Both the position numbers and the translations under genes were made by a program. The notes beneath the pieces were generated by a model that saw nothing but the letters and a program-made list of their open reading frames with translations, did not search any database and had not been told where the DNA came from. From positions 1 to 64,000 of the forward strand of contig NZ_JAHXDN010000003.1 in the NCBI RefSeq assembly GCF_019375555.1: DNA of 64,000 nt, written 5' to 3'. Positions 1 through 64,000 of the stretch are shown here, in pieces (position 1 is the first letter of the stretch; each line of letters starts with the position of its first letter). The DNA is from Roseobacter insulae. GTDB taxonomy: Bacteria; Pseudomonadota; Alphaproteobacteria; Rhodobacterales; Rhodobacteraceae.

Positions 1-298
1 CGAATGTGGCCAACCCCCATTGCGAGGGGATCGGCTGGTCTGCGTCCCAGAGAACGCCCTGCGCGGCTGGGCAAAAGGTTGCTGTGTGATCGGGCAAGGC
101 TCGGGACACATCCCGAAAGAAATTCGCCCGTTGCGGCAGGATGTGATCCCCATCGCGGTATGTCAGCCAGTCTTTGTCAGAGGCCGGGCTGTGAACGACT
201 TCTTGCAGGCAGAGGACGTCAGGCACAGATAGTGCGATGTAGGGCACCAGCTGTTCATGCAGTTTGCCACCCCACCCATTCAGGCACATGATTTTCAC
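1..298 (-). CDS. Endonuclease/exonuclease/phosphatase-family protein, N-terminal part (runs off left edge)
   Basis: Reading the minus strand from a GTG at 298 gives about 99 residues open to the window edge. The N-terminus has KIMCLNGWGG and then PDVLCLQEVV; the Asn and Glu in these two motifs are the usual metal ligands that open the EEP (exonuclease III/DNase I-like) fold. An AAGGA ribosome site lies 7 bases before the GTG; an in-frame ATG at 289 is the alternative. The active-site His/Asp part lies outside the window. EEP proteins cleave phosphodiesters in DNA, lipid or other substrates, so the exact activity cannot be told. No stop or frameshift is seen in the part present. Confidence 0.8.
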   Translation of the reverse strand, partial: MKIMCLNGWGGKLHEQLVPYIALSVPDVLCLQEVVHSPASDKDWLTYRDGDHILPQRANFFRDVSRALPDHTATFCPAAQGVLWDADQPIPSQWGLATF

Positions 299-498
299 TG
301 GCCGATCCTTGTTGACTTCGCGGCCGCAAGGTTTGCAGCATTCCGGAACGTCCGCAATGCGGGTTCTGAGCGGGGTCCGGTTGCAGGCTCGCAGGCCGTT
401 TCGAGCTGTGTGCCAATGGTAAAGGCACACAAGAGGTGCAGGGCGGTGCTGACGGGGTAAGGTGGTGGGTAGAGCGACGAATAAGCAAAAGGCCTGTG

Positions 499-1195
499 AT
501 GAACTTTCGGCACCATGAGTACTTTGTCGCTGTCGCAGTAGAGCTGAACTCCACCTGAGCAGCGGAGCGTTTGCATATGGCGCAGCCCCGCTGAGCCAGC
601 AGATCAAACAGATGGAGGACGATCGTGGGACGATCCTGATCGAAAGAGGCAGCAGGCCGATGCGTCTCACCCGTACAGGTGATATCGTGCTGGATCATGC
701 AAAACGCGTTCTCGATCTGAGTGATGCCGCAAAGGCGGATGTCATGCGCATCGGGAGGGGGCAGACGGGTCTTCTGACCGTCGCTTTCGTCGGGTCCGCT
801 CTTTATCCGGTCTTGCCATGGGTGTTGTGGGACTTCCGCCAACAGTCCCCCAAGGTGGACGTTTCCCTGACTGAAACGCTTGCGCCCGACACCGCCGGCG
901 GGCTTCAGGAGCGGAAAATGGATGTGGGCATCGTCCGCCCGGCGTTACTGACTCTGGACGAGTTCGAGCAAAGACCGCTGGTTGCGGAAAAGATGGTTGT
1001 TGCTGTGCCTGAGGGCCACCCGGTTAGGCACGAGACGACCCTTGCATTGGCAAGCGTGCACGGTGCACCGCTCATTCTCTTCCCGATACACCCCAAGCCG
1101 AGCCTGACCGAAGTTATATTGAACGCCTGCGACGCGGTTGGGGCAGAGCCTGATATTGTTCAGAACGTGTTGCACCTTCAAACGGCATTGATCCT
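499..1195 (+). pseudogene. LysR-family transcriptional regulator, broken
   Basis: The ATG at 499 has an AAAGG ribosome site and starts a typical LysR helix-turn-helix (MNFRHHEYFVAVAVELN). The frame is stopped by TGA at 556, where the family normally has Arg (CGA to TGA), and shifts by one base near 588 within the AQPPLSQQI-type motif. From about 591 to 1190 the other frame reads a normal LysR linker helix and effector-binding domain. The C-terminal third is missing: from about 1195 the DNA instead encodes IS3-type OrfA on the opposite strand. At least three lesions mean it cannot make a working regulator. Its former target is unknown; the neighbouring EEP gene is divergent. Confidence 0.8.
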
Positions 1196-1491
1196 TGACC
1201 CCGCTGGTTGCAGCCGCACGGGGCGGTATATCCGTCAAACGCTGCTTCCCAGCTTCGAGGAACTTCCTTCGACCAACTGTAATAAGGGCTCTAAGCAATC
1301 CCCTCTCGGCGGCACAGCGCGGCAATGCCGTCCTCACCTTTGAGGCCGCCCAGCACAATCCTGATCTTCACTTCGGCTGAATGCTGTTTGTGTGTGGCCC
1401 GGCGGATGACTTTGACGACCTTCTCACCGTGGCTCTTGCGCGTTCCGGGTTTCTGTCTCATCTCCCCTCCCGGGTGGTTTCGATGAGCCAC
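1190..1491 (-). pseudogene. IS3-family transposase OrfA fragment
   Basis: Two minus-strand frames join into an OrfA-like sequence. The first (from 1491) reads KVVKVIRRATHK, then KIRIVLGGLKGEDGIAALCR, the helix-turn-helix region of IS3-group OrfA. A frameshift near 1290 moves to the next frame, which reads RRKFLEAGKQRLTDIPPRAA. OrfA proteins bind the element ends and work with OrfB by programmed frameshift. Here OrfA is truncated where it meets the LysR remnant and no OrfB follows on the same strand, so the element is dead. It probably removed the end of the LysR gene. Confidence 0.75.
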
Positions 1492-1527
1492 AAACCCTCT
1501 CTTATCAATTCGACCTAATTGGATCTA

Positions 1528-1880
1528 TAGGCGCTGACGTCAGACTGGCGGGGGAAGCCGATGGCAATACGTATGGACAATGGACGAGAATATGTCAGTG
1601 GCCACCTACAGGATTGGGCTGAGAAGGCCGGGATCAGGCTGATCTACCTCCCGCCAGGCAAGCCGCAACAGAACGCTTATGTCGAGCGATACAATCGAAC
1701 CGCCCGGACAGAATGGCTGGGACGCCACCATTGCAGCAGCATGAAGAGGTACAAGATCACACTGCGCGGTGGCGTTAGACATACAACAACCAAAGACCAA
1801 ACATGGGGATCGGCGGGATGATCCCGATACAGAAACTGAAGGCGGCTCAGACCCTACTGGCGCGCCTCCAAAACAAGGGG
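1528..1880 (+). pseudogene. IS3-family transposase OrfB C-terminal fragment
   Basis: The plus strand reads WRGKPMAIRMDNGREYVSG, then GIRLIYLPPGKPQQNAYVE and RYNRTARTEWL: the last two acidic parts of the DDE integrase core of IS3-type OrfB. After about 1715 the frame breaks, and the remaining C-terminus (TYNNQRPNMGIGGM, IPIQKLKAA) lies in another frame and contains a stop. The N-terminal half is absent. It is head-to-head with the OrfA fragment, so the two are either different elements or an inverted rearrangement. Confidence 0.75.
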
Positions 1881-2651
1881 TTACCCGTACGGCGTGCTCC
1901 ACCATCCTGCGCATGGATGATTTCCCCGTTGCAGATGACCGGCCCGCCGATCGCTGCTTTGTCAAACCAAACATCGTCATGCCGACAGGCCGCTGGGGCA
2001 TTGGTCGGGCGCCAGAAAAGTCATCAAACCGGGGCGTCACGATCCGCCAACCTTTGAAAAAATTCACTCGATTTCACAAGTAATGCTGCAGTTCTTTCGG
2101 TCTCGTGTGTGATTATCAAGACCTTTGAGGGTGACCGCCAGATCGCCGAAATCTACACCCGTATTGTTCCCATCAACGGTTTCAAGGCACTCGGTAGAGC
2201 GGAGATCGTCTGCGTCGCCCAGATACCGTATGGAAAGGGACAGTCAGGCCTCAGCGGGGGGGATTCTGCAACAACACCCCAATGGAGACAAAACGCTCCT
2301 GCTCTGAGCCCTGAAAAGCTGCTATTGATCAAAGGTGCGCGTCACGACCGTTGACAGCGACAGGCAAGTGCGTCTGCAGCGAAAATCCGGCCTGACGGAC
2401 CGCACTGCAGCCATGCAACCCCGCAATGACGGGCAGGAATGAACCGTCCTCGTCCGAGTAGGTATGTCGTGCAGTCAGGTGCTGCATTCCTCCGAGTTCG
2501 GGTGAGCCTGAAGCGGCAAAGTTGGTCGGCTGGAGTTGTGGATGCCAATTACAGGTGTTTTTCATTTGTCGCTTCATCATAGATAGTCACGCGGAAGCGG
2601 GTCGCTTTTCCGGCGAGCGCGGTAGAAGATCACATTGGCAGGAGGCACAGA
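1881..2651. other. About 770 bases with no recognisable gene
   Basis: The open frames here are short (80-100 codons), lack good ribosome sites and do not resemble families I recognise. With transposase and LysR debris on its left, the stretch is probably decayed DNA plus the promoter region of the aldehyde dehydrogenase that starts at 2652. No hairpin, tRNA or repeat stood out. Confidence 0.4.
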
Positions 2652-4076
2652 ATGAACAATTTGAAAAAGCTTTACATTGATGGGGTATGGATCGACCCGG
2701 TCGAGCATTCCGACTTTGACGTAATTCACCCTGGCACTGAAGAGGCCATCGCCACGATTGCCCTTGGTTCGTCCGCGGATGTCGACAAGGCCGTAGTGGC
2801 GGCGACCGAGGCGTTCAAGACCTGGCAGTTCAGCACTGTCGACGAACGCGTGGCGCTGCTCGAGCGGATCATTGCTGCCTATGAAAAGCGCGCCGAAGAG
2901 TTTGTCAGGATCATGTCGCACGAAATGGGCACGACGCTTTCCTTCTCGCGCGAGGTGCAGATGCCGGTCGGAACCGGACATCTGGAGGCCGCCATTGAAG
3001 CGCTCAGGGCGCATCGGTTCGAGCGGCCCTCGCTGCGGGGCGGCTCGACGCTCGTCGATGAGCCGGTTGGTGTGGTCGGGATGATCACGCCATGGAATTG
3101 GCCGGTGAACCAGATCATGATCAAAGTTGCGCCCGCTTTGGCAGCCGGTTGCACCATCGTTTTAAAACCAAGCGAGTACTCGCCTCTTTCCGCGATCATG
3201 CTCGCCGAAGTGATTGACGAGGCGGGGTGCCCGCCCGGCGTTTTCAACATAATCAATGGCGATGGACCTGGGGTTGGCGCAGCGATCTCGGCGCATCCGG
3301 GCATTCATATGGTCTCCTTCACAGGATCGACCCGCGCCGGGAAGCTGGTCACGAAAGCGGCGGCGGACACGATAAAACGAGTGACACTGGAACTTGGCGG
3401 GAAATCACCCAACCTGATTTTCGCGGATGCGGATCTTGACGCCGCGGCACAGGTCTCGGTCGATGCCTGCTTTATCAATAATGGGCAATCCTGCGACGCC
3501 GGCTCCCGTCTTCTTGTGGAACGCACGGTCTACGACGAGGTGGTTGAGCGCGTTGCGACGATTGTTGAGAACACAAAAGTCGGCGACCCGATGAAAGAAG
3601 GGGACCATATTGGCCCGGTCGTCAACCAGCAGCAGTTCGATCACATCCAGCGGCTTATTCAGATTGGCATCGACGACGGTGCGCGATTGGCCGCCGGGGG
3701 GCTTGGGCGCCCGTCGGGATTCAACAAAGGTTACTTCATCCGGCCAACGCTGTTTGCCGATGTCACAAACGACATGAACATTGCCCGGCAGGAAGTCTTT
3801 GGACCGGTGCTGGCCATCTTGCCCTTTGATACCGAAGGCGAAGCCATCGAGATCGCCAATGATACGCCATATGGCTTGGCGGCGTATATTCAATCGACGG
3901 ATCCGGACCGGATACATCGCGTGAGCCGCAGGTTGAGGGCAGGGGTCATCAGCGTGAACGGCAATGTCGGAGACTACGATGTTCCGTTCGGCGGCTACAA
4001 GGAATCCGGAAATGGGCGTGAAGCTGGACCGATGGGCTTCCACGAGTATCTGGAGACGAAAGCAATAACTATGTGA
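2652..4076 (+). CDS. NAD(P)-dependent aldehyde dehydrogenase family protein
   Basis: A 474-residue, full-length member of the ALDH superfamily, which oxidises aldehydes to acids with NAD(P). The fold motifs are in order: TPWNWP (Asn149), GSTRAGK cofactor loop (about 225-231), VTLELGGKSP with general-base Glu247, and NNGQSCDAGSR with catalytic Cys281. The ATG has a near-ideal AGGAGG site (GGCAGGAGGCACAG). It is cytosolic, with no signal peptide. The end overlaps the convergent TetR gene by 8 bases. With a PotDBCA-like importer beyond the TetR gene, an amine-derived aldehyde is a plausible substrate, but that is inference from position. Confidence 0.9.
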   Translation: MNNLKKLYIDGVWIDPVEHSDFDVIHPGTEEAIATIALGSSADVDKAVVAATEAFKTWQFSTVDERVALLERIIAAYEKRAEEFVRIMSHEMGTTLSFSREVQMPVGTGHLEAAIEALRAHRFERPSLRGGSTLVDEPVGVVGMITPWNWPVNQIMIKVAPALAAGCTIVLKPSEYSPLSAIMLAEVIDEAGCPPGVFNIINGDGPGVGAAISAHPGIHMVSFTGSTRAGKLVTKAAADTIKRVTLELGGKSPNLIFADADLDAAAQVSVDACFINNGQSCDAGSRLLVERTVYDEVVERVATIVENTKVGDPMKEGDHIGPVVNQQQFDHIQRLIQIGIDDGARLAAGGLGRPSGFNKGYFIRPTLFADVTNDMNIARQEVFGPVLAILPFDTEGEAIEIANDTPYGLAAYIQSTDPDRIHRVSRRLRAGVISVNGNVGDYDVPFGGYKESGNGREAGPMGFHEYLETKAITM

Positions 4077-4689
4077 GCTTGGGCAGCAGTTGAGCGATGG
4101 GGGTGGTCAGGGCGGTCACGTTGGCGCGCAAGTTGTCCAAGGTCATGCTGTCGTCCGTCACGAAATCGATGAATGACTGATTGAGGTTGTTGAAAACAAC
4201 GCGCCCCAAGGCCGGCGCATCAAGTTCCGGTGCCAGCTTTCCCTGCTGCTGGAAGCGGCACAAGAGGTCGCCAACCTGTTTGGCCAGTTTCGTATCGAGC
4301 GTCGCATAGCGACGTCCATTCGGGGTGTCCGGTGCCTCAATCGAAAGAGCCATCGCCCGGCGCCACATCTCTTTTGTCAGGTAATTCAGGGAGTGGTCAT
4401 AGTAGCAGAAGGTCAAGGCCAGGAGCGCTTCACCGGGGTCGGTGGGCGGATTATCGACCAAGGCTTGTCCCTCTGCCAGGACCTCTTCAACCTCCATCGT
4501 GACAATCGCAATGAGGATGTCACCCTTCGTTCCGTAGTAGTTGTACACTGTGCCGACCGAGACCTCTGCCGCCTCGGCGAGGTCTTCGATGCGGACGCGC
4601 TTGTATCCGTTTGCCCGGAATTTGTGCACTGCCGCGGACAGAATGCGTTTTTCGCGGTCAGCTTTCTGTCGTTCGCGAAGCGTGCCCAT
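4069..4689 (-). CDS. TetR-family transcriptional regulator
   Basis: A 206-residue TetR-type repressor. The N-terminal DNA-binding domain has its helix-turn-helix at about 33-52 (RIEDLAEAAEVSVGTVYNYY), followed by KGDIL as in the family; the rest is an alpha-helical ligand domain. I chose the ATG at 4689 because it has GAAAGG 6 bases upstream; an upstream TTG at 4716 is less likely. The gene is divergent from the PotDBCA-like operon at 4801 and convergent with the ALDH gene. The shared 111-base upstream region holds a semi-palindrome that could be its operator. Confidence 0.88.
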   Translation of the reverse strand: MGTLRERQKADREKRILSAAVHKFRANGYKRVRIEDLAEAAEVSVGTVYNYYGTKGDILIAIVTMEVEEVLAEGQALVDNPPTDPGEALLALTFCYYDHSLNYLTKEMWRRAMALSIEAPDTPNGRRYATLDTKLAKQVGDLLCRFQQQGKLAPELDAPALGRVVFNNLNQSFIDFVTDDSMTLDNLRANVTALTTPIAQLLPKLT

Positions 4690-4723
4690 GGTTGCCTTTC
4701 GGAAAGTTGAACCCAATCTAAAT

Positions 4724-4739
4724 TTATAGTTGACTACAA
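4724..4739. promoter_or_regulatory. Candidate TetR operator between the divergent TetR gene and importer operon
   Basis: TTATAGTTGACTACAA is an imperfect palindrome: arms TTxTAGT and ACTAxAA match at 6 of 8 pairs. It contains a TTGACT hexamer (4730-4735) that could serve as a -35 for the rightward operon. A wider inverted repeat, AAAGTTGAA (4703-4711) and TTCAACTTT (4752-4760), brackets it. Position and symmetry fit self-regulation plus control of the importer; binding is not shown. Confidence 0.45.
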
Positions 4740-4800
4740 AAAAAGAATGTATTCAACTTTTTCCGTCAGCCGCACTCGGTGAAAGGCGGGATGATACAAC

Positions 4801-5868
4801 ATGGGAGCAAGGAAGATGACAAAACGGACTGTTGCCCTTTTGGGCGGAACCGCGATGTGGCTGGCGGGCACCGCAGCAACCGCGCAGGAACTCAACGCCC
4901 TTGTGTGGTGCGACCACACCGATGACGCGCTCATCAAACCCTTCGAAGAAAAATTCGGTGTCACCGTCAATGTCCGCGAATATGAAGGCACCGGTGCGGC
5001 CCTGGCGCTGCTGGAGCAATCGCGTCCGGGCGACTGGGACGTTCTGGTTATCGATGGCATCGACGTGTTTCGTGCGGTCGAGTCTGGTTTGCTCGCGCCG
5101 CTGCCGGAAGAGGAGCTGCCGATTTCAGACTTCTTCCCCGAGATTGTCATGGCCGAAAACAACACGCTTGATGGCGTGACCTACGCGGTGACGGAGAAAT
5201 TCGGCTACAATACGATCTCGTACAACTCTGAAAAGGTGGATCCTGCTGACATGCAGGACTTGTCCACGGTCTGGTCCGACAAATACGCGGGCCGTATTTC
5301 GATCTATGATTACTATCTTCCGGTGATGGGTCTTGCCGCAATCGCCGAAGGTGTCGCGACCGCGGACATCGACGCAGACGCGCTCGATACCATTGGCCCG
5401 ATCCTGTCTCAGATGCGCGCAAGCGCGGCATCGGTCGCTGGTGTTGTGGCTGCGCAGACAGCCCTCGCGACAGGAGAGGTTGATATCGTGGTTGGTGGCG
5501 GCGAATGGCTGACGGCCGTCCTTGCCGAGGAACAGCCCGAGTTGACATGGACCATTCCAGATCAGGGGGCCGTGCGCTGGACGCAGTCTATTGGCGTACT
5601 TGCCGACAGTGAACAGCCCGACCTCGCGTTGGAGTTCGTCAAGTACATCGTCAGCCCTGAAGGTCAGGCACGCCTCGCAACCTCGGCCTGTTTCTGGGGC
5701 ATGTCCGCGAATTCGGCGGCAGGCGACATCCTGACCGACGACCAGCGCGCGGTGCTGCGTTGGGATGAGCAAGCAGACTACCTGGCCCGCACACAGCTCT
5801 ACCCTGCGCCTGATGCGGACCTTGATGCAGAGATGCAGGATCTCTGGCTCGACACGCTTTCCCAGTGA
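4801..5868 (+). CDS. ABC transporter periplasmic binding protein, spermidine/putrescine (PotD) type
   Basis: A 355-residue solute-binding protein. It starts with a basic N-region and hydrophobic stretch ending TAATAQE, a type I signal peptide cleaved near residue 28. The mature part has the PotD/PotF-like pattern: LVWCDHTDDAL, IKPFEEKFGVTV, WDVLVIDG and FVKYIVSPEGQARLA near the end. An internal ATG at 4816 after AAGGAAG is an alternative start. It is the first gene of a five-gene operon and overlaps the permease by GTGA. Ligand is probably a polyamine or other small cationic or carboxylated compound; the family alone does not settle it. Confidence 0.85.
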   Translation: MGARKMTKRTVALLGGTAMWLAGTAATAQELNALVWCDHTDDALIKPFEEKFGVTVNVREYEGTGAALALLEQSRPGDWDVLVIDGIDVFRAVESGLLAPLPEEELPISDFFPEIVMAENNTLDGVTYAVTEKFGYNTISYNSEKVDPADMQDLSTVWSDKYAGRISIYDYYLPVMGLAAIAEGVATADIDADALDTIGPILSQMRASAASVAGVVAAQTALATGEVDIVVGGGEWLTAVLAEEQPELTWTIPDQGAVRWTQSIGVLADSEQPDLALEFVKYIVSPEGQARLATSACFWGMSANSAAGDILTDDQRAVLRWDEQADYLARTQLYPAPDADLDAEMQDLWLDTLSQ

Positions 5869-6716
5869 GCGCGGCAACGGGCAGAAGACGAGGCTGGGGA
5901 TTTGTCGCCCCGGCCTTGATTTGGACGCTCGCATTTTTCATTGTGCCCTTCCTTGTGATGGGCGCGATGAGTTTTGCCACGCTGGAGGGGCGCAGCCTTA
6001 TCTGGGGATTGCACCTCGACAATTACGTCGAAGTGGTCACCCGCGCGTACTTGTGGCGGGCGATTTTGGTGTCGCTGGAAATCACTTTGACGGTCACGGT
6101 TGTGTCCGTGATCCTGGCCTACCCGCTGGCAGCGATCATTGCATTCAGGGTGCCGCCGCAATGGCAGCGCCTGGTGCTTCTTCTGGCAATCCTGCCCTTC
6201 TGGACATCCTATGTCGTGCGGTCCTACGCGTGGCTGCTGGTCTTGGCGCGCGAGGGGCTGGTGAACCAGACCCTGATGAACATCGGCCTGATCGCCGAAC
6301 CGATTACGCTGGCCAACACACGCTTCGCAACGGTCACCGGCTTTGTGCATTTCTTTGTCATGCTCCTGACCCTGACGATCTATGCAAACCTCGTGCAGCT
6401 GTCGCCGAATTACAGACGCGCCGCCATGGATCTGGGGGCCAATGCGTTCCAGACGTTCCGGCATGTCATCTTGCCTCTGACCTTGCCTGGCATAGCCACC
6501 GGCGCGTTCCTGACCTTCGTACTCTGCATCGGGGATTACGTCACGCCGCAAGTCCTGGGGGGCAATAACGAACTGACGATGCCGCAGGTCATTATGGTTC
6601 AGCTGGGACGCAGAGCCGACTTCCCGCTGGCTTCGGCGTTGGCGATTGTCATGATGGCAATTGTCACGCTGGCCTATCTCGCCAGCGCCCGCTGGCTTCG
6701 ACTGGATCGGGTGTAA
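5865..6716 (+). CDS. ABC transporter permease, PotB type
   Basis: A 283-residue inner-membrane permease with about six hydrophobic segments. The cytoplasmic EAA-type loop reads RRAAMDLGANAFQTFRHVIL, the coupling helix that contacts the ATPase. The GTG start overlaps the TGA of the binding-protein gene, indicating translational coupling. It pairs with the next gene to form the channel of the importer. Confidence 0.9.
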   Translation: MSAATGRRRGWGFVAPALIWTLAFFIVPFLVMGAMSFATLEGRSLIWGLHLDNYVEVVTRAYLWRAILVSLEITLTVTVVSVILAYPLAAIIAFRVPPQWQRLVLLLAILPFWTSYVVRSYAWLLVLAREGLVNQTLMNIGLIAEPITLANTRFATVTGFVHFFVMLLTLTIYANLVQLSPNYRRAAMDLGANAFQTFRHVILPLTLPGIATGAFLTFVLCIGDYVTPQVLGGNNELTMPQVIMVQLGRRADFPLASALAIVMMAIVTLAYLASARWLRLDRV

Positions 6717-6718
6717 CG

Positions 6719-7489
6719 ATGCGTACGGCAGCATGGCTCTACCTGATTTTGGCCTTCGGGTTCATATATCTGCCGGTCGGCGCGCTGGTGCTGTTTTCGT
6801 TCCAGGATGGCACGCTTCCGGTCCCGCCGTTCAACGGACCTTCGCTAAAATGGTATGCCGAAGTGCTGTCCGACGGCGATGTCACCGACGCGCTGTTGCA
6901 TTCATTGCTTGTCGCAACGGGGTCATCCGCAGTGGCCGTTCTTCTTGGCTTTCTGGCAGCCTATGGGCTGGCGCGACACGTGCTCCCTGGCTCTGCAGTC
7001 ATGCGGGTGATGCTGATCGCGCCCTTGACCGTCAGTTACCTGATCGTCGGCCTTGGCCTGTTGATTGTCCTCAACCGCATTGGCGTTGGTCTGTCACTGA
7101 TGACAGCCGGGATCGGGCATGTGGTGATCAACCTGCCTCTGGCCTTTGCGATCATCTACGCATCGATGGGTGCACAACACGAAAACGCGGAGCGCGCTGC
7201 GCGGGACCTTGGCGCCAGCGAGGCCAAGGTCGTGATTCTGGTGACCGCACCGATGCTGGCCCCGGCCATCGCAGCGGCGTTCTTTCTCTCGGTAACCCTG
7301 TCCTGGGACGAATTCATCATTGCGTTCCTGCTGACCCGGTTCGACATCACCCTTCCGGTCGAAATCTGGTCGATGCTGCGCTCAGGCCTGTCGCCCAGGC
7401 TCAACGCCATTGGCAGCGTCGTGTTCCTCATCTCGGTGACGGCGGTGCTGCTTCTTGAATTCACTGTGTTGCGGAGGCGCAGGTCATGA
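6719..7489 (+). CDS. ABC transporter permease, PotC type
   Basis: A 256-residue polytopic permease with an EAA-type loop (ENAERAARDLGASEAKVVIL) followed by APMLAPAIAAAFFLS and LSWDEFIIAFLL, the usual PotC-family C-terminal pattern. It starts two bases after the PotB-type gene and its end overlaps the ATPase gene by ATGA. It is the second half of the membrane channel. Confidence 0.9.
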   Translation: MRTAAWLYLILAFGFIYLPVGALVLFSFQDGTLPVPPFNGPSLKWYAEVLSDGDVTDALLHSLLVATGSSAVAVLLGFLAAYGLARHVLPGSAVMRVMLIAPLTVSYLIVGLGLLIVLNRIGVGLSLMTAGIGHVVINLPLAFAIIYASMGAQHENAERAARDLGASEAKVVILVTAPMLAPAIAAAFFLSVTLSWDEFIIAFLLTRFDITLPVEIWSMLRSGLSPRLNAIGSVVFLISVTAVLLLEFTVLRRRRS

Positions 7490-8529
7490 CCGCCTCGGTA
7501 CGACTAGACGCTTTGAACCATTGGTTTGCGTCGTTTCACGCCTTGCGTGACATCTCGCTGGAGATTGAAGCCGGGGAATACGTCACGCTGCTTGGGCCAT
7601 CGGGATGTGGGAAGACGACGCTCCTGTCCGTTCTGGGGGGCTTTATCGAACCCACGCAGGGCACCGTACGCATCGGCGACGCAGACATGACGTATGTGCC
7701 CCCTGCCAAACGGCCCACAACGACGATGTTCCAGGATTACGCCCTGTTCCCGCATATGAGCCTTAGGGACAACGTTGCCTTCGGTCTGCGCATGGCGGGT
7801 ATCGCACGCAACGAACGGCATCGTAAAGCGGATGAAAAGCTCGATCTCGTCGGGCTCAAAGCCGATAGCGCGAAGCGGCCGCACGAGCTGTCGGGGGGTC
7901 AGCGGCAGCGTGTGGCATTGGCCCGCGCATTGGCGGTTGAGCCGGAGGTGCTGTTGCTCGACGAGCCTCTGGGCGCTCTCGATCTCAAGCTGCGCCGGGC
8001 CATGCAGGACGAGCTCAAAGACATCCAGCGGCAGGTTGGCACAACCTTCGTGCATGTGACCCACGATCAAGAGGAAGCCATGGCGATCTCGGACAGGATT
8101 GTCGTGATGAATACGGGACGGATCGAAGATGCCGGTCCTCCGTTGCGCATTTATCGGGAACCGGCCTCGCTCTTTGCCGCCGATTTCATGGGAGAGATGA
8201 ACCACATCCCGGCCCGCGTCAGTTCAGATGGGGCGCAGACGCTTTTGGCGACGGTTCCAGCTGCCAACCTGCCGAGTGGTGAAGCAACCCTGTGCATCCG
8301 TCCTGAAGCTTTGCGGCAGGACGGCAGCGGCATCGCTTTGGGCGAGGCAACAGTGCGTGATGCGACCTTCTTCGGCACGCACACCCGCGCTCATGTCATC
8401 CCTGTGGCAGCGCCCGACATGGTGTTGGTCGCACATCTCCCGCCGACGCGCCTTCCCGAAACAGGGGCGGTGATCCAGCTGTCCGTCCTGCCAGATGACA
8501 TCCGGATGTTCACAAAGGAAACCGCATGA
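7486..8529 (+). CDS. ABC transporter ATP-binding protein, PotA type
   Basis: A 347-residue ATPase. Walker A is GPSGCGKTT (37-45), the Q-loop is in FQDYALFPHM, the signature is LSGGQ (135-139), Walker B is VLLLDE (155-160) and the H-loop is in HVTHDQEEA. The last about 110 residues form a TOBE-type regulatory domain, as in PotA/UgpC/MalK. It sits at the cytoplasmic face and powers the importer encoded just upstream; ATGA overlaps on both sides show tight coupling. Confidence 0.92.
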   Translation: MTASVRLDALNHWFASFHALRDISLEIEAGEYVTLLGPSGCGKTTLLSVLGGFIEPTQGTVRIGDADMTYVPPAKRPTTTMFQDYALFPHMSLRDNVAFGLRMAGIARNERHRKADEKLDLVGLKADSAKRPHELSGGQRQRVALARALAVEPEVLLLDEPLGALDLKLRRAMQDELKDIQRQVGTTFVHVTHDQEEAMAISDRIVVMNTGRIEDAGPPLRIYREPASLFAADFMGEMNHIPARVSSDGAQTLLATVPAANLPSGEATLCIRPEALRQDGSGIALGEATVRDATFFGTHTRAHVIPVAAPDMVLVAHLPPTRLPETGAVIQLSVLPDDIRMFTKETA

Positions 8530-9254
8530 AACGCGCCGCGCCAGAGGATTGGTATCGCATCCAACGGATGGGTGATGACGTCACCTTGATCGACGAACCC
8601 CATATCCAGCCCTTCTATCGCTGCAATATCTGGCACGTGCGCGGCAGAGACCGTGACATGCTGGTTGATAGCGGGATGGGTGTCGTGTCCTTGCGCGAAT
8701 GGGTCCCCCTTGTGACAGAACGCGCGCTGACAGCCGTCGCCAGCCACACGCATTTCGATCATATCGGCTGCCACCACGAATTCGAGGACCGCGCCGTGCA
8801 TCATGCGGAAGCCGACATCCTCGCGGACCCAACCCGCGCCTCGACTCTCGCCGATCCTTATGTGACCGACGAGATTTTCGACAGGTTGCCCCCCGCCCCG
8901 TATGTTTCGGCAGATTACTCCGTGAGAGGCGCAAAAGCCGCACGTCTTCTTGAGGATTCTGATGTGATTGACCTCGGCGACCGTCATTTCGAGGTCATCC
9001 ATACGCCCGGTCATTCCCCGGGAGGCATTGCCCTTTGGGAAGCAGCGACCGGCATCCTCTTCTCCGGCGACATCGTTTACGATGGCCCATTGATCGAAGA
9101 CACCTACCATTCAAACCCGCATGACTATCACGCCTCAATGGTGCGGCTATACGATCTCCCCGTGCGCGTCGTCCACGGCGGACATTTCGGCAGCTACGGC
9201 ACCGATCGGCACAGGACCATTATTCGCGACTGGCTGGCCTCAAAGGAGCGGTAG
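8526..9254 (+). CDS. Metallo-beta-lactamase-fold hydrolase
   Basis: A 242-residue cytosolic protein with the MBL zinc motif HTHFDHIG (about 76-83), a further ligand region HTPGHSPGG (about 158-166), and LFSGDIVYDG with the bridging Asp. The metal ligands are intact. It is the last gene of the PotDBCA-like operon (ATGA overlap with the ATPase), so it probably hydrolyses the imported compound or a product of it, for example a thioester, lactone or amide. The MBL family is too broad to name the substrate. Confidence 0.85.
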   Translation: MKRAAPEDWYRIQRMGDDVTLIDEPHIQPFYRCNIWHVRGRDRDMLVDSGMGVVSLREWVPLVTERALTAVASHTHFDHIGCHHEFEDRAVHHAEADILADPTRASTLADPYVTDEIFDRLPPAPYVSADYSVRGAKAARLLEDSDVIDLGDRHFEVIHTPGHSPGGIALWEAATGILFSGDIVYDGPLIEDTYHSNPHDYHASMVRLYDLPVRVVHGGHFGSYGTDRHRTIIRDWLASKER

Positions 9255-9813
9255 GCGCGCAAGATGGCTTTTGTCGGAGAAGTGCCCGCCCGGACAAGAG
9301 GGCGCTTACAGATGTCCATAGGCCTCACACGAAAAGACACCCTGTATCGGTTCTCGCGAAGTTAGTTGATTTCTTTTAAAGCGTCGGGCCAGAACAGAAA
9401 CAAGCTGGTTTGAGCACTAACCCGTCACCCCAGACATCTTCTTCTCTTATGGAGTCCACCGCAAACATCATCGTTTCTGATCGTCTAACGCTGTAGGCCA
9501 TCGCGACGCCAATATGCCCCGCTTCTGTAACGACTTCGGCGATGGTATTGCTGTCCCGGATGATTATCAGCGGCGGCACGTGAAAGGCGATACGAGGGTC
9601 AGACACAAGCTCAATGATCTCGTCTGGGGAGATGTCCGGCAGGCGGGCAAGCCTGAGCTTGCATTTCGGTTTGCCGTTCATCCAGGAGGCCTCGTACAAC
9701 GGTTACCGTCCTGTGGTGAACGTGGCCTTCGTGCCGTCTTGCAGGTGCCCTGAATTTCTCAGCGCCGTTCTGATGGCTGCTACGCAAGAATCAATCTAGC
9801 GCTCTGGTCAATC
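9255..9813. other. Gap between two operons, containing one unidentified open frame
   Basis: This 559-base stretch separates the plus-strand importer operon from the end of the minus-strand sugar-type operon. The only sequence of interest is a minus-strand frame at 9376-9699, listed separately. No clear terminator hairpin with a T-run was found for either operon. Confidence 0.5.
9376..9699 (-). pseudogene. Unidentified protein fragment, probably a decayed gene
   Basis: A 107-codon frame from a TTG, with natural-looking composition (SPDEIIELVSDPRIAFHVPP, then IIIRDSNTIAEVVTEAGHIG). The same frame continues upstream past a single TAA and still looks coding (HLQDGTKATFTTGR before the stop), which suggests a longer gene split by a nonsense mutation. 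I do not recognise the family; a weak likeness to the C-terminal half of a LysR effector domain is possible. No convincing ribosome site precedes it. Confidence 0.3.
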
Positions 9814-10707
9814 TCAGTAAGCGGCGGGATCGGTCACCCAGGCCGCCAACTCGGCATGGGTCGGGAACCATACATCGCCCTTGTCGCGTGCATGCTGGAT
9901 AAGCTGATCGAGGATCCAGATGCGGGATCGATAGCCGATGACGAAGGGATGCATGACCAGTTGGCACAGCCCGGCTTCGGCATGGGCACCATCAAATTCA
10001 CGTCGGAAGATGTCAAAGACCGCGTCGGGTGGCGTCCAGGGTCGGGTTGGTGGCGCGCGGTTGAACAGAAGATAGACCGCGTCGTCACGTACCCAATCAA
10101 CCGGGATTTCCACAAGACCGGTGGGCAGGCCATCCGACATGAGTTCATAACAGCTGTCATCCGCCATCATCGAGCTGTCATAGGCAAAGCCAAGGCTCGC
10201 GACGAGGTCAATGGTATGAGCGCTCAGGTCCCAGTTGGCGGCGCGATGCCCGACGGGCTGCTGACCTGTCATATCATGGAGCGCGTCACGTGCGCGTAGC
10301 ATCAGGTCTTTTTCGACGTCGCGCGTCAGGAGAGACGTATTCTCATGTATCCAGCCATGCACGCCGATCTCATGGCCCGCATCGGTGATCGGTTTCAGGG
10401 CGTCCGGCGCGATCAACCCCGCAACGGCGGGCACAAAGAAAGAGGCTTTAACGCCATGCCGCGACAGGGTGTCGAGAATACGTGGCACGCCGGTCCGCCG
10501 ACCAAATTCACCCCAGGCAACGCGCCCGATGGCCGCACGGCCTGTTCCCAACTCGAAGGTCTCGTGGTCGCAGTCGAAGGACAGCGCAAAGGCACAGCGC
10601 GCGCCGCCGGGCCATCGCACAGGTTTCAGCGGCTTGCCGGCACGCACACGGTTCACGTCGGCACGCCATTCCGCCTCAGGCGTTTCCCAGGGCCGGTCCG
10701 GGTTCAC
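9814..10707 (-). CDS. Polysaccharide-deacetylase-family (NodB-type) hydrolase
   Basis: A 297-residue protein with the NodB-homology pattern: SFDCDHE (43-49, with the Asp pair), SFFVPAVAG, and [12 protein letters not shown] giving the metal His pair (117 and 121), then RAANWDLS. It lacks a signal peptide, so it is cytosolic and more like the PuuE/allantoinase-type amidohydrolase branch than a cell-wall deacetylase. The GTG start overlaps the aminotransferase stop (GTGA), making it the last gene of the nine-gene operon. It probably cleaves a small amide or N-acyl metabolite of the imported compound; the substrate is unknown. Confidence 0.85.
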
Positions 10708-12086
10708 GGCCCCAGAACTTCGTGAACTGCGTCCCTCAGTGCCGCCGCAACGATATCGATTTCGTCCCGCGTGATGGACAGGGGCGGGGCAAAGCCCATG
10801 ATGTCACCTTCGGGCATGGCGCGCGCGATCACGCCACGTCTGAGCATGGCGTCGGCCACTTTGGGCGCGACACTCATGGTTGGGAAGAATGCGCGCGCGG
10901 CCGGGTCATCCATCAATTCGACAGCGGCCAGAAGCCCGTCGCCCCTGACTTCGGCGACATTGGGGTGATCCCCAACCGCCTCTTGCAGGCGTTGCTTGAG
11001 GTAGGGGCCATTTTTAGCCGCCCGTGCCACCAGACCAAGATCATCGATCAGCGTGAGGGTTGCGACCCCCGCCGCGGCAGAGACGGGATGTGCAGAATAG
11101 GTCCAGCCGTGGCACAGGACCCCGTGATCGTCCGTGCCCTGGCTCAGGACATCGAACACGCGGTCCGACAGGATCGAGCCGGAAAGCGGCGCGTAAGCCG
11201 ATGTCAGCCCCTTGGCGATGGTCATAAAGTCTGGTTTTATCCCGTAATAGGTCGATCCGAACATTTCGCCCATGCGGCCGAACCCTGTTACCACTTCGTC
11301 CGCAATGAGAAGGATATGGTGGCGGTTCAGAACCTCCTGAACCCGGGCCCAATAGCCGGGCGGCGGTGGCAGAATGCCCCCGGTGCCCATAATCGGTTCT
11401 CCGATGAAGGCGGCAATCGTGTCGGGGTCTTCGCGCTCGATCATGTCTTCGAGCGCGCCAATCAGATGGTCCAGATAGTCCGCTTCAGACATGTCCGCAT
11501 CCGGACGGCGCAGATAATGGGGCGTCTCGGTGTGCAGAAATCCCGGCAAGGGCAGGTGAAATCGTGCATGATACCCGGCAAGCCCTGTCAGCGAACCCGA
11601 CACCAGGCCGGACCCGTGATAGCCACGCCAGCGGCTGATGATCTTCTTCTTTTCCGGCTGGCCGCGCAGAATGTGGTAATGCCACGCGTATTTGACGTTG
11701 CTCTCGTTCGCATCCGAGCCTGACAGTCCGAAATAGACCCGCGCCATGTGGTCTGGCGCGCGGTCCATGATCATCTTTGCCAGCCGGATTGCCGGCTCAT
11801 TTCCGTGCCCGGCAAAGGAATGAAAATAGGCCAGTTCATGCGCCTGCTTGGACATCGCGTCGGCAATGTCGGTGCGCCCGTAGCCTGCGTTGACGCAATA
11901 GAGCGCTGCGAAGGCATCAAGCATACGGTTGCCATCGCGATCGGTCACATAGACACCTTCGCCGCCCATTATGATGCGGCCCGGAGTATCGCCACGGGCG
12001 TGATTTGCCACATGCGTTGTTGGGTGCATCAGGTTGTCGCGATCCCAGGCTGCAAGTTCGTCGTTGATATGGCGAGCAAGGGTCAT
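10704..12086 (-). CDS. Class III (omega) pyridoxal-phosphate aminotransferase
   Basis: A 460-residue fold-type I aminotransferase. The PLP-binding pattern is [13 protein letters not shown] (about 122-134), [11 protein letters not shown] with Asp263, and [12 protein letters not shown] with Lys292 forming the Schiff base. The ATG at 12086 overlaps the stop of the upstream SDR (ATGA). Longer upstream open sequence in this frame is antisense noise. It moves an amino group between a terminal amine or beta/omega-amino acid and an oxo acid such as pyruvate. In this operon it may act on an aldehyde or ketone made by the two SDRs. Confidence 0.9.
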
Positions 12087-12784
12087 ATCAGCGACTCCAA
12101 TCGGGTGTTTGCGATGAATTCCGGCACGCTTGCCTGATTTGGCAAGGCCAGAATGAACGCGACCATGCGGGCGACGGTTTCGGGCGTCAGGCGGTCCGCC
12201 TTGGGGGTCACGCCCGGCAGGTCCGCGATCAGGTCTGTGTCGATGGCGCCGGGGCATAGCGCCGTCGCGCGCACGCCGTCGTCCCATCCCGCCTGGCGCA
12301 CGGCCTGGGTCATTGCCAGGAGCGCATGTTTGGTCATGGAATAGCCGATGGATGTACCCGCCCGGAACCGCTTGGCATCCGTAGAGGCAATGTTGACGAC
12401 ACGCCCGGTACCGCTGGCCTTCAGATGCGGCAGGGCGGCGCGGATCAGGCGAAAGGGGGCCTTGACGTTGATGGCCCAGAGCGCGTCAAGATCGTCCTCG
12501 CTGCCCTGTTCGAAATCGACCATGCGCAGGATACCGGCATTGTTGACCAGCGCGTCGATCCTGCCGAAACGGCTGGCCGTCGCCTGAACCCATGCGTCGG
12601 CACTGGCGGGGTCGGTTGCATCGAAAGGGCTGACCAGCAGGCGATCCGCATCCACGTCAAATCGCGCGGCCTGTGTGGTGTCGCGCAGCCCAAGTGACAG
12701 GGACCAGCCGTCGGTCAAAAGCCTGTCGGCGATGGCGGCGCCAAGCCCCCGACCAGCCCCCGAGACCATCGCGATCCCGGTCAT
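12083..12784 (-). CDS. Short-chain dehydrogenase/reductase (SDR)
   Basis: A 233-residue classical SDR. The cofactor motif GAGRGLG (9-15), NNAG (81-84), and catalytic Ser134, Tyr148 and Lys152 (GYSMTKHAL) are intact, so it should be an active NAD(P)-dependent alcohol/ketone oxidoreductase. It overlaps the next upstream SDR by one base (TGATG) and the aminotransferase by ATGA. Confidence 0.9.
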
Positions 12785-13566
12785 CAGAACAGACCCTGGT
12801 AGACGCCACCGTCATTGACGATGTTCTGACCGGACATGAAGCCTGCCTGTGCCGAGCACAGGAAGGCTATCAGGTCGCCGCATTCCTTTGGGTCGGCAAA
12901 TCGACCCGCCGGGCAGGTGTCCTTGCGGTCCTGCACAATGGCCTCGTAGGTGGTATTGCCGCGTTTGGCGTGCCCGTGCAGGTTGGTATGCAGCGCATCG
13001 GTGTCAAAGAGCCCGGGGCAGACCGTGTTGATCGTGACATTGTGCCCGATGAGGTCGCGCGTCATTGCCGCAGTGGCCCCTGACAGGGCAAGGCGGGCGG
13101 CATGGCTGTGGGCAAATCCGAGCTGCGGAAACTTGATAAAGCTCACCGACATATTGACGATGCGCCCGAATTTGCGTGCTTTCATACCGGGGGCAACGGC
13201 CTGTATCATCTCGACCGTGGACAGAAAATGCGCCTCAAGCCAATACCGCCACTCGTCGGGTGTGATCTCTTCCCAGGGCGTCGGGACCTGGCGCACGCCG
13301 GGATTGGAGACGAGAATATCGACCTCTCCCGCCGCCTCAAGGATCGCCGCGCGTCCCCCGCTGTCGGTGAAATCCGCCGCAACGGTTTTGACCTCCACAC
13401 CGGTTTCTGCGCGGATTTTTTCGGCGGCCTCGGTCAGCGCCTCTTCGCTGCGTGCATTCATCGTCACGGCGACGCCTTCACCCGCAAGCGACCGCGCGGT
13501 TGCGTATCCAAGGCCACGGCTGGCGGCTGTCACAATGGCGCGTTTGCCCTTCAGTCCTAGGTCCAT
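12784..13566 (-). CDS. SDR-family oxidoreductase with unusual active site
   Basis: A 260-residue SDR-fold protein. The cofactor loop TAASRGLG (13-20) is normal, but the NNAG motif is VSNPG (86-90) and the Tyr-x3-Lys region reads FAHSHAARLAL (151-161): His stands where the catalytic Tyr is expected and the Lys is not in place. A Ser (140) is kept. It may therefore work by another mechanism, as in dienoyl-CoA-reductase-like SDRs, or have lost redox activity. The ATG at 13566 follows GAAGGAA and overlaps the DapA-family gene by 10 bases. Confidence 0.85.
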   Translation of the reverse strand: MDLGLKGKRAIVTAASRGLGYATARSLAGEGVAVTMNARSEEALTEAAEKIRAETGVEVKTVAADFTDSGGRAAILEAAGEVDILVSNPGVRQVPTPWEEITPDEWRYWLEAHFLSTVEMIQAVAPGMKARKFGRIVNMSVSFIKFPQLGFAHSHAARLALSGATAAMTRDLIGHNVTINTVCPGLFDTDALHTNLHGHAKRGNTTYEAIVQDRKDTCPAGRFADPKECGDLIAFLCSAQAGFMSGQNIVNDGGVYQGLF

Positions 13567-14510
13567 TCTTGCGTTCCTTCGTTCAGTTTTGTTTGCGCCA
13601 AAGCGGGGGCAGCGGTCAGTTTCTGCACTTCGGTGATAAGGTTTTCCAGAGGTGCGCCGTCCAGATCGCGATAGGGCGGGCGCATGTGGCCACCCCCCGG
13701 CAGGCCCAGATGGTTCATCACGGCCTTGGTCGCCGGATAAAGCGTGCGCCCCCCCGTTGTGAACAGATCGGTGAGCGCGATGCCGGTTTTTTGCAGCGCC
13801 CAGGCCGCATCCATATCGCCGGATTTTACCTTGTTCCACAGATCAAGGCAGCCCGGCGCCCAGACGTTTGGAAAGCAGTCGATCAGCCCGTCTGCACCGG
13901 CAAGCGTGGCGGGCACGCCGAACACGGAAGAGGGGCCGCAAAACACGCGGATACGGTCCTTGACGCGGTTCAGAGTGGCCTGAAAGTTGGTCCAGTCGCC
14001 GCTCGATTCCTTGATGGCGACAACCATGTCGAGGTCGGCAAGACGGTCGGCAAGGGCAGGGCCGATCGCGTTCCCGGCGTTTCCGGGAATGTTGTACAAG
14101 ACGACCGGCAGGGCCGAGCGTTCTGAAATTGCCTCGAAATGTGCAAAGATCTCCGCATCGGTCACGCGCGCAAAATAGGGCGGCATCACGAGCACACCAT
14201 CGGCACCTGCCTCTTTGGCGGCACAGATCTGATCAATGACCTCCTGTTCGCCGATGGCGCCGGTGCCGACGATCGCAGGCCCGCGACCCTTGCAGACCTC
14301 GACCGCAAGTTTTGCCAGTCTCGCCCGCTCCGCCATCGAGAGTGCCCAGAATTCACCCGTGCAGCCTGCAACCACCATGCCCGTCGCCCCGGCATCGAAC
14401 AGCCGCGTCAGGTTCGCAACAAAGGAGCCTTCGTCGATCTGCATATCGGATGTGAAGGGCGTTGTGGTGGCGGGCATCGGCCCTGACCAGTCGACAGAGT
14501 TGCGGTTCAC
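13557..14510 (-). CDS. DapA-family (dihydrodipicolinate synthase/N-acetylneuraminate lyase) aldolase or deaminase
   Basis: A 317-residue TIM-barrel class I lyase with Schiff-base Lys167 (VVAIKESSGD) and Tyr139 (VLYNIPGN). The GTG at 14510 has a strong AAAGGAGG site and overlaps the ATPase stop by GTGA. The family includes pyruvate-releasing aldolases, sugar-acid dehydratases and the pyrroline-4-hydroxy-2-carboxylate deaminase of hydroxyproline breakdown. It lies directly after an importer and shares an operon with SDRs. A second DapA-family gene lies at 27230; the two are clearly different in sequence. Confidence 0.88.
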   Translation of the reverse strand: MNRNSVDWSGPMPATTTPFTSDMQIDEGSFVANLTRLFDAGATGMVVAGCTGEFWALSMAERARLAKLAVEVCKGRGPAIVGTGAIGEQEVIDQICAAKEAGADGVLVMPPYFARVTDAEIFAHFEAISERSALPVVLYNIPGNAGNAIGPALADRLADLDMVVAIKESSGDWTNFQATLNRVKDRIRVFCGPSSVFGVPATLAGADGLIDCFPNVWAPGCLDLWNKVKSGDMDAAWALQKTGIALTDLFTTGGRTLYPATKAVMNHLGLPGGGHMRPPYRDLDGAPLENLITEVQKLTAAPALAQTKLNEGTQEWT

Positions 14511-15640
14511 GATGTCGCCTCCTTTAAAGATGTGCCGTTCGATCCGGGTGCATCCATCGTGCAAACGTCGCGGTTCAGCCGCTTGCCGGTTGGCCCTTCG
14601 GCGAAGAAATGCGCCTGGCGGGCGTCGATGCTGAGCTGAACAGGCTCACCTGTGCGCCATAGCCGGTCGGGCGCCGTGCGGCCGGTCATGCGCAAGCCGT
14701 CCTCGAGACGCACGACGGTGATGTTCTCGTGGCCTGTCTGTTCCACCAGTTGCGTGATGCCCTGAATGGGCCCTGATCCTATGGTCAGGCCTTCGGGGCG
14801 AATGCCCATGGCCGCAGGTCCGGGGCGCGCGTCCGGGCCAAGCTGACCTGCATCGACCGAGAATCCCGGGGCGGTAAATGTCCATCGGCCTGCGTCTTCG
14901 TGCAAACTGCCGTCGACAATGTTCATGCCCGGCGTGCCAATGAAACTTGCAACAAACCGGTTTGCAGGGGCGCGGTACACCTCCTGCGGGGGCGCAAATT
15001 GCTGCAACTTCCCGCCCTCCATCACGGCGATGCGATCTGACATTGTCATCGCTTCGAGCTGATCATGGGTCACGTAGACCATTGTGCGCCCGAGCCGTTG
15101 GTGTAGTTCGATCAGCTCCGCGCGCATGTAGCCGCGCAGCTTGGCGTCCAGATTTGACAGCGGTTCGTCCAGCAAAAAGACCTTGGGGTCACGCACCAGT
15201 GCCCGGCCAAGGGCGACCCGTTGCTGCTGGCCGCCCGAGAGTTCCTTGGGTTTGCGATGCAGGAGCGGCGTCAGTTGCAGCATCTCGGCTGTTTTCGCGA
15301 CCATCCCGGCGCGTTCAGTTTTCGGTACCCGCCGTTTTTTCAGCGGATAGGCAATGTTCTGGCCCACGGACATATGCGGATAAAGTGCGTAGGATTGGAA
15401 CACCATCGCGATGTCGCGATCACCGGGTGGCACATCGTTGACGACACGGTCGCCAATGCGGATTTCGCCCGATGTCGGGAATTCCAGACCCGCAAGCATC
15501 CGCAGCGTTGTCGTCTTGCCGCAACCTGAGGGGCCGAGCAGCGAGATGAATTCGCCCTGTTGGATGTCGAGGTTCAGATCTTCCACCGCCGTGAAAGTTC
15601 CGAATTTCTTGTGCACGTTGGACAAGACCACATCGGCCAT
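14507..15640 (-). CDS. ABC transporter ATP-binding protein, UgpC/MalK type
   Basis: A 377-residue ATPase with Walker A GPSGCGKTT (36-44), LSGGQ (134-138), Walker B VFLLDE (154-159) followed by PLSNLDAKLR, and the H-loop YVTHDQLEA. A long C-terminal TOBE region is typical of carbohydrate importers (CUT1). The ATG at 15640 follows AAAGGA; an in-frame TTG just before it is less likely. It energises the permeases encoded upstream. Confidence 0.92.
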   Translation of the reverse strand: MADVVLSNVHKKFGTFTAVEDLNLDIQQGEFISLLGPSGCGKTTTLRMLAGLEFPTSGEIRIGDRVVNDVPPGDRDIAMVFQSYALYPHMSVGQNIAYPLKKRRVPKTERAGMVAKTAEMLQLTPLLHRKPKELSGGQQQRVALGRALVRDPKVFLLDEPLSNLDAKLRGYMRAELIELHQRLGRTMVYVTHDQLEAMTMSDRIAVMEGGKLQQFAPPQEVYRAPANRFVASFIGTPGMNIVDGSLHEDAGRWTFTAPGFSVDAGQLGPDARPGPAAMGIRPEGLTIGSGPIQGITQLVEQTGHENITVVRLEDGLRMTGRTAPDRLWRTGEPVQLSIDARQAHFFAEGPTGKRLNRDVCTMDAPGSNGTSLKEATS

Positions 15641-15643
15641 CAA

Positions 15644-16465
15644 TTATCCTTTCACACCACCGGCACCGAAGCCGCGTGTCAGATAGCTTTGCAGGAAGGC
15701 GAAGACGATGATCAGGGGCACGCTCATCATCACCGAGGCGGCCATCAGCAGCGACCACTCGATATTGAACGACGAGATCAGCATGTTCATCACCCCGGTT
15801 GTCAGCGGCCGCGCGTCGTCTGAATTCACCAGAACCAGCGCGTAGAGATATTCGTTCCACGACAGGATGAAGGTGAAGAGCGCCGTGGAAATGATGCCGG
15901 GCAGAAGCTGCGGCAGGATGATGTCCCAGAACGCGCCGAGGCGGGAGGCGCCGTCGACCAGTGCCGCCGATTCCAGATCTTCGGGGATGCCCGCCATGAA
16001 GGATCGCAAAAGCCACAGCGCATAGGGCAGTGCAAACGTCGTATAGGCAATGACCAGCGAGGTGATCGTGTTCGACAGGCCAAGCTGGACCAGCATCAGG
16101 TAAAGCGGCAGGATCAGAACCACCGACGGCAGCAGGTAGGTGAACAGAACGAGGAACGCCAGAGACTCGCGACCCTTATAGCGAAACCGCACAAGGCTAT
16201 ACGCCCCGACGGTCGCAATGGCGACAACCACGATTGTCGTTGTCGTGGACAGGATGACAGAGTTCCAGAAGTAACCCAGGAAATTGGTATCGCTCAGCAG
16301 TTTCCAATAATGCTCGAACGTCCAGGTTTCGGGAAGGATCGTCGGGGGGCGCCGGAACAGCTCAAACTGTGGTTTGACCGAGGTGACCAGCATCCAGAAC
16401 AACGGAAAGGCAACCATCAGGACAATGGACCATGCAAAGAGGTTGAAGGCGATCTTGCGCAGCAT
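15644..16465 (-). CDS. ABC transporter permease, MalG type
   Basis: A 273-residue inner-membrane protein with about six membrane segments and the EAA loop PEDLESAALVDGASRLGAFW, followed by ILSWNEYLYALVLV, as in CUT1 sugar permeases. The ATG at 16465 overlaps the MalF-type stop (TGATG) and has AGAGAGGA in range; a GTG three bases earlier is possible. Confidence 0.92.
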   Translation of the reverse strand: MLRKIAFNLFAWSIVLMVAFPLFWMLVTSVKPQFELFRRPPTILPETWTFEHYWKLLSDTNFLGYFWNSVILSTTTTIVVVAIATVGAYSLVRFRYKGRESLAFLVLFTYLLPSVVLILPLYLMLVQLGLSNTITSLVIAYTTFALPYALWLLRSFMAGIPEDLESAALVDGASRLGAFWDIILPQLLPGIISTALFTFILSWNEYLYALVLVNSDDARPLTTGVMNMLISSFNIEWSLLMAASVMMSVPLIIVFAFLQSYLTRGFGAGGVKG

Positions 16466-17361
16466 CACGTATCCTCTCTCTGGGTGCGGCGCATGTAGAG
16501 GATCATGAACACCAGCATGATGAGCATCATGATAACCGCATAGGCCGCCGCCATTCCCATCTGATTGAGGGCAAAGGCTTCTTTGTAGACGACAAGCGGC
16601 AGTGTCTGCGTTGATGTCACGGGCCCGCCGCCGGTCAGCAGGAAGATCAGATCGAACTCCTTGAAGTCCCAGATGGCCCGCAACATGATGATGACCACAA
16701 GAACTTCGCGCAGCTGCGGCAGAGTCACGTCAAAGAACCGCGCAATTGGCCCGGCGCCGTCGATTCGCGCCGCCTCGTACAGCTGATCCGGAATGGACTG
16801 CAGACGGGCCAGTACCGCGATGACGACAAATGGGAAATACTTCCAGGCGCCGACGAGGATGACCGAGATCATCGCGTTGGGCATTGTGCCAAGGTAGTCG
16901 ATTGGCCAGTCGATAAGCCCCGCGCTGATCATCAGATGGTTCAGAATGCCGTAGAGATCATTGAACAGCCATTTCCAGACCAGCACCGCAACGACCGTGG
17001 AGATGAAGTAGGGAAACAGGATCAGGGAGCGCGCGAGACTGCGGAACCAGATGTTCTGGTGCAACACCAGCGCCATCCCGACGCCGAATATGATCTGAAG
17101 CGTCAGCGTGCCAACTGTCCAGATCAGATTTGCCCTCAGCGACGTCCAGAACTCACCCTTGACCAGCAGGGTGCGATAGTTGTCCAGCCCGACCCACGTG
17201 CCCTCCAGCGTTGGCGTGAAAATCTTGAATAATGACAGGTAGATGGCGGACACCAACGGATAGGCGATGACCGCGCAAAACACCAAAACGGTGGGCGCGA
17301 TCAGAAGGAGGCCGAGCCTTGAATACTGGCGCTCCAGAACAGTCTGTTGTTGTTTTGCCAT
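16465..17361 (-). CDS. ABC transporter permease, MalF type
   Basis: A 298-residue inner-membrane protein, about six membrane segments, with the EAA loop PDQLYEAARIDGAGPIARFF, the usual MalF/UgpA motif. I chose the ATG at 17361 (MAKQQQTV) because the longer frame back to 17418 crosses a stem-loop; its ribosome site is weak. It pairs with the MalG-type protein downstream. Confidence 0.9.
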   Translation of the reverse strand: MAKQQQTVLERQYSRLGLLLIAPTVLVFCAVIAYPLVSAIYLSLFKIFTPTLEGTWVGLDNYRTLLVKGEFWTSLRANLIWTVGTLTLQIIFGVGMALVLHQNIWFRSLARSLILFPYFISTVVAVLVWKWLFNDLYGILNHLMISAGLIDWPIDYLGTMPNAMISVILVGAWKYFPFVVIAVLARLQSIPDQLYEAARIDGAGPIARFFDVTLPQLREVLVVIIMLRAIWDFKEFDLIFLLTGGGPVTSTQTLPLVVYKEAFALNQMGMAAAYAVIMMLIMLVFMILYMRRTQREDT

Positions 17362-17379
17362 TGCGTATCGCTGCGGGTC

Positions 17380-17403
17380 GGGCCGCCTCGCGGCGGGCGG
17401 CCC
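17380..17403 (-). terminator. Intercistronic stem-loop after the binding-protein gene
   Basis: GGGCCGCC (17380-17387) pairs perfectly with GGCGGCCC (17396-17403) around an 8-base loop, in the gap between the binding protein (ends 17418) and the MalF-type permease (starts 17361). It has no T-run, so it more likely blocks 3' exonucleases or partly attenuates transcription, leaving more mRNA for the binding protein. This layout is known from malE-malF-type operons; the effect here is inferred. Confidence 0.6.
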
Positions 17404-17417
17404 AACCGCTGCCAGCA

Positions 17418-18752
17418 TTAACCGTTCATGATGCTGTCGATGGCCGCAGTGGTTTCGCCGATCACCTGATCGGCATTTTCGCCATTTAGCACCACGCGCT
17501 GAACCATATCTGCGATCACACCGGAGCCAACAACCTCGCCCGCCTTGTCATTGGACGGATGGTTTGCACTTTCATATCCCAGATTGAACCCGCCCGCGGC
17601 CGCCTGCGACATTAGTTCGACCTCTGCCGGATATTTCTGGATGATGTCGTTGGACTGATATGCGGGGTTGTTGTTGATCGATTTGAGCACCGGCAGCACG
17701 TGACCCGGCGCCGCGTGCAACTGCTGGATATAGCCATCGGGGTTGAACAGCGATGCCGCGAATGCCTTGGCCGCGCCGATGTTATTCGACTGCTTCGGAA
17801 TGAAGACGCTTGGGAAGTCATTGAACGTCCAGGCCGGAATCTCCGCTGACTTCGTCGGGTAGGTCACGCAGGTGACACTGTCGGCTATGGGTGGATTTTG
17901 CGCATTGACATTGCCGAGCACGCGCCCGGTGTAGATGCCGGTTGCCGTAGCGCCCGACACGAAGGCCGTGATGGCCTCGCCCCAGCTGTAATTTGTGGCC
18001 CCGGGCGGGCACAGTTCACGCATGGAGGCATAGAACTCTAGCGCGTCGCGGGTCGCCTGATTGTCCAGTGCGACATTCAGATCAGTATCAAAAACCTGAC
18101 CGCCGGCCTGATGGATCACGCCGACAAAGATAAGCGTCGTCATCGAGTTTCGCCCATAGGGCAGGGGCGCGCCATAGATGCCATTCTTTTGCATGGCCTG
18201 ACAGGCGCTGCGCAATGCGTCCCAGGTTCTGGGAGCGTCCGATATGCCGGCCTCTGCCATCAGATCCTTGCGCAGCCAGAGCATATTGGCGGCAGAGTTG
18301 CCGATGCCAGTGCCGACATAATTGCCATCTGCCGCCTTGAAAACGTCATTCGCACCGGGATAGTAATCATCCGCCCCTATCGCCTCGATCACGTCGTTAA
18401 AGGGTTCAACGAGGCCGTTGGCATAGTAGGACTGGATCGCGAAGGACGGCAGGTGGGTGACGATATCGGGCACCTCACCGGAGGAGAACGCGGCCGCAAG
18501 CTGTGGTGCATAGCCTTCGTCGGATGTTGTTTCGAAGACGACTTTGATGCCCGGATTTGCCGCCTCAAACGCGGCGATCTGCGCCATATATGCATCGACC
18601 TGGGCCGGCGCGCCCTGAGGCGACCACCAGCGCAAGGTTACGTCTTGGGCGGATGCGCGCATCGGCATCGCCGCCACGGCTGTTGTGGCAACTAGCCCTT
18701 GCAGCGCGCCCCGACGCGAAATCCCCTTGCTGATCATTGACGGATTTTTCAT
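17418..18752 (-). CDS. ABC transporter extracellular solute-binding protein, family 1 (sugar type), Tat-like signal
   Basis: A 444-residue periplasmic binding protein. The leader has a twin-arginine pattern, SRRGALQG (12-19), then a hydrophobic stretch ending RASAQ, so export by Tat is likely. The mature part (LRWWSPQGAPAQVD, FEAANPGIKVVFE, TWDALRSACQAM) is typical of family 1 binding proteins for sugars, glycerol-3-phosphate and related compounds. The ATG at 18752 follows GGGGAGAAG. It is the first gene of a nine-gene operon, with an IclR-type operator candidate 25 bases upstream of its start. Confidence 0.9.
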   Translation of the reverse strand: MKNPSMISKGISRRGALQGLVATTAVAAMPMRASAQDVTLRWWSPQGAPAQVDAYMAQIAAFEAANPGIKVVFETTSDEGYAPQLAAAFSSGEVPDIVTHLPSFAIQSYYANGLVEPFNDVIEAIGADDYYPGANDVFKAADGNYVGTGIGNSAANMLWLRKDLMAEAGISDAPRTWDALRSACQAMQKNGIYGAPLPYGRNSMTTLIFVGVIHQAGGQVFDTDLNVALDNQATRDALEFYASMRELCPPGATNYSWGEAITAFVSGATATGIYTGRVLGNVNAQNPPIADSVTCVTYPTKSAEIPAWTFNDFPSVFIPKQSNNIGAAKAFAASLFNPDGYIQQLHAAPGHVLPVLKSINNNPAYQSNDIIQKYPAEVELMSQAAAGGFNLGYESANHPSNDKAGEVVGSGVIADMVQRVVLNGENADQVIGETTAAIDSIMNG

Positions 18753-18776
18753 TTCTGCTTCTCCCCTGAGCGTTAA

Positions 18777-18793
18777 TGTTCGCATAGCGCACG
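18777..18793. promoter_or_regulatory. Candidate IclR operator A (sugar-type importer operon / iclR)
   Basis: TGTTCGCATAGCGCACG: half-sites TGTKCGC and GCGMAC face each other across 3 bases. It lies 25 bases before the binding-protein start and in the divergent gap with the IclR gene. The same 17-bp pattern recurs at 23563, 25285, 32378 and 34850, each time in an intergenic region. The IclR protein encoded next to it is the natural candidate to bind. Confidence 0.7.
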
Positions 18794-18969
18794 TTTGTTC
18801 AATATAACACTCGAAGTGTTGAGTCGCGCAAGAAGCTTTTTTACGCACCGGGCTTTTGCAATAGTGGTTGTATGTGCGTAATAGCATTCGCGTCCGCTGT
18901 CGGGTGCGGTATTTGAGTGTGCGCCCAGGCGGGTGTCGATGGAACCAACATTAACGCAGGATCAGATTT

Positions 18970-19818
18970 TTGACCAAAAGCACGCCGGAAAAACCGATTG
19001 CGCCAGCGGGCCTTATGACCGCCGAGCCTGACCGCAGTGATGACTCTGATGCAAGCGGAATGAACCCGCGCGACTATGTCAGCTCGCTCGGAAGGGGGCT
19101 TGAGGTGTTGCGCGCTTTCAACCGCACCGGGCGCAAGATGACCCTGAGCCAGGTTGCCGCAGAGACCGGCCACACCCGCGCGGGCGCGCGCCGTATTTTG
19201 CTGACGCTTGTGCATGAGGGCTATGCGGTTGCTGACGGCAAACTCTTTGACCTGACGCCCCTGGTGCTGGAACTGGGTCATTCCGTCCTGTCGTCGAAAG
19301 GCGTTTGGGAGGTGGCAAAACCGTTCATCGATCACCTGTCTGAAGACGTGCGCGAAAGCGTCTCCGCCGCCGTTCTGGACAATTTTGACGTGGTTTATGT
19401 GTCGGGTGCGCAATACCACCGCGTGATCAGCGTCGGGATTTCTGTTGGCTCTCGCTTTCCGGCGCATTGTACCGCGAACGGACGCGTCCTTCTTGCGGCG
19501 CAGCCCAAGGAAAAGTGGCCCGCGATGCTGCGCGACATCGAACTGACGAAACTGACAGAGAAAACAGTGGTCGACCGGGCGGCCTTCAAGAAGGTGCTGG
19601 AACAGGTGCGTGATCAGGGGTGGTCGATGGTGGATCAGGAACTCGAGATTGGGCTGATGTCCATCTCTGCGCCCGTCAGGACAAAATCGGGCTCGCTTGT
19701 CGGTGCGATCAATGTGGGCGTGCCAACGCTGCGCATGACACCCCGGGAAATGGTCGCAGAGGTCCTGCCAAAGCTCCAGACGACCGTCTCCAATATCTCG
19801 AAGGCTTTGATCGGTTAG
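18970..19818 (+). CDS. IclR-family transcriptional regulator, PcaR/PobR-like
   Basis: A 282-residue IclR protein if started at the TTG at 18970 (AGGAT upstream); an ATG at 19060 (MNPRDYVSSLGRGLEV) is an equally plausible start. The winged helix is at about 57-80 (MTLSQVAAETGHTRAGARRI) and the effector domain runs from about 110, with FPAHCTANGRVLLA and DQELEIGLMSISAPV typical of the family. IclR proteins sense small metabolites and repress or activate catabolic genes. It is divergent from the sugar-type importer operon and convergent with the flavoprotein operon, in the middle of the repeated 17-bp operator-like sites, so it is probably the local master regulator. Confidence 0.9.
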   Translation: MTKSTPEKPIAPAGLMTAEPDRSDDSDASGMNPRDYVSSLGRGLEVLRAFNRTGRKMTLSQVAAETGHTRAGARRILLTLVHEGYAVADGKLFDLTPLVLELGHSVLSSKGVWEVAKPFIDHLSEDVRESVSAAVLDNFDVVYVSGAQYHRVISVGISVGSRFPAHCTANGRVLLAAQPKEKWPAMLRDIELTKLTEKTVVDRAAFKKVLEQVRDQGWSMVDQELEIGLMSISAPVRTKSGSLVGAINVGVPTLRMTPREMVAEVLPKLQTTVSNISKALIG

Positions 19819-19821
19819 GCG

Positions 19822-20946
19822 TCAGACGGCGAACCTGGCAGGGGTGTAGCGGTCGATGACACCATGATCCGGCTGGCCCAGAAGACATGACGCTGCCAGT
19901 TTGGCGACGAGCGGTCCCAGCGTATAGCCCGCGTCCCCCGGAACGGCCATGACCACCCGGTCGTTCGCGGGTAAAGGGCCGATCACCGACGCGCCGTCGA
20001 TTGTTGTGTTCATGCCTGCCCATGTCCGGATGATGCGCATATGACCGATGGCTGGCACCAGCTTTGCGGCAAGCGAGACGTTTCCCAAAAGGGATGACGG
20101 TGCGACTGCAGGGACGCGGAGCGCGCCGCGGTGTTGGGCCGACCACCCGCCGCCAATCACGATCTGGCCGGTCTTGAATTGCTTGAGCGTGATGGAACGT
20201 TCGGCATGCTGGACAAGGTGTTCGATCCGTGCCGAAGAGGCCTCGGTGATATTCATGTGCAAAGGTTCCGCGACGGAGGGAATTGCCACGCCGAGACCCT
20301 GCACAAGCGCGCCCGCCCCCCATGCGGCCGCGACGACGACACGGTCGGCCGGGTAGGTGTCGCGATCACCGATTGCGACGATGCGGTTGCCGGCGGACAG
20401 GGTGCGGATGTGGTCTTGTTCAAAGCGCACGCCAAGCGCATCTGCGACGGCGCGCAGGCGCGTGTTGGCCGCCAAAGGGTTGACCTTGCCTTCATTCCGG
20501 CACAGCTCCGCGCCAATGATCTGCGGCCCCAGCCAGGGCACAATGCGTTCCAATGCAGGCCTGTCGAGGATTTCGACCGACACGCCCTTTTTGGCTTCGC
20601 GGGCGGCCTTTTTCTCCAGAAATGCAAGTTGGGTTGCGTCCTCGGCCAGCATCAGACCCCCTTTGCGAACCAGTTCGAAGGGGCCGTATGCCGCATCAAG
20701 TCGCCTCCATTCTTCGACGGCCTGACAGTAAAGCGGCAACGAGGCTTCGATGTTCGGAACCTGATCGGGATAAAGCCGCATGAAACGGCTTTGCATCTGC
20801 ACATGCAGGCTGCCGGCATTTGCGGTCGAGCCTGCATTGATGCCCGCATCGACAACCGTAATACGCGCACCGGCCTGCGCCAGTTCGATGGCGGTCACCT
20901 GGCCGACAATGCCGCCCCCGATGACAAGGATGTCAGTCGGGGTCAT
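19822..20946 (-). CDS. FAD-dependent oxidoreductase, D-amino-acid-oxidase type
   Basis: A 374-residue flavoprotein with an N-terminal dinucleotide-binding motif ILVIGGGIVGQVTAIE (6-21), NAGSLHVQM near residue 50, and GGGWSA in the substrate half. This is the DAO/glycine-oxidase/opine-oxidase B-subunit pattern. The ATG at 20946 overlaps the upstream 2Fe-2S/FAD gene by 14 bases. Together they resemble the subunits of D-hydroxyproline dehydrogenase or octopine/nopaline oxidase. Paralogous to the flavoprotein at 28210. Substrate is probably a secondary amine or imino acid. Confidence 0.88.
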   Translation of the reverse strand: MTPTDILVIGGGIVGQVTAIELAQAGARITVVDAGINAGSTANAGSLHVQMQSRFMRLYPDQVPNIEASLPLYCQAVEEWRRLDAAYGPFELVRKGGLMLAEDATQLAFLEKKAAREAKKGVSVEILDRPALERIVPWLGPQIIGAELCRNEGKVNPLAANTRLRAVADALGVRFEQDHIRTLSAGNRIVAIGDRDTYPADRVVVAAAWGAGALVQGLGVAIPSVAEPLHMNITEASSARIEHLVQHAERSITLKQFKTGQIVIGGGWSAQHRGALRVPAVAPSSLLGNVSLAAKLVPAIGHMRIIRTWAGMNTTIDGASVIGPLPANDRVVMAVPGDAGYTLGPLVAKLAASCLLGQPDHGVIDRYTPARFAV

Positions 20947-22600
20947 CCAGCGCCTCCTGCGCAGCAAGGATGGACGCGATGGACACCGGCTTGATCGGGA
21001 CACGCGGTGCGAAATTGCTGAAATCGTCCACCGGTTTGCCCGTGGTTTGCGCCACCAGACGGGTCGCGACCGGCCCGCAATAACGCCCCTGACACCGCCC
21101 CATGCCAACACGTGTCGCGCGTTTGAGGGTGCCGACATGGCCCGGGCTGGTCTCAAGCCCATCCAGGATATCGCCCAGTGTAATCTCTTCGCAGCGGCAG
21201 ACGATGGTGTCCCGCGCCGCCTTGTCCGGGGTCCTGGGGCTGATGTCATGCATCTTCCAGAGGCTGGCCTGAAAACGGCGGTGCCGGGCGAGGCGGCGCT
21301 GGTGAGAGAACAAATCATGGGCATCACCAAAGCCTGCGCGGGCGGCTGCAACGCGTCCCGCGATCAAACCTTCCACCCGCGCCGCAGGCGCCCCCCCAAG
21401 GCCCGCGCAATCGCCGACGGCAAAGATATTCCGCACGCTGGTTTCCATCTTAGTATCCCGGTCGCACCTCAGGTGCCCGAATGCCGGATCATAGGTCATC
21501 TTTGCCCCGAGGAGCCGCAGGATTTCGTTCTGTGGTTCAAACCCGGAGTTTATGCAGAGGGCGTCGACGGTTTCGGCGATTTCCTCATCCGAAGCAGTCT
21601 TGAACGTGGCGCGCAGGCTTTCGCCGTCTGCGTCAACACGGCTCAGCGTGGTTTGGTGGCGCAGCGAAATGCCGCGCCGATGCAGATCCCGCATCATGCC
21701 CAAGCCCTTGATGACAAGGCCGGGGTCAGCCATGAGCGCCGCAAACGCGTGCCACGGAACCCGCCAGGGTGCGCGCGCGGCTTCGGCGACCATGGCCACA
21801 TCCGCGCCACCCTCTGCCAGCTCCAGCGCGACCTGCGCATTCAGCGGGCCCGACCCGCATATGGCAATGCGTTTGCCCGGCAGCGTAAGGTAGCTGCGCC
21901 ACAGGGTCTGTGCTGCGCCGGTCGTCATCACCCCCGGCAGTGTCCACCCCGGCACCATGCAGGGCCGCTCGTATGCGCCTGTCGCAATGATCGCGGTCTT
22001 TGGCCGGACGATCAGCGCCGCACCTTCGCTGTCAGCCAGAAAAAGCGGGCCGTCGAAGGCCCCCCAAATCTCGACAGAACCCAAAACATCCGCGCCGCTC
22101 TCTTGCGCGCGCTTCAGAAGTGCAGCGCCTTCACGCTGTTGGGCATCGAGCGGAGGGTGGCTGGCGGATTGCTTGTAATACTGCCCGCCTGCGACCTTGC
22201 GTTCGTCCAGAACGATGACGCTGGCGCCTGCTTGGCGTGCCGCGATGGCTGCCGACAGGCCACCCGCGCCACCGCCGATGATCGCGACATCGGGTTCCAG
22301 AATGCGCGCGGGATCGGGTTTTTGCGCAGCTGGCATGTCCTCCAGAACCGGGAATGCGATTTGCGGAACTATCTTCAGACCCTTCGCCGCAGCTGTCATG
22401 CACGCGCGTCGGTTCGGGACGCCGTCAATTGTGACGAGGCACTCCTGACAGACACCCATGCCGCAGAACATGCCCCGGGGGTCGCCCTTTGCGGTGCGGC
22501 GCAGCGCAAGCTGTCCCGCGTCAGTCAAAGCCGCTGCAACGGATTGGCCATCGCGAAATTCAATGGGGTTGCCGTCAAAGTGAAAGCTGTCCCGGCTCAT
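20933..22600 (-). CDS. Fused 2Fe-2S / FAD-NAD(P) oxidoreductase / BFD-like protein
   Basis: A 555-residue three-part protein. Residues 1-80 are a 2Fe-2S ferredoxin-like domain with Cys46, 51, 54 and 67. From 104 follows a pyridine-nucleotide-disulfide-type flavoprotein (VAIIGGGAGGLSAAIA) with a second Rossmann motif (RIAICGSGPLNAQVALE). The C-terminus has a bacterioferritin-associated-ferredoxin-like 2Fe-2S site (VCRCEE, then MGRCQGRYCG). In LhpBEF-type D-hydroxyproline dehydrogenases and in opine oxidases the first two parts are often separate subunits, so this is a fused A-subunit. The ATG at 22600 follows GAGGAG and overlaps the upstream gene (ATGA). Confidence 0.9.
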   Translation of the reverse strand: MSRDSFHFDGNPIEFRDGQSVAAALTDAGQLALRRTAKGDPRGMFCGMGVCQECLVTIDGVPNRRACMTAAAKGLKIVPQIAFPVLEDMPAAQKPDPARILEPDVAIIGGGAGGLSAAIAARQAGASVIVLDERKVAGGQYYKQSASHPPLDAQQREGAALLKRAQESGADVLGSVEIWGAFDGPLFLADSEGAALIVRPKTAIIATGAYERPCMVPGWTLPGVMTTGAAQTLWRSYLTLPGKRIAICGSGPLNAQVALELAEGGADVAMVAEAARAPWRVPWHAFAALMADPGLVIKGLGMMRDLHRRGISLRHQTTLSRVDADGESLRATFKTASDEEIAETVDALCINSGFEPQNEILRLLGAKMTYDPAFGHLRCDRDTKMETSVRNIFAVGDCAGLGGAPAARVEGLIAGRVAAARAGFGDAHDLFSHQRRLARHRRFQASLWKMHDISPRTPDKAARDTIVCRCEEITLGDILDGLETSPGHVGTLKRATRVGMGRCQGRYCGPVATRLVAQTTGKPVDDFSNFAPRVPIKPVSIASILAAQEALDDPD

Positions 22601-23541
22601 AGATCTCCTCGCAGCAACCGATCGCGAAGTCCAACCAGCCTGGCAACTGCCCTGGATCGCCACGCGGCGCGCTCCGGGATGGACTGACCTGCGCGCGCTG
22701 CGTCACGGGCGGCTGCGACCCGCGCGACGAGTGGTTCTGACCAGTTCACCGTTTCGCCACGTTGCTCGCCCATTCGTTCATAGGCCGGGCCAAGCCGCGC
22801 GGCATGTGCCGCAATACCGCCCGGTGTGTTGAGTTCTGCCGTTTCAAAAGGCCCGGACAAGGCCCATCTGGGGCCTAGGCCGAGCCGCATGACCCTGTCG
22901 ATGTCATCCGGCTCCGCAATGCCGTCATCAACCAGACGGTAGGCTTCGCGCAGGACAGCGCCTTGCAAGCGGTTCAGCACGAAGCCTTCGATCTCGCGGG
23001 CAAGGACAACCGGCTCGAAACCGGCATCGGCAAAGTGAGTTGCGGCGCGCTGGATGGCTTCGGGGGAGGTTCCCGGCGCCGGGCTGAGCTCGATCAGGCG
23101 CAACACTGCGGGCGGATTGACCGGATGGGCGACCATGCACCGGCTTTGCTGATCGGGGTCGGGCACGATCTGCGACATCGGGATCGCGGAAGAGGCCGTG
23201 ACAAGCAGTGTGGTCGGGGGCGTCTCCGTCAACAGGCGGGCAAAAATCTCTTGTTTGATGTCGAGGCTTTCAGGCCCGCATTCGATCACAAGCGTGGCTT
23301 GCTCCAGCGCCCCTTCATCAGACCTGACAATGTCGATGGCCCCGCCGCGCCCTTTATCGAGGTCCGCCAGAGCGATCCCATCCTGTTGTTTTCTGAGGCC
23401 GTCTGCTGCTGCATCCCGGCGCGGCAGATCGGGCTCCACCAGCGTCACCTGCCAGCCGTTATCGGCCAGAACGGCGGCGAAGGAGACGCCGATAAAGCCC
23501 GCGCCCAAGATGACGACCCGGTTATATGTCTCGCTGGTCAA
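22597..23541 (-). CDS. 3-hydroxyacyl-CoA-dehydrogenase-family protein (lambda-crystallin / gulonate dehydrogenase type)
   Basis: A 314-residue NAD-dependent oxidoreductase. The N-terminal Rossmann domain starts VVILGAGFIGVSFAAVLADN; then VIECGPESLDIKQEIF, ASSAIPMSQI and VAHPVNPP, the usual HCDH active-site strip, and a helical C-terminal domain. It lacks the hydratase part of fatty-acid enzymes, so it is closer to small HCDH-fold dehydrogenases acting on hydroxy acids (gulonate, carnitine, hydroxybutyrate). I chose the TTG at 23541, which has AGAAAGG upstream; the ATG at 23562 abuts operator F. First gene of the operon with the two flavoproteins. Confidence 0.85.
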   Translation of the reverse strand: MTSETYNRVVILGAGFIGVSFAAVLADNGWQVTLVEPDLPRRDAAADGLRKQQDGIALADLDKGRGGAIDIVRSDEGALEQATLVIECGPESLDIKQEIFARLLTETPPTTLLVTASSAIPMSQIVPDPDQQSRCMVAHPVNPPAVLRLIELSPAPGTSPEAIQRAATHFADAGFEPVVLAREIEGFVLNRLQGAVLREAYRLVDDGIAEPDDIDRVMRLGLGPRWALSGPFETAELNTPGGIAAHAARLGPAYERMGEQRGETVNWSEPLVARVAAARDAARAGQSIPERAAWRSRAVARLVGLRDRLLRGDL

Positions 23542-23562
23542 ACTGAACCTTTCTCTTGCCAT

Positions 23563-23579
23563 GGTGCGCATGGCGAACA
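23563..23579. promoter_or_regulatory. Candidate IclR operator F (HCDH-flavoprotein operon / SDR)
   Basis: GGTGCGCATGGCGAACA, read on the plus strand, is the reverse form of the shared 17-bp site: half-sites GTGCGC and GCGAAC across 3 bases. It lies in the 89-base gap between the divergent HCDH-like gene (start 23541) and SDR gene (start 23631), so it could control both directions. Confidence 0.65.
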
Positions 23580-23630
23580 AAAGTACGAATACACGCCAGA
23601 CGCCGCACCCCGCAAGAAGGAACACAGATC

Positions 23631-24389
23631 ATGGCATTCTCACAAGACCTCGCAGGCCGACATGCGGTTGTGACAGGGGGCGCGTCGGGGTTGGGGCGGG
23701 CGATTTCCACAAGGCTGGCGGCAGCCGGGGCCAAGGTTACGATTGTCGATCTGGAAGCGGCCCGGGACCAGGTGCCGCAGGATTTTGGTTTTTTCGGCTG
23801 CGATCTTGGGATGCCTGAGGCCAAGACCCGGTTGGGGGCACTCGCCGACGGCCCTGATGCCGTTGATATCCTCGTTGCCAATGCCGGTGTTGTGCCGCCG
23901 TGGCGGGGCCTGCAAGACGTCGACGGCGAAGAGTGGCAGCGTGTGATGGCGATCAACACCTGGGGGGTTGCCGTAAGTATCGGGGCCTTCGCACGGGTGA
24001 TGGCGCAATCTGAATGCGCATCGATCGTCGTTATGGCGTCGATCAACGGCTTTCGGGCGCATGCAAAACAGGTTCTCTACACGGCGTCGAAACATGCAGC
24101 CATCGGGATCACCCGTGCGGCAGCCCTCGATCTGGGGCCTAGCCGCATCCGCGTCAACGCCCTGGCACCTGGCCCGATCGCAACAGAGGCCCTGCTGGGG
24201 CGCATCAAAAACCGTCACGAGGCGGGAGGCCCAAGCCCGGAGGAGGTTGTTCAGGCCATGGCCGGGGAAACCGCGCTCGGGCGCACGGCCACGCCCGAGG
24301 AGGTGGCCAATGCGGCTCATTTTCTCGCGTCCGACGCTTCAGGGGGCATGACCGGTGCCATCCTGCCGGTCGAAGCGGGGCTGGTTTAG
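23631..24389 (+). CDS. Short-chain dehydrogenase/reductase
   Basis: A 252-residue classical SDR with TGGASGLG (15-22), ANAG (83-86), Ser137, and YTASK giving Tyr150 and Lys154. The catalytic set is complete. The ATG at 23631 follows AGAAGGA. It is divergent from the HCDH-like operon and converges on the isomerase gene with a 4-base overlap of stops. An NAD(P)-dependent hydroxy-acid or sugar-acid dehydrogenase is likely; the substrate is not determined. Confidence 0.9.
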   Translation: MAFSQDLAGRHAVVTGGASGLGRAISTRLAAAGAKVTIVDLEAARDQVPQDFGFFGCDLGMPEAKTRLGALADGPDAVDILVANAGVVPPWRGLQDVDGEEWQRVMAINTWGVAVSIGAFARVMAQSECASIVVMASINGFRAHAKQVLYTASKHAAIGITRAAALDLGPSRIRVNALAPGPIATEALLGRIKNRHEAGGPSPEEVVQAMAGETALGRTATPEEVANAAHFLASDASGGMTGAILPVEAGLV

Positions 24390-25225
24390 GGTAAAGGATT
24401 CCAGCCTGCGTCCGCCAGAATCTGGTGGCTGGCCCTGATGTCACTGTCGGGATCCGCGCCGGGCTGGAGCGCGTCGGTGATGATTTCGAGAACCGTCGCG
24501 CCCGTGTAGCCAATATCCTGAAGTGCCTCGAAAGACGGGCCGGGATCTACAACACCTGTGCCGAGACGCGCATGTACGAATTCCTTGTAGCCAGTGTCCG
24601 AAATGTGCACATTTTTGAGCTTGTCGCCCATCATTCTGATCGCGGCGGCGGGGTCTTCCTGGATAAAGGCACTGTTGCAGATGTCGAAATTGATGCCGAT
24701 CTCCGGGCCGATTAGGTTGGCGGTGTCGACCATATCCTGTGCGGTGGGCAGGTAGGTAAACGGCACGTTTTCCAACAGCAGTTCGACCCCAGTGCCCTGC
24801 GCATGCTCAACCAGCGCCTTCATGCCCTCGACAAACCAGTCCAGCATCCACTGGTGCGGCGGGTTGATCAGGCTATTGATCGGCCCCGGGATGGCGACGA
24901 CGTAGGGGCAGGACAATTCGGCGGCAAAATCGATGGCTTCACGGTAGCGGTCCAGCGTGTATTCCCGCATTAGCTTGTCAACACCGTTGGGGTTGTTGTC
25001 CAGCAACGGATAACAGAAAGAAGAGATGCGCAGGCCTTCGCCGTCCAACCAGGCCTTGTAGTCCTGTCGCCGCCCGGATGACAATTCACGCGGCCAGCAG
25101 TGCGGCGGAAAGATCATCAACTCGAACAAATCATAGCCAAGGCTGCGAAGATGCTTCATCGCCCCCAGACCATCGTGAGAGTAGAGAAACGGAAACGTGC
25201 TGGCTGCGACTTCAAGCTTGGTCAT
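24386..25225 (-). CDS. Xylose-isomerase-like TIM-barrel protein (sugar phosphate isomerase/epimerase family)
   Basis: A 279-residue protein of the AP_endonuc_2/xylose-isomerase-like fold. Visible landmarks are LGYDLFELMIFPPH, LLENVPFTYLPTAQD (metal Glu), GINFDICNSAF (metal Asp), NVHISDTGYKEF (His) and ATVLEIITDA (metal Glu). The ligands needed for a divalent metal are present. Family members isomerise or epimerise sugars, inosose, hydroxypyruvate or dehydroshikimate. It is divergent from the Old Yellow Enzyme gene with operator C between them. Confidence 0.85.
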   Translation of the reverse strand: MTKLEVAASTFPFLYSHDGLGAMKHLRSLGYDLFELMIFPPHCWPRELSSGRRQDYKAWLDGEGLRISSFCYPLLDNNPNGVDKLMREYTLDRYREAIDFAAELSCPYVVAIPGPINSLINPPHQWMLDWFVEGMKALVEHAQGTGVELLLENVPFTYLPTAQDMVDTANLIGPEIGINFDICNSAFIQEDPAAAIRMMGDKLKNVHISDTGYKEFVHARLGTGVVDPGPSFEALQDIGYTGATVLEIITDALQPGADPDSDIRASHQILADAGWNPLP

Positions 25226-25284
25226 GTGATGGGGGTCCCTTTCCACTTGTCAGACAAGGCCGACATGTTCAATCTACGCACAAA

Positions 25285-25301
25285 TGTTTCTATACCGCAC
25301 G
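25285..25301. promoter_or_regulatory. Candidate IclR operator C (isomerase / OYE)
   Basis: TGTTTCTATACCGCACG is the weakest of the five copies: its right half keeps CGCAC. A further GCACAA half-site at 25278 lies exactly 19 bases before the GCACGA at 25297, as at sites B and D. It sits between divergent genes, 34 bases before the OYE start and 60 before the isomerase start. Confidence 0.55.
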
Positions 25302-25335
25302 AATTCGTGGGGCAATCCGAAATGAAGGAGGCCAG

Positions 25336-26436
25336 ATGGCCAGCACGCTCTTTTCGCCGATCACCCTGCGGGGTCTGACGATCCCCAACAGGATCACGGT
25401 CGCTCCCATGTGCCAGTATTCAGCCGTGAACGGCGTTCCACAGGACTGGCACATGGTGCATCTGGGGCAGTTCGCCCTCTCCGGTTCGGGCCTGATCTTT
25501 ACCGAGGCAACCGGTGTCGAGCCTGACGGGCGGATTACGCTTGGCTGCACCGGACTCTATGATGATGCCACGGAAAGCGCCTTTAAGCGTATCGTATCAT
25601 TCATGAAATCCGCAGGTGAGATGGCCGTCGGCATCCAGCTGGGCCACGCAGGCAGGAAAGGCAGTACAATCGAGCCATGGCTTGGCGGCGGCATGATCGA
25701 GGGGGAGGGGGCGTGGCACCCTCAGGCGCCGTCAGCGGTGCCCTACCTTCCCGGATGGCCCGCTCCTGACCCGATGGATGCCGCGGATATGGACCGTATC
25801 AAGCAGGCATTCGTACAGGCCACGCGTCGGGCGGATCGCGCCGGTTTCGACATCGTTCAGGTGCATGTCGCACACGGATATCTGCTGCATCAGTTCCTGT
25901 CTCCGCTCACCAATATGCGGACCGACGGATATGGCGGCGGCCTTGAGGGGCGTATGCGCTATCCACTTGAGGTTTTCAAAGCGGTGCGCGATGCGTTTCC
26001 AAAGGAAAAGCCTGTGATGGTGCGCCTCTCCGCCACGGACTGGATTGAAGGCGGATGGGATATCGACCAATCGATCGCTTTCTGCCGCGCGCTCAAGGAT
26101 ATGGGCTGCGACATGGTGGATGTTTCCTCAGGTGGCCTGGATCAGGCGCAGCAGATCGTGGCCGGACCGGGATATCAGGTCTATTTCGCCGCCCGCATTC
26201 GGGCCGAGAGCGGGATGGCGACGATGGCGGTGGGGCAGATCACGGACCCTGTTCAGGCCGAAACGATCCTGCGCACGGGGCAGGCGGACATGGTCGCGCT
26301 TGCCCGTGGTATGTTATGGGATCCACGGTGGACGTGGAAAGCAGCCGTTGCACTGGACGAAGAGATTGCCCTTCCGGCGCCTTACGCGCGGTGCAATCCA
26401 AAGCTGCGCGCAACGCCGTTTGTATCGAGGAAATAA
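25336..26436 (+). CDS. Old Yellow Enzyme family NADH:flavin oxidoreductase (YqjM-like)
   Basis: A 366-residue FMN-dependent TIM barrel. PMCQYSA (25-31) has the Cys and Tyr typical of the thermophilic-like/YqjM class, then QLGHAGRKGS, and VAHGYLLHQFLSP, which holds the substrate His pair region and the OYE signature. The ATG has a full AAGGAGG site. The enzyme reduces activated C=C bonds of enones or demethylates cyclic amines in some branches. It shares a transcript with the SDR that starts 3 bases after its stop. Confidence 0.9.
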   Translation: MASTLFSPITLRGLTIPNRITVAPMCQYSAVNGVPQDWHMVHLGQFALSGSGLIFTEATGVEPDGRITLGCTGLYDDATESAFKRIVSFMKSAGEMAVGIQLGHAGRKGSTIEPWLGGGMIEGEGAWHPQAPSAVPYLPGWPAPDPMDAADMDRIKQAFVQATRRADRAGFDIVQVHVAHGYLLHQFLSPLTNMRTDGYGGGLEGRMRYPLEVFKAVRDAFPKEKPVMVRLSATDWIEGGWDIDQSIAFCRALKDMGCDMVDVSSGGLDQAQQIVAGPGYQVYFAARIRAESGMATMAVGQITDPVQAETILRTGQADMVALARGMLWDPRWTWKAAVALDEEIALPAPYARCNPKLRATPFVSRK

Positions 26437-26439
26437 AGC

Positions 26440-27213
26440 ATGGGCACACTCTCGGGAAAGACCGTGATCGTAACGGGGGCATCGAAAGGGATTGGTGCCG
26501 CAACCGCCGCCGCGATGATCGACGCAGGCGCGACTGTCCTTGCCCACTATGGCGGCGACCGTGCAGGTGTCGAGACGGCGACCGCCGGTGCCAAGCCGGG
26601 TCAGGTGACGCTCTTGCAGGCCGATTTTGCGGATATGGACGCGGTGGACGCGTTCTGGGACGAGGCGGTTGTGGCGGCCGGCGGTCAGATTGACGTGCTG
26701 GTCAACAATGCCGGAATCATGCGGCAATCCGGCGGTATCGAAGACTCGATTGAGGCGTGGGATGAGGCGTGGACGCGCTCCATGGCCGTCAATGTGCATG
26801 CGCCCGCGCGTTTACTGCGTCACGCGGTGCGCGATTGGCTGAGCGCGGAGGCAGGCGGTTCCGTGATCGCCATTGGCAGCTGGGTGACGACGCGCGGCAC
26901 GGCCAACCCGGGTGCAATCTCCTATGCCGCGTCCAAAGCGGCCATCGCGGCGGCGACCAAAACCGTGGCGCGGAACTATGCCGCGCACGGTATTCTGGCG
27001 TACGTCATCGCGCCGGGCGTGGTCCGCACCCAGATGTCTGTCGACAGTGCCGCCAAAACAGGCGGGGAGGATGCGGTGACCGCAACCCTGCCGATGGGAG
27101 AATGGGTGCCGCCATCGGACATCGCGGAAATGGCCGTCTTTCTTGCCGAGGGCCGGGCGCGGCACCTCACGGGTGCCACGATCGACCTCAATGGCGCGGC
27201 CTATATCCGATGA
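26440..27213 (+). CDS. Short-chain dehydrogenase/reductase
   Basis: A 257-residue classical SDR: TGASKGIG (12-19), NNAG (89-92), Ser147, Tyr162 and Lys166 (SYAASKAA) are all present. It follows the OYE gene by 3 bases, so they are co-expressed, and converges on the second DapA-family gene with a 16-base gap. Confidence 0.9.
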   Translation: MGTLSGKTVIVTGASKGIGAATAAAMIDAGATVLAHYGGDRAGVETATAGAKPGQVTLLQADFADMDAVDAFWDEAVVAAGGQIDVLVNNAGIMRQSGGIEDSIEAWDEAWTRSMAVNVHAPARLLRHAVRDWLSAEAGGSVIAIGSWVTTRGTANPGAISYAASKAAIAAATKTVARNYAAHGILAYVIAPGVVRTQMSVDSAAKTGGEDAVTATLPMGEWVPPSDIAEMAVFLAEGRARHLTGATIDLNGAAYIR

Positions 27214-27229
27214 GCCGGCGCAGATGAGC

Positions 27230-28180
27230 CTATTCGGCCGCCACGGCGCGCGCCTCGATTTCATCGACGATGGCGTCGAGCTCCTGCATCAAAGGCACCA
27301 TCCTGGCCACACGGTCGCGCCCTTCCGCACCAAGGCTTTCAAAGGTGGTGATCGGCGCGCGCACGTCCCCGAGGGGATGCCCCGCCGCCGCCGCCAGCGC
27401 CTTGGAATAGCATTGGTGACCATAAAGCGGGTGCCCGTCCGTAATGATGGCATCGAACTTGGTGATGACGGACTGAACCGCCCAGACGTCGTCCCAGCGT
27501 TCCTGTTCGGCCCATTCAACAAACTTGACCGAGGCGCGCGGGATGTAGTTGCCATAAGGGTTCACATAGCCTTTTGCACCCATCTTGTAGCTCTCAAGAA
27601 TACGTTGCCCGGCCCAGGGTATCATATGGCCGTCGCTTTCAACGAGAATATCGTGAATACGTTCAATGCGTTGCGAGGCTTCCTTGATGTAGCGGATTTG
27701 CTCAAAGCTTTTGGCCAGATGGCCGACCAGCTTGGCGGACATATCCACGTTCGATGTGAAGGGATTGTTGTAGAGCATGATCTGCAGGTCCTGCGCCTCG
27801 CAGATCGCGCGGTAGTATTCAAAAATCTCGTCCTCGGTCGGTGTGTAGTAATAGGGCGGAATGATCATCAGCCCGTCGGCGCCGAGGTCTTCGGCTTCCC
27901 TGGAATACCGCACCGCGTTGGGCGTGTAGGCGTTCATGGTGCCGACCCAGACGACCATCCGTCCGTTTACATAATCAACGGTATGTTTGACAAAGGCGGT
28001 GCGTTCGGCATCGCTGACGGTCAGGAATTCGCCCGTGGTGCCAAGGATGATCACCCCCGGCACGCCGCAGCTGACCTGCCAGTCAAGGAACCCCTCCCAG
28101 GCCTCGTAATCAATCTCTGCGCCGCCCGGCGTGAACGGCGTGACGGTAACGGTGTGGCTGCCGGAATAGGTGGGTCTCAT
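27230..28180 (-). CDS. DapA-family lyase/deaminase (second copy)
   Basis: A 316-residue TIM-barrel protein with Schiff-base Lys166 (IRYIKEASQ), Tyr137 (IMLYNNPF) and GTTGEF near residue 48. The ATG at 28180 follows AAAAGGACCAAAGG. It is divergent, by only 29 bases, from the amino-acid-oxidase-type gene at 28210. DapA-family deaminases act after D-hydroxyproline dehydrogenases in known pathways, which makes this pairing suggestive. It differs clearly from the DapA-family protein at 13557. Confidence 0.88.
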   Translation of the reverse strand: MRPTYSGSHTVTVTPFTPGGAEIDYEAWEGFLDWQVSCGVPGVIILGTTGEFLTVSDAERTAFVKHTVDYVNGRMVVWVGTMNAYTPNAVRYSREAEDLGADGLMIIPPYYYTPTEDEIFEYYRAICEAQDLQIMLYNNPFTSNVDMSAKLVGHLAKSFEQIRYIKEASQRIERIHDILVESDGHMIPWAGQRILESYKMGAKGYVNPYGNYIPRASVKFVEWAEQERWDDVWAVQSVITKFDAIITDGHPLYGHQCYSKALAAAAGHPLGDVRAPITTFESLGAEGRDRVARMVPLMQELDAIVDEIEARAVAAE

Positions 28181-28209
28181 CCTTTGGTCCTTTTCGAGAG
28201 AGGCGCGGC

Positions 28210-29346
28210 ATGACCCGCGTGGATGTCGTGGTGATTGGGGGGGGTATCGTCGGCCTCATGACCGCATGGCATCTGGCGCGCGAAGGCGCGCGTGTGGCCT
28301 TGCTGGAGGCAGGCGATCTGGGCGCGCAGGCGTCTGGGGCGAACGCCGGGTCGTTGCACTTGCAGATCCAGTATCCCGAATTCGCAAAATACGGTGAAGG
28401 CTGGGCGCGCGCCTATGCCCCCACATTGCGGTTTCTGGAGGCATCGATTGGGATGTGGCAGGATCTTGGGCAGGAGGTGGGCGAAGACCTCGACGTCAGG
28501 CTGGGCGGCGGCATCGTCGTCGCGCGTGACCCGGCCCAGATGCGGTTGATCGAAGCGAAGGCCCGGATCGAGGCCAGCGTCGGTGTCGAGACGCAGATTC
28601 TGGATCGCGATGCTTTGCTGGCACTTGCGCCCTATCTTTCCGACAAGGCGATCGGAGGCGGGTATTGCGCGGGCGAGGGCAAGGCCAATCCGCTGCGTGC
28701 CACGCCGGCCATTGCCCGCACAGCCGAGGCCGAAGGTGCGACGGTACACTGCAATGCGCCCGTGACAGGGCTTGCTGGCCGGGCCGGGGCATTTGTCGTG
28801 ACGACCCCGCAGGGCAGGTTGCAGGCGGATAAGGTCGTCAACACGGCGGGTGCCAAAGCGGCCAAAATTGCCGCGATGCTGGGGATGCAGATCGACATTG
28901 GCGGCTTTCCCCTGCAGGTCACGGTGACCGAGCCGATTGCCCCGCTGATCCCGCACCTTGTCTATTCGGCGGCTGGAAAACTGTCTCTGAAACAGGCCGC
29001 GAATGGGGGGTGCATCATTGGCGGTGGCTGGTCTGCGGATGTGCGCAGCCACGGTGGGCTTGCAACCAACCCGGTCAACTTTGCCGGTAACATGGCGATG
29101 GCGGCAGGCGTCGTGCCGCGCCTGGCGCAGGCCCGCACGATCCGAAGCTGGACGGCCTGGGTCAATGGCACGCCTGACTGGCGCCCGATCATTGGCGAAG
29201 CGCCAGACATCCCTGGCTTTTACCTCGCGCTCTTTCCATGGGTTGGCTTCACCGCCGGTCCGATGACCGCACGCGTGATTGCCGATCTGGTGATGGGCCG
29301 TGCCCCCGCCATCGACCTCACCGGGATTTCCGTTCTGGCGGACTGA
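28210..29346 (+). CDS. FAD-dependent oxidoreductase, D-amino-acid-oxidase type (second copy)
   Basis: A 378-residue flavoprotein: VVVIGGGIVGLMTAWHLA (4-21), SGANAGSLHLQIQ, EGKANPLRATPA and GGGWSADV match the pattern of the flavoprotein at 19822, so the two are paralogues. No 2Fe-2S partner gene is adjacent; it may share the fused partner at 20933 or act as an oxidase. Its upstream gap to the divergent DapA-family gene is very short and holds no copy of the 17-bp site. Confidence 0.88.
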   Translation: MTRVDVVVIGGGIVGLMTAWHLAREGARVALLEAGDLGAQASGANAGSLHLQIQYPEFAKYGEGWARAYAPTLRFLEASIGMWQDLGQEVGEDLDVRLGGGIVVARDPAQMRLIEAKARIEASVGVETQILDRDALLALAPYLSDKAIGGGYCAGEGKANPLRATPAIARTAEAEGATVHCNAPVTGLAGRAGAFVVTTPQGRLQADKVVNTAGAKAAKIAAMLGMQIDIGGFPLQVTVTEPIAPLIPHLVYSAAGKLSLKQAANGGCIIGGGWSADVRSHGGLATNPVNFAGNMAMAAGVVPRLAQARTIRSWTAWVNGTPDWRPIIGEAPDIPGFYLALFPWVGFTAGPMTARVIADLVMGRAPAIDLTGISVLAD

Positions 29347-29364
29347 CGTCACCCGGCCCATCGC

Positions 29365-30924
29365 TCAGGCCACATCTTCTGCCTTGGAGGCACCGCGTAT
29401 TTTGCGCTGGTACGCGCGCCATGTCATCGCCCATCTGGCAGGGTCTTCGAATGCATCGCCCCTGACCTGCGCGATGGCCTGATTGTGGGGCGCCGTCTTG
29501 ACCATATCGGGATCTGTACGCGCCTCTTCGGCGATTTGCGCAATCACCCCGATCCAGGTGTCGATATCCTCCTTGGACCACAACTCGCCAGCCTCCGGTG
29601 TGAAGGGCTCGGCAACAATCCACGGCTCGTGGCTCATCCAATAGGGGTCGATGCCATAATCGGCCATGCGGTTGGCAAAATCGACAGTGCTGACCCCGGT
29701 TTCTTCGGTCAGGGGGCCGAGTGACCAGCGTGTCATTTCCATGCGGTGAATGTCGAGGGACGGGTTGGATATCTCCAGCCCCGGTATCTCGCCCAGTTTC
29801 TTGTCCATGTAGTTATTCGCGACAACCGAGATGTCCGAGGCCAGCTCGATGCCGTCCGCCCCCATGGCGCGCGACCACGCATAGGCTTTTACGACCTGCG
29901 GCACGTTCCCCCAGAATTCGCGCACCTTGCCCGCGGATTTCGGGCGGTCCTCGTCGAGGATGTAGCGATCCCCCTCCTTCACCACGACCGGGCAGGGCAG
30001 GTAGGGGGCCAGTGCGTCGGTACAGCCGTAAGCGCCCACAGCCGGACCGCCACCCGCCTTGGGCGCGCCGAAGGTTTTGTGCAGCATGAACATGCAGGCA
30101 TCAAAGCCCAACTCGCGCGCCGACAGCTTGCCCATCACACCGTTGAAGTTGGCATGATCGTAAAAACACAGCGCGCCAGCCTCTTTGGCGACCTTGACCC
30201 ATTCCTTGATCTCGGGATTGTAGATGCCCATGTCGTCGGGGTTGTTGATCATGATCAGCGCGGTCTTTTCGCTGACTGCGGCCTTGAGCGCGTCAAGCGA
30301 GGGATAGCCGTTTTCCTCCAGTGGCAGGTTCACGACCTTGAAGCCCGCCGCTGCCGCCGTGGCCGGATTGCACGGATGTGCCTGAACCGATGTCACCATC
30401 TCCGTGCGCTGACCCAGCATGCCGCGATCCTGCCAATAGGCCCGCGCGACCGCTGTCATGGTGTAGGCCGCATCCGCCCCGCCGCCCGCCTGGAATATGA
30501 ACTGATCCATGCCGGACAGGCTGCGCAGGATACTGTCAAAGTCGTGAATGATCTCAAGCACACCCTGCAGGGTATCGGGATGCTGATAGGGGTGCACTTC
30601 GGCCAGTTCGGGGCGCAGCGTCGCGTATTCGGCGGTCTTCGAGTTGTACTTCATCGTGCAGGTGCCAAAGAGGCTGATGCCCATCATCCCCAGCGTCATC
30701 TGGCTGAGGTGGAGGTAATGCCTCTGGGCTTCGAACTCGGTGATCTCGGGCAATTCCGGGCGATCCTTGCGCGCCATGCCGCCGGGGATCAGATCCGTGC
30801 CGACAGCCTCGTTCACTTCGTCTTCTGGTGTGGGGAAGAGTTGCCCGCGTGCGCCGGGACGACCCATCTCCATCACAACAGGTTCGTTCCACTTGGCGGC
30901 GCGGAATTCGGGAATGCGGGTCAT
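29365..30924 (-). CDS. Glycine-dehydrogenase-like protein, C-terminal P subunit (GcvPB-type)
   Basis: A 519-residue PLP protein. The PLP lysine lies in FMLHKTFGAPKAGGGPAVGA, and GTCTMKYN and KVREFWGNVPQVVKAYAW match the GcvPB frame. GcvPB pairs with GcvPA to decarboxylate glycine, passing aminomethyl to lipoylated GcvH. The ATG at 30924 overlaps the GcvPA-type stop (ATGA). No gcvH or gcvT is present in the window, and it lies in a catabolic cluster, so the substrate may not be glycine. It converges on the flavoprotein at 28210 with an 18-base gap. Confidence 0.82.
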   Translation of the reverse strand: MTRIPEFRAAKWNEPVVMEMGRPGARGQLFPTPEDEVNEAVGTDLIPGGMARKDRPELPEITEFEAQRHYLHLSQMTLGMMGISLFGTCTMKYNSKTAEYATLRPELAEVHPYQHPDTLQGVLEIIHDFDSILRSLSGMDQFIFQAGGGADAAYTMTAVARAYWQDRGMLGQRTEMVTSVQAHPCNPATAAAAGFKVVNLPLEENGYPSLDALKAAVSEKTALIMINNPDDMGIYNPEIKEWVKVAKEAGALCFYDHANFNGVMGKLSARELGFDACMFMLHKTFGAPKAGGGPAVGAYGCTDALAPYLPCPVVVKEGDRYILDEDRPKSAGKVREFWGNVPQVVKAYAWSRAMGADGIELASDISVVANNYMDKKLGEIPGLEISNPSLDIHRMEMTRWSLGPLTEETGVSTVDFANRMADYGIDPYWMSHEPWIVAEPFTPEAGELWSKEDIDTWIGVIAQIAEEARTDPDMVKTAPHNQAIAQVRGDAFEDPARWAMTWRAYQRKIRGASKAEDVA

Positions 30925-32327
30925 GACAAAACCTCCTTGAGCGTCTCGGCAAGCGTTCGGATGTCGGCAGCCGTGTGCACTTCGGTCACACAGTAAAGCG
31001 CGGACTGACCAAGCGCGTTGTCCTCGCCCGAGATGTCCTTGCCGCCAAAAATCCCCTGCGCGCGCAGCAGATCGTTGATCTCGGCCACCGTCTTGCCGGT
31101 GCCGTCGAAATTCACCACGAACTCCTTGAATGTCGTATCCGGCCAGACAATCTTTATGCCGGGAACCTCGGAGAGGCATTTTGCGGCGTAACGCGCCCGG
31201 GAAACGATCAGGTTGCCAAGTTCCCGAAACCCCTCGGGACCCAGAAGGCTCATGTAAACAGCGCCGGCGATCGCCCAGAGATAGGTGGAATTGCCTGTCC
31301 AGTCCTTGCCGTGTTCGCGTGAGCCATAGGAGTTCTGATGCGGGCAGGCCAATCCAAAGCCCACCTGACCCGGTTCCAGCGTCTCGACAATGGAAACAAG
31401 AAACCCGTTATATTCCAGAACGTATTTTTCCTCGTCGCGCGATGCGATGAAACCGCCGACGCCGCCGCCGCACTGCATATGCACGCCCAGGGGCTGTACT
31501 GGTCCGGTGACGATATCCGCACCGTAGTCGCCCGGCGCGGTCATCACGCCCAGCGATACCGGATCGACCCCGACAATGGTTTCCGCCCCTGCGGCGCGTG
31601 TCAGATGTGCGATTTCCGCAGCTTCGGTCTCGATGGTGCCCAGATAGGCGGGGTTCTCGAAGTAGACTGCGGCAACATCGCTGCCGAGCTTGGCGTGCAG
31701 GTCATTCAGATCCATACGCCCGGTTGTCGGGTCTGCGGCCACCATGACCACGTCGATATGGCTCTCCATTGCCGAGGGCTGGCAATATGTCTTGAGCACC
31801 GACAGCCGCTCCGGGTCGGACAGTTGCGAGACGATGACCTTGGAGCGGCCCGTGATGCGCTGCGCCATGCGGACCGCATGCCCAATGGCACAGCCCCACG
31901 AGTAGACGGGCAGTTGCACGACATCGAGATTCAGCAACGCGCCAAGCTGCGACGAAAACTCGAACCAGGCCTGATTGCGCCCGTGATCGGACTGGTAACT
32001 GCCCCAGACGTTCGTGGCGAATTCTGTTCGGCCGACGATCTCGTCGACGATGGCGGGCACGTGATGCTGCCAGACACCGGCCCCCAAAAAGCTGAGATTG
32101 GTTTCGCAATCCGCGTTCTTCTTCAGCTTGCTGACCAGATCCCGCTTCAGCTCGATTTCGGAAGACAGTGTTGGCGGCAGATCCAGCGGGGTTGTGCGGA
32201 AATGATCCTGTGGGATTTGCTCGAAAACCTCTGCCGCGGAGGTGGCACCGATCTCGTCCAGCATCGCCTGCATCGCGCCGGGGGCGGAATTTGCCATCCA
32301 CGGATGTGCGCGTGTTGTGTCGGTCAT
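30921..32327 (-). CDS. Glycine-dehydrogenase-like protein, N-terminal P subunit (GcvPA-type), divergent
   Basis: A 468-residue PLP-fold protein. It keeps the GcvPA opening (AMLDEIGATSAAEVFEQIP, then LSFLGAGVWQHHVPAIVDEI). The usual Y-T-P-Y-Q-x-E-x-S-Q-G segment is replaced by VWGSYQSDHGRNQAW and the usual A-S-x-Y-D-G by LPVYSWGCAIG. These segments line the substrate pocket in known P-proteins, as I recall them, so altered substrate is likely. Start: ATG at 32327 after GAGGAGA; the ATG at 32330 is also possible. Operator B lies 51 bases upstream. Confidence 0.8.
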   Translation of the reverse strand: MTDTTRAHPWMANSAPGAMQAMLDEIGATSAAEVFEQIPQDHFRTTPLDLPPTLSSEIELKRDLVSKLKKNADCETNLSFLGAGVWQHHVPAIVDEIVGRTEFATNVWGSYQSDHGRNQAWFEFSSQLGALLNLDVVQLPVYSWGCAIGHAVRMAQRITGRSKVIVSQLSDPERLSVLKTYCQPSAMESHIDVVMVAADPTTGRMDLNDLHAKLGSDVAAVYFENPAYLGTIETEAAEIAHLTRAAGAETIVGVDPVSLGVMTAPGDYGADIVTGPVQPLGVHMQCGGGVGGFIASRDEEKYVLEYNGFLVSIVETLEPGQVGFGLACPHQNSYGSREHGKDWTGNSTYLWAIAGAVYMSLLGPEGFRELGNLIVSRARYAAKCLSEVPGIKIVWPDTTFKEFVVNFDGTGKTVAEINDLLRAQGIFGGKDISGEDNALGQSALYCVTEVHTAADIRTLAETLKEVLS

Positions 32328-32377
32328 CATGGGTCTCCTCGGTGTCGGCGAACGGTCAGCCGTAGCTGGTGCACAAA

Positions 32378-32394
32378 TGTTCGCATATCGCACA
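32378..32394. promoter_or_regulatory. Candidate IclR operator B (GcvPA/GcvPB-type operon)
   Basis: TGTTCGCATATCGCACA differs from site A at two positions. A GCACAA at 32371 repeats the GCACAA at 32390 with 19-base spacing, giving three half-sites. It lies in the 74-base gap between the NAD-kinase-like gene and the GcvPA-type gene. Confidence 0.7.
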
Positions 32395-32401
32395 ACTCTA
32401 A

Positions 32402-33511
32402 TCAACCAGAAGCAATGCGCATCATCATCTCGCGGTTGGCCCCTGTTGCGACGCGGACGAAACCCGTCAGTTCTGCATCCAGATCGGGGTCTCCAGTGTC
32501 GATCAGCAAGCGCGGATGCGCCAGCGAGGTCAGCTTATCCTCGGTTGCCAGAATAATCAGGCCATCGCGCCCCGCTTTCGCAATGAGCGCCGGCCCGATC
32601 TGCTGATTGCCACGGCCCAGCAGAAAGCCCTGTTGCCCGGTCACACCCAGAACGACACGCACGTCCCGACCCTCGGCCAGGGCGCACAATGCTGCGTCGT
32701 CTGCGTCCTGCGCCACGCGTTTGCGGTTCAGCAACGCGTCCACACCCAAAGGTGTCGCAGTGTGACCTGCTGCGCGCATGACGGACCCTGCGCTTGTACC
32801 CGGGCCGATGATGTAAAGCGTGCGGTCCTCCATGCCGTCTACGATGCCTCGCGCAGCGCTCGACAAAGCGCTGGCCGCGTCCTGTCGCGGTCCGCCCTTG
32901 GCCGCCTGCATCAGCGTACAAGAGACAGGAACGCGGGCGTAGCCGTAAAGCCGTGGCGCGAGAATGCCGCGCCGCAACGCCTCCTCGTCGATGTCCATCA
33001 CCTCGGCGTCGTCAGCCCAGGTTATCCGGTCTGGCGAGGCGGTCAGATCGGCCATCATTGCGCCCGCTGACTGTGGTGAGACCGCAAAGACACCTGAATG
33101 CATCTTGACGCCGCATGGAATCCCAAGAAGAGCCGCACCCTCTGCGACACTCGCCACATCGCGCGCCGTGCCATCGCCACCGGCAAAGACGATGACGTCA
33201 AGCGCGCCCATCGCACGCACTGCTGCCTTGGTATCGCGGGCGGTACCTGTGAGGTTTGAGCCCGGCGTGATCACCGTGTCGAGGTCGAGACCGCGCGCCC
33301 AGTCTTCGCCCAGGGATCCGGCGGCAAGAATGATTTCGGCCCCCGGCACCCGGTCTGCCAATCGGCTCAGGGCAAGTCGCGCCCGCGCACCCGCTTTGGC
33401 CTGCGCGCCGCGTCGCAACGCTTCGGTCACCGTGCCCGGCCCGTCTGTGCCCTTGAGGCCGACAGCCCCGCCAAGCCCCGCAAATGGATTGACAACCAGT
33501 CCGATACGCAT
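32402..33511 (-). CDS. ATP-NAD kinase family protein (AcoX type)
   Basis: A 369-residue protein of the NAD kinase/diacylglycerol kinase fold. The N-terminus MRIGLVVNPFAGLGGAVGLKG and VIVFAGGDGTARDVAS (GGDGT loop) are diagnostic; ATEDKLTSLAHPRLLIDTGD closes the protein. It is longer than housekeeping NAD kinases and of the AcoX branch found in catabolic clusters. It lies directly upstream of the GcvPA/GcvPB-type operon on the same strand but is separated from it by operator B. Its ribosome site is weak. Confidence 0.85.
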   Translation of the reverse strand: MRIGLVVNPFAGLGGAVGLKGTDGPGTVTEALRRGAQAKAGARARLALSRLADRVPGAEIILAAGSLGEDWARGLDLDTVITPGSNLTGTARDTKAAVRAMGALDVIVFAGGDGTARDVASVAEGAALLGIPCGVKMHSGVFAVSPQSAGAMMADLTASPDRITWADDAEVMDIDEEALRRGILAPRLYGYARVPVSCTLMQAAKGGPRQDAASALSSAARGIVDGMEDRTLYIIGPGTSAGSVMRAAGHTATPLGVDALLNRKRVAQDADDAALCALAEGRDVRVVLGVTGQQGFLLGRGNQQIGPALIAKAGRDGLIILATEDKLTSLAHPRLLIDTGDPDLDAELTGFVRVATGANREMMMRIASG

Positions 33512-33587
33512 CGCTGTATTTGGCCCGTTAGCAGTTGCGTTTGCAACGGCAATTGAAAACAGGTGCCGAAAACCGCAAGGAGAAGAA

Positions 33588-34371
33588 ATGCGTGTGGGAC
33601 ACCCCGACCACACCACACTTGGCCGCAAGGTGCCAATCCGTCGCCTGATTAGGGTCTGTGGCACATGGCCGGTCAGGCGAGGGACGGCAAACCCTGCGAT
33701 CTGGATCATGCCGCCGAAGCGCTGCTGGAATAGGCCCGCTCCGGTTTCGACGGATTCGACATGGCCGATCACAAGGGCAGCTCAGAAATCGTGGCGGGCA
33801 TGGTGTGCAGGGCGATGACCGAGGCGGGCGAGGTGCCGCCCACGATCCTGACGAGGTAACGTCCGCCCCCCGGACAAATGACGGCCGATGTGGTGCGCAA
33901 AGGTGTCGAGACGGCGCTGGAACGCCTGCAGATTGACTGCGTTGACGTGATGCAATTCCGTTGGTGGCAGTACCAGTCGCAGGACTACCTCGATGTGCTT
34001 GAACACCCGATGCGGTTGCGCAAAGAGGGGCTGATCGGTGAGATCGGGCCGGCGAATTTCGACGCCTCCCATCTGCGTATGCTGATCAAAGACAGGATCG
34101 AAATAGCTTCAAACCCGTTTTGTTTCTTCCTGCGCGACCGACGCCGCGCGCGACAATCATTGGCGCGCGTTTGGGCGAAGCCGAACACCGTGTCGACAGC
34201 CTGAACGCGCTTTCGCTGCAGTTCGACGCGGAAGATCGCGCCGCGATCAGGGCCGCGGTAAAGACGCTCGGCCGCGTTCCCGGCGATTGCGGCGACGAAT
34301 ACCACAAGCCACCGTGCCTGACCGCGTCGGGCGATCTGAGCGATCATCTGCATGCCTTGCCGCCGGTTTTT
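33588..34371 (+). pseudogene. Aldo/keto reductase, broken
   Basis: An intact AAGGAG site and ATG (33588) open MRVGHPDHTTLGRKVPI, followed by a frameshift, then GKPCDLDHAAEALLE, a stop (TAG) and RSGFDGFDMADHKGSSEIV. Another stop (TAA) precedes MTADVVRKGVETALERL and the barrel strand VDVMQFRWWQYQ. About 100 residues of the middle are then missing: the sequence jumps from FCFFLRDRR to the C-terminal ATIIGARLGEAEHRVD part. Frameshift, two stops and a deletion make it dead. It is divergent from the NAD-kinase-like gene and in frame with the RidA-like region that follows. Confidence 0.75.
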
Positions 34372-34785
34372 GGTGTCATTTCCGCGCCCGCACGCCCGAA
34401 GAAATCCCGCGCGCTGAGCGGATCTATCTATGAAGAAAAAGCGGGATTTGCGCGCGCACACCGCACCGGGACCTCTATCCGGGTCAGCGGCACGACGGCC
34501 ACCGATCCCCATGGCAACCCCCTGTGCGCGGAAGACGTAAAAGGGCAGGCCGCGTATACCTTGGACAAGATACCGGCCGCGGTGGGATCGCTTTGGCGCG
34601 CGACCGAAGATGTGGTGCGCACCCGCATCTACCTGCGCGGTGCCGGGAACTGGCAGGCCGTGTCGCGTGTGCATGCCCGCTGTTTCAGGGGGGGTCTTCC
34701 GGCCAATACGCTGATCGGCGGCGTTCAGGTGATCGGGCCCTATGCCGTCGAAATCGAGGCCGAAGCCGACGTCGATCCAAGTTAA
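34372..34785 (+). CDS. RidA (YjgF/YER057c/UK114)-family domain, possibly remnant of an AKR-RidA fusion
   Basis: About 137 residues from a possible GTG at 34372, with GTSIRVSGTTATDPHGNPL, DVVRTRIYLRGAGNW and the RidA-typical NTLIGGVQVI. RidA proteins hydrolyse reactive enamine/imine intermediates made by PLP enzymes and amine oxidases, which would suit this cluster. There is no ribosome site before the GTG, and the frame continues uninterrupted from the aldo/keto reductase C-terminus. It may therefore be the tail of a fused gene and no longer expressed. Confidence 0.6.
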   Translation, partial: GVISAPARPKKSRALSGSIYEEKAGFARAHRTGTSIRVSGTTATDPHGNPLCAEDVKGQAAYTLDKIPAAVGSLWRATEDVVRTRIYLRGAGNWQAVSRVHARCFRGGLPANTLIGGVQVIGPYAVEIEAEADVDPS

Positions 34786-34849
34786 TCGCGCCAAGACTCA
34801 TCAGCTATTGACACACGGACAAAGTTTGCCGACGCTGAATGCGCACAAA

Positions 34850-34866
34850 AGTTCGTTTTGCGCACA
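34850..34866. promoter_or_regulatory. Candidate IclR operator D (amino-acid importer / AcnX operon)
   Basis: AGTTCGTTTTGCGCACA matches the shared site in both half-sites. A GCACAA at 34843 repeats the one at 34862 with 19-base spacing, as at sites B and C. A TTGACA (34808-34813) lies upstream but no good -10 follows at 17 bases, which would fit a promoter needing an activator. The first gene starts 69 bases downstream. Confidence 0.65.
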
Positions 34867-34935
34867 ATTCGGGCGAAGACCCAAATTCTTGGCCAAAGTC
34901 CTGACGTGGGCCAACCAACACGGGAGTTACGAGAC

Positions 34936-35745
34936 ATGATGAAAAGAAAGTTCCTAGCGGGCATTGCGGCGCTTGCGCTGGCGGCTACCACCTTTACCGG
35001 TGCGGACGCAAAGAGCCTTGATGAAATACTATCAGACGGCAAACTGCGTATCGGGATCAACCCGAATTTCCCCAACATGAGCACGCGCAACGATGCGGGG
35101 GAGTGGGTTGGCTTTGACATCGACGTGGGCAACGCATTGGCGGCCGCTATTGGCGTCGAGGTCGAATGGGTGCCGACAGAAACACCGCAGCGAGTGCCCT
35201 TCCTCGTCTCCGACCGTATCGACATCTCGTTGGGTGCCCTGACGCGCAACACCGAGCGCGCAAAACTGATTGACTACACAGTGCCTCTGCACACCGAAGT
35301 TCTGGCCGTTCTGACCACCGACAAGGTCGAGGGAAACAGCTGGCAGGATTTCGACAAGGATGGCGTGACGCTGGCCAACATGCGCGGCAACTGGACCGTT
35401 GACTGGATCGGTGAGAACATGCCGAACGTCGAGGTTGAACTGGTCGATACCCTCGCGGACACCGTGCGCCTTGTGGGGCAGGGACGGGCGGACGCCATTG
35501 TGGAGAACATCGATTTCTTCATGGCCTTCACCGAAAACTACCCCGATGTCGCGTGGCGCGTGGTCGAGAACCCGATCTTTGTGGCCTATTGCGCCATCGG
35601 CGTCAGCCAGGGCAACGAAAACCTGACGGAAGTGCTGAATATCGCGCTCTACAATCTGCATTCTTCGGGCATGATCAACGAAACCTGGGAGAAGCACTAC
35701 GGCGCGCCGATGCTGCGGACCGTCGACCCTGTTCCGTATTTTTGA
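34936..35745 (+). CDS. Polar-amino-acid ABC transporter binding protein (family 3)
   Basis: A 269-residue periplasmic protein. The signal peptide MMKRKFLAGIAALALAATTF ends around TGADA. The mature part has KLRIGINPNFPNMSTRND, WVGFDIDVGNALAAAIGVEV and ISLGALTRNTERAKLIDYTV, the family 3 fingerprint. The ATG at 34936 follows GGGAG. It is the first gene of a seven-gene operon ending in AcnX, and the enzymes suggest a hydroxyproline-like amino acid as ligand. Confidence 0.92.
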   Translation: MMKRKFLAGIAALALAATTFTGADAKSLDEILSDGKLRIGINPNFPNMSTRNDAGEWVGFDIDVGNALAAAIGVEVEWVPTETPQRVPFLVSDRIDISLGALTRNTERAKLIDYTVPLHTEVLAVLTTDKVEGNSWQDFDKDGVTLANMRGNWTVDWIGENMPNVEVELVDTLADTVRLVGQGRADAIVENIDFFMAFTENYPDVAWRVVENPIFVAYCAIGVSQGNENLTEVLNIALYNLHSSGMINETWEKHYGAPMLRTVDPVPYF

Positions 35746-35756
35746 TTGAGTAAAGC

Positions 35757-35795
35757 GATACGCCCCGGTTTTCTGACAGAAGTCCGGGGCGTATC
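35757..35795 (+). terminator. Strong intercistronic hairpin after the binding-protein gene
   Basis: GATACGCCCCGG (35757-35768) pairs perfectly over 12 bp with CCGGGGCGTATC (35784-35795) around a 15-base loop. It fills the gap between the binding protein (ends 35745) and the first permease (35811). With no T-run, it is more likely an mRNA stabiliser or partial attenuator than a full terminator, because the permease has no visible promoter of its own. Confidence 0.7.
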
Positions 35796-35810
35796 CACAC
35801 ATAGAACCAT

Positions 35811-36488
35811 ATGGATTACAATTTTCAGTTCGGCGTCGTCTGGGACAATTTCCCGGCACTGCTCGAGGGGGCCTGGCTGACGTTTCAGCTCGGCTGCATT
35901 GCCTTTGGAGGCGGGGCGCTCATCGGGCTGATCTGTGCGGCACTCAAGACATACGGGCCATGGGCCATTCGGTTCCTGGTGGATTCCTATGTGGTGTTCA
36001 TCACCAACACACCCGCGTTGATCCAGATCTATTTTCTCTACTTCGGTCTGCCCGAAGTGGGCCTGCGCTGGTCGAACGAGGCGTGCCTTCTGATCGGGCT
36101 GACGCTGAACGCCGGAGCCTACCTGACGCTGATTTTGCGCGCGGGGTTCCTGTCGGTGCGGATCACCGAAATCGAAGCAGGCCAGACGCTTGGCATGTCG
36201 CTGATCCAGCAGGTGCGCTACATCATCATCCCGCATATCGCCAAATCGATTTACCCCGCGCTTGCCAATTTCTTCATCGTTGTTCTGGTGATGGGCACAT
36301 CCGTCGGCGCGCTGATCGGTGTCGACGAATTGACCGGTCAGGCGATCAACCTGTCCAGTGTCAACTATCGCTGGCTTGAATACTTTACAGTCGTCGCTGG
36401 CATGTATGTCGTGCTGACCTTCGTTGCCTCCATCGGTCTGGCGCTGCTGGGACGGTGGGCCTTCCGTGTCAAAGCGAGGATTTTCTGA
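35811..36488 (+). CDS. Polar-amino-acid ABC transporter permease (HisM/HisQ family)
   Basis: A 225-residue inner-membrane protein with about five membrane segments and the family loop VRITEIEAGQTLGMSLIQQV leading to IIPHIAKSIYPALANFF. The stop overlaps the next permease start (TGATG). It forms a channel with the next gene product. Confidence 0.92.
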   Translation: MDYNFQFGVVWDNFPALLEGAWLTFQLGCIAFGGGALIGLICAALKTYGPWAIRFLVDSYVVFITNTPALIQIYFLYFGLPEVGLRWSNEACLLIGLTLNAGAYLTLILRAGFLSVRITEIEAGQTLGMSLIQQVRYIIIPHIAKSIYPALANFFIVVLVMGTSVGALIGVDELTGQAINLSSVNYRWLEYFTVVAGMYVVLTFVASIGLALLGRWAFRVKARIF

Positions 36489-37201
36489 TGGAGCGTATCC
36501 TTGACCAGATACCGCGCTTTTTCTCGGGGCCCAATCTCCTCCTGCTGCTCGAATCTGCCGGCCTTACGCTGGCAATGACCCTGATGGGCTGTCTGATCGG
36601 CTTTGGGCTGGCGTTTGTGCTGGTCTACCTGCGCCAGACGCCGGGCCTTTGGGCGATGCCCTTGCGGTTGATCTGCATCCTCTATGTCGAGGTTTTTCGC
36701 CGTATTCCATTCATCGTCGTCGTGTACCTGGTGTTGTTTTTCATCCAGACAGTGACGCCAAATGCTTCGCTTTTCACCATCGCGGTGATTGCGATTTGTC
36801 TCTATGCCGTGGCCTATACGGCCGATATCATCCGCGGTGGGCTCGAAAGCGTGCCACGGGCGCAGGTCGAAGCTGCCGAGGCGATGAACCTGTCGCGGCT
36901 GCAGACCAACCTGCGCATTGTTCTGCCGCAGGCCTGGCCCGTCATCGTGCCGCCTGCCATCGCCTTTGCCGTCAGTTTCATCAAGGATACGGCGCTGGTC
37001 AGCCAGGTCGGTGTATTCGAATTAACGTTCCGGGGTAAAGAGCTGAATAATCAGGGGTATTCGGGCATTCTGGTGTTTGGAACCATCGCCCTTTGCTACT
37101 TCCTCATGTCGTTCCCGCTGAGCATGCTCGGCCAATATCTGGAGAAACGCCTTGCCACACCTCGCGGTCAACGACGTACGCGCAAAATATGGTTCACTTG
37201 A
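36488..37201 (+). CDS. Polar-amino-acid ABC transporter permease (HisM/HisQ family)
   Basis: A 237-residue inner-membrane protein. The loop SVPRAQVEAAEAMNLSRLQT precedes IVLPQAWPVIVPPAIAF, as in GlnP/HisM. Its last 50 bases overlap the ATPase gene in a different frame, which is long for this kind of operon. Confidence 0.92.
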   Translation: MERILDQIPRFFSGPNLLLLLESAGLTLAMTLMGCLIGFGLAFVLVYLRQTPGLWAMPLRLICILYVEVFRRIPFIVVVYLVLFFIQTVTPNASLFTIAVIAICLYAVAYTADIIRGGLESVPRAQVEAAEAMNLSRLQTNLRIVLPQAWPVIVPPAIAFAVSFIKDTALVSQVGVFELTFRGKELNNQGYSGILVFGTIALCYFLMSFPLSMLGQYLEKRLATPRGQRRTRKIWFT

Positions 37202-37889
37202 GGTTCTCAAGGGGATCACCTTCTCGATAGAGAAGGGCGAGATCGCGGCGCTTGTCGGGCCATCGGGATCGGGCAAATCCACGGTCCTGCGCGCCCTGAT
37301 GGGGCTGACCCCGATCACCGGCGGCGCGGTCGATATCGCCGGGGAGACGATGAACTATTCCTCCGCCAAGGAAGTGCGCGCGGCACGGGACCGCATGGCC
37401 GTTGTGTTTCAGCAGTACAATCTGTTCCAGAATATGACCGTGATGCAGAACCTCACGCTCGCCCCGCTCAAGATCAAGAAGTGGGACAAGTCCGAGGTGA
37501 TGTCGGAGGCGCGCAGGCTGCTTGGCCTTGTCGGGCTGTCGGACAAGGCGGAGGCCTATTCCGACCAGCTTTCGGGGGGCCAGCAACAGCGCGTGGCACT
37601 GGCGCGCGCGCTCGCTCTCAAACCGCAGATCCTGCTACTGGATGAGGTCACCTCGGCGCTGGATCCGGAACTGGTGAACGAGGTTCTCGACGCCATTCGC
37701 AAGCTGGCGGACGAGGGGATGACGATGGTCATCGTAAGCCACGAGATGGCCTTTGTGCGAGAGGTGGCCGACAAGGTCGTCTTTATGGACGCAGGTCAGA
37801 TCATCGAGGCTGGTACCCCGGCCGAGCTGTTTGACACGCCCAAGACCGACCGTGCGCGCGACTTCTTCTCGAAAATCCTGCGCCATTGA
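37152..37889 (+). CDS. Polar-amino-acid ABC transporter ATP-binding protein (GlnQ/HisP type)
   Basis: A 245-residue ATPase with Walker A GPSGSGKST (36-44), LSGGQQQRVALARAL, Walker B ILLLDE and the H-loop IVSHEM. The start is the TTG at 37152, preceded by TGGAGA; it lies 50 bases inside the permease gene. No later start would keep the conserved first strand (LAVNDVRAKYG), so the overlap looks real. Confidence 0.9.
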   Translation: MPHLAVNDVRAKYGSLEVLKGITFSIEKGEIAALVGPSGSGKSTVLRALMGLTPITGGAVDIAGETMNYSSAKEVRAARDRMAVVFQQYNLFQNMTVMQNLTLAPLKIKKWDKSEVMSEARRLLGLVGLSDKAEAYSDQLSGGQQQRVALARALALKPQILLLDEVTSALDPELVNEVLDAIRKLADEGMTMVIVSHEMAFVREVADKVVFMDAGQIIEAGTPAELFDTPKTDRARDFFSKILRH

Positions 37890-37914
37890 ACCTGCATCAC
37901 CAAAGGGTATCGCC

Positions 37915-38601
37915 ATGATCGAGTTCTTCTTCAATGCAGCCCCCAACCCGCTCAAGGTCAGCCTTTTTCTTGAGGAAAGCGGTCTGGAGTATCGCCCCGT
38001 ACCCATCGACACCAAACGCGGTGATCAGCACACCGACGGTTTCCGCGCCATCAACCCCAACGCAAAAGTACCGGCGATCAGAGATGGCGAGACGACCGTT
38101 TTCGACAGCAATGCCATCCTGCTTTATCTGGCTGAAAAGACAGGTAGGTTTCTGCCTCCGGCCGCGCAGCGGGGGGAAATGCTGTCCTGGCTGATGTTCA
38201 TTGCAACAGGTGTCGGCCCGTACTCGGGGCAGGCTTTTCACTTCCGCAACATGGCGCCCGAGCAGCTGCCCTATGCGATCAAACGGTATCATTTTGAAAC
38301 CAACCGCCACTGGCAGATTATCGATGACCGGCTCAAGGGGCGGCAGTACATGATGGGCGACACATATACGATTGTGGATATGGCCGTCTGGGGGTGGGCG
38401 CCGCGTATTCCCTTCGTTCTTGAAGAACCGGATGCGTTCGAGCGTTTCACGAACATCAAGCGCCTTCTCGACAAGTTGGACGCACGCCCCGCCGCCACGC
38501 GTGCCCACGCGCTGTCAGAAACCCATGTCTTTCAGACCGAGATGGACGACACGGCGATGCGCAATCTCTACCCGCAGATCTTTGCCCCCGATGTGGTCTG
38601 A
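37915..38601 (+). CDS. Glutathione S-transferase family protein
   Basis: A 228-residue cytosolic protein. The N-terminal thioredoxin-like domain has FFFNAAPNPLKVSLFLEES, NAKVPAIRDG (cis-Pro) and DSNAILLYLAEKTG (glutathione-binding SNAI), and the rest is the all-alpha GST domain. It resembles the YfcG/Ure2p-like group. It lies 25 bases after the ATPase gene in the importer/AcnX operon, so it may handle a reactive intermediate or peroxide. Confidence 0.88.
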   Translation: MIEFFFNAAPNPLKVSLFLEESGLEYRPVPIDTKRGDQHTDGFRAINPNAKVPAIRDGETTVFDSNAILLYLAEKTGRFLPPAAQRGEMLSWLMFIATGVGPYSGQAFHFRNMAPEQLPYAIKRYHFETNRHWQIIDDRLKGRQYMMGDTYTIVDMAVWGWAPRIPFVLEEPDAFERFTNIKRLLDKLDARPAATRAHALSETHVFQTEMDDTAMRNLYPQIFAPDVV

Positions 38602-38660
38602 ATACAGGATGGGGCCCGCGTCATCTGGTTTTAGGGTGTGACCATGAAAAGAGAGCGACC

Positions 38661-39602
38661 ATGACACAGACCTACATCAGTCACGACGATGCCATCGGTC
38701 TGATATCGTGGGAGAAAGCCATCGAAGCCCTGCGCAAGGGGCATCTGCGTCCCAGGGCCGAGGTTGCTGATATCTTTCTCGGGCCGTCGGACGCCACCTT
38801 GCTCAACCGCGCCGCTTACATCGAAGGGCTGGGGTATTCGGTCAAGGCCGTCACGGTTATGCGGGACAACGCGACCAGAGACCTGCCAACGACGCAAGGC
38901 GCGATGATGGTCTTTGAACCCCATGATGGCCGCCTCCGGGCCATGATCGACAGCCGTCTCGTGACCAAGATCAAAACGGTCAGCGACTCTCTTCTGGGGG
39001 CAAAACTGCTGGCGCGCCCAGAGAGCAAACGCGTTCTGATAATGGGAGCAGGGGTGATCGCAAGGGCTCTGGTACAGGCCTATCTCGAGGTGTTTCCGGG
39101 GGTGGAAAAGATTGCGATCTGGGCAAGGCGGCCCGCACAAGCGCACCAGATCGTGGATGATTTCTGCAATGCGGGTAGGGAGATCGTTGTGGCGCATGAT
39201 CTGGCGTCATCTGTCGCGGCTGCGGACATCATCAGTTCGGCGACCATGGCGCGCACGCCCGTGATCAAGGGGGAATGGATATCTGCGGGCACGCATGTCG
39301 ATCTGATCGGTGCGTTCAAGGCTGATATGCGCGAGGCGGATGATGCGCTGATGGCAAAAGGCGCGATATTTGTGGACAGCCGGGACACCACCCTTCATCA
39401 CATTGGCGAATTGACGATCCCGCTTGCGGCAGGTGTAATCAGCGAAGCGGACGTCAAAGCGGAGTTCTATGATTTGATCGGCAGGGACCATCCGGGCCGT
39501 ACTTCCGATGATCAGATTACCATCTTCAAGAACGGTGGTGGCGCACATCTTGATTTGATGATCGGCGACTACATCATAAAGGCGGTTGGGGACAGCGCAT
39601 GA
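38661..39602 (+). CDS. Ornithine cyclodeaminase/mu-crystallin family protein, probable pyrroline-2-carboxylate reductase
   Basis: A 313-residue NAD(P)-binding protein of the OCD family, with KTVSDSLLGAKLLA, VLIMGAGVIARALVQAYLE (Rossmann motif) and ISAGTHVDLIGAFKADMRE. Family members that sit beside AcnX reduce delta-1-pyrroline-2-carboxylate to L-proline in cis-3-hydroxyproline breakdown; others act as ornithine cyclodeaminase, ketimine reductase or alanine dehydrogenase. The ATGA overlap with the AcnX gene supports the pyrroline reductase reading. Confidence 0.85.
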   Translation: MTQTYISHDDAIGLISWEKAIEALRKGHLRPRAEVADIFLGPSDATLLNRAAYIEGLGYSVKAVTVMRDNATRDLPTTQGAMMVFEPHDGRLRAMIDSRLVTKIKTVSDSLLGAKLLARPESKRVLIMGAGVIARALVQAYLEVFPGVEKIAIWARRPAQAHQIVDDFCNAGREIVVAHDLASSVAAADIISSATMARTPVIKGEWISAGTHVDLIGAFKADMREADDALMAKGAIFVDSRDTTLHHIGELTIPLAAGVISEADVKAEFYDLIGRDHPGRTSDDQITIFKNGGGAHLDLMIGDYIIKAVGDSA

Positions 39603-41296
39603 CATCAGACAAACCCACCGCAACGGCCCTGGTGCCGGGTCAGGCAGATGCGGAGGTGCTTGCCTGCCAGGAAGGGCTCAGCTTTTGGGGCGGCGTTGAT
39701 CCTGACACCGGGGTCATCATCGACGCGCATCATCCCGATCACGGTGCCTCGCTTGCCGGGCGCATTGTTCTTATGCCGACGTCTCGTGGCTCCTGCAGCG
39801 GCAGCGGCGTGTTGCTTCAACTTGCGCGCAACGGGCACGCCCCCGCGGCACTGGTTTTTCGCAAAGAGGAAAACATCCTTACGCTTGGCGCAATGATTGC
39901 AGAGCAGCTCTTTGACGCCCGGGTTGTTGTCCTGCGGTGCACAAGGGCGATCTATGACGATCTGGCAGGCGCGGACCGAGCGACGATCACACGCGATGAA
40001 CTGCGCTTTGGTGGCCGTTCGATCTCCTTGGCCAAGTTGCACCCTGACATGCTGGCGTTGAATGACATGGATCGGCGCATGCTCGACGGGCAAGAGGGGG
40101 CGGCGCTTGAAGTGGCGATGACGGTCCTGTGCCTCATGGCCGCCGCCCAGGGTGCGCAGGATCTGATCGATGTGCGGCGCGGCCATATCGACGGATGCAT
40201 TCTGGCCCATGATGCCAATCTGGATTTTGCCGAAAAGATGCAGCAGATGGGCGCCAGGACCCGCATTCCAACGACAATCAATGCGATTTCCGTCGACCGG
40301 GAAAATTGGCAATCACAGAATGTCGTGCCCGATTTTGGCAAAAAAGCCAGCCGTCTTGCGGACGCCTACGTCAAAATGGGAGCCCGGCCCACTTTCACCT
40401 GTGCTCCCTACCTGCTGGACGAGGGTCCGGTGCTGGGTGAAATGATCGGCTGGTCCGAGTCGAACGCCGTGATCTATGCAAATTCGGTGATCGGCGCGCG
40501 CACGGTCAAACACCCCGATTACCTCGATCTGTTTATCGCCATGACCGGACGTGCGCCCAACACGGGCGTCTATCTGGACGAGAACCGTGTGCCCGACCAT
40601 GTCATCGATGTCACGCTGCCTGAAACCCATGATGATGCCCTATGGCCCATGCTGGGATGGCTGGCGGGGGTGAGATCGCCTAGCGGGGTTCCGGTTCTTA
40701 CGGGCCTGAAAAAAGCCCAACCAACAGAGGATGACCTGAAGGCCCTATGTGCGGCCTTTGGGACGACGTCAGCGGCCCCCCTGATCCATCTGCGGGGCCA
40801 CACGCCCGAAGGCGCGCTTGCTCCGCGCGATGGTCACGAACGGTCCGAAATCACGCCGACTGATTTGGCCGTGGTCTGGCGCGACTTCAACGCTGCCGAC
40901 GCACAGGTCGATCTGGTTGCAATCGGCAGCCCGCACGCTTCGTTGACGGAGTGTCGGGCGTTCGCCGATCTCATTGCAGGACACACATGCAGCACGGACA
41001 CGATCGTGACGGTCGGGCGTGACGTGCTGGCCGCAGCCCGTGCTGAGGGTATCGTGGAACGCCTGCGTGATGCGGGCGTTCGGATCATCCCGGATATCTG
41101 TTGGTGCTCCATCACGGAGCCGGTTTTCCCACCGGGTGCACAGGTGCTCATGACAAACTCTGGAAAATATGCGCATTACGCCAAAGGTTTGACAGGTCGT
41201 GGCGTGCGGTTCGGGGGGTTGGCGGACTGTGCGCATGCCGCGATCACCGGCACCGCTGCCGGCTGCCTTCCCGACTGGCTCTTATTGAAGACTTAG
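39599..41296 (+). CDS. Aconitase X (AcnX), fused small and large domains; probable cis-3-hydroxy-L-proline dehydratase
   Basis: A 565-residue protein. Residues 1-135 are the swivelling small domain (LSFWGGVDPDTGVIIDAHHP, PTSRGSCSGSGVLLQL). The rest is the large AcnX catalytic domain (QEGAALEVAMTVLCLMAAAQ, MGARPTFTCAPYLL, GWSESNAVIYANSVIGART). In some organisms these are two subunits; here they are one chain. Known bacterial AcnX of this kind dehydrates cis-3-hydroxy-L-proline to pyrroline-2-carboxylate. The OCD partner and amino-acid importer upstream fit that reaction. It is the last gene of the operon. Confidence 0.85.
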   Translation: MTSDKPTATALVPGQADAEVLACQEGLSFWGGVDPDTGVIIDAHHPDHGASLAGRIVLMPTSRGSCSGSGVLLQLARNGHAPAALVFRKEENILTLGAMIAEQLFDARVVVLRCTRAIYDDLAGADRATITRDELRFGGRSISLAKLHPDMLALNDMDRRMLDGQEGAALEVAMTVLCLMAAAQGAQDLIDVRRGHIDGCILAHDANLDFAEKMQQMGARTRIPTTINAISVDRENWQSQNVVPDFGKKASRLADAYVKMGARPTFTCAPYLLDEGPVLGEMIGWSESNAVIYANSVIGARTVKHPDYLDLFIAMTGRAPNTGVYLDENRVPDHVIDVTLPETHDDALWPMLGWLAGVRSPSGVPVLTGLKKAQPTEDDLKALCAAFGTTSAAPLIHLRGHTPEGALAPRDGHERSEITPTDLAVVWRDFNAADAQVDLVAIGSPHASLTECRAFADLIAGHTCSTDTIVTVGRDVLAAARAEGIVERLRDAGVRIIPDICWCSITEPVFPPGAQVLMTNSGKYAHYAKGLTGRGVRFGGLADCAHAAITGTAAGCLPDWLLLKT

Positions 41297-41649
41297 AAGC
41301 TCATCTTCGCGAGAAGGTCCGTGTCCATCGCCGCGTAAAAGACAGCTTTCAGTGTATCCCGGGCGACGGGGCGCGGCTGGCGCCACGGAACCCGTACCGG
41401 GATGCTGATTTCAGCAAACGGTGAGGGCAGGGCGCTGTTTCGATCTGCGCGCCCGGTACAGTCGGCCTTTAAGGTTGTCAGCCGCCACTTGATGGATGCC
41501 TGTTGAGATGTCCTGCAAGCCCATCTCAGCTTCTGAATTGGGCGAAATCGCGGCTCTTCAGCTGGTAACGACACTTGCCGTCACCGATGTGCCGTGGGAT
41601 CGACCCGTTTGTGGACTAGCCTCACGAATAACGGCGCCATAATAGCGTC
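41297..41649. other. Unassigned stretch after the AcnX operon
   Basis: This stretch holds only a 93-codon minus-strand frame (41293-41574) that I do not recognise and that overlaps the AcnX stop. Its C-terminal half has natural composition, so it may be the tail of a lost gene. No clear terminator for the AcnX operon is visible. Confidence 0.4.
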
Positions 41650-41876
41650 GCACCGTTGATTTCACAAAGACCTCGGCCAACCGGGTCGAACTGTTTCCAC
41701 CAAAACCGGACAGTTTCGTGGCGGACGTCGATGCCGCATTCGTGAAGAAAGTCTTCCACGTTGCGGAGTGGGAGGGGAAATCGAGCGTAGAGTGTATCCG
41801 CCAGCCGAACAGTTTCGGGGCTTGCTCTGAAACAACGGAACGGAGAGCGTTTTGCTATCCAGCGAGGCAGCGACAT
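41650..41876 (-). pseudogene. IS6-family transposase N-terminal fragment
   Basis: The minus-strand frame reads TVRLADTLYARFPLPLRNVE, then DFLHECGIDVRHETVRFWW, the N-terminal DNA-binding part of IS6-type transposases. It ends at a stop shortly afterwards and the DDE catalytic core is absent. It marks an old insertion or recombination point between the AcnX operon and the peptide-importer operon. Confidence 0.7.
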
Positions 41877-42047
41877 CGCCCTGATCTACTCAAGCCAGCG
41901 TGTTTCGACGGTACCGAGCGCGGTACTCCGCTACGCAGTGAATGCCCGACGAAGTTCGCATTTCGAAGCGCACATATTTCTAGCAGCTTACTGACGAAGT
42001 CGAAGTGTTCTCTGGATTTGTACAAAAGTTTCAGCAAATCCCTCGCT

Positions 42048-42076
42048 TATAATCAGAACCAATTTATAATTGGTTC
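42048..42076 (+). promoter_or_regulatory. Palindromic operator next to a TATAAT box, upstream of the peptide-importer operon
   Basis: GAACCAATT (42056-42064), TAT, then AATTGGTTC (42068-42076) form a perfect 9+9 bp palindrome. A perfect TATAAT at 42048-42053 ends two bases before it, so the palindrome would cover the transcription start; no good -35 was found. The first gene starts at 42117. The GntR-family regulator encoded inside the operon at 50209 is the best candidate to bind it. Confidence 0.6.
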
Positions 42077-42116
42077 AAAAGCGTACGAATCGAATTGTGC
42101 TGGGGATGATTATTCG

Positions 42117-43142
42117 ATGGCAATTGCGGCACCAACAGCGGGACAGGAGCTGGCGTCCGAGGATGCCTTGTTCGTAATGTCTGATCTGACACTGCGATTC
42201 AAAGGTCAGAAAAACGACGTTGTGCAGGGCGTTAACCTGCGCGTCAGGCGCGGAGAAGTTCTATGTGTCGTCGGCGAGTCGGGTTGCGGGAAAAGCGTCA
42301 CATCAATGGCGATCATGGGATTGCTGCCCCCGAATTCAGCTCAGATTTCCTCAGGAAAAATGCGGATTTCGTCCGATGAGTGGGATTTGGTTACGGATCG
42401 TCTGCCTGCGGAGCTGCGTGGCAACAAGATTGCAATGATTTTTCAGGAGCCTATGACTTCGCTGAATCCCGCCTTTCGCATTGGCAACCAGATTGCCGAA
42501 GTTGTGCAGCGTCACCAGGGCGGTACCCGTGCTGCCTCGCTGGATCGTGCTGAAGAAATGCTTCAGCGGGTGGGCATTGCAAACCCAGGTCAACGACTGC
42601 GGGAATATCCGCACCAATTGTCCGGTGGTATGCGTCAGCGTGTCATGATTGCCATGGCATTGGCGAATGAACCGCAGATCCTTATTGCGGATGAGCCAAC
42701 GACAGCGTTGGATGTCACCATTCAGGCGCAAATCCTTGACCTGATCGCAGACCTTCGGGACGAGACCGGGATGGGCACGATCATGATCACCCATGATCTC
42801 GGTGTTGTGGCCGAAATCGCCGACACCGTCGCAGTAATGTATGGTGGTCAGGTCGTGGAACAGGGACCGGTGGAGGAGGTGTTCCGCAATCCGCAACACC
42901 CCTACACAATTGGTTTGATGAGCGCGATGCCACGGCTTGATAAACCCGGCGAGCGGCTGGCTATTGTCCCCGGAACGGTGCCAACGATTTCCAACATGCC
43001 CGACGGATGCCGTTTCCGGACCCGCTGTGCTTTTGCCACTTCGTATTGTTCAAAGCGCCCATCACTGTCCGATATTGCACCCGATCACAGTGTCGCCTGC
43101 CATTATGCGCCCCTGGAAGCGCATGTGAGGGTCAGCGCATGA
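42117..43142 (+). CDS. Peptide-type ABC transporter ATP-binding protein (OppD/DppD)
   Basis: A 341-residue ATPase: Walker A GESGCGKS (53-60), the Q-loop [26 protein letters not shown], Walker [14 protein letters not shown], the H-loop ITHDLGV. The C-terminal oligopeptide-transporter Cys cluster (CRFRTRC, YCSKR, ACHY) is present. The start is the ATG at 42117; longer frames upstream run into IS6 debris. It is the first gene of a long operon, and its stop overlaps OppF (ATGA). Confidence 0.92.
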
Positions 43143-44239
43143 GGGATGATGTGATCCTCGAAGCAGTGGATGTGGTCAAACACTTTGGCGATGGTGGCAA
43201 TTGGTTGTCGCCCAAGCCTCCGGTGCAGGCGGTCGATGGTGTGTCACTTGAAGTCCGGCGGGGAGAAACCTTTGCGATTGTCGGGGAGTCCGGCTGCGGA
43301 AAATCCACCCTTGCGCGTTTGCTGATGCGTCTGCTGGAACCGACAGAGGGTAGCGTGCTGTTCGACGGGGACGAGGTATCTCATGCGAAGGGCGAAGTGC
43401 TGAAGACCCTGCGCAGGCAGATGCAGTTCATTTTTCAGGATCCGTTTTCTTCGCTAAATCCACGCATGAGTGTGGGCAAGCTGGTTGGCGAACCCCTGGA
43501 AGTGCACGCGCCGGAGATGAGCACCGAGGACCGGCGCGCCAAGGTCGCGGAGTTATTGCGCAAGGTGGGGCTGCGGCCAGAACATGCCGGGCGCTATCCG
43601 CATGAATTCAGCGGCGGGCAACGTCAGCGGATCGGCATTGCCCGCGCGCTGGCCTCTGGCCCCAAGCTGATCATCGGGGATGAACCGGTGTCGGCACTGG
43701 ACGTGTCGGTGCAGGCGCAGGTGATCAATCTGCTGGGCGATCTCAGTCGCGATCTGGGCCTGACACTGGTGATCATCGCGCATGATCTGGGGGTGATCCG
43801 CCATATGAGCGACCGCGTTGCGGTGATGTATCTGGGCCGGATTGTCGAGATTGGCACAGCTGAAGAGGTCTTTGCGACGCCGCTGCACCCCTATACGCAG
43901 GCGCTGCTTTCCGCGATCCCGTCCATTGACGGGGCGTCACGCGACAAGAAGTCCGGCGTGCTGGGCGAAATGCCCAGTCCGTCTGATCCACCACCGGGCT
44001 GCCGGTTTCACACCCGGTGCCTCCACGCTCAGGCGCGATGCAAATCCGAAAGTCCAAAGCTGCAGGGCGCCGACCATCAGGTCGCCTGCCATTTCTGGAA
44101 AGAGATTGCGACGCAGCCTGCCCCCGCCATACCGTCCCGCAGATCAGACGCGGCCGAAGCACGCTTCGCGCTTTATCGCGCGGCGACGACCGGCGGAACG
44201 GTTATTCACCATGACGAAACAGCAACCAAGAGGATCTGA
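43139..44239 (+). CDS. Peptide-type ABC transporter ATP-binding protein (OppF/DppF)
   Basis: A 366-residue ATPase with Walker [10 protein letters not shown] (49-57), [15 protein letters not shown], Walker [14 protein letters not shown] and the H-loop IAHDLGV, then the oligopeptide-type Cys motif (CRFHTRC, ACHF). A roughly 35-residue basic/acidic tail follows the motif and is longer than usual. With OppD it should power both permease pairs of this operon, since no other ATPase gene is present. Confidence 0.92.
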
Positions 44240-44242
44240 CCC

Positions 44243-45763
44243 ATGACTCATTTGAAAACCGCGGTTTTTGCCGCATTGATGGGCGCAACAGCCCTGACAG
44301 CCGCACCCGGGTTTGCCAAGGATTTGCGCATTGCATTGCAATCGGACGCGGATGTGCTGGACCCGGACCAGTCTCGCACCTTCGTGGGGCGGATTGTCTA
44401 TGCGTCCCTATGTGACAAGCTGGTGGACATCACGCCTGATCTGGAAATCATCCCGCAGCTAGCAACGGCATGGGAAACGTCCGATGACGGTAAAAGGATC
44501 ACCATGCAATTGCGTGAAGGCGCTGTTTTCCATGACGGCACGCCCTTTAATGCGGAAGCCGTCGCCGCCAATATCGAACGCTCGCAGACCTTGGACGAGT
44601 CGCGCCGCAAGTCAGAGCTCAAGTCAATTACATCAACCGAGGTGACCGGCGAGTATGAGATCGTCCTCAATCTTGCCGGGCCGGATTCCACTCTGATCGC
44701 TCAGCTTGCGGATCGCGCCGGCATGATGATGTCCCCGACCGCAGCGGCCGAAGCGGGCGCGGATTTCGGCCTGAACCCTGTTTGTTCAGGACCGTTCAAA
44801 TTCGAGGAGCGTGTGGCGCAGGACAAGATTGTTCTGAGCAAATTCGATGACTACTGGAACGCTGATGCGATCCACTTTGACAGCGTGACCTTCCTGCCGA
44901 TTCCGGATACGACAGTTCGCCTTGCCAACCTGCAATCGGGTGACATCGACATGCTTGAGCGGCTCAATGCCACCGATTTGGCGCAGGCTGAAGCGGATTC
45001 GAATATCGTGGTCGACAGCGCAGTTTCGCTGGGATATCAAGCAATTACCTTCAATATCAACAATGGTGACAAGGGCGACAACCCCTGGGGAAATGACAAG
45101 CGGCTGCGCCAGGCGCTCAGTTACGCGATTGACCGTGAAGCGTTGAACCAGGTGGTGTTCGAGGGGGCCTTTGCGCCGGGGAACCAGTCGTTCCCGCCAA
45201 CCTCGCCCTGGTACAACAAGGCGCTACCGGTTGAGGGGGCCGATGTCGAAAAAGCCAAAGCGCTTTTGGCAGAGGCCGGGTATCCTCAAGGTCTGGACCT
45301 GGAAGTTCAGGTGCCCAATTCGACCGAACCTCTTGCGGTCATGCAGGTGGTGCAGGCCATGGCCGCTCAGGCCGGGATAAACATCAAACTGACGTCGAAA
45401 GAGTTCGCCACCCTGCTCGCGGATCAGTCGGCGGGTGACTACACCGCCAGCCAGATCGGATGGTCCGGCCGGGTCGATCCTGATGGCAACAACCACCCGT
45501 TTGTCACGAGCGAGGGCGGCATCAACGACAGCAAGTTCTCGGATCCGAAAATGGATGAGTTGCTGAACGCCGCACGTGTCGCCGCAACCACAGAAGAGCG
45601 CAAGGCGATCTATGACGAAGCCAAGGTCATCATGCTCGACGAGTTGCCGCGCCTGTTCCTCTACCACGTCAAGTGGATCTGGGCCTACCGCGACAACATG
45701 AAGGGCTTTACGGCTTATCCCGATGGTATGATCCGCCTGGAAAACGTGACCTGGGAAGAGTGA
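44243..45763 (+). CDS. Peptide/opine-type ABC transporter binding protein (family 5)
   Basis: A 506-residue periplasmic protein with signal peptide MTHLKTAVFAALMGATALTA ending near GFAK. The mature part has the family 5 pattern: IIPQLATAWETSDDGKRITM, LREGAVFHDGTPFNAE and RLRQALSYAIDREALNQVVF. Ligand is probably a peptide or amide. It is followed by a hairpin and then its own two permeases. Confidence 0.9.
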   Translation: MTHLKTAVFAALMGATALTAAPGFAKDLRIALQSDADVLDPDQSRTFVGRIVYASLCDKLVDITPDLEIIPQLATAWETSDDGKRITMQLREGAVFHDGTPFNAEAVAANIERSQTLDESRRKSELKSITSTEVTGEYEIVLNLAGPDSTLIAQLADRAGMMMSPTAAAEAGADFGLNPVCSGPFKFEERVAQDKIVLSKFDDYWNADAIHFDSVTFLPIPDTTVRLANLQSGDIDMLERLNATDLAQAEADSNIVVDSAVSLGYQAITFNINNGDKGDNPWGNDKRLRQALSYAIDREALNQVVFEGAFAPGNQSFPPTSPWYNKALPVEGADVEKAKALLAEAGYPQGLDLEVQVPNSTEPLAVMQVVQAMAAQAGINIKLTSKEFATLLADQSAGDYTASQIGWSGRVDPDGNNHPFVTSEGGINDSKFSDPKMDELLNAARVAATTEERKAIYDEAKVIMLDELPRLFLYHVKWIWAYRDNMKGFTAYPDGMIRLENVTWEE

Positions 45764-45771
45764 CCTCCGAC

Positions 45772-45799
45772 ACCGCGCCGCTGACACCGGCGGCGCGGT
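45772..45799 (+). terminator. Intercistronic hairpin with T-rich tail after the first peptide-binding-protein gene
   Basis: ACCGCGCCGC (45772-45781) pairs with GCGGCGCGGT (45790-45799) around an 8-base loop, followed by TTCTTCTCTT. It lies between the binding protein (ends 45763) and the DppB-type permease (45825). The T-rich but interrupted tail suggests partial termination, giving more binding protein than permease. Confidence 0.65.
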
Positions 45800-45824
45800 T
45801 TCTTCTCTTGTCAAGGGGCCTGTC

Positions 45825-46769
45825 ATGCTGCGGTTTCTGATGCGGCGGGTGCTGATCGCACTCCCCACCATCATTCTGATCTCGATCTTCGTCTTTGCCC
45901 TGCAAAAGCTGCTGCCGGGCGACCCGCTGCTGGTGCTGGCGGGCGAGGAACGTGATCCCGAAGTGCTCGAATTTCTGCGCGAGAAGTACCGCCTGAATGA
46001 CCCGATCCCGGTGCAATATCTGGCGTGGATCGGCAATGCGCTGCAAGGCGATCTGGGCACCTCGCTCAGGACCAATCAGCCGGTCACCGAGTTGATGGCA
46101 CAGAAACTGCCGGTGACCATCCAACTCGCGACGATGTCAATGATCTTTGCCCTCGTGATCGGTATCCCGACGGGCATTCTGTCAGCGGTGAAAAAGGGCA
46201 CGGTCACGGACTACGTGGCCAATGTGGTCGCCTTATCCGGTCTTTCCATTCCCAATTTCTGGTTGGGGATCATGCTGATCCTGCTGGTCTCGGTGAAATG
46301 GCAGTTGTTGCCCGCGTCGGGCTATGTGCCCTTGTCCGAAGATTTCTGGCAATCCATTCGCACGATGCTGATGCCCTCCTTCGTTTTGGGGACAGCATTG
46401 GCCGCAACGCTGATGCGACACACGCGCTCAGCGATGTTGGGCGTTCTGAGCGCTGACTATGTGCGCACCGCGCGCGCCAAGGGGCTCTCTGAACGTGTGG
46501 TGATCCTCAAACACAGTTTCCGGAACGCGCTGACCCCGATCGTGACGCTCACCGCGCTGCTCTTTGGCGAGCTGATCGCCGGTGCGGTTTTGACGGAGCA
46601 GATTTTTACCATCCCCGGCTTTGGCAAGCTCGTGGTGGATGCGGTGTTCAACCGTGACTATGCGGTGGTTCAGGGGATCGTGCTGGTCACCGCCGTCGGC
46701 TTCATCTTCATGAACCTGCTGGCGGACATGATGTATTTTGTTCTGAACCCGCGTCTGAGGGAGCAGTAA
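45825..46769 (+). CDS. Peptide-type ABC transporter permease (DppB/OppB)
   Basis: A 314-residue inner-membrane protein with about six membrane segments: LMRRVLIALPTIILISIFVF at the N-terminus, LPGDPLLVLAGEE periplasmic motif, and the EAA-type loop DYVRTARAKGLSERVVILKH. The next permease starts one base after its stop. Confidence 0.92.
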   Translation: MLRFLMRRVLIALPTIILISIFVFALQKLLPGDPLLVLAGEERDPEVLEFLREKYRLNDPIPVQYLAWIGNALQGDLGTSLRTNQPVTELMAQKLPVTIQLATMSMIFALVIGIPTGILSAVKKGTVTDYVANVVALSGLSIPNFWLGIMLILLVSVKWQLLPASGYVPLSEDFWQSIRTMLMPSFVLGTALAATLMRHTRSAMLGVLSADYVRTARAKGLSERVVILKHSFRNALTPIVTLTALLFGELIAGAVLTEQIFTIPGFGKLVVDAVFNRDYAVVQGIVLVTAVGFIFMNLLADMMYFVLNPRLREQ

Positions 46770-46770
46770 G

Positions 46771-47655
46771 ATGCGAGACGCCGCCCCAACCGAGCTGACC
46801 TCAGATCCGGTTCTGACCGCCAAGCCTGAAAACCGTGTGTGGAAGAAGCTTCGTGCGCATCGCAGCGCGCTCCTGGGCGGCAGTCTTGTCATCTTCTTCG
46901 TTCTGATTGCTTTGGCCGCGCCTATTCTGCCGATCCCCGATCCGGCGGCGACCGATTGGGGCGCGGTGCGCAAAGCCCCCAGTTGGGCGCATTGGATGGG
47001 GACGGATGAAATCGGGCGCGATGTCATGGCACGCATGATCTGGGGCGCGCAGGCGTCATTGTTGGCGGGTGTGGTTTCGGTCGGCATAGCGGTGATCGCG
47101 GGCGTTCCCTTGGGTCTCGTGGCGGGCTACTTCGGCGGCTGGACCGATGCCGTAATCTCCCGCTGTACGGAAGCATTGCTGGCAGCACCCTTCCTGATCC
47201 TCGCCATCGCGCTCGCGGCCTTCCTTGGGCCGTCACTGACCAACGCGATGATTGCCATCGGGATTTCGGCCACGCCGATCTTTATCCGCCTGACGCGCGG
47301 GCAGGTGATCAATATCAAATCCGAAGACTACGTGGACAGTGCCCGGGCCATCGGCTTGCCAACCCATCGCATCCTAAGCCGATACATTCTGCCCAATGTC
47401 CTGCCGCCGATCCTTGTGCAGGCCACACTGACCATCGCGACAGCCATCATTGCCGAAGCCTCCTTGTCTTTTCTCGGACTGGGCCAGCAGCCACCGGCTC
47501 CCAGCTGGGGGTCGATGCTGAACACGGCAAAGAATTTCCTCAATCAGGCCCCCTGGATGGCGATGTGGCCGGGGCTGTCGATTTTCCTTGTGGTCCTGGG
47601 GTTCAACCTGCTGGGGGACGGGCTGCGTGATGCGCTCGATCCTCGTGAGCACTGA
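46771..47655 (+). CDS. Peptide-type ABC transporter permease (DppC/OppC)
   Basis: A 294-residue inner-membrane protein with an N-terminal cytoplasmic arm, HWMGTDEIGRDVMARMIWGA (the DppC TDxxGRD motif) and the loop EDYVDSARAIGLPTHRILSR. It pairs with the DppB-type protein upstream. Confidence 0.92.
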   Translation: MRDAAPTELTSDPVLTAKPENRVWKKLRAHRSALLGGSLVIFFVLIALAAPILPIPDPAATDWGAVRKAPSWAHWMGTDEIGRDVMARMIWGAQASLLAGVVSVGIAVIAGVPLGLVAGYFGGWTDAVISRCTEALLAAPFLILAIALAAFLGPSLTNAMIAIGISATPIFIRLTRGQVINIKSEDYVDSARAIGLPTHRILSRYILPNVLPPILVQATLTIATAIIAEASLSFLGLGQQPPAPSWGSMLNTAKNFLNQAPWMAMWPGLSIFLVVLGFNLLGDGLRDALDPREH

Positions 47656-47671
47656 GGGGTCTGGAGTGTAC

Positions 47672-49453
47672 ATGTCCGAATTCACCACAAGACCCGAGAT
47701 CAGAGGCACTTTTGGCGTGGCCACCTCGACGCATTGGATCGCGTCGGCGGTGGCCATGTCGATCCTGGAGAAGGGTGGCAATGCCTTCGACGCCGCCGTG
47801 GCCTGCGCCCTGACCCTGCAGGTGGTCGAGCCGCATCTGAACGGCCCGGCAGGCGACATGCCGGCGATTTTCCATTCCGTAAAGACGGGTAAAACCGAAG
47901 TACTGTGTGCGCAAGGCGTGGCACCGGCTGCCGCCACCATCCCGCATTACCGGGCGCAGGGGCTGACGCTGGTGCCGGGGTCCGGCCTGCTGGCCACCGT
48001 GGTTCCCGGAGCCTTTGATGGCTGGATGTTGATGCTGCGCGATCATGGCACAATGGGTCTGCGCGAGGTCATGCAACCCGCGATCGACTATGCCCGCGAC
48101 GGGCACCCGGTATTGCCCAGAGTAGCAGATACGATTGCGGGTCTGGCCGACTTCTTTGCAACGGAGTGGCCCAGCTCGGCCGAGGTCTGGACACCAGGCG
48201 GACGGGCGCCCGAAGCGCACAGGCTTTTCAGAAATCCCGATCTGGCCGCAACCTATGACAGGTTGGCGGCGTCCGAAGGCGGCACGCGCGACGCGCGGAT
48301 CGACGAGGCCCGGCGTCAGTGGCGTGAAGGTTTCGTGGCAGATGCGATCTTTGCGTATCTTGAGGACGCCCATGTAATGGATGTGTCGGAGGCCCCGCAT
48401 GCCGCGGTGTTGGCGCCAGCAGACATGACGGCCTGGCGCGCAACTTACGAAGACACGCTGAGCTACAGGTACCATGGCTGGACCGTGCACAAGACCGATG
48501 CCTGGAGCCAGGGGCCGGTGATGCTGCAAGCGCTGGCGATCCTCAAGGGGTTCGATCTGGGCGCGATGGATCCGAACGGCGCGGAGTTCGCGCACATCGT
48601 GATCGAGGCGATGAAGCTCGCCTATGCGGATCGGGAGGCTTACTATGGTGATCCGGCCCATAGCGACATCCCGATGGCGGTGCTGTTGAGCGATGCTTAC
48701 AACATGGAGCGCCGCGCGCTGATAGGCAGCAAAGCGTCGCTGGCGCAGCGTCCGGGCCGGGTGCCCGGGTTTGAGCACCTGGCGGATGCTTACATCGAAC
48801 GCTGCCAGCGCGACTTCAATGTGGGTAACGTGACGGCGCAGGAACCCACCATGTCCCACCTGACCGAAAAGCGCGGCGATACAGTGCATCTTGATATCAT
48901 CGACCGCTGGGGCAATATGGTGGCGGCCACCCCGTCGGGCGGCTGGCTGCAAAGCAATCCGGTTATTCCGGGTCTGGGGTTTCCGCTCAATTCAAGGGCC
49001 CAGATGTTCTGGCTCGACGAAGGTTTGCCCACATCGCTTGCCCCCGGTCGCCGCCCGCGAACCACGCTGTCGCCAAGTCTTGCCGAGAAGGATGGCGTCC
49101 GGCTGGTCTTTGGCACGCCCGGTGGAGACCAGCAGGATCAGTGGCAGTTGATCTGGTTCCTGCGCTTTGTCCACTTCGGTCTGGGTTTGCAGCAAGGTAT
49201 GGATGCGCCCCTGTTCCACTCTATGCATTTCCAGGGGTCGTTCTTCCCGCGCGAAGTGCGTCCCGGCGAGATGATGATTGAACCCGATGTGGGCCCGGAT
49301 GCTATCGCGGAGCTGCGTGCACGGGGTCACAAGGTAACGGTGGCGGAGCCTTGGACGGTGGGGCGGCTGACGGCGGCTTTGCGAGAAAAGGATGGCCTGC
49401 TGCGGGCGGCGGCGACACCGCGCCTGATGCAAGCCTATGCGGTGGGCCGATGA
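47672..49453 (+). CDS. Gamma-glutamyltransferase-family Ntn hydrolase
   Basis: A 593-residue GGT-family proenzyme. The large-subunit part has GGNAFDAAVACALTLQVVEP and NGPAGD. The predicted self-cleavage nucleophile is Thr404 in RGDTVHLDIID, and PGRRPRTTLSP and FGTPGGDQQDQ follow in the small subunit, as in the family. I see no clear signal peptide, so it is probably cytosolic, unlike periplasmic GGT. It follows the first peptide permeases by 16 bases, suggesting that gamma-glutamyl or related amide compounds are imported and then split. The stop overlaps the DUF1028 gene. Confidence 0.88.
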   Translation: MSEFTTRPEIRGTFGVATSTHWIASAVAMSILEKGGNAFDAAVACALTLQVVEPHLNGPAGDMPAIFHSVKTGKTEVLCAQGVAPAAATIPHYRAQGLTLVPGSGLLATVVPGAFDGWMLMLRDHGTMGLREVMQPAIDYARDGHPVLPRVADTIAGLADFFATEWPSSAEVWTPGGRAPEAHRLFRNPDLAATYDRLAASEGGTRDARIDEARRQWREGFVADAIFAYLEDAHVMDVSEAPHAAVLAPADMTAWRATYEDTLSYRYHGWTVHKTDAWSQGPVMLQALAILKGFDLGAMDPNGAEFAHIVIEAMKLAYADREAYYGDPAHSDIPMAVLLSDAYNMERRALIGSKASLAQRPGRVPGFEHLADAYIERCQRDFNVGNVTAQEPTMSHLTEKRGDTVHLDIIDRWGNMVAATPSGGWLQSNPVIPGLGFPLNSRAQMFWLDEGLPTSLAPGRRPRTTLSPSLAEKDGVRLVFGTPGGDQQDQWQLIWFLRFVHFGLGLQQGMDAPLFHSMHFQGSFFPREVRPGEMMIEPDVGPDAIAELRARGHKVTVAEPWTVGRLTAALREKDGLLRAAATPRLMQAYAVGR

Positions 49454-50193
49454 CCTGGTCGCTGATTGCACGGGACGCGGAGGGCAGTGTCGGCCTGATC
49501 GTGGCGAGCAAGTTCTTCGCCTGCGGTGCGGTGGTGCCTTACCTGTGCGCACAAGGTGCTGTTGCCAGTCAGGCGTTCTGCAATCCGGTTTGGGGCACAG
49601 AAGGGCGCGACCGGCTGAATGCCGGCGAACCTGCCAGGGCGGTACTGGCGGATCTGGTCGCGCGGGATGAAGGCCGCGCTATTCGTCAGGCCCATATGAT
49701 GGACGCGGCAGGTGATTTCGCCGCCCATACCGGTGCGGATTGCGTGGAATGGGCCGGGCATCTGCAGGGACACGACCACTCGGTTGCGGGCAACATGCTG
49801 GCAGGGCCGGGGGTGCTGCGCGCCACCTCGGAGGCTTTTCAGGCAGGGGCCGATTTACCCTTTGCCGAACGCCTGATCGTCGCGATGCAAGCTGGTGAGG
49901 ACGCTGGCGGGGACAAACGGGGGCGTCAAGCCGCCGGTCTGGTGATCCATCGCGGTGAGGCCCATCCCTGGCTCGACCTGCGCGCGGATGATCATGCTGA
50001 TCCTCTGGCCGAGTTGTCGCGTCTTTGGAGCGTGGCGCAGGAGCGATACGTGCATTTCGCCAAGGGCATGCCGACAGCGGCACGTTTCTCGGGCGTGCCC
50101 ACGCGGGACGAGATTGATGCCGACATTGCAGCCGCCGAGGCACGCAGAAAGGCCCGCGGAAAGACCAGCCAGTCACATGCGGTGGAGTACTGA
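49450..50193 (+). CDS. DUF1028 family protein
   Basis: A 247-residue protein starting MTWSLIARDAEGSVGLIVAS, with KFFACGAVVPY and GAVASQAFCNPVWG, the pattern of DUF1028 (an Ntn-hydrolase-like fold of unknown activity). It overlaps the GGT gene by ATGA. DUF1028 genes often lie beside GGT, amidase or Opp genes, so a peptide or amide hydrolase role is plausible but unproven. Confidence 0.85.
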   Translation: MTWSLIARDAEGSVGLIVASKFFACGAVVPYLCAQGAVASQAFCNPVWGTEGRDRLNAGEPARAVLADLVARDEGRAIRQAHMMDAAGDFAAHTGADCVEWAGHLQGHDHSVAGNMLAGPGVLRATSEAFQAGADLPFAERLIVAMQAGEDAGGDKRGRQAAGLVIHRGEAHPWLDLRADDHADPLAELSRLWSVAQERYVHFAKGMPTAARFSGVPTRDEIDADIAAAEARRKARGKTSQSHAVEY

Positions 50194-50208
50194 AATGAGG
50201 GAGGTGGC

Positions 50209-50940
50209 ATGACACTCAACAGGTCATCATTGCAAGTCAGGGAGCGGCTTCTCGCGCTGATCAAATCCGGTGAATGGCGCGAAGACGGGCAGTTGCCAAC
50301 CGAACGCAGCCTGTCAGAGAGATTTGACGTCGGCAGACGGCATGTGCGTCAGGCACTGGATGCGCTGGAAGAGGAAGGTCTGGTCTGGCGGCGACAGGGC
50401 AAGGGTACATTCATCGGACAGCCGGCGGACCCGATGGGGGATTTGGCGGCAAAGATCACCGGAGAGACGAACACGCTTGAGGTGATGGAGGCGCGCCTGT
50501 GTATTGAGCCGGAGCTGGCAGCACTCTGCGCCACGCGGATGCTGCCGGAGGAGATCGCCCGGTTGCGGCATCTGGCGCAACGGCAATTTGAAGCTGGTGA
50601 TGCGCAGGCAACGGAATTGTGGGATGGCGCGCTGCACCGGCTGATCGCACAATGCGCGCGCAACCGTCCGCTGCTGACAGCCTATGCCCTGCTCGACAAG
50701 ATCCGGTCAAACCCGGATTGGGTAGCCATCAGAGCCAAGGCGCGGGACGGGGCGTCACTGGCGGTCACCCATTCAGAGCATCTGGCCATCGTCGACGCCA
50801 TCGCGCTGGGGCATGCTGCCGCCGCCCGCCACGCCATGCGCGATCATCTGGAAACACGCTTTCGGGCGCTGGAAGGCGAAATTGGCCATGCCGCTACCGC
50901 TGAAGGCAAGACCTTTTTCACCGTGGGGACAGAGATATGA
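50209..50940 (+). CDS. GntR-family (FadR subfamily) transcriptional regulator
   Basis: A 243-residue regulator. The winged helix is at about 6-70 (LPTERSLSERFDVGRRHVRQ, then LEEEGLVWRRQGKGTFIG) and the C-terminal part is an FCD-type helical ligand domain (EARLCIEPELAALCA, HSEHLAIVDAIALGHAAAAR). The start follows GAGGGAGG. It is inside the operon and overlaps the amidase gene (ATGA), so it probably regulates its own operon, likely through the palindrome at 42056-42076. Confidence 0.9.
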   Translation: MTLNRSSLQVRERLLALIKSGEWREDGQLPTERSLSERFDVGRRHVRQALDALEEEGLVWRRQGKGTFIGQPADPMGDLAAKITGETNTLEVMEARLCIEPELAALCATRMLPEEIARLRHLAQRQFEAGDAQATELWDGALHRLIAQCARNRPLLTAYALLDKIRSNPDWVAIRAKARDGASLAVTHSEHLAIVDAIALGHAAAARHAMRDHLETRFRALEGEIGHAATAEGKTFFTVGTEI

Positions 50941-52586
50941 CAGAGCCATTCACCGCATCTGACATTGCCGCCGCCGAAAAGCTGATGGGGGTGACATACA
51001 CGCCTGCTGAACGGGACCAGATGCTTAGCAACCTCGAGGGTCAGCTCCTCTCCGCACAGGCGCGCCGCGGCGTGGTTCTGGACAATGCAACCCCAATGGC
51101 CTGCCGATTTGATCCACGACTACCTAGTTTCACCATGCCGCATGGCCTGGATGATCTGCGCCTGTCTCAAAGACCGTTAGACCTGCCAGACAACGACGAA
51201 GACATTGCTTTTGCCCCGCTGACAGCCCTGTCACATTGGGTGGCCAGCAGACAAATCACGTCCCGCCGGTTGACGGAGATCTACCTTGCACGGATCGAAA
51301 AGCTGAACCCGAAATTGGAATGCTACGCCACCGTCACGGCCGATGTGGCGCTGTCTGAGGCAGACGCGATGGATAACCTGACGCGGGCAGGGGTGAGCCT
51401 CGGGCCGCTGCACGGAATTCCTTATGGGCTTAAGGATCTCTTTGATACCAAGGGGATCACCACCGGATGGGGGGCTGAGCCGTTTCAGAACCGGGTACCG
51501 GGCTCGGATGCTGCCGTGACGCGCAAGATGCGGGCGGCGGGGGCTGTGCTGCTGGGTAAAACCACCCTGGGCGCGCTCGCTTACAACGATCTTTGGTATG
51601 GCGGCTGGACCCGCAACCCCTGGAACCTGAACGAAGGCTCAAGCGGGTCGAGTGCGGGATCGGCCTCTGCAACGGCGGCGGGGCTGTGCGGGTTTTCCAT
51701 TGGAACAGAAACGCTCGGGTCGATCACGTCACCGTCACAACGCTGCGGCACGACCGGCCTGCGACCGACGTTCGGACGGGTCAGCCGGACCGGTGCGATG
51801 GCGCTCTGCTGGTCGCTGGACAAGGTGGGCCCGATCTGCCGGTCGGTTGAGGACACAGGGCTCGTTTTGGCAGCATTGAATGGCCATGACGCAAAGGATC
51901 GCGGATCCATCGCCGCCCCCTTCGTCTTTGATGCAAGGCGCAGCATTGACGGTATGGTTTTGGGATACTTGCCGGAGGCCTTCGAGGAAGGCGCGACCGA
52001 TGTTGACCGCGCCGCTCTGGTGGCTGCCAGGGGGCTGGGCATTACCGTCAAGGAGGTCACGCTGGAAGACCTGCCCTACGGTGCGCTGATGAATGTGCTT
52101 TACGCCGAAGCCGCTGCGGCATTCGAAGAGCTGACCCTGACCGATGCAGATGACACATTGAAATGGCAGGAGGAAGGCGCCTGGCCCAACACCATGCGCA
52201 AGGCACGGTTCCTGTCCGCAGTCGATCACGTAAACCTTGATCGCCTGCGCTACCGTGTGATGCAGGCGGTGGGCGAGATGATGGAGGGTGTCGATGCGCT
52301 GATCGGCCCCTTTATGACCGGGCCGATGTTGGTGGCGAGCAATTTCACAGGCCATCCCTGTCTGCATTTGCGGGCAGGATTTGAGCAGATCGCGACCCGC
52401 TCTGCCGCGTCTTTGGGCGCAGGCAAGCTGACCACCGGTGAAGCGGAAGGCGAACGTACCTTCCGGGTGCCGCAGGGGATATCGCTGTGGGGCCAGCTTT
52501 TCGATGAAGGGCCGCTTTTAAACCTTGGCATGGCGCTGGAGCAGGCGCTTGACGTGGCCTCGGAGCGGCCGGGTTTTCCACAATAA
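50937..52586 (+). CDS. Amidase (amidase-signature family)
   Basis: A 549-residue enzyme with the Ser-cisSer-Lys frame: Lys in YGLKDLFDTKG, the Gly/Ser-rich signature NLNEGSSGSSAGSASATAAG, and the nucleophile region GSITSPSQRCGTTGLRPTFG. These hydrolases release ammonia or an amine from amides. An extra N-terminal region of about 90 residues precedes the core. The gene overlaps the GntR gene by ATGA and is followed by a 73-base gap before the second binding protein. Confidence 0.9.
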   Translation: MTEPFTASDIAAAEKLMGVTYTPAERDQMLSNLEGQLLSAQARRGVVLDNATPMACRFDPRLPSFTMPHGLDDLRLSQRPLDLPDNDEDIAFAPLTALSHWVASRQITSRRLTEIYLARIEKLNPKLECYATVTADVALSEADAMDNLTRAGVSLGPLHGIPYGLKDLFDTKGITTGWGAEPFQNRVPGSDAAVTRKMRAAGAVLLGKTTLGALAYNDLWYGGWTRNPWNLNEGSSGSSAGSASATAAGLCGFSIGTETLGSITSPSQRCGTTGLRPTFGRVSRTGAMALCWSLDKVGPICRSVEDTGLVLAALNGHDAKDRGSIAAPFVFDARRSIDGMVLGYLPEAFEEGATDVDRAALVAARGLGITVKEVTLEDLPYGALMNVLYAEAAAAFEELTLTDADDTLKWQEEGAWPNTMRKARFLSAVDHVNLDRLRYRVMQAVGEMMEGVDALIGPFMTGPMLVASNFTGHPCLHLRAGFEQIATRSAASLGAGKLTTGEAEGERTFRVPQGISLWGQLFDEGPLLNLGMALEQALDVASERPGFPQ

Positions 52587-52659
52587 TGAAGACCTGCAGA
52601 AAGCAGGCCGTTTTACTTGCAAATTGCGCAGAGACTGCGCCAGACATGGAGACGACAAG

Positions 52660-54198
52660 ATGAAACGCAGAGAATTTTTGAAATCAACGACCGCGATCAT
52701 GGGGGCTGCGATCGTGACCGGCGCGCCCGTCGCGGTGTTTGCTGAGGAACCGGTGCGCGGTGGCACCCTGATCTGGGGGCATTCCGAAACGACGCAGAAC
52801 CTCGACATGCACCAGACGGGAACGGCCTCCACAGGCCGGTTGTTGCAGAACGTCCACGAAAGTATCGTGTCGGCTGACGCGGATTTCAACATCGTTCCAA
52901 ACCTTGCAGCCAGCTTTGAGCAATCGGATGACGGGCTGACCTACACCTTCAGACTGCGCGACGATGTGATGTTTCACAACGGTGACAAGATGACATCGAC
53001 CGATGTTAAATACTCCTTTGAGCGCGTGATGAACCCGGAGACCGGGGCCGTGAACTTCGAAGTGTTCAACGCGGTGGAGAGTATCGAGACACCCGACGAT
53101 CTGACGGTGATTGTGAAGCTGGAAACCGTCAATGCGCCTTTCCTGTCACGTCTTGCGGAGAATGGCGCGGGCGTTGTGATGCCGCAAGGCACCGGTGACG
53201 TGCAGGGTGAAACGCCCATTGGCGCGGGGCCGTTCAAATTCATCCGCCGCGAGTTCGGGAATGAGGTCGAGCTTGAGCGGTTTGACGACTACTTCGGGGG
53301 ACCAGCCTACCTGGACAAGGTCATCTCGCGCGAGATCACGGAGCCAACGGTGCGCCTGACCGGCCTGCGGACGGGTGAGTTGCACATGATCAACGACATT
53401 CCGCTCGACCGGATGAGCGAATTCGAGGGCAATTCAGATTTCCAGACGGTGGCGTGGTTCCCGCTCAACTGGGATTTCGTGAACTTCAACCATGATTTCG
53501 AACCCTTCAAGGATGCGCGTGTCCGTGAAGCCTTTGATCTGATGATTGACAAGGAAACCCTGATGCAGGGCGCGCTCTGGGGACAGGGCAAGACCTCCGC
53601 TTCGCCCAGCTTCCCGACATCGGCCTCCTACAATGACGCCATCAGCCAGCGCCCGCAGGATTTCGAACGCGCAGCTGCTTTGCTACAGGAAGCAGGCTAC
53701 GGCCCCGGAGACCTGAAAATCGTGTTCAAGGTGACCACCAACTACCCTTATCACGTGGACAGTGCGCAGATCATGTTGGAGTGGTTCCGTGCCGGTGGCG
53801 TCGACATGAGCATCGAGCAGCTCACATGGTCGGATTGGCTGAGCCAGGTCTGGGTCGATAAGGACTTCCAGGTCACGATGATGAATTTCTTCACCCTGTG
53901 GGAGCCGGATTTCCTGTATTATTCGCTCTACCATTCCACTGGCGGTTTCAACTATCGCAAAATCTCTGAACCGGCGCTGGACGAGATGCTGGAGCGGGCA
54001 CGCGTGACCGTGGACACAGACGCCCGCATGGCGATCTACAAGGACGTACAGCAATACATCAACGAGAACACGCTCGATGTGATTCTGTGGTTCCGCAATG
54101 GCACCATCGGGGCACAGCCGAACGTGATGGGTCTTGACACCGTCGTTCAGCCCAATGGGTCAGAGATGAACTTCCACAAGGTCTGGCTGAAAGCCTGA
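52660..54198 (+). CDS. Peptide-type ABC transporter binding protein (family 5), Tat-like signal
   Basis: A 512-residue protein. The leader MKRREFLKSTTAIMGAAIVT has the twin-arginine KRREFLK pattern and ends near VAVFAEE, so Tat export is likely. The mature part has GGTLIWGHSETTQNLDMHQT, LAASFEQSDDGLTYTFRLRD and VREAFDLMIDKETLM, as in DppA-like proteins. It is the second binding protein of the operon and differs clearly from the first, so it probably adds another ligand range. Confidence 0.9.
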   Translation: MKRREFLKSTTAIMGAAIVTGAPVAVFAEEPVRGGTLIWGHSETTQNLDMHQTGTASTGRLLQNVHESIVSADADFNIVPNLAASFEQSDDGLTYTFRLRDDVMFHNGDKMTSTDVKYSFERVMNPETGAVNFEVFNAVESIETPDDLTVIVKLETVNAPFLSRLAENGAGVVMPQGTGDVQGETPIGAGPFKFIRREFGNEVELERFDDYFGGPAYLDKVISREITEPTVRLTGLRTGELHMINDIPLDRMSEFEGNSDFQTVAWFPLNWDFVNFNHDFEPFKDARVREAFDLMIDKETLMQGALWGQGKTSASPSFPTSASYNDAISQRPQDFERAAALLQEAGYGPGDLKIVFKVTTNYPYHVDSAQIMLEWFRAGGVDMSIEQLTWSDWLSQVWVDKDFQVTMMNFFTLWEPDFLYYSLYHSTGGFNYRKISEPALDEMLERARVTVDTDARMAIYKDVQQYINENTLDVILWFRNGTIGAQPNVMGLDTVVQPNGSEMNFHKVWLKA

Positions 54199-54205
54199 TG
54201 CAGCT

Positions 54206-54232
54206 GTCCGGGGCGCTGCCGGCGCCCCGGAC
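54206..54232 (+). terminator. Strong intercistronic hairpin after the second peptide-binding-protein gene
   Basis: GTCCGGGGCGC (54206-54216) pairs perfectly over 11 bp with GCGCCCCGGAC (54222-54232) around a 5-base loop. It lies between the binding protein (ends 54198) and its permease (54254). There is no T-run, so mRNA stabilisation or partial attenuation is more likely than full termination. Confidence 0.7.
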
Positions 54233-54253
54233 CCACCCAATGCGGAGGCGGCC

Positions 54254-55195
54254 ATGACCTATATCGTCAACAGATTGCTGTCCGTGGCGCTGACGCTGCT
54301 GCTGATCTCAGTGATCACCTTCATGGTCACAAACATCCTGCCAGGTGACGTGGCGATGGTGATCATGGGGACGCAATCCAATCCCGAAGCGCTGGCCGGT
54401 CTGCGCGAGAGCCTTGGGCTCAACGACCCGCTGATTGTTCAATACGGGCGTTGGATCCTGGGGATTATGACGGGCGATTGGGGCACTTCGCTGGTGTTCA
54501 AGACGGCGATTGGTCCGTTGATCGCGGATAAAGTCGTTGCGTCCTCGCTCATTGTGGTGATGTCGATGACGATTGCCCTGTCCTGTGCCGTCCCGCTTGG
54601 GGTCTGGGCGTCGGTGCATCGTGACAAATGGCAGGACAATACTGCCTCAACGACGGCGCTTTTCGGCGTCAGCCTGCCGGATTTCTTCTTTGGGATCATG
54701 CTGATCCTGCTCTTTGCGCGGTATCTGGGCTGGTTCCCCTCCTCTGGTTTTGTACATCCGGCAGATGACTTTCTGGGCGCTGTGCGCCATGCGTTTTTGC
54801 CCTCTTTAGCGCTGGGTCTCGGGCTGATGGCCCATCTGACGCGCATGACCCGTTCGACGATGATGTCTGTTCTGGGGCAGGACTTCATCCGTATGGCCCG
54901 CGCCAAGGGCCTGCGAGAACGCACGGTCATCTGGCGCTGTGCGCTCGCGAATGCCATTGGTCCGGTCATAACGGTGGCTGGTTTGCAGGTGGGCTATCTT
55001 TTCGGCTCGATCATCGTGATCGAAAGCCTGTTCAATTTCACGGGTATGGGCTGGCTGACGTATCAGGCCCTGCTGAACCGGGACATCCCGCTGATCCAGA
55101 GCACCGTATTCGTCATTGCCGCTGTGGTCATGCTCACCAACCTGATTGTCGATCTGCTCTACACCCTCATCGATCCGAGGATCAAACTGTCATGA
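54254..55195 (+). CDS. Peptide-type ABC transporter permease (DppB/OppB), second set
   Basis: A 313-residue inner-membrane protein: YIVNRLLSVALTLLLISVIT, ILPGDVAMVIMG and the loop DFIRMARAKGLRERTVIWR are typical of DppB. Its stop overlaps the next permease (ATGA). It must borrow the OppD/F ATPases at the start of the operon, or distant ones, since no ATPase gene is near. Confidence 0.92.
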   Translation: MTYIVNRLLSVALTLLLISVITFMVTNILPGDVAMVIMGTQSNPEALAGLRESLGLNDPLIVQYGRWILGIMTGDWGTSLVFKTAIGPLIADKVVASSLIVVMSMTIALSCAVPLGVWASVHRDKWQDNTASTTALFGVSLPDFFFGIMLILLFARYLGWFPSSGFVHPADDFLGAVRHAFLPSLALGLGLMAHLTRMTRSTMMSVLGQDFIRMARAKGLRERTVIWRCALANAIGPVITVAGLQVGYLFGSIIVIESLFNFTGMGWLTYQALLNRDIPLIQSTVFVIAAVVMLTNLIVDLLYTLIDPRIKLS

Positions 55196-56007
55196 GGCGG
55201 TTTCTGACGGGCAAGGGCATCTTTGGCGGAACCATCCTGCTGCTGGTCATTGTGACCGCTCTCTTTGGTCCATTGCTGATCCCGGAGACATGGGCCACGC
55301 AGATGGACATGCGCGCGCGGCTCGCCGGGCCCTCAATTACGCATCCGCTTGGCACCGATCAGTTGGGGCGTGATCTGATGTACCGCGTGCTTTTGGGCGC
55401 GCAAACATCAATGATGATCGCGGGAACGGCGGTGTTGATGAGCTTGCTGATCGGGCTGCCCATTGGTGTCGTCTCAGGCTATTTCGGCGGGTGGATCGAC
55501 AATGTGCTGATGCGGCTGGTGGATACGCTGCTGGCTTTCCCGGCGCTGCTGCTTGCCCTGACGATTTCAGCGGTACTGGGGCCAAACCTGACCAATACAA
55601 TCATAGCCATCGGCATCGCCTTTACGCCCTATCTGGCGCGCATCATCCGCGGCGAAGCACTGCGCGTTGCACAAATGCCTTATGTCGAGGCGGCGCGTTC
55701 CGTCGGCACCTCGGATGGGAAGATGATCCTGCGTCATGTGCTGCCCAACATCATGCCCCCGATCATAGTTCAGGCCACGATCAGTCTCGCATTTGCCATT
55801 CTGGCCGAGGCCGGCCTGTCTTTTCTGGGGCTGGGCACGCAGCCCCCGGATGCAAGCTGGGGTTTGATGATCCAGGCCAGCCGCGACTATCTGGACATCG
55901 CCCCATGGACAGCGCTCGTGCCGGGCGCGGCAGTGGCACTCACGGTTTTGGGTCTGAATATGTTTGGTGACGTTTTGCGCGATGTACTGGACCCACGCAT
56001 TGCCTGA
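55192..56007 (+). CDS. Peptide-type ABC transporter permease (DppC/OppC), second set
   Basis: A 271-residue inner-membrane protein with HPLGTDQLGRDLMYRVLLGA (DppC motif) and the loop MPYVEAARSVGTSDGKMILR. It forms the channel with the previous gene product. Confidence 0.92.
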   Translation: MRRFLTGKGIFGGTILLLVIVTALFGPLLIPETWATQMDMRARLAGPSITHPLGTDQLGRDLMYRVLLGAQTSMMIAGTAVLMSLLIGLPIGVVSGYFGGWIDNVLMRLVDTLLAFPALLLALTISAVLGPNLTNTIIAIGIAFTPYLARIIRGEALRVAQMPYVEAARSVGTSDGKMILRHVLPNIMPPIIVQATISLAFAILAEAGLSFLGLGTQPPDASWGLMIQASRDYLDIAPWTALVPGAAVALTVLGLNMFGDVLRDVLDPRIA

Positions 56008-56049
56008 CCGTACCCGAAGTCCTTAACGTCTCACAAAGGAGCCAATGAC

Positions 56050-57216
56050 ATGCCTGTCCGAAACCGATTTGCTGAACTGCATGCCGAAGTAACCGCATGG
56101 CGCCGTGATCTGCACCAGCACCCGGAGCTGCAATATGATCTGCCACGCACTTCCGGCATCGTGGCAGACAAGCTGCGCGCCTTTGGCTGTGACGAGGTTG
56201 TGACCGGGATCGGCAAAACAGGTGTTGTCGGTCTGATCCATGGCAAGCGCACGGTCTCCGGCAAGGTGATCGGATTGCGGGCGGATATGGATGCGCTTCC
56301 GATCTTCGAGGCGACCGGAGCTGAGCATGCCTCGCAATCCCCCGGCAAGATGCATGCCTGTGGGCATGACGGGCATACCGCTATGCTGTTGGGGGCCGCG
56401 CAGTATCTGGCGGAGACGCGGAATTTCGATGGCACGGTGGCGGTGGTTTTCCAGCCCGCAGAAGAGGGAGGTGCTGGTGCCGAGGCCATGGTGCAGGATG
56501 GTCTGATCGACAAGTTCGGCATTTCAGAGATTTACGGGTTACACAACTCTCCGCTTTTGCCTCTGGGTCAATTTGCCATCCGCCCGGGTGCTTTTTACGC
56601 TGCGGTCGACAGCTTCCACATCAACGTGCGCGGCAAAGGGGGGCACGCCGCCCGGCCCAATAACACGGTGGATACAACGCTGGCGGCCTCAGCCATTGTC
56701 ATGGCGTTGCAGTCCGTGGTCTCCCGAAACACGGATCCGCAACAGCCTCTGGTGGTCTCAGTGACCTCTTTCCGAACCGAATCCGAAGCCTTCAACGTGA
56801 TCCCCGAGCATGTAGTGCTGCGCGGCACCGTGCGCAGTTTCGACATGGATGTACGCGCCGCAACACTGGACCGGATTGAGGCTCTGGCAAAACTCACCGC
56901 CGAAAGTTACGGGGCCGCGGCCGCGCTTGGATTTGATGAAGAACCTTACCCGGTGATGGCCAACCACGAGACCGAGACCGCGCATTGTATTTCCGCGGCG
57001 CGCGCGGTGGCCGGGACATGCATCACCGATGCACCGCGTACAACAGGCGGTGAGGATTTCGCCTACATGCTCCGGGCCTGTCCGGGCGCCTACATTCAGC
57101 TGGGGGTCGGCGCAGGGCCGGGCCTGCATCACCCGGAGTATGACTTTAATGACGAGGTGATCCCCACCGGCTGTTCCTATTGGGTCAGCCTCGTTGAGGA
57201 AAGGATGCCCGCATGA
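56050..57216 (+). CDS. M20-family amidohydrolase (hippurate hydrolase/IAA-amino-acid hydrolase type)
   Basis: A 388-residue zinc/manganese hydrolase. HACGHDGHTAMLLGAAQYL gives the Cys/His ligands, QPAEEGGAGAEA the Glu pair, LHNSPLLPLG the next His, and GLHHPEYDFND the last His. It cleaves N-acyl amino acids or similar amides in the cytosol. The ATG at 56050 has AAAGGAG upstream, and the stop overlaps the next gene (ATGA). Confidence 0.92.
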   Translation: MPVRNRFAELHAEVTAWRRDLHQHPELQYDLPRTSGIVADKLRAFGCDEVVTGIGKTGVVGLIHGKRTVSGKVIGLRADMDALPIFEATGAEHASQSPGKMHACGHDGHTAMLLGAAQYLAETRNFDGTVAVVFQPAEEGGAGAEAMVQDGLIDKFGISEIYGLHNSPLLPLGQFAIRPGAFYAAVDSFHINVRGKGGHAARPNNTVDTTLAASAIVMALQSVVSRNTDPQQPLVVSVTSFRTESEAFNVIPEHVVLRGTVRSFDMDVRAATLDRIEALAKLTAESYGAAAALGFDEEPYPVMANHETETAHCISAARAVAGTCITDAPRTTGGEDFAYMLRACPGAYIQLGVGAGPGLHHPEYDFNDEVIPTGCSYWVSLVEERMPA

Positions 57217-58172
57217 TTGTGAATGCCAGCCCAAAGACCTGCCATTGGGGCTTCTTTGACGCGCAGCTGCCGCCGGTGACAACCATCACCAGCGGGCAGG
57301 AAGTCACAATAGATACGGTGTCGGGGGGGCCGCAAGTCTTGCCGGGCGACGGGTATCACGTGCCACCTGAACTGCTTGAAATCCACAAGGCTGGCGTGCC
57401 CTGGGTGCCCGGCCACATCCTGACCGGACCGGTGGCCGTTGAAGGCGCGAGGCCGGGTGATGTGTTGCAAGTGGATATTCTGGATGTGCAGCTGCGGCAG
57501 GACTGGGGGTATAACGTGATCCGCCCGTTGGTTGGCACTCTGCCAGAAGATTTTCCAGATACCCAGGCCACCACGATCCCGCTGGATACTGAGACCAAGG
57601 AGGCGACAATGCCATGGGGGCTGAAACTACCGCTTGCGCCTTTTTTTGGTGTGATGGCTGTGGCTCCACCGGTTGAATGGGGCCGGATTTCGACGATTGA
57701 GCCGCGTGCCCACGGGGGCAATCTTGATAACAAGGAACTCGTTGCGGGCACCACCCTCTACTTGCCGGTCTTTACGGAAGGCGCGCTTTTTTCCTGTGGC
57801 GATGGGCATGGCGCGCAGGGCGATGGCGAGGTATGTGTCACTGCCATCGAAACGGCCCTGCAGGGGCGGTTCCGCCTGACCGTGCGTCGCGACCTCGACG
57901 TGTCTTACCCCGAAGCGGAAACGTCGGAGCATGTGCTTACGATGGGATTTCACGCCGATCTGGACGTGTGTGTCGAAATCGCACTGCGCCGCATGATTGC
58001 GCTGGTGTCGGAGCGAACGGGCATCAGCCGGGAGCACGCCTATATGCTGTGTTCACTAGCGGGGGATCTTCGGATCACCCAGACGGTGAACCGCGAAAAG
58101 GGGGTGCATATGATGATGCCGAAAGAGTTGATACGGTCAGTGTCTGACGTCAGCGCTTATGGGTCCAATTAG
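57213..58172 (+). CDS. Acetamidase/formamidase family protein (FmdA/AmdA)
   Basis: A 319-residue enzyme with TCHWGFFDAQLPPVTTI at the start, VPGHILTGPVAVEGARPGDV, and LFSCGDGHGAQGDGEVC, the acetamidase/formamidase fingerprint. Members release ammonia from formamide, acetamide or other small amides. It is the last gene of the operon, so the pathway may end with a small amide that is used as a nitrogen source. Confidence 0.9.
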   Translation: MIVNASPKTCHWGFFDAQLPPVTTITSGQEVTIDTVSGGPQVLPGDGYHVPPELLEIHKAGVPWVPGHILTGPVAVEGARPGDVLQVDILDVQLRQDWGYNVIRPLVGTLPEDFPDTQATTIPLDTETKEATMPWGLKLPLAPFFGVMAVAPPVEWGRISTIEPRAHGGNLDNKELVAGTTLYLPVFTEGALFSCGDGHGAQGDGEVCVTAIETALQGRFRLTVRRDLDVSYPEAETSEHVLTMGFHADLDVCVEIALRRMIALVSERTGISREHAYMLCSLAGDLRITQTVNREKGVHMMMPKELIRSVSDVSAYGSN

Positions 58173-58359
58173 GGCAATCTGCTAAGCGAGCGTTTGGCTC
58201 ATCTGGTTGATTTAAGTGTATTGCGCGTTGTTTATGATGCAGGCGCCGCGTTGCGAGTATTTTTCGTTTGATGCTTTCGCGCTTTTTTACGGTGGTTTTG
58301 TGCCGCCCGAAATAGACATGGGCGGGTCCGGACGGCGTCTCTTTGAGCCTTGGATCACT
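58173..58359. other. Short non-coding gap after the amide operon
   Basis: No gene is recognised. The base composition is more AT-rich than its surroundings. No clear hairpin with a T-run was seen to end the long operon. Confidence 0.4.
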
Positions 58360-58830
58360 CGGCCGCGAGGTTGTCGGAAGGGAAGGGCGCGCCCGATGCC
58401 GCCAGCCGATGCAGCGCTTCCGGCCGGAGTTGCGGGTAGCGGCGCAACATCGTCCAATCCTTGCGCCCGGTTACGAGGGAGACCTGTTCAATGGCGACAC
58501 CCGCTTTGAAGAGACGGCTTGTGCCCTCGTGCCGCAAATCGCGGAAGTGCAGGTCCTTCACGCTAACCTCGACGCAGGCGCGCCGGAAGGCTGTGCCAAC
58601 AGATCGAGAGTTATAGGGGACTATCCTGCCCTCAAGCGTCCCCAGATGCTTGCCCTGCGCCATGACCAAGGCCCAAGCGTCAAAACCAGTGGAATCAAAC
58701 AGCGGAATGTGCTGGTCGTTTCGGTCTTGTTGCGCGGGTCTTTGCGGTCGCGGATCAGGAGCATCCGGCGGTCGACATCCAGATCGCGCCATGGAGCGGG
58801 GTAGGTGTCTTTTCGGTGCGCGTTCAGCGG
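58360..58830 (-). pseudogene. Tyrosine recombinase (phage-type integrase), C-terminal remnant
   Basis: The minus strand encodes the catalytic end of an integrase: VKDLHFRDLRHEGTSRLFKA holds the Arg-x-x-His box, LVTGRKDWTMLRRYPQLRPE holds the Tyr nucleophile. The preceding strand (DVDRRMLLIRDRKDPRNKT) lies in a different frame from NDQHIPLFDS, so there is a frameshift near 58720. The N-terminal core-binding domain is missing. It lies just upstream of dusA, a known integration target, so it is probably the relic of a mobile element that inserted here. Confidence 0.75.
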
Positions 58831-59041
58831 TGGGCATCGTCGCGGCGAAGGAATGTCGCGCCGGGGGTCGCGGCGTTTTTGTCTGATCTGCGCACGGGCC
58901 AGACACCCAAGAGGAGCTTGGCGTTGTGGCTGTTTTTCGTGTGCGCTATGTGTGTCATGACTCGTCGTGGGAGCAAGCTCGGGCTACTCCCGCGTCATCC
59001 AGCACCGCAGCTTTAGCGGTCAACAGCCTGAAGTACATTGA

Positions 59042-60034
59042 ATGATGCAGATCAACCAGCACGCTAAACTGTCGATCGCGCCGATGATGGACTGGACCGA
59101 CCGCCATTGCCGGTATCTGCATCGTTTGCTCAGCGGGCAAACCCTTCTCTATACGGAGATGGTCACGTCGGCGGCGTTGATCCGCGGGCAATCCGTGCAT
59201 TTGCTTGATCACTCGGCGGCGGAACACCCGGTGGCGCTGCAGTTGGGCGGGTCCGACCCGGCTGAATTGGCGCAGGCGGCGAAACTGGGCGAGGACGCGG
59301 GCTACTGCGAGATCAATCTCAACGTTGGCTGCCCCTCTGACCGCGTGCAATCCGGCTGCTTTGGCGCGGTGCTGATGGAGCGACCGGCGCTGGTTGCAGA
59401 CTGTGTCTCGGCCATGCGGTCGGCTGTTTCCGTGCCGGTAACGGTCAAATGCCGCATCGGCGTTGATGATCAGGACCCCGAAGAGGTTTTGCCGGAGTTT
59501 CTGGCGCGCGTTGTCGGCACGGGATGCGACAGGGTCAGCATTCATGCGCGCAAAGCCTGGTTGCAGGGGCTGAGCCCGAAGGAAAACCGGGATATTCCAC
59601 CTCTGGACTATGATCTGGTGATGCGCATGAAGGGGCTGTTTCCGAATCTGGAGATCACAATCAATGGCGGCATCACGTCTCTTGAACAGGCACGGGCGTT
59701 TCTGGAGGCGGGGCTCGACGGGGTGATGATTGGCCGGGCGGCCTACCATGATCCTGCAGCGATCCTGTGCAGGGCCGATCCGCTGATTTACGGTGTCGGC
59801 GAGGCGACGGTGCCGGAACAGGCGGTGCTGCAGATGCTGCCCTATATCGACGCGCATCTGATGCAGGGCGGCAAGCTGGGGCAGATCACGCGCCATATGC
59901 TAGGGCTCTTTACCGGCCGCCCCGGAGCCCGGGCCTGGCGGCGGGTCCTCTCCGAAGGGGCACATCACCCCGGTGCGGGGCCTGCACTGGTCGAACAGGC
60001 GCTGACGCATGTCGTCCGGCGCGATGCCGCCTGA
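59042..60034 (+). CDS. dusA: tRNA-dihydrouridine(20/20a) synthase DusA
   Basis: A 330-residue FMN-dependent enzyme that reduces uridine 20/20a in tRNA. SIAPMMDWTDRHCRYLHRLL is the DusA-type start. NLNVGCPSDRVQSGCFGAVL holds the catalytic Cys, then TVKCRIGVDD, VSIHARKAWLQGLSPKENR and INGGITSLEQA. The length is normal and the gene looks intact. Integrase debris lies 200 bases upstream; the dusA 5' end is a recognised attachment site for islands and prophages. Confidence 0.95.
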   Translation: MMQINQHAKLSIAPMMDWTDRHCRYLHRLLSGQTLLYTEMVTSAALIRGQSVHLLDHSAAEHPVALQLGGSDPAELAQAAKLGEDAGYCEINLNVGCPSDRVQSGCFGAVLMERPALVADCVSAMRSAVSVPVTVKCRIGVDDQDPEEVLPEFLARVVGTGCDRVSIHARKAWLQGLSPKENRDIPPLDYDLVMRMKGLFPNLEITINGGITSLEQARAFLEAGLDGVMIGRAAYHDPAAILCRADPLIYGVGEATVPEQAVLQMLPYIDAHLMQGGKLGQITRHMLGLFTGRPGARAWRRVLSEGAHHPGAGPALVEQALTHVVRRDAA

Positions 60035-60059
60035 GACTGGCCAAAACAGAGAGTCCCCG

Positions 60060-60884
60060 ATGTCTGACCCCGCTTTACTTCTACAAATGCTTGGCCTTTT
60101 GCTGGTCATCGGTGCGTTTGCCGGCGTGCTGGCGGGCTTGCTGGGTGTCGGGGGCGGTATCGTCCTCGTGCCCGCCTATTTCTATGCTTTTCAAACGCTT
60201 GGATTTGAAAGCTCACAGCTGATGCAGATTTGTGTCGCGACCTCTCTTGCGACAATCATCGCCACCTCGGCCCGATCCGTGCACAGCCACAACAAGAAAG
60301 GTTCGGTGGATTGGTCTGTCCTGCGGGGCTGGGCGCCGGGGATCATGCTGGGGGCCTGTGCCGGCATGCTGGTGGTGGCGCAACTGCGCACCGCAACCCT
60401 GCAGTTCATTTTCGGGGGTTTGGCGATGACCATTGGCCTTTACATGGCCTTCGGGCGCAGTTCGTGGCGGCTGGGATCGGCAATGCCCGGCGGTGTGCTG
60501 CGGGCTGCGCTCTCTCTGACCGTAGGGTTTCTCTCCGTGCTGATGGGCGTTGGCGGCGGCAGTTTTGGAGTGCCGCTGATGAGCCTTTACAACACGGCCA
60601 TTCACCGCGCCGTTGCCACGGCTGCCGGGTTCGGGTTGCTGATTGCGGTGCCCGCCGTTCTGGGCTTTCTGGTCACGCCCGTTGCCGCAGACATACGCCC
60701 GCCCGCGACGATCGGATCGGTCAATGTCATTGCCTTCGCCATCACCATTTCGATGACGCTGGTCACCACGCCGCTGGGCGCGCGGATTGCGCATGCGCTT
60801 GATCCCCGTCCACTGAAACGCGTTTTTGCGGTGTTCCTGTTGCTTGTGGCGGCAAATATGATGCGGAAGGCGGCGGGATGGTAG
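60060..60884 (+). CDS. TauE/SafE (TSUP) family membrane permease
   Basis: A 274-residue inner-membrane protein with about eight hydrophobic segments. The TSUP repeat motifs GVLAGLLGVGGGIVLVPAYF and LSVLMGVGGGSFGVPLMSLY are present in the two halves. Members export or import sulfite, sulfoacetate or other small anions. The end overlaps the next gene by 7 bases. Confidence 0.88.
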   Translation: MSDPALLLQMLGLLLVIGAFAGVLAGLLGVGGGIVLVPAYFYAFQTLGFESSQLMQICVATSLATIIATSARSVHSHNKKGSVDWSVLRGWAPGIMLGACAGMLVVAQLRTATLQFIFGGLAMTIGLYMAFGRSSWRLGSAMPGGVLRAALSLTVGFLSVLMGVGGGSFGVPLMSLYNTAIHRAVATAAGFGLLIAVPAVLGFLVTPVAADIRPPATIGSVNVIAFAITISMTLVTTPLGARIAHALDPRPLKRVFAVFLLLVAANMMRKAAGW

Positions 60885-61666
60885 CGGCCTTCTTTGACAA
60901 GGGGTGGGTGGTGTTTCCGGTTGAACCGGCTGTTGAGAGATGGGCGAAACAGGCTTTGAACAGCGCTAAGGTCGCTGTACAGGCCTCTGAAAATAAACAT
61001 CTACATCAGTGTGGCGGGACCTGGTTCGTTGGTCTGGATGCGCTGCCCAATGACGCGACGGGCCGCGTGGCGGACAGCGGTCCGCTGCGGGGGGCGGCGG
61101 TTGATTTTGCCACCCAGAACTGTGGCGGATGGCCTGCGCTGCACCGGGGGCAGCTTTCGGTGATCTATCCCGGTTATCCGCGTGCCCGCGAGGGAGAGGG
61201 CGATGCAGGCTTCCGGTACCGGCTGAACCGGGATGCCGCCCATGTGGACGGGATTATCGGCCTTGGTACGCCCAAGCGCCGCTTTGTTCGGGAACCGCAT
61301 GCCTTCGTTTTGGGCATTCCGCTGACGCAGGCACATCCCGACGCCGCGCCGCTTGTCGTCTGGGAGGGCAGCCACCGGATCATTCAGACCGCCATGCAAA
61401 AGGTATTCGAGGGGCACGGCACCGACACCCTGTCAGACATCGATGTGACCAGCATCTACCAGGCGGCGCGCCGGGAGGCGTTCAATTCCTGTCGGCGGGT
61501 GCCGGTGCACGGGCCGCCGGGGTCCGCTTATCTGGTGCACCGCCTGGCGCTGCACGGGGTAGCCCCCTGGGCGCCACACGTACCAGCCGACCCCGGCGGG
61601 CGCATGGTGGCCTATTTCCGGCCGGAACTGGCGGGTGGGGTCGCCGCATGGGCGGCGGCACGGTAG
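60878..61666 (+). CDS. Phytanoyl-CoA-dioxygenase-like (2OG-Fe(II)) protein, uncharacterised
   Basis: A 262-residue protein. AAHVDGIIG supplies an H-x-D metal pair, and YLVHRLALHGVAPWAP supplies a distal His, with an Arg in GGRMVAYFRPEL for 2-oxoglutarate. The spacing and ending resemble phytanoyl-CoA dioxygenase-like proteins in Rhodobacterales, but the call rests on short motifs. It overlaps the TSUP gene, so the two are co-expressed. Substrate unknown. Confidence 0.6.
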   Translation: MVAAFFDKGWVVFPVEPAVERWAKQALNSAKVAVQASENKHLHQCGGTWFVGLDALPNDATGRVADSGPLRGAAVDFATQNCGGWPALHRGQLSVIYPGYPRAREGEGDAGFRYRLNRDAAHVDGIIGLGTPKRRFVREPHAFVLGIPLTQAHPDAAPLVVWEGSHRIIQTAMQKVFEGHGTDTLSDIDVTSIYQAARREAFNSCRRVPVHGPPGSAYLVHRLALHGVAPWAPHVPADPGGRMVAYFRPELAGGVAAWAAAR

Positions 61667-61797
61667 CCATGCGCGACAGTTGCACCCGGTGCATTGCCGC
61701 CATGACGCCCCGCCCAAGGCTTTGCGCATCAGCCCCCTTGGCAAGCCGGTCGCCAGCACTTATACGCGCAGCCTGATCCCTCATCGGAGCCCGTAAA

Positions 61798-62583
61798 ATG
61801 GTCGGCAGCGCAAACCTCAACATCATGATCAAGGCTGCCCGCCGTGCCGGGCGTGCTCTCGTCAAGGATTTCCGCGAGGTGGAGAACCTTCAGGTGTCGA
61901 TGAAAGGCGCGGGCGATTTTGTCAGCCGCGCCGACATCAACGCGGAGAAGATCATCAAGGAAGACCTTATGACCGCGCGGCCGACCTATGGCTGGCTGGG
62001 CGAAGAAGGTGGCGGTGAGGAAGGGCAGGACCCGACGCGGCGCTGGATCGTGGACCCGCTGGATGGCACCACCAACTTTCTGCATGGTCTGCCGCATTGG
62101 GCGGTATCCATCGCGCTGGAGCATAAGGGACAGATCGTGGCAGGCGTGATCTTTGACCCGGCCAAGGACGAGATGTTCTTTGCTGAAAAGGGCGCCGGCG
62201 CGTGGATGAACGAAAGTCGGCTGCGGGTTTCCGGGCGCAGCAAAATGATTGAAAGCCTGTTTTCGACCGGGCTGCCATTCGGGGGCCGGCCCGATCTGCC
62301 CGACACGCTCAAGGAGATTGCCCGCGTGGCACCGGTATGTTCCGGCGTTCGTCGCTGGGGGGCCGCGGCGCTGGACATCGCATACGTGGCCGCAGGCCGG
62401 TACGACGGCTTTTGGGAACGGCGCCTCAACGCATGGGATCTGGCGGCAGGGTTGATCATCGTCCGGGAGGCAGGCGGCCTGGCCGAGGCAATCGATACCG
62501 CGGGCGATATCATCGCTGATGGCACGATCATCTGCGCAAATGAGGCGCTTTTCTCGCCCCTTGCGAAACTGGTGCGCAGCTAG
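61798..62583 (+). CDS. suhB: Inositol-monophosphatase family protein (SuhB-like)
   Basis: A 261-residue magnesium phosphatase. GWLGEEGGG (Glu), WIVDPLDGTTNFLHG (Asp-x-Asp-Gly) and NAWDLAAGLIIVREAGG are the three metal/phosphate motifs of the family. It hydrolyses inositol-1-phosphate or related phosphates; SuhB also joins rRNA antitermination in some bacteria. The start follows a 131-base gap in which I see no gene. It converges on the rhomboid gene. Confidence 0.9.
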   Translation: MVGSANLNIMIKAARRAGRALVKDFREVENLQVSMKGAGDFVSRADINAEKIIKEDLMTARPTYGWLGEEGGGEEGQDPTRRWIVDPLDGTTNFLHGLPHWAVSIALEHKGQIVAGVIFDPAKDEMFFAEKGAGAWMNESRLRVSGRSKMIESLFSTGLPFGGRPDLPDTLKEIARVAPVCSGVRRWGAAALDIAYVAAGRYDGFWERRLNAWDLAAGLIIVREAGGLAEAIDTAGDIIADGTIICANEALFSPLAKLVRS

Positions 62584-62599
62584 AGCGGCCCTCGGCCCA

Positions 62600-63361
62600 T
62601 TACGTCCAGGGGCCGCGCTTGCGCCGCGAGACCTTGGGAATGCGGCTCGTGGTAACGGTATAAAGCACTTCGGGATGGGGCGGATGCCCTTTGGTGCGGC
62701 GCCAGTATCCCGGCCCGCCGCGTTTCAGCCAGACAGGGGTCGCCAGCGCCAGACCGGCGAGAAATCCGCCTGCATGGGCCCAGTAGGCAATGCCGCCGGT
62801 ATCCGGGTCGGAGGCGACGCCGCCGGCAAACTGCATCGCAAACCAGACAGCCAGAATGATCCAGGCCGGAATCGGGAAGATGCGGAAAAAGACGATGAAG
62901 ATGATCAGGATATCGACCTTGGCTTTCGGGTAGAACAGCAAATACGCCCCCATGACACCGGCAATTGCCCCGGAGGCACCGACGGTCGGAACATTTGAAA
63001 CCGGGGCCGAGACATATTGCGCAAGGCCCGCGATAACGCCCGTGGCGACATAGAACAGCAGGTATCCCAGATGCCCCATTTCATCTTCCACGTTGTCGCC
63101 GAAGATGAACAGAAACAGCATGTTCCCGGCAAGGTGCATCCAGCCACCGTGCAGGAACATCGACGACACCAGCGTATATGTTCCCTGACCGTGGTCGAGA
63201 CGCGCGGGGATCAGCGCCCAGTCCATCCAGAAGGCATTGATCTGGCGTGCATCTTCCATAATGCCGAAGTAGCTGAGGAAGATGCCGATGTTGGCCGCCA
63301 TCAGGATGTAGGTGACATATGGGGTGCCCCCCGAGGGGTTGTGGTCGCGTATTGGAAACAT
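62600..63361 (-). CDS. Rhomboid-family intramembrane serine protease
   Basis: A 253-residue polytopic protein. Membrane segments include TYILMAANIGIFLSYFG and the HGGWMHLAGNMLFLFIFGDN helix. The catalytic Ser is in VGASGAIAGVMGAYLLFYP and the catalytic His in YWAHAGGFLAG. The cytoplasmic tail is basic. It cleaves membrane-anchored substrates within the bilayer. The ATG at 63361 is internal to a longer frame whose upstream part overlaps the PutA gene and looks non-coding. Confidence 0.92.
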   Translation of the reverse strand: MFPIRDHNPSGGTPYVTYILMAANIGIFLSYFGIMEDARQINAFWMDWALIPARLDHGQGTYTLVSSMFLHGGWMHLAGNMLFLFIFGDNVEDEMGHLGYLLFYVATGVIAGLAQYVSAPVSNVPTVGASGAIAGVMGAYLLFYPKAKVDILIIFIVFFRIFPIPAWIILAVWFAMQFAGGVASDPDTGGIAYWAHAGGFLAGLALATPVWLKRGGPGYWRRTKGHPPHPEVLYTVTTSRIPKVSRRKRGPWT

Positions 63362-63400
63362 GGCGTTACGCTGAGCGATCGGGCGGGTGGCGTCAAGGCA

Positions 63401-63423
63401 CCCCGGCACCACAGGCGCCGGGG
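63401..63423 (-). terminator. Possible hairpin at the end of putA
   Basis: CCCCGGC (63401-63407) pairs with GCCGGGG (63417-63423) around a 9-base loop, just beyond the putA stop and before the rhomboid start. There is no T-run, so termination is uncertain. Confidence 0.35.
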
Positions 63424-63431
63424 GCAGGCGG

Positions 63432-64000
63432 TCAGGTGACCGCGCCCAGAAGCGCCGCGTTGCCGCCCGATGCCGTGGTGTCAACGCACACATGGCGTTC
63501 CGACCGCACCCGGGCGGTATCGGGAAGACCGGGGATCAGCGGGATAATCGGCCCGTCGCGCTTTGCCAGTGCCGTCTCAATCGCGCGCCCGGTGTCTGCA
63601 TCGCCCCACCACAGCACACCGCCATAAGCGGGTCCCTCGGTGAGCTTCGCAGGATCGATGGCGCCGGTCGCCAGAACCGCCACGCCGCCCAGGGCTTCGA
63701 CCGCGCGGGCCTGCGCCATCGCCGCATCCGATCCCGGCCCCATGCACAGGAGCGCCGGGCGTGGCAGGGTGCTCAGCCGGTTGGACTCGCCCGTCGGTCC
63801 CGGCAGGCTGTGAGTCGACAGCGGGGTGGGAAGGCACGGCGGCAGCACCGGAAGGTCTTGCAGGGGTGTGTCCCAGGTGCCGTCTCGGGTTTCACGATCC
63901 GGTTCCGCGAAACGTGGCAGGTAGTTCGGGCCACCCGCCTTCGGTCCGGTGCCCGACAGACCCTCGCCACCGAAGGGCTGGCTGCCGACAATCGCACCGA
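63432..64000 (-). CDS. putA: Bifunctional proline dehydrogenase/L-glutamate gamma-semialdehyde dehydrogenase PutA, C-terminal part (runs off right edge)
   Basis: The minus frame is open to the window edge and covers about 189 residues. IVGSQPFGGEGLSGTGPKAG is the end of the aldehyde-dehydrogenase domain of PutA, and VCVDTTASGGNAALLGA is its characteristic C-terminus. PutA converts proline to glutamate with FAD and NAD. The N-terminal domains lie outside the window. A hydroxyproline-type pathway upstream would deliver proline to this enzyme, but its adjacency may be chance because the region right of dusA looks like core genome. Confidence 0.9.
   Translation of the reverse strand, partial: GAIVGSQPFGGEGLSGTGPKAGGPNYLPRFAEPDRETRDGTWDTPLQDLPVLPPCLPTPLSTHSLPGPTGESNRLSTLPRPALLCMGPGSDAAMAQARAVEALGGVAVLATGAIDPAKLTEGPAYGGVLWWGDADTGRAIETALAKRDGPIIPLIPGLPDTARVRSERHVCVDTTASGGNAALLGAVT

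What the first reader, a model, noticed from the sequence alone, without database searches (positions are those of the whole stretch)
18777..34866. A repeated 17-bp semi-palindrome marks a probable IclR regulon spanning over 30 kb
Five intergenic sites fit the pattern TGTTCGCATAGCGCACA with variations: 18777-18793, 23563-23579 (inverted), 25285-25301, 32378-32394 and 34850-34866. All lie 22-69 bases before gene starts, often between divergent genes. Three (B, C, D) have an added GCACAA-type half-site in direct orientation exactly 19 bases away. That three-half-site design is what is described for PcaU/PobR-type IclR regulators, and an IclR gene lies next to site A. The sites link the sugar-type importer operon, flavoprotein operon, SDR, isomerase, OYE, GcvP-like pair and the amino-acid importer/AcnX operon into one regulon.
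Basis: partly seen in the sequence, partly recalled or inferred. Interest (0 to 1): 0.82.

Follow-up and report, generated by a model that had tools for sequence, protein, structure and literature searches.

The report
Three-box operators of one IclR regulon
Five conserved DNA sites, each an inverted repeat plus a third half-repeat exactly 19 bases away, lie before eight gene units of one bacterial gene cluster and are predicted to be where a neighbouring IclR-type regulator binds and would switch a likely catabolic pathway of unknown substrate on and off together.

Summary
The five sites are at the stated coordinates. At one mismatch the 17-bp pattern gives five window hits against 0.62 expected: A, B, D, E and a dyad at 25266 that overlaps C and fits better than the listed C. 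The third half-site was under-reported: all five sites have it, not three. With each site left out of its own matrix, 67 of 70 orthologous gaps in relatives exceed the 99% null; 71 of 74 palindromes have a third half at 19 bp. In 198 same-family genomes the three-box pattern is in 10 of 10 that encode this IclR (own genome included) and in 13 of 188 that do not, about the control rate. In three diverged, rearranged clusters sites stand before most moved operons, but not before gcvPA. The regulator passes the PcaR/PcaU/PobR cut-off, and three-box IclR sites are already described for 32 orthologous groups (PMC8222616). So this is a new member of a known kind, over an uncharacterised, probably catabolic cluster. 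Binding, effector, sign of regulation and substrate are untested; repression with autorepression is my inference.

The parts
18777..18803 (.). Operator A: dyad 18777-18793 plus third half 18796-18803, between the importer operon (-) and iclR (+)
   Evidence: orthologous gaps 16 of 17; TATAAT-like hexamer at +26 on the + strand in 14 of 18 loci
23563..23589 (.). Operator B: dyad 23563-23579 plus a weak third half 23582-23589, between the flavoprotein operon (-) and the SDR gene (+)
   Evidence: orthologous gaps 15 of 15
25266..25301 (.). Operator C: two dyads 19 bp apart, 25266-25282 and 25285-25301 (four half-sites), between the epimerase-like gene (-) and OYE (+)
   Evidence: orthologous gaps 13 of 14
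32368..32394 (.). Operator D: third half 32368-32375 plus dyad 32378-32394, before gcvPA (-)
   Evidence: orthologous gaps 15 of 16; not seen in the diverged clusters L146 and L149
34840..34866 (.). Operator E: third half 34840-34847 plus dyad 34850-34866, before the amino-acid importer operon (+)
   Evidence: orthologous gaps 8 of 8 readable
18970..19818 (+). IclR-family regulator, the proposed binder of A-E
   Evidence: TIGR02431 301.2 bits, cut-off 284.75; solved relatives
9814..18752 (-). Operon before A: sugar-type ABC importer (4 genes), DapA-like, two SDRs, class III aminotransferase, polysaccharide-deacetylase-like
   Evidence: frames and families; start; order kept in relatives
19822..23541 (-). 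Operon before B: 3-hydroxyacyl-CoA-dehydrogenase-like, SoxA/HcnB-like and ThiO/SoxB-like flavoproteins
23631..24389 (+). SDR dehydrogenase before B
24386..25246 (-). Sugar-phosphate epimerase/isomerase-like gene before C
   Evidence: start GTG 25246 or ATG 25225
25336..27213 (+). Old-yellow-enzyme-like reductase and SDR before C
29365..32330 (-). gcvPA-gcvPB pair before D
   Evidence: NF001696 404.5 (cut-off 364) and NF003346 486.2 (cut-off 441); start
34936..41296 (+). Operon before E: amino-acid ABC importer, GST-like, ornithine-cyclodeaminase-like, aconitase X (cis-3-hydroxy-L-proline dehydratase)

Best explanation
The five sites are predicted operators of the IclR-type regulator encoded at 18970-19818, each made of an inverted repeat plus a third half-site exactly 19 bp away, and they would place eight transcription units of a likely catabolic cluster under one regulator. 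Shown here: position, anatomy, conservation in orthologous loci, and co-occurrence of the three-box pattern with this regulator. Inferred: two IclR dimers would hold the alternating half-sites. Without inducer they would cover promoter or leader DNA 21-69 bases before the start codons and repress, the regulator's own gene included at site A. An intermediate of the pathway, unknown and probably amine-containing, would release them or change their hold. Activation at some of the promoters, as known for PcaU and PobR (recalled), is not excluded.
For: Five hits against 0.62 expected. Leave-one-out matrices find the site in 67 of 70 orthologous gaps (A 16/17, B 15/15, C 13/14, D 15/16, E 8/8), 0 of 200 permuted matrices reaching the mean at any site. 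Third half at 19 bp in 71 of 74 palindromes; other spacings of 15-24 bp give 0-18. Of 6 three-box hits with at most two mismatches in the genome, 4 are here. Pattern in 10 of 10 genomes with this IclR and 13 of 188 without; reversed control in 13 of 198 (Fisher p 6e-11, post hoc and with related genomes). The gcvPA ortholog is in 9 of the 10 and in 0 of 188. TIGR02431 cut-off passed. TRAGARRILLTLVHEGY is identical in 17 of 18 orthologs. For repression: distance to starts and the TATAAT-like hexamer overlapping the third half of A in 14 of 18 loci.
Against: No binding, expression or start-site data. Listed site C is weak (rank 76 with the symmetrised matrix). L080 misses A and C and L126 misses D. 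The promoter scan finds nothing at the sites, and no hexamer is conserved at B, D or E. No D-type site in the diverged clusters L146 and L149. Three cluster genes have no site here. The motif type is not private to this IclR: two of the 13 hits in genomes without it lie near other IclR genes (G153 40%, G129 30% identity).
Confidence: 0.82

Rival explanations
1. The sites bind this IclR, but it acts mainly as an activator, as known for PcaU and PobR (recalled): with inducer it would recruit RNA polymerase.
For: The regulator falls in the PcaR/PcaU/PobR model and the third box is the layout of PcaU and PobR (PMC8222616, passages). No sigma-70-like promoter is found at the sites, as weak activator-dependent promoters could look.
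Against: Sites lie 21-69 bases before starts, and at A the third half overlaps a conserved -10-like hexamer, which fits blocking better. Start sites are unknown.
Confidence: 0.3
2. The sites are real operators of a different regulator and the IclR gene is only a neighbour.
For: Other IclR genes elsewhere have similar motifs nearby (G153, G129). The own genome has four more IclR-like matches.
Against: Three-box pattern in 10 of 10 genomes with this IclR and at the control rate without it. The four other matches in the own genome have only 24-27% identity. Conserved recognition segment. Site A lies before iclR itself.
Confidence: 0.06
3. Chance repeats or coding constraint: the sites are not functional.
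For: The 17-bp dyad alone is common at two mismatches (442 hits, control 349).
Against: the gaps tested lie between genes; no tandem array in 18000-35500.
Confidence: 0.02

Closest known systems
PcaU / PobR of Acinetobacter baylyi (IclR family, TIGR02431)
   Same: IclR protein above the TIGR02431 cut-off; GTNCG-N5-6-CGNAC dyad plus an external direct half-site, required for PcaU binding according to PMC8222616, which cites Popp et al. 2002 (passages).
   Different: No gene of the beta-ketoadipate pathway was recognised among the units before A-E (families); sites stand before many units, one of them with four half-sites; sign of control unknown.
Three-box operators of IclR regulators (Suvorova and Gelfand 2021, PMC8222616)
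   Same: Boxes of alternating direction, one pair of group 1 (here the TGT-11-ACA subgroup) and the other of group 2; predicted there for 32 orthologous groups; tandem dyads 18-22 nt apart as at C (abstract and Results read).
   Different: Whether this orthologous group is among their 181 could not be checked, because supplements were not available; GcvP, COG1003, COG1902 and COG0329 do not occur in the main text.
BhcR (glyoxylate-sensing IclR regulator)
   Same: IclR family; 132.3 bits.
   Different: Far below the BhcR cut-off of 350.

Membership tests
PcaR/PcaU/PobR-type IclR regulators (TIGR02431) | Sequence above the curated model cut-off | tested here: met
   301.2 bits, cut-off 284.75
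PcaR/PcaU/PobR-type IclR regulators (TIGR02431) | Operator of dyad plus external direct half-site | tested here: met
   5 of 5 window sites, 71 of 74 palindromes in all
PcaR/PcaU/PobR-type IclR regulators (TIGR02431) | Controls beta-ketoadipate or 4-hydroxybenzoate genes (function of the named members) | tested here: not met
   None recognised among the units before A-E; hence not filed as a PcaU or PobR, only as the same subfamily
PcaR/PcaU/PobR-type IclR regulators (TIGR02431) | Aromatic-acid effector | not testable with these tools
   Needs ligand binding assays
Three-box IclR operators (PMC8222616) | Three boxes of alternating direction, fixed spacing, conserved in orthologous loci | tested here: met
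Three-box IclR operators (PMC8222616) | Bound by the regulator | not testable with these tools
   Needs EMSA, footprinting or DAP-seq
BhcR | Sequence above the curated model cut-off | tested here: not met
   132.3 bits, cut-off 350

The most novel reading that the evidence does not exclude
A ladder operator code: one IclR reads half-sites of alternating direction in two dimer registers. The side of the third box is fixed per promoter and kept in orthologs (right at A in 18 of 18 and at B in 14 of 16, left at D in 16 of 16 and at E in 9 of 9, both at the four-box C), so the same protein would repress some units and activate others when its ligand shifts it by one register, and so time the steps of an undescribed catabolic route that uses a split glycine-decarboxylase-like enzyme, perhaps on a substrate other than glycine.
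Probability: 0.12. Interest if true: 0.75.

Novelty: new member of a known kind. Interest (0 to 1): 0.45.

Why it matters
It gives a testable operator set (five sites, one regulator, eight units) for an uncharacterised cluster found mainly in Rhodobacteraceae, and so a way to its substrate: what releases this IclR from its operators should be the substrate or an intermediate. Three-box sites whose third box keeps its side per promoter also make the proposed alternative dimer registers of IclR regulators testable in one system.

Tried and rejected
The 17-bp dyad at two mismatches was useless genome-wide, as was the three-box pattern at three, so tighter limits were used. The sigma-70 scan found no promoter at the sites (2 in 18600-35200 against 4.0 in shuffles). 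TATAAT-like hexamers: 14 of 18 at one offset at A; at C at most 6 of 15; at B, D and E at most 2 loci at any offset. Covering open frames did not separate stray hits from real sites. Substrate: PDB and family matches give classes only. A route for mycosporine-like amino acids was considered; in the listing no title or abstract start bears on it, and nothing here tests it; not claimed. cis-3-Hydroxy-L-proline is the predicted substrate of AcnX, but among the 16 stretches read AcnX is seen in this operon only in L111, so it is taken as an add-on. Literature: searches returned 0 papers; one search listed 2 and 10, PMC8222616 first in both; one search listed 10 with PMC8222616 second. Of papers only PMC8222616 was opened (outline, passages, whole Results). 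No homologous-protein search, structure prediction or fold search was made.
Full report
Observation. The five sequences are at the stated places. One-mismatch matches to TGTTCGNNNNNCGCACA number five in the window against 0.62 expected, 0 of 100 shuffles reaching five. The five-site matrix separates its sites (20.2-25.2) from the rest (12.9 and below), partly by construction. Left out one by one with the asymmetric matrix, A, B, D and E are each recovered as the best non-training hit and C is the fifth-best (rank 9); with the symmetrised matrix C is only rank 76.

Third half-site. Other spacings from 15 to 24 bp give 0 to 18, the 18 at 17 bp. As two sides are tried per palindrome, about 7 would be expected by chance. 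The three misses are B in L067 and L069 and C in L066.

Specificity in the genome. The dyad alone is not specific (442 hits at two mismatches, reversed control 349). The three-box pattern at up to three mismatches has 28 hits against 36 for the control, so three mismatches is noise; of the 6 hits with at most two, 4 are E, A, D and C. Of the other two I can say only that long open frames cover them, which is also true of the four real sites. B is not found by this pattern.

Conservation. 18 loci encoding a relative of the IclR (71-89% identity) came from named records, mostly labelled Rhodobacteraceae or genera I place there from recall, with Microvirga, Hoeflea, a Hyphomicrobiales MAG and a MAG labelled Gammaproteobacteria. 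The cluster order is largely kept where the contigs reach. For D and E, 17 loci were submitted and 16 genomes searched (L068 not held; L070 not submitted), and one stretch of each was read. With the matrix built without the tested site, 67 of 70 gaps exceed the 99% quantile of column-permuted matrices: A 16/17, B 15/15, C 13/14, D 15/16, E 8/8; no permutation of 200 reaches the observed mean at any site. The misses are L080 at A and C and L126 at D. Gaps that could not be formed: A 1 of 18, B 3 of 18, C 4 of 18, D 0 of 16, E 8 of 16 (no aaSBP ortholog of 45% identity found there). For L066 the A gap was the 300 bases before iclR. Relatives share descent, so these are not independent counts.

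Link to the regulator. In 198 genomes of the same family, drawn evenly and including the own genome, the IclR (E up to 1e-90) occurs in 10. The three-box pattern with at most one mismatch occurs in those 10 of 10 (9 of 9 without the own genome, from whose sites the pattern was made) and in 13 of the 188 others; the reversed pattern occurs in 13 of 198, so the 13 are about the chance rate. The gcvPA ortholog (E up to 1e-150) is in 9 of the 10 and in none of the 188; the tenth, G134, is 84% complete. The survey overlaps the ortholog set: G156, G151 and G056 have their gcvPA match at the same contig position as G003, G007 and G013. Two of the 13, G153 and G129, have hits near other IclR genes of 40% and 30% identity: the motif type is shared by the family. 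Three more distant clusters were read (IclR 54-62% identity: L146/L147, L148, L149/L150). Genes are rearranged there, and sites stand between iclR and the importer operon, before the flavoprotein operon and, where read, beside the epimerase, with an added site between DapA2 and the oxidase in L149. No site above the limit stands before gcvPA in L146 or L149; in L148 the stretch ends inside the NAD-kinase-like gene. The DNA-binding region is 54-62 of 62 identical in the 18 close orthologs, and TRAGARRILLTLVHEGY is the same in 17 of them, L069 having one change.

Regulator and genes. The protein passes TIGR02431 (301.2, cut-off 284.75) and matches solved chains named Pca regulon regulator (178.3 bits) and p-hydroxybenzoate hydroxylase activator (75.1 bits). 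Units beside the sites: importer operon, iclR, flavoprotein operon, SDR, epimerase-like gene, OYE-SDR, gcvPA-gcvPB, amino-acid importer to AcnX, seven structural units plus iclR. Operon limits are inferred from gene order and short gaps. DapA-like 27230-28180, oxidase 28210-29346 and NAD-kinase-like 32402-33511 have no site of their own in the window.

Mechanism (inferred). The dyads lie 21-69 bases before the starts that I chose, in the zone where PMC8222616 finds most IclR sites (Results read). At A a TATAAT-like hexamer on the iclR strand overlaps the end of the third half in 14 of 18 loci. I therefore favour repression with autorepression, relieved by an inducer. PcaU and PobR are activators (recalled), and the promoter scan found no promoter at the sites, so activation stays as a rival. 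The substrate is not identified. The gene classes (amine- and amino-acid-oxidising flavoproteins, aminotransferase, SDRs, an OYE-like reductase, DapA-like lyases, two importers) suggest an amine-containing, partly hydroxylated compound; this is inference only. Both Gcv proteins pass the NCBIfam cut-offs for glycine dehydrogenase subunits, which speaks against a substrate other than glycine.

Known or new. Three-box IclR sites are predicted for 32 orthologous groups, and tandem dyads 18-22 nt apart for 94 (PMC8222616; abstract, Results and passages read). This is a new member of that kind. I did not find this regulon in print in searches, of which I saw listings only and which cover open-licence PMC text only; the supplementary tables of PMC8222616 could not be consulted.

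Noticed in passing
window 29365-32330: A split gcvPA-gcvPB pair in the cluster. Both pass the glycine dehydrogenase subunit cut-offs; the HKTF lysine motif is present (its meaning recalled). 12 of 16 relatives also have a separate, distantly related match in a long frame of 940-1203 aa, so this may be a second, specialised copy.
   Followed up: partly
L118-L122, about 3.4, 9-10.5 and 12-13 kb in the window's orientation: Further motif hits next to the NAD-kinase-like gene and beyond it; L119, the one annotated, has there a LysR regulator, M20 and M24 peptidase-like genes and a peptide-type ABC importer. The regulon may be larger in these relatives.
   Followed up: partly
L145 7263-12924: Three motif hits around a different IclR gene (40% identity) with NMT1-like, DctM-like, rhodanese, acyl-CoA dehydrogenase and Rieske oxygenase genes: a likely separate IclR regulon with a similar motif.
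   Followed up: partly
window 38661-41296: Ornithine-cyclodeaminase-like gene and cis-3-hydroxy-L-proline dehydratase (NF051439, 861.6 bits, cut-off 700) at the end of the operon before E; among the 16 stretches read, seen only in L111.
   Followed up: partly
window 33512-34839: About 1.3 kb between the NAD-kinase-like gene and site E with no convincing gene: the 269-aa frame 33985-34794 has no NCBIfam or Pfam match.
   Followed up: no
L066 1-729: A second IclR match (72% identity) at the contig end of the same locus.
   Followed up: no
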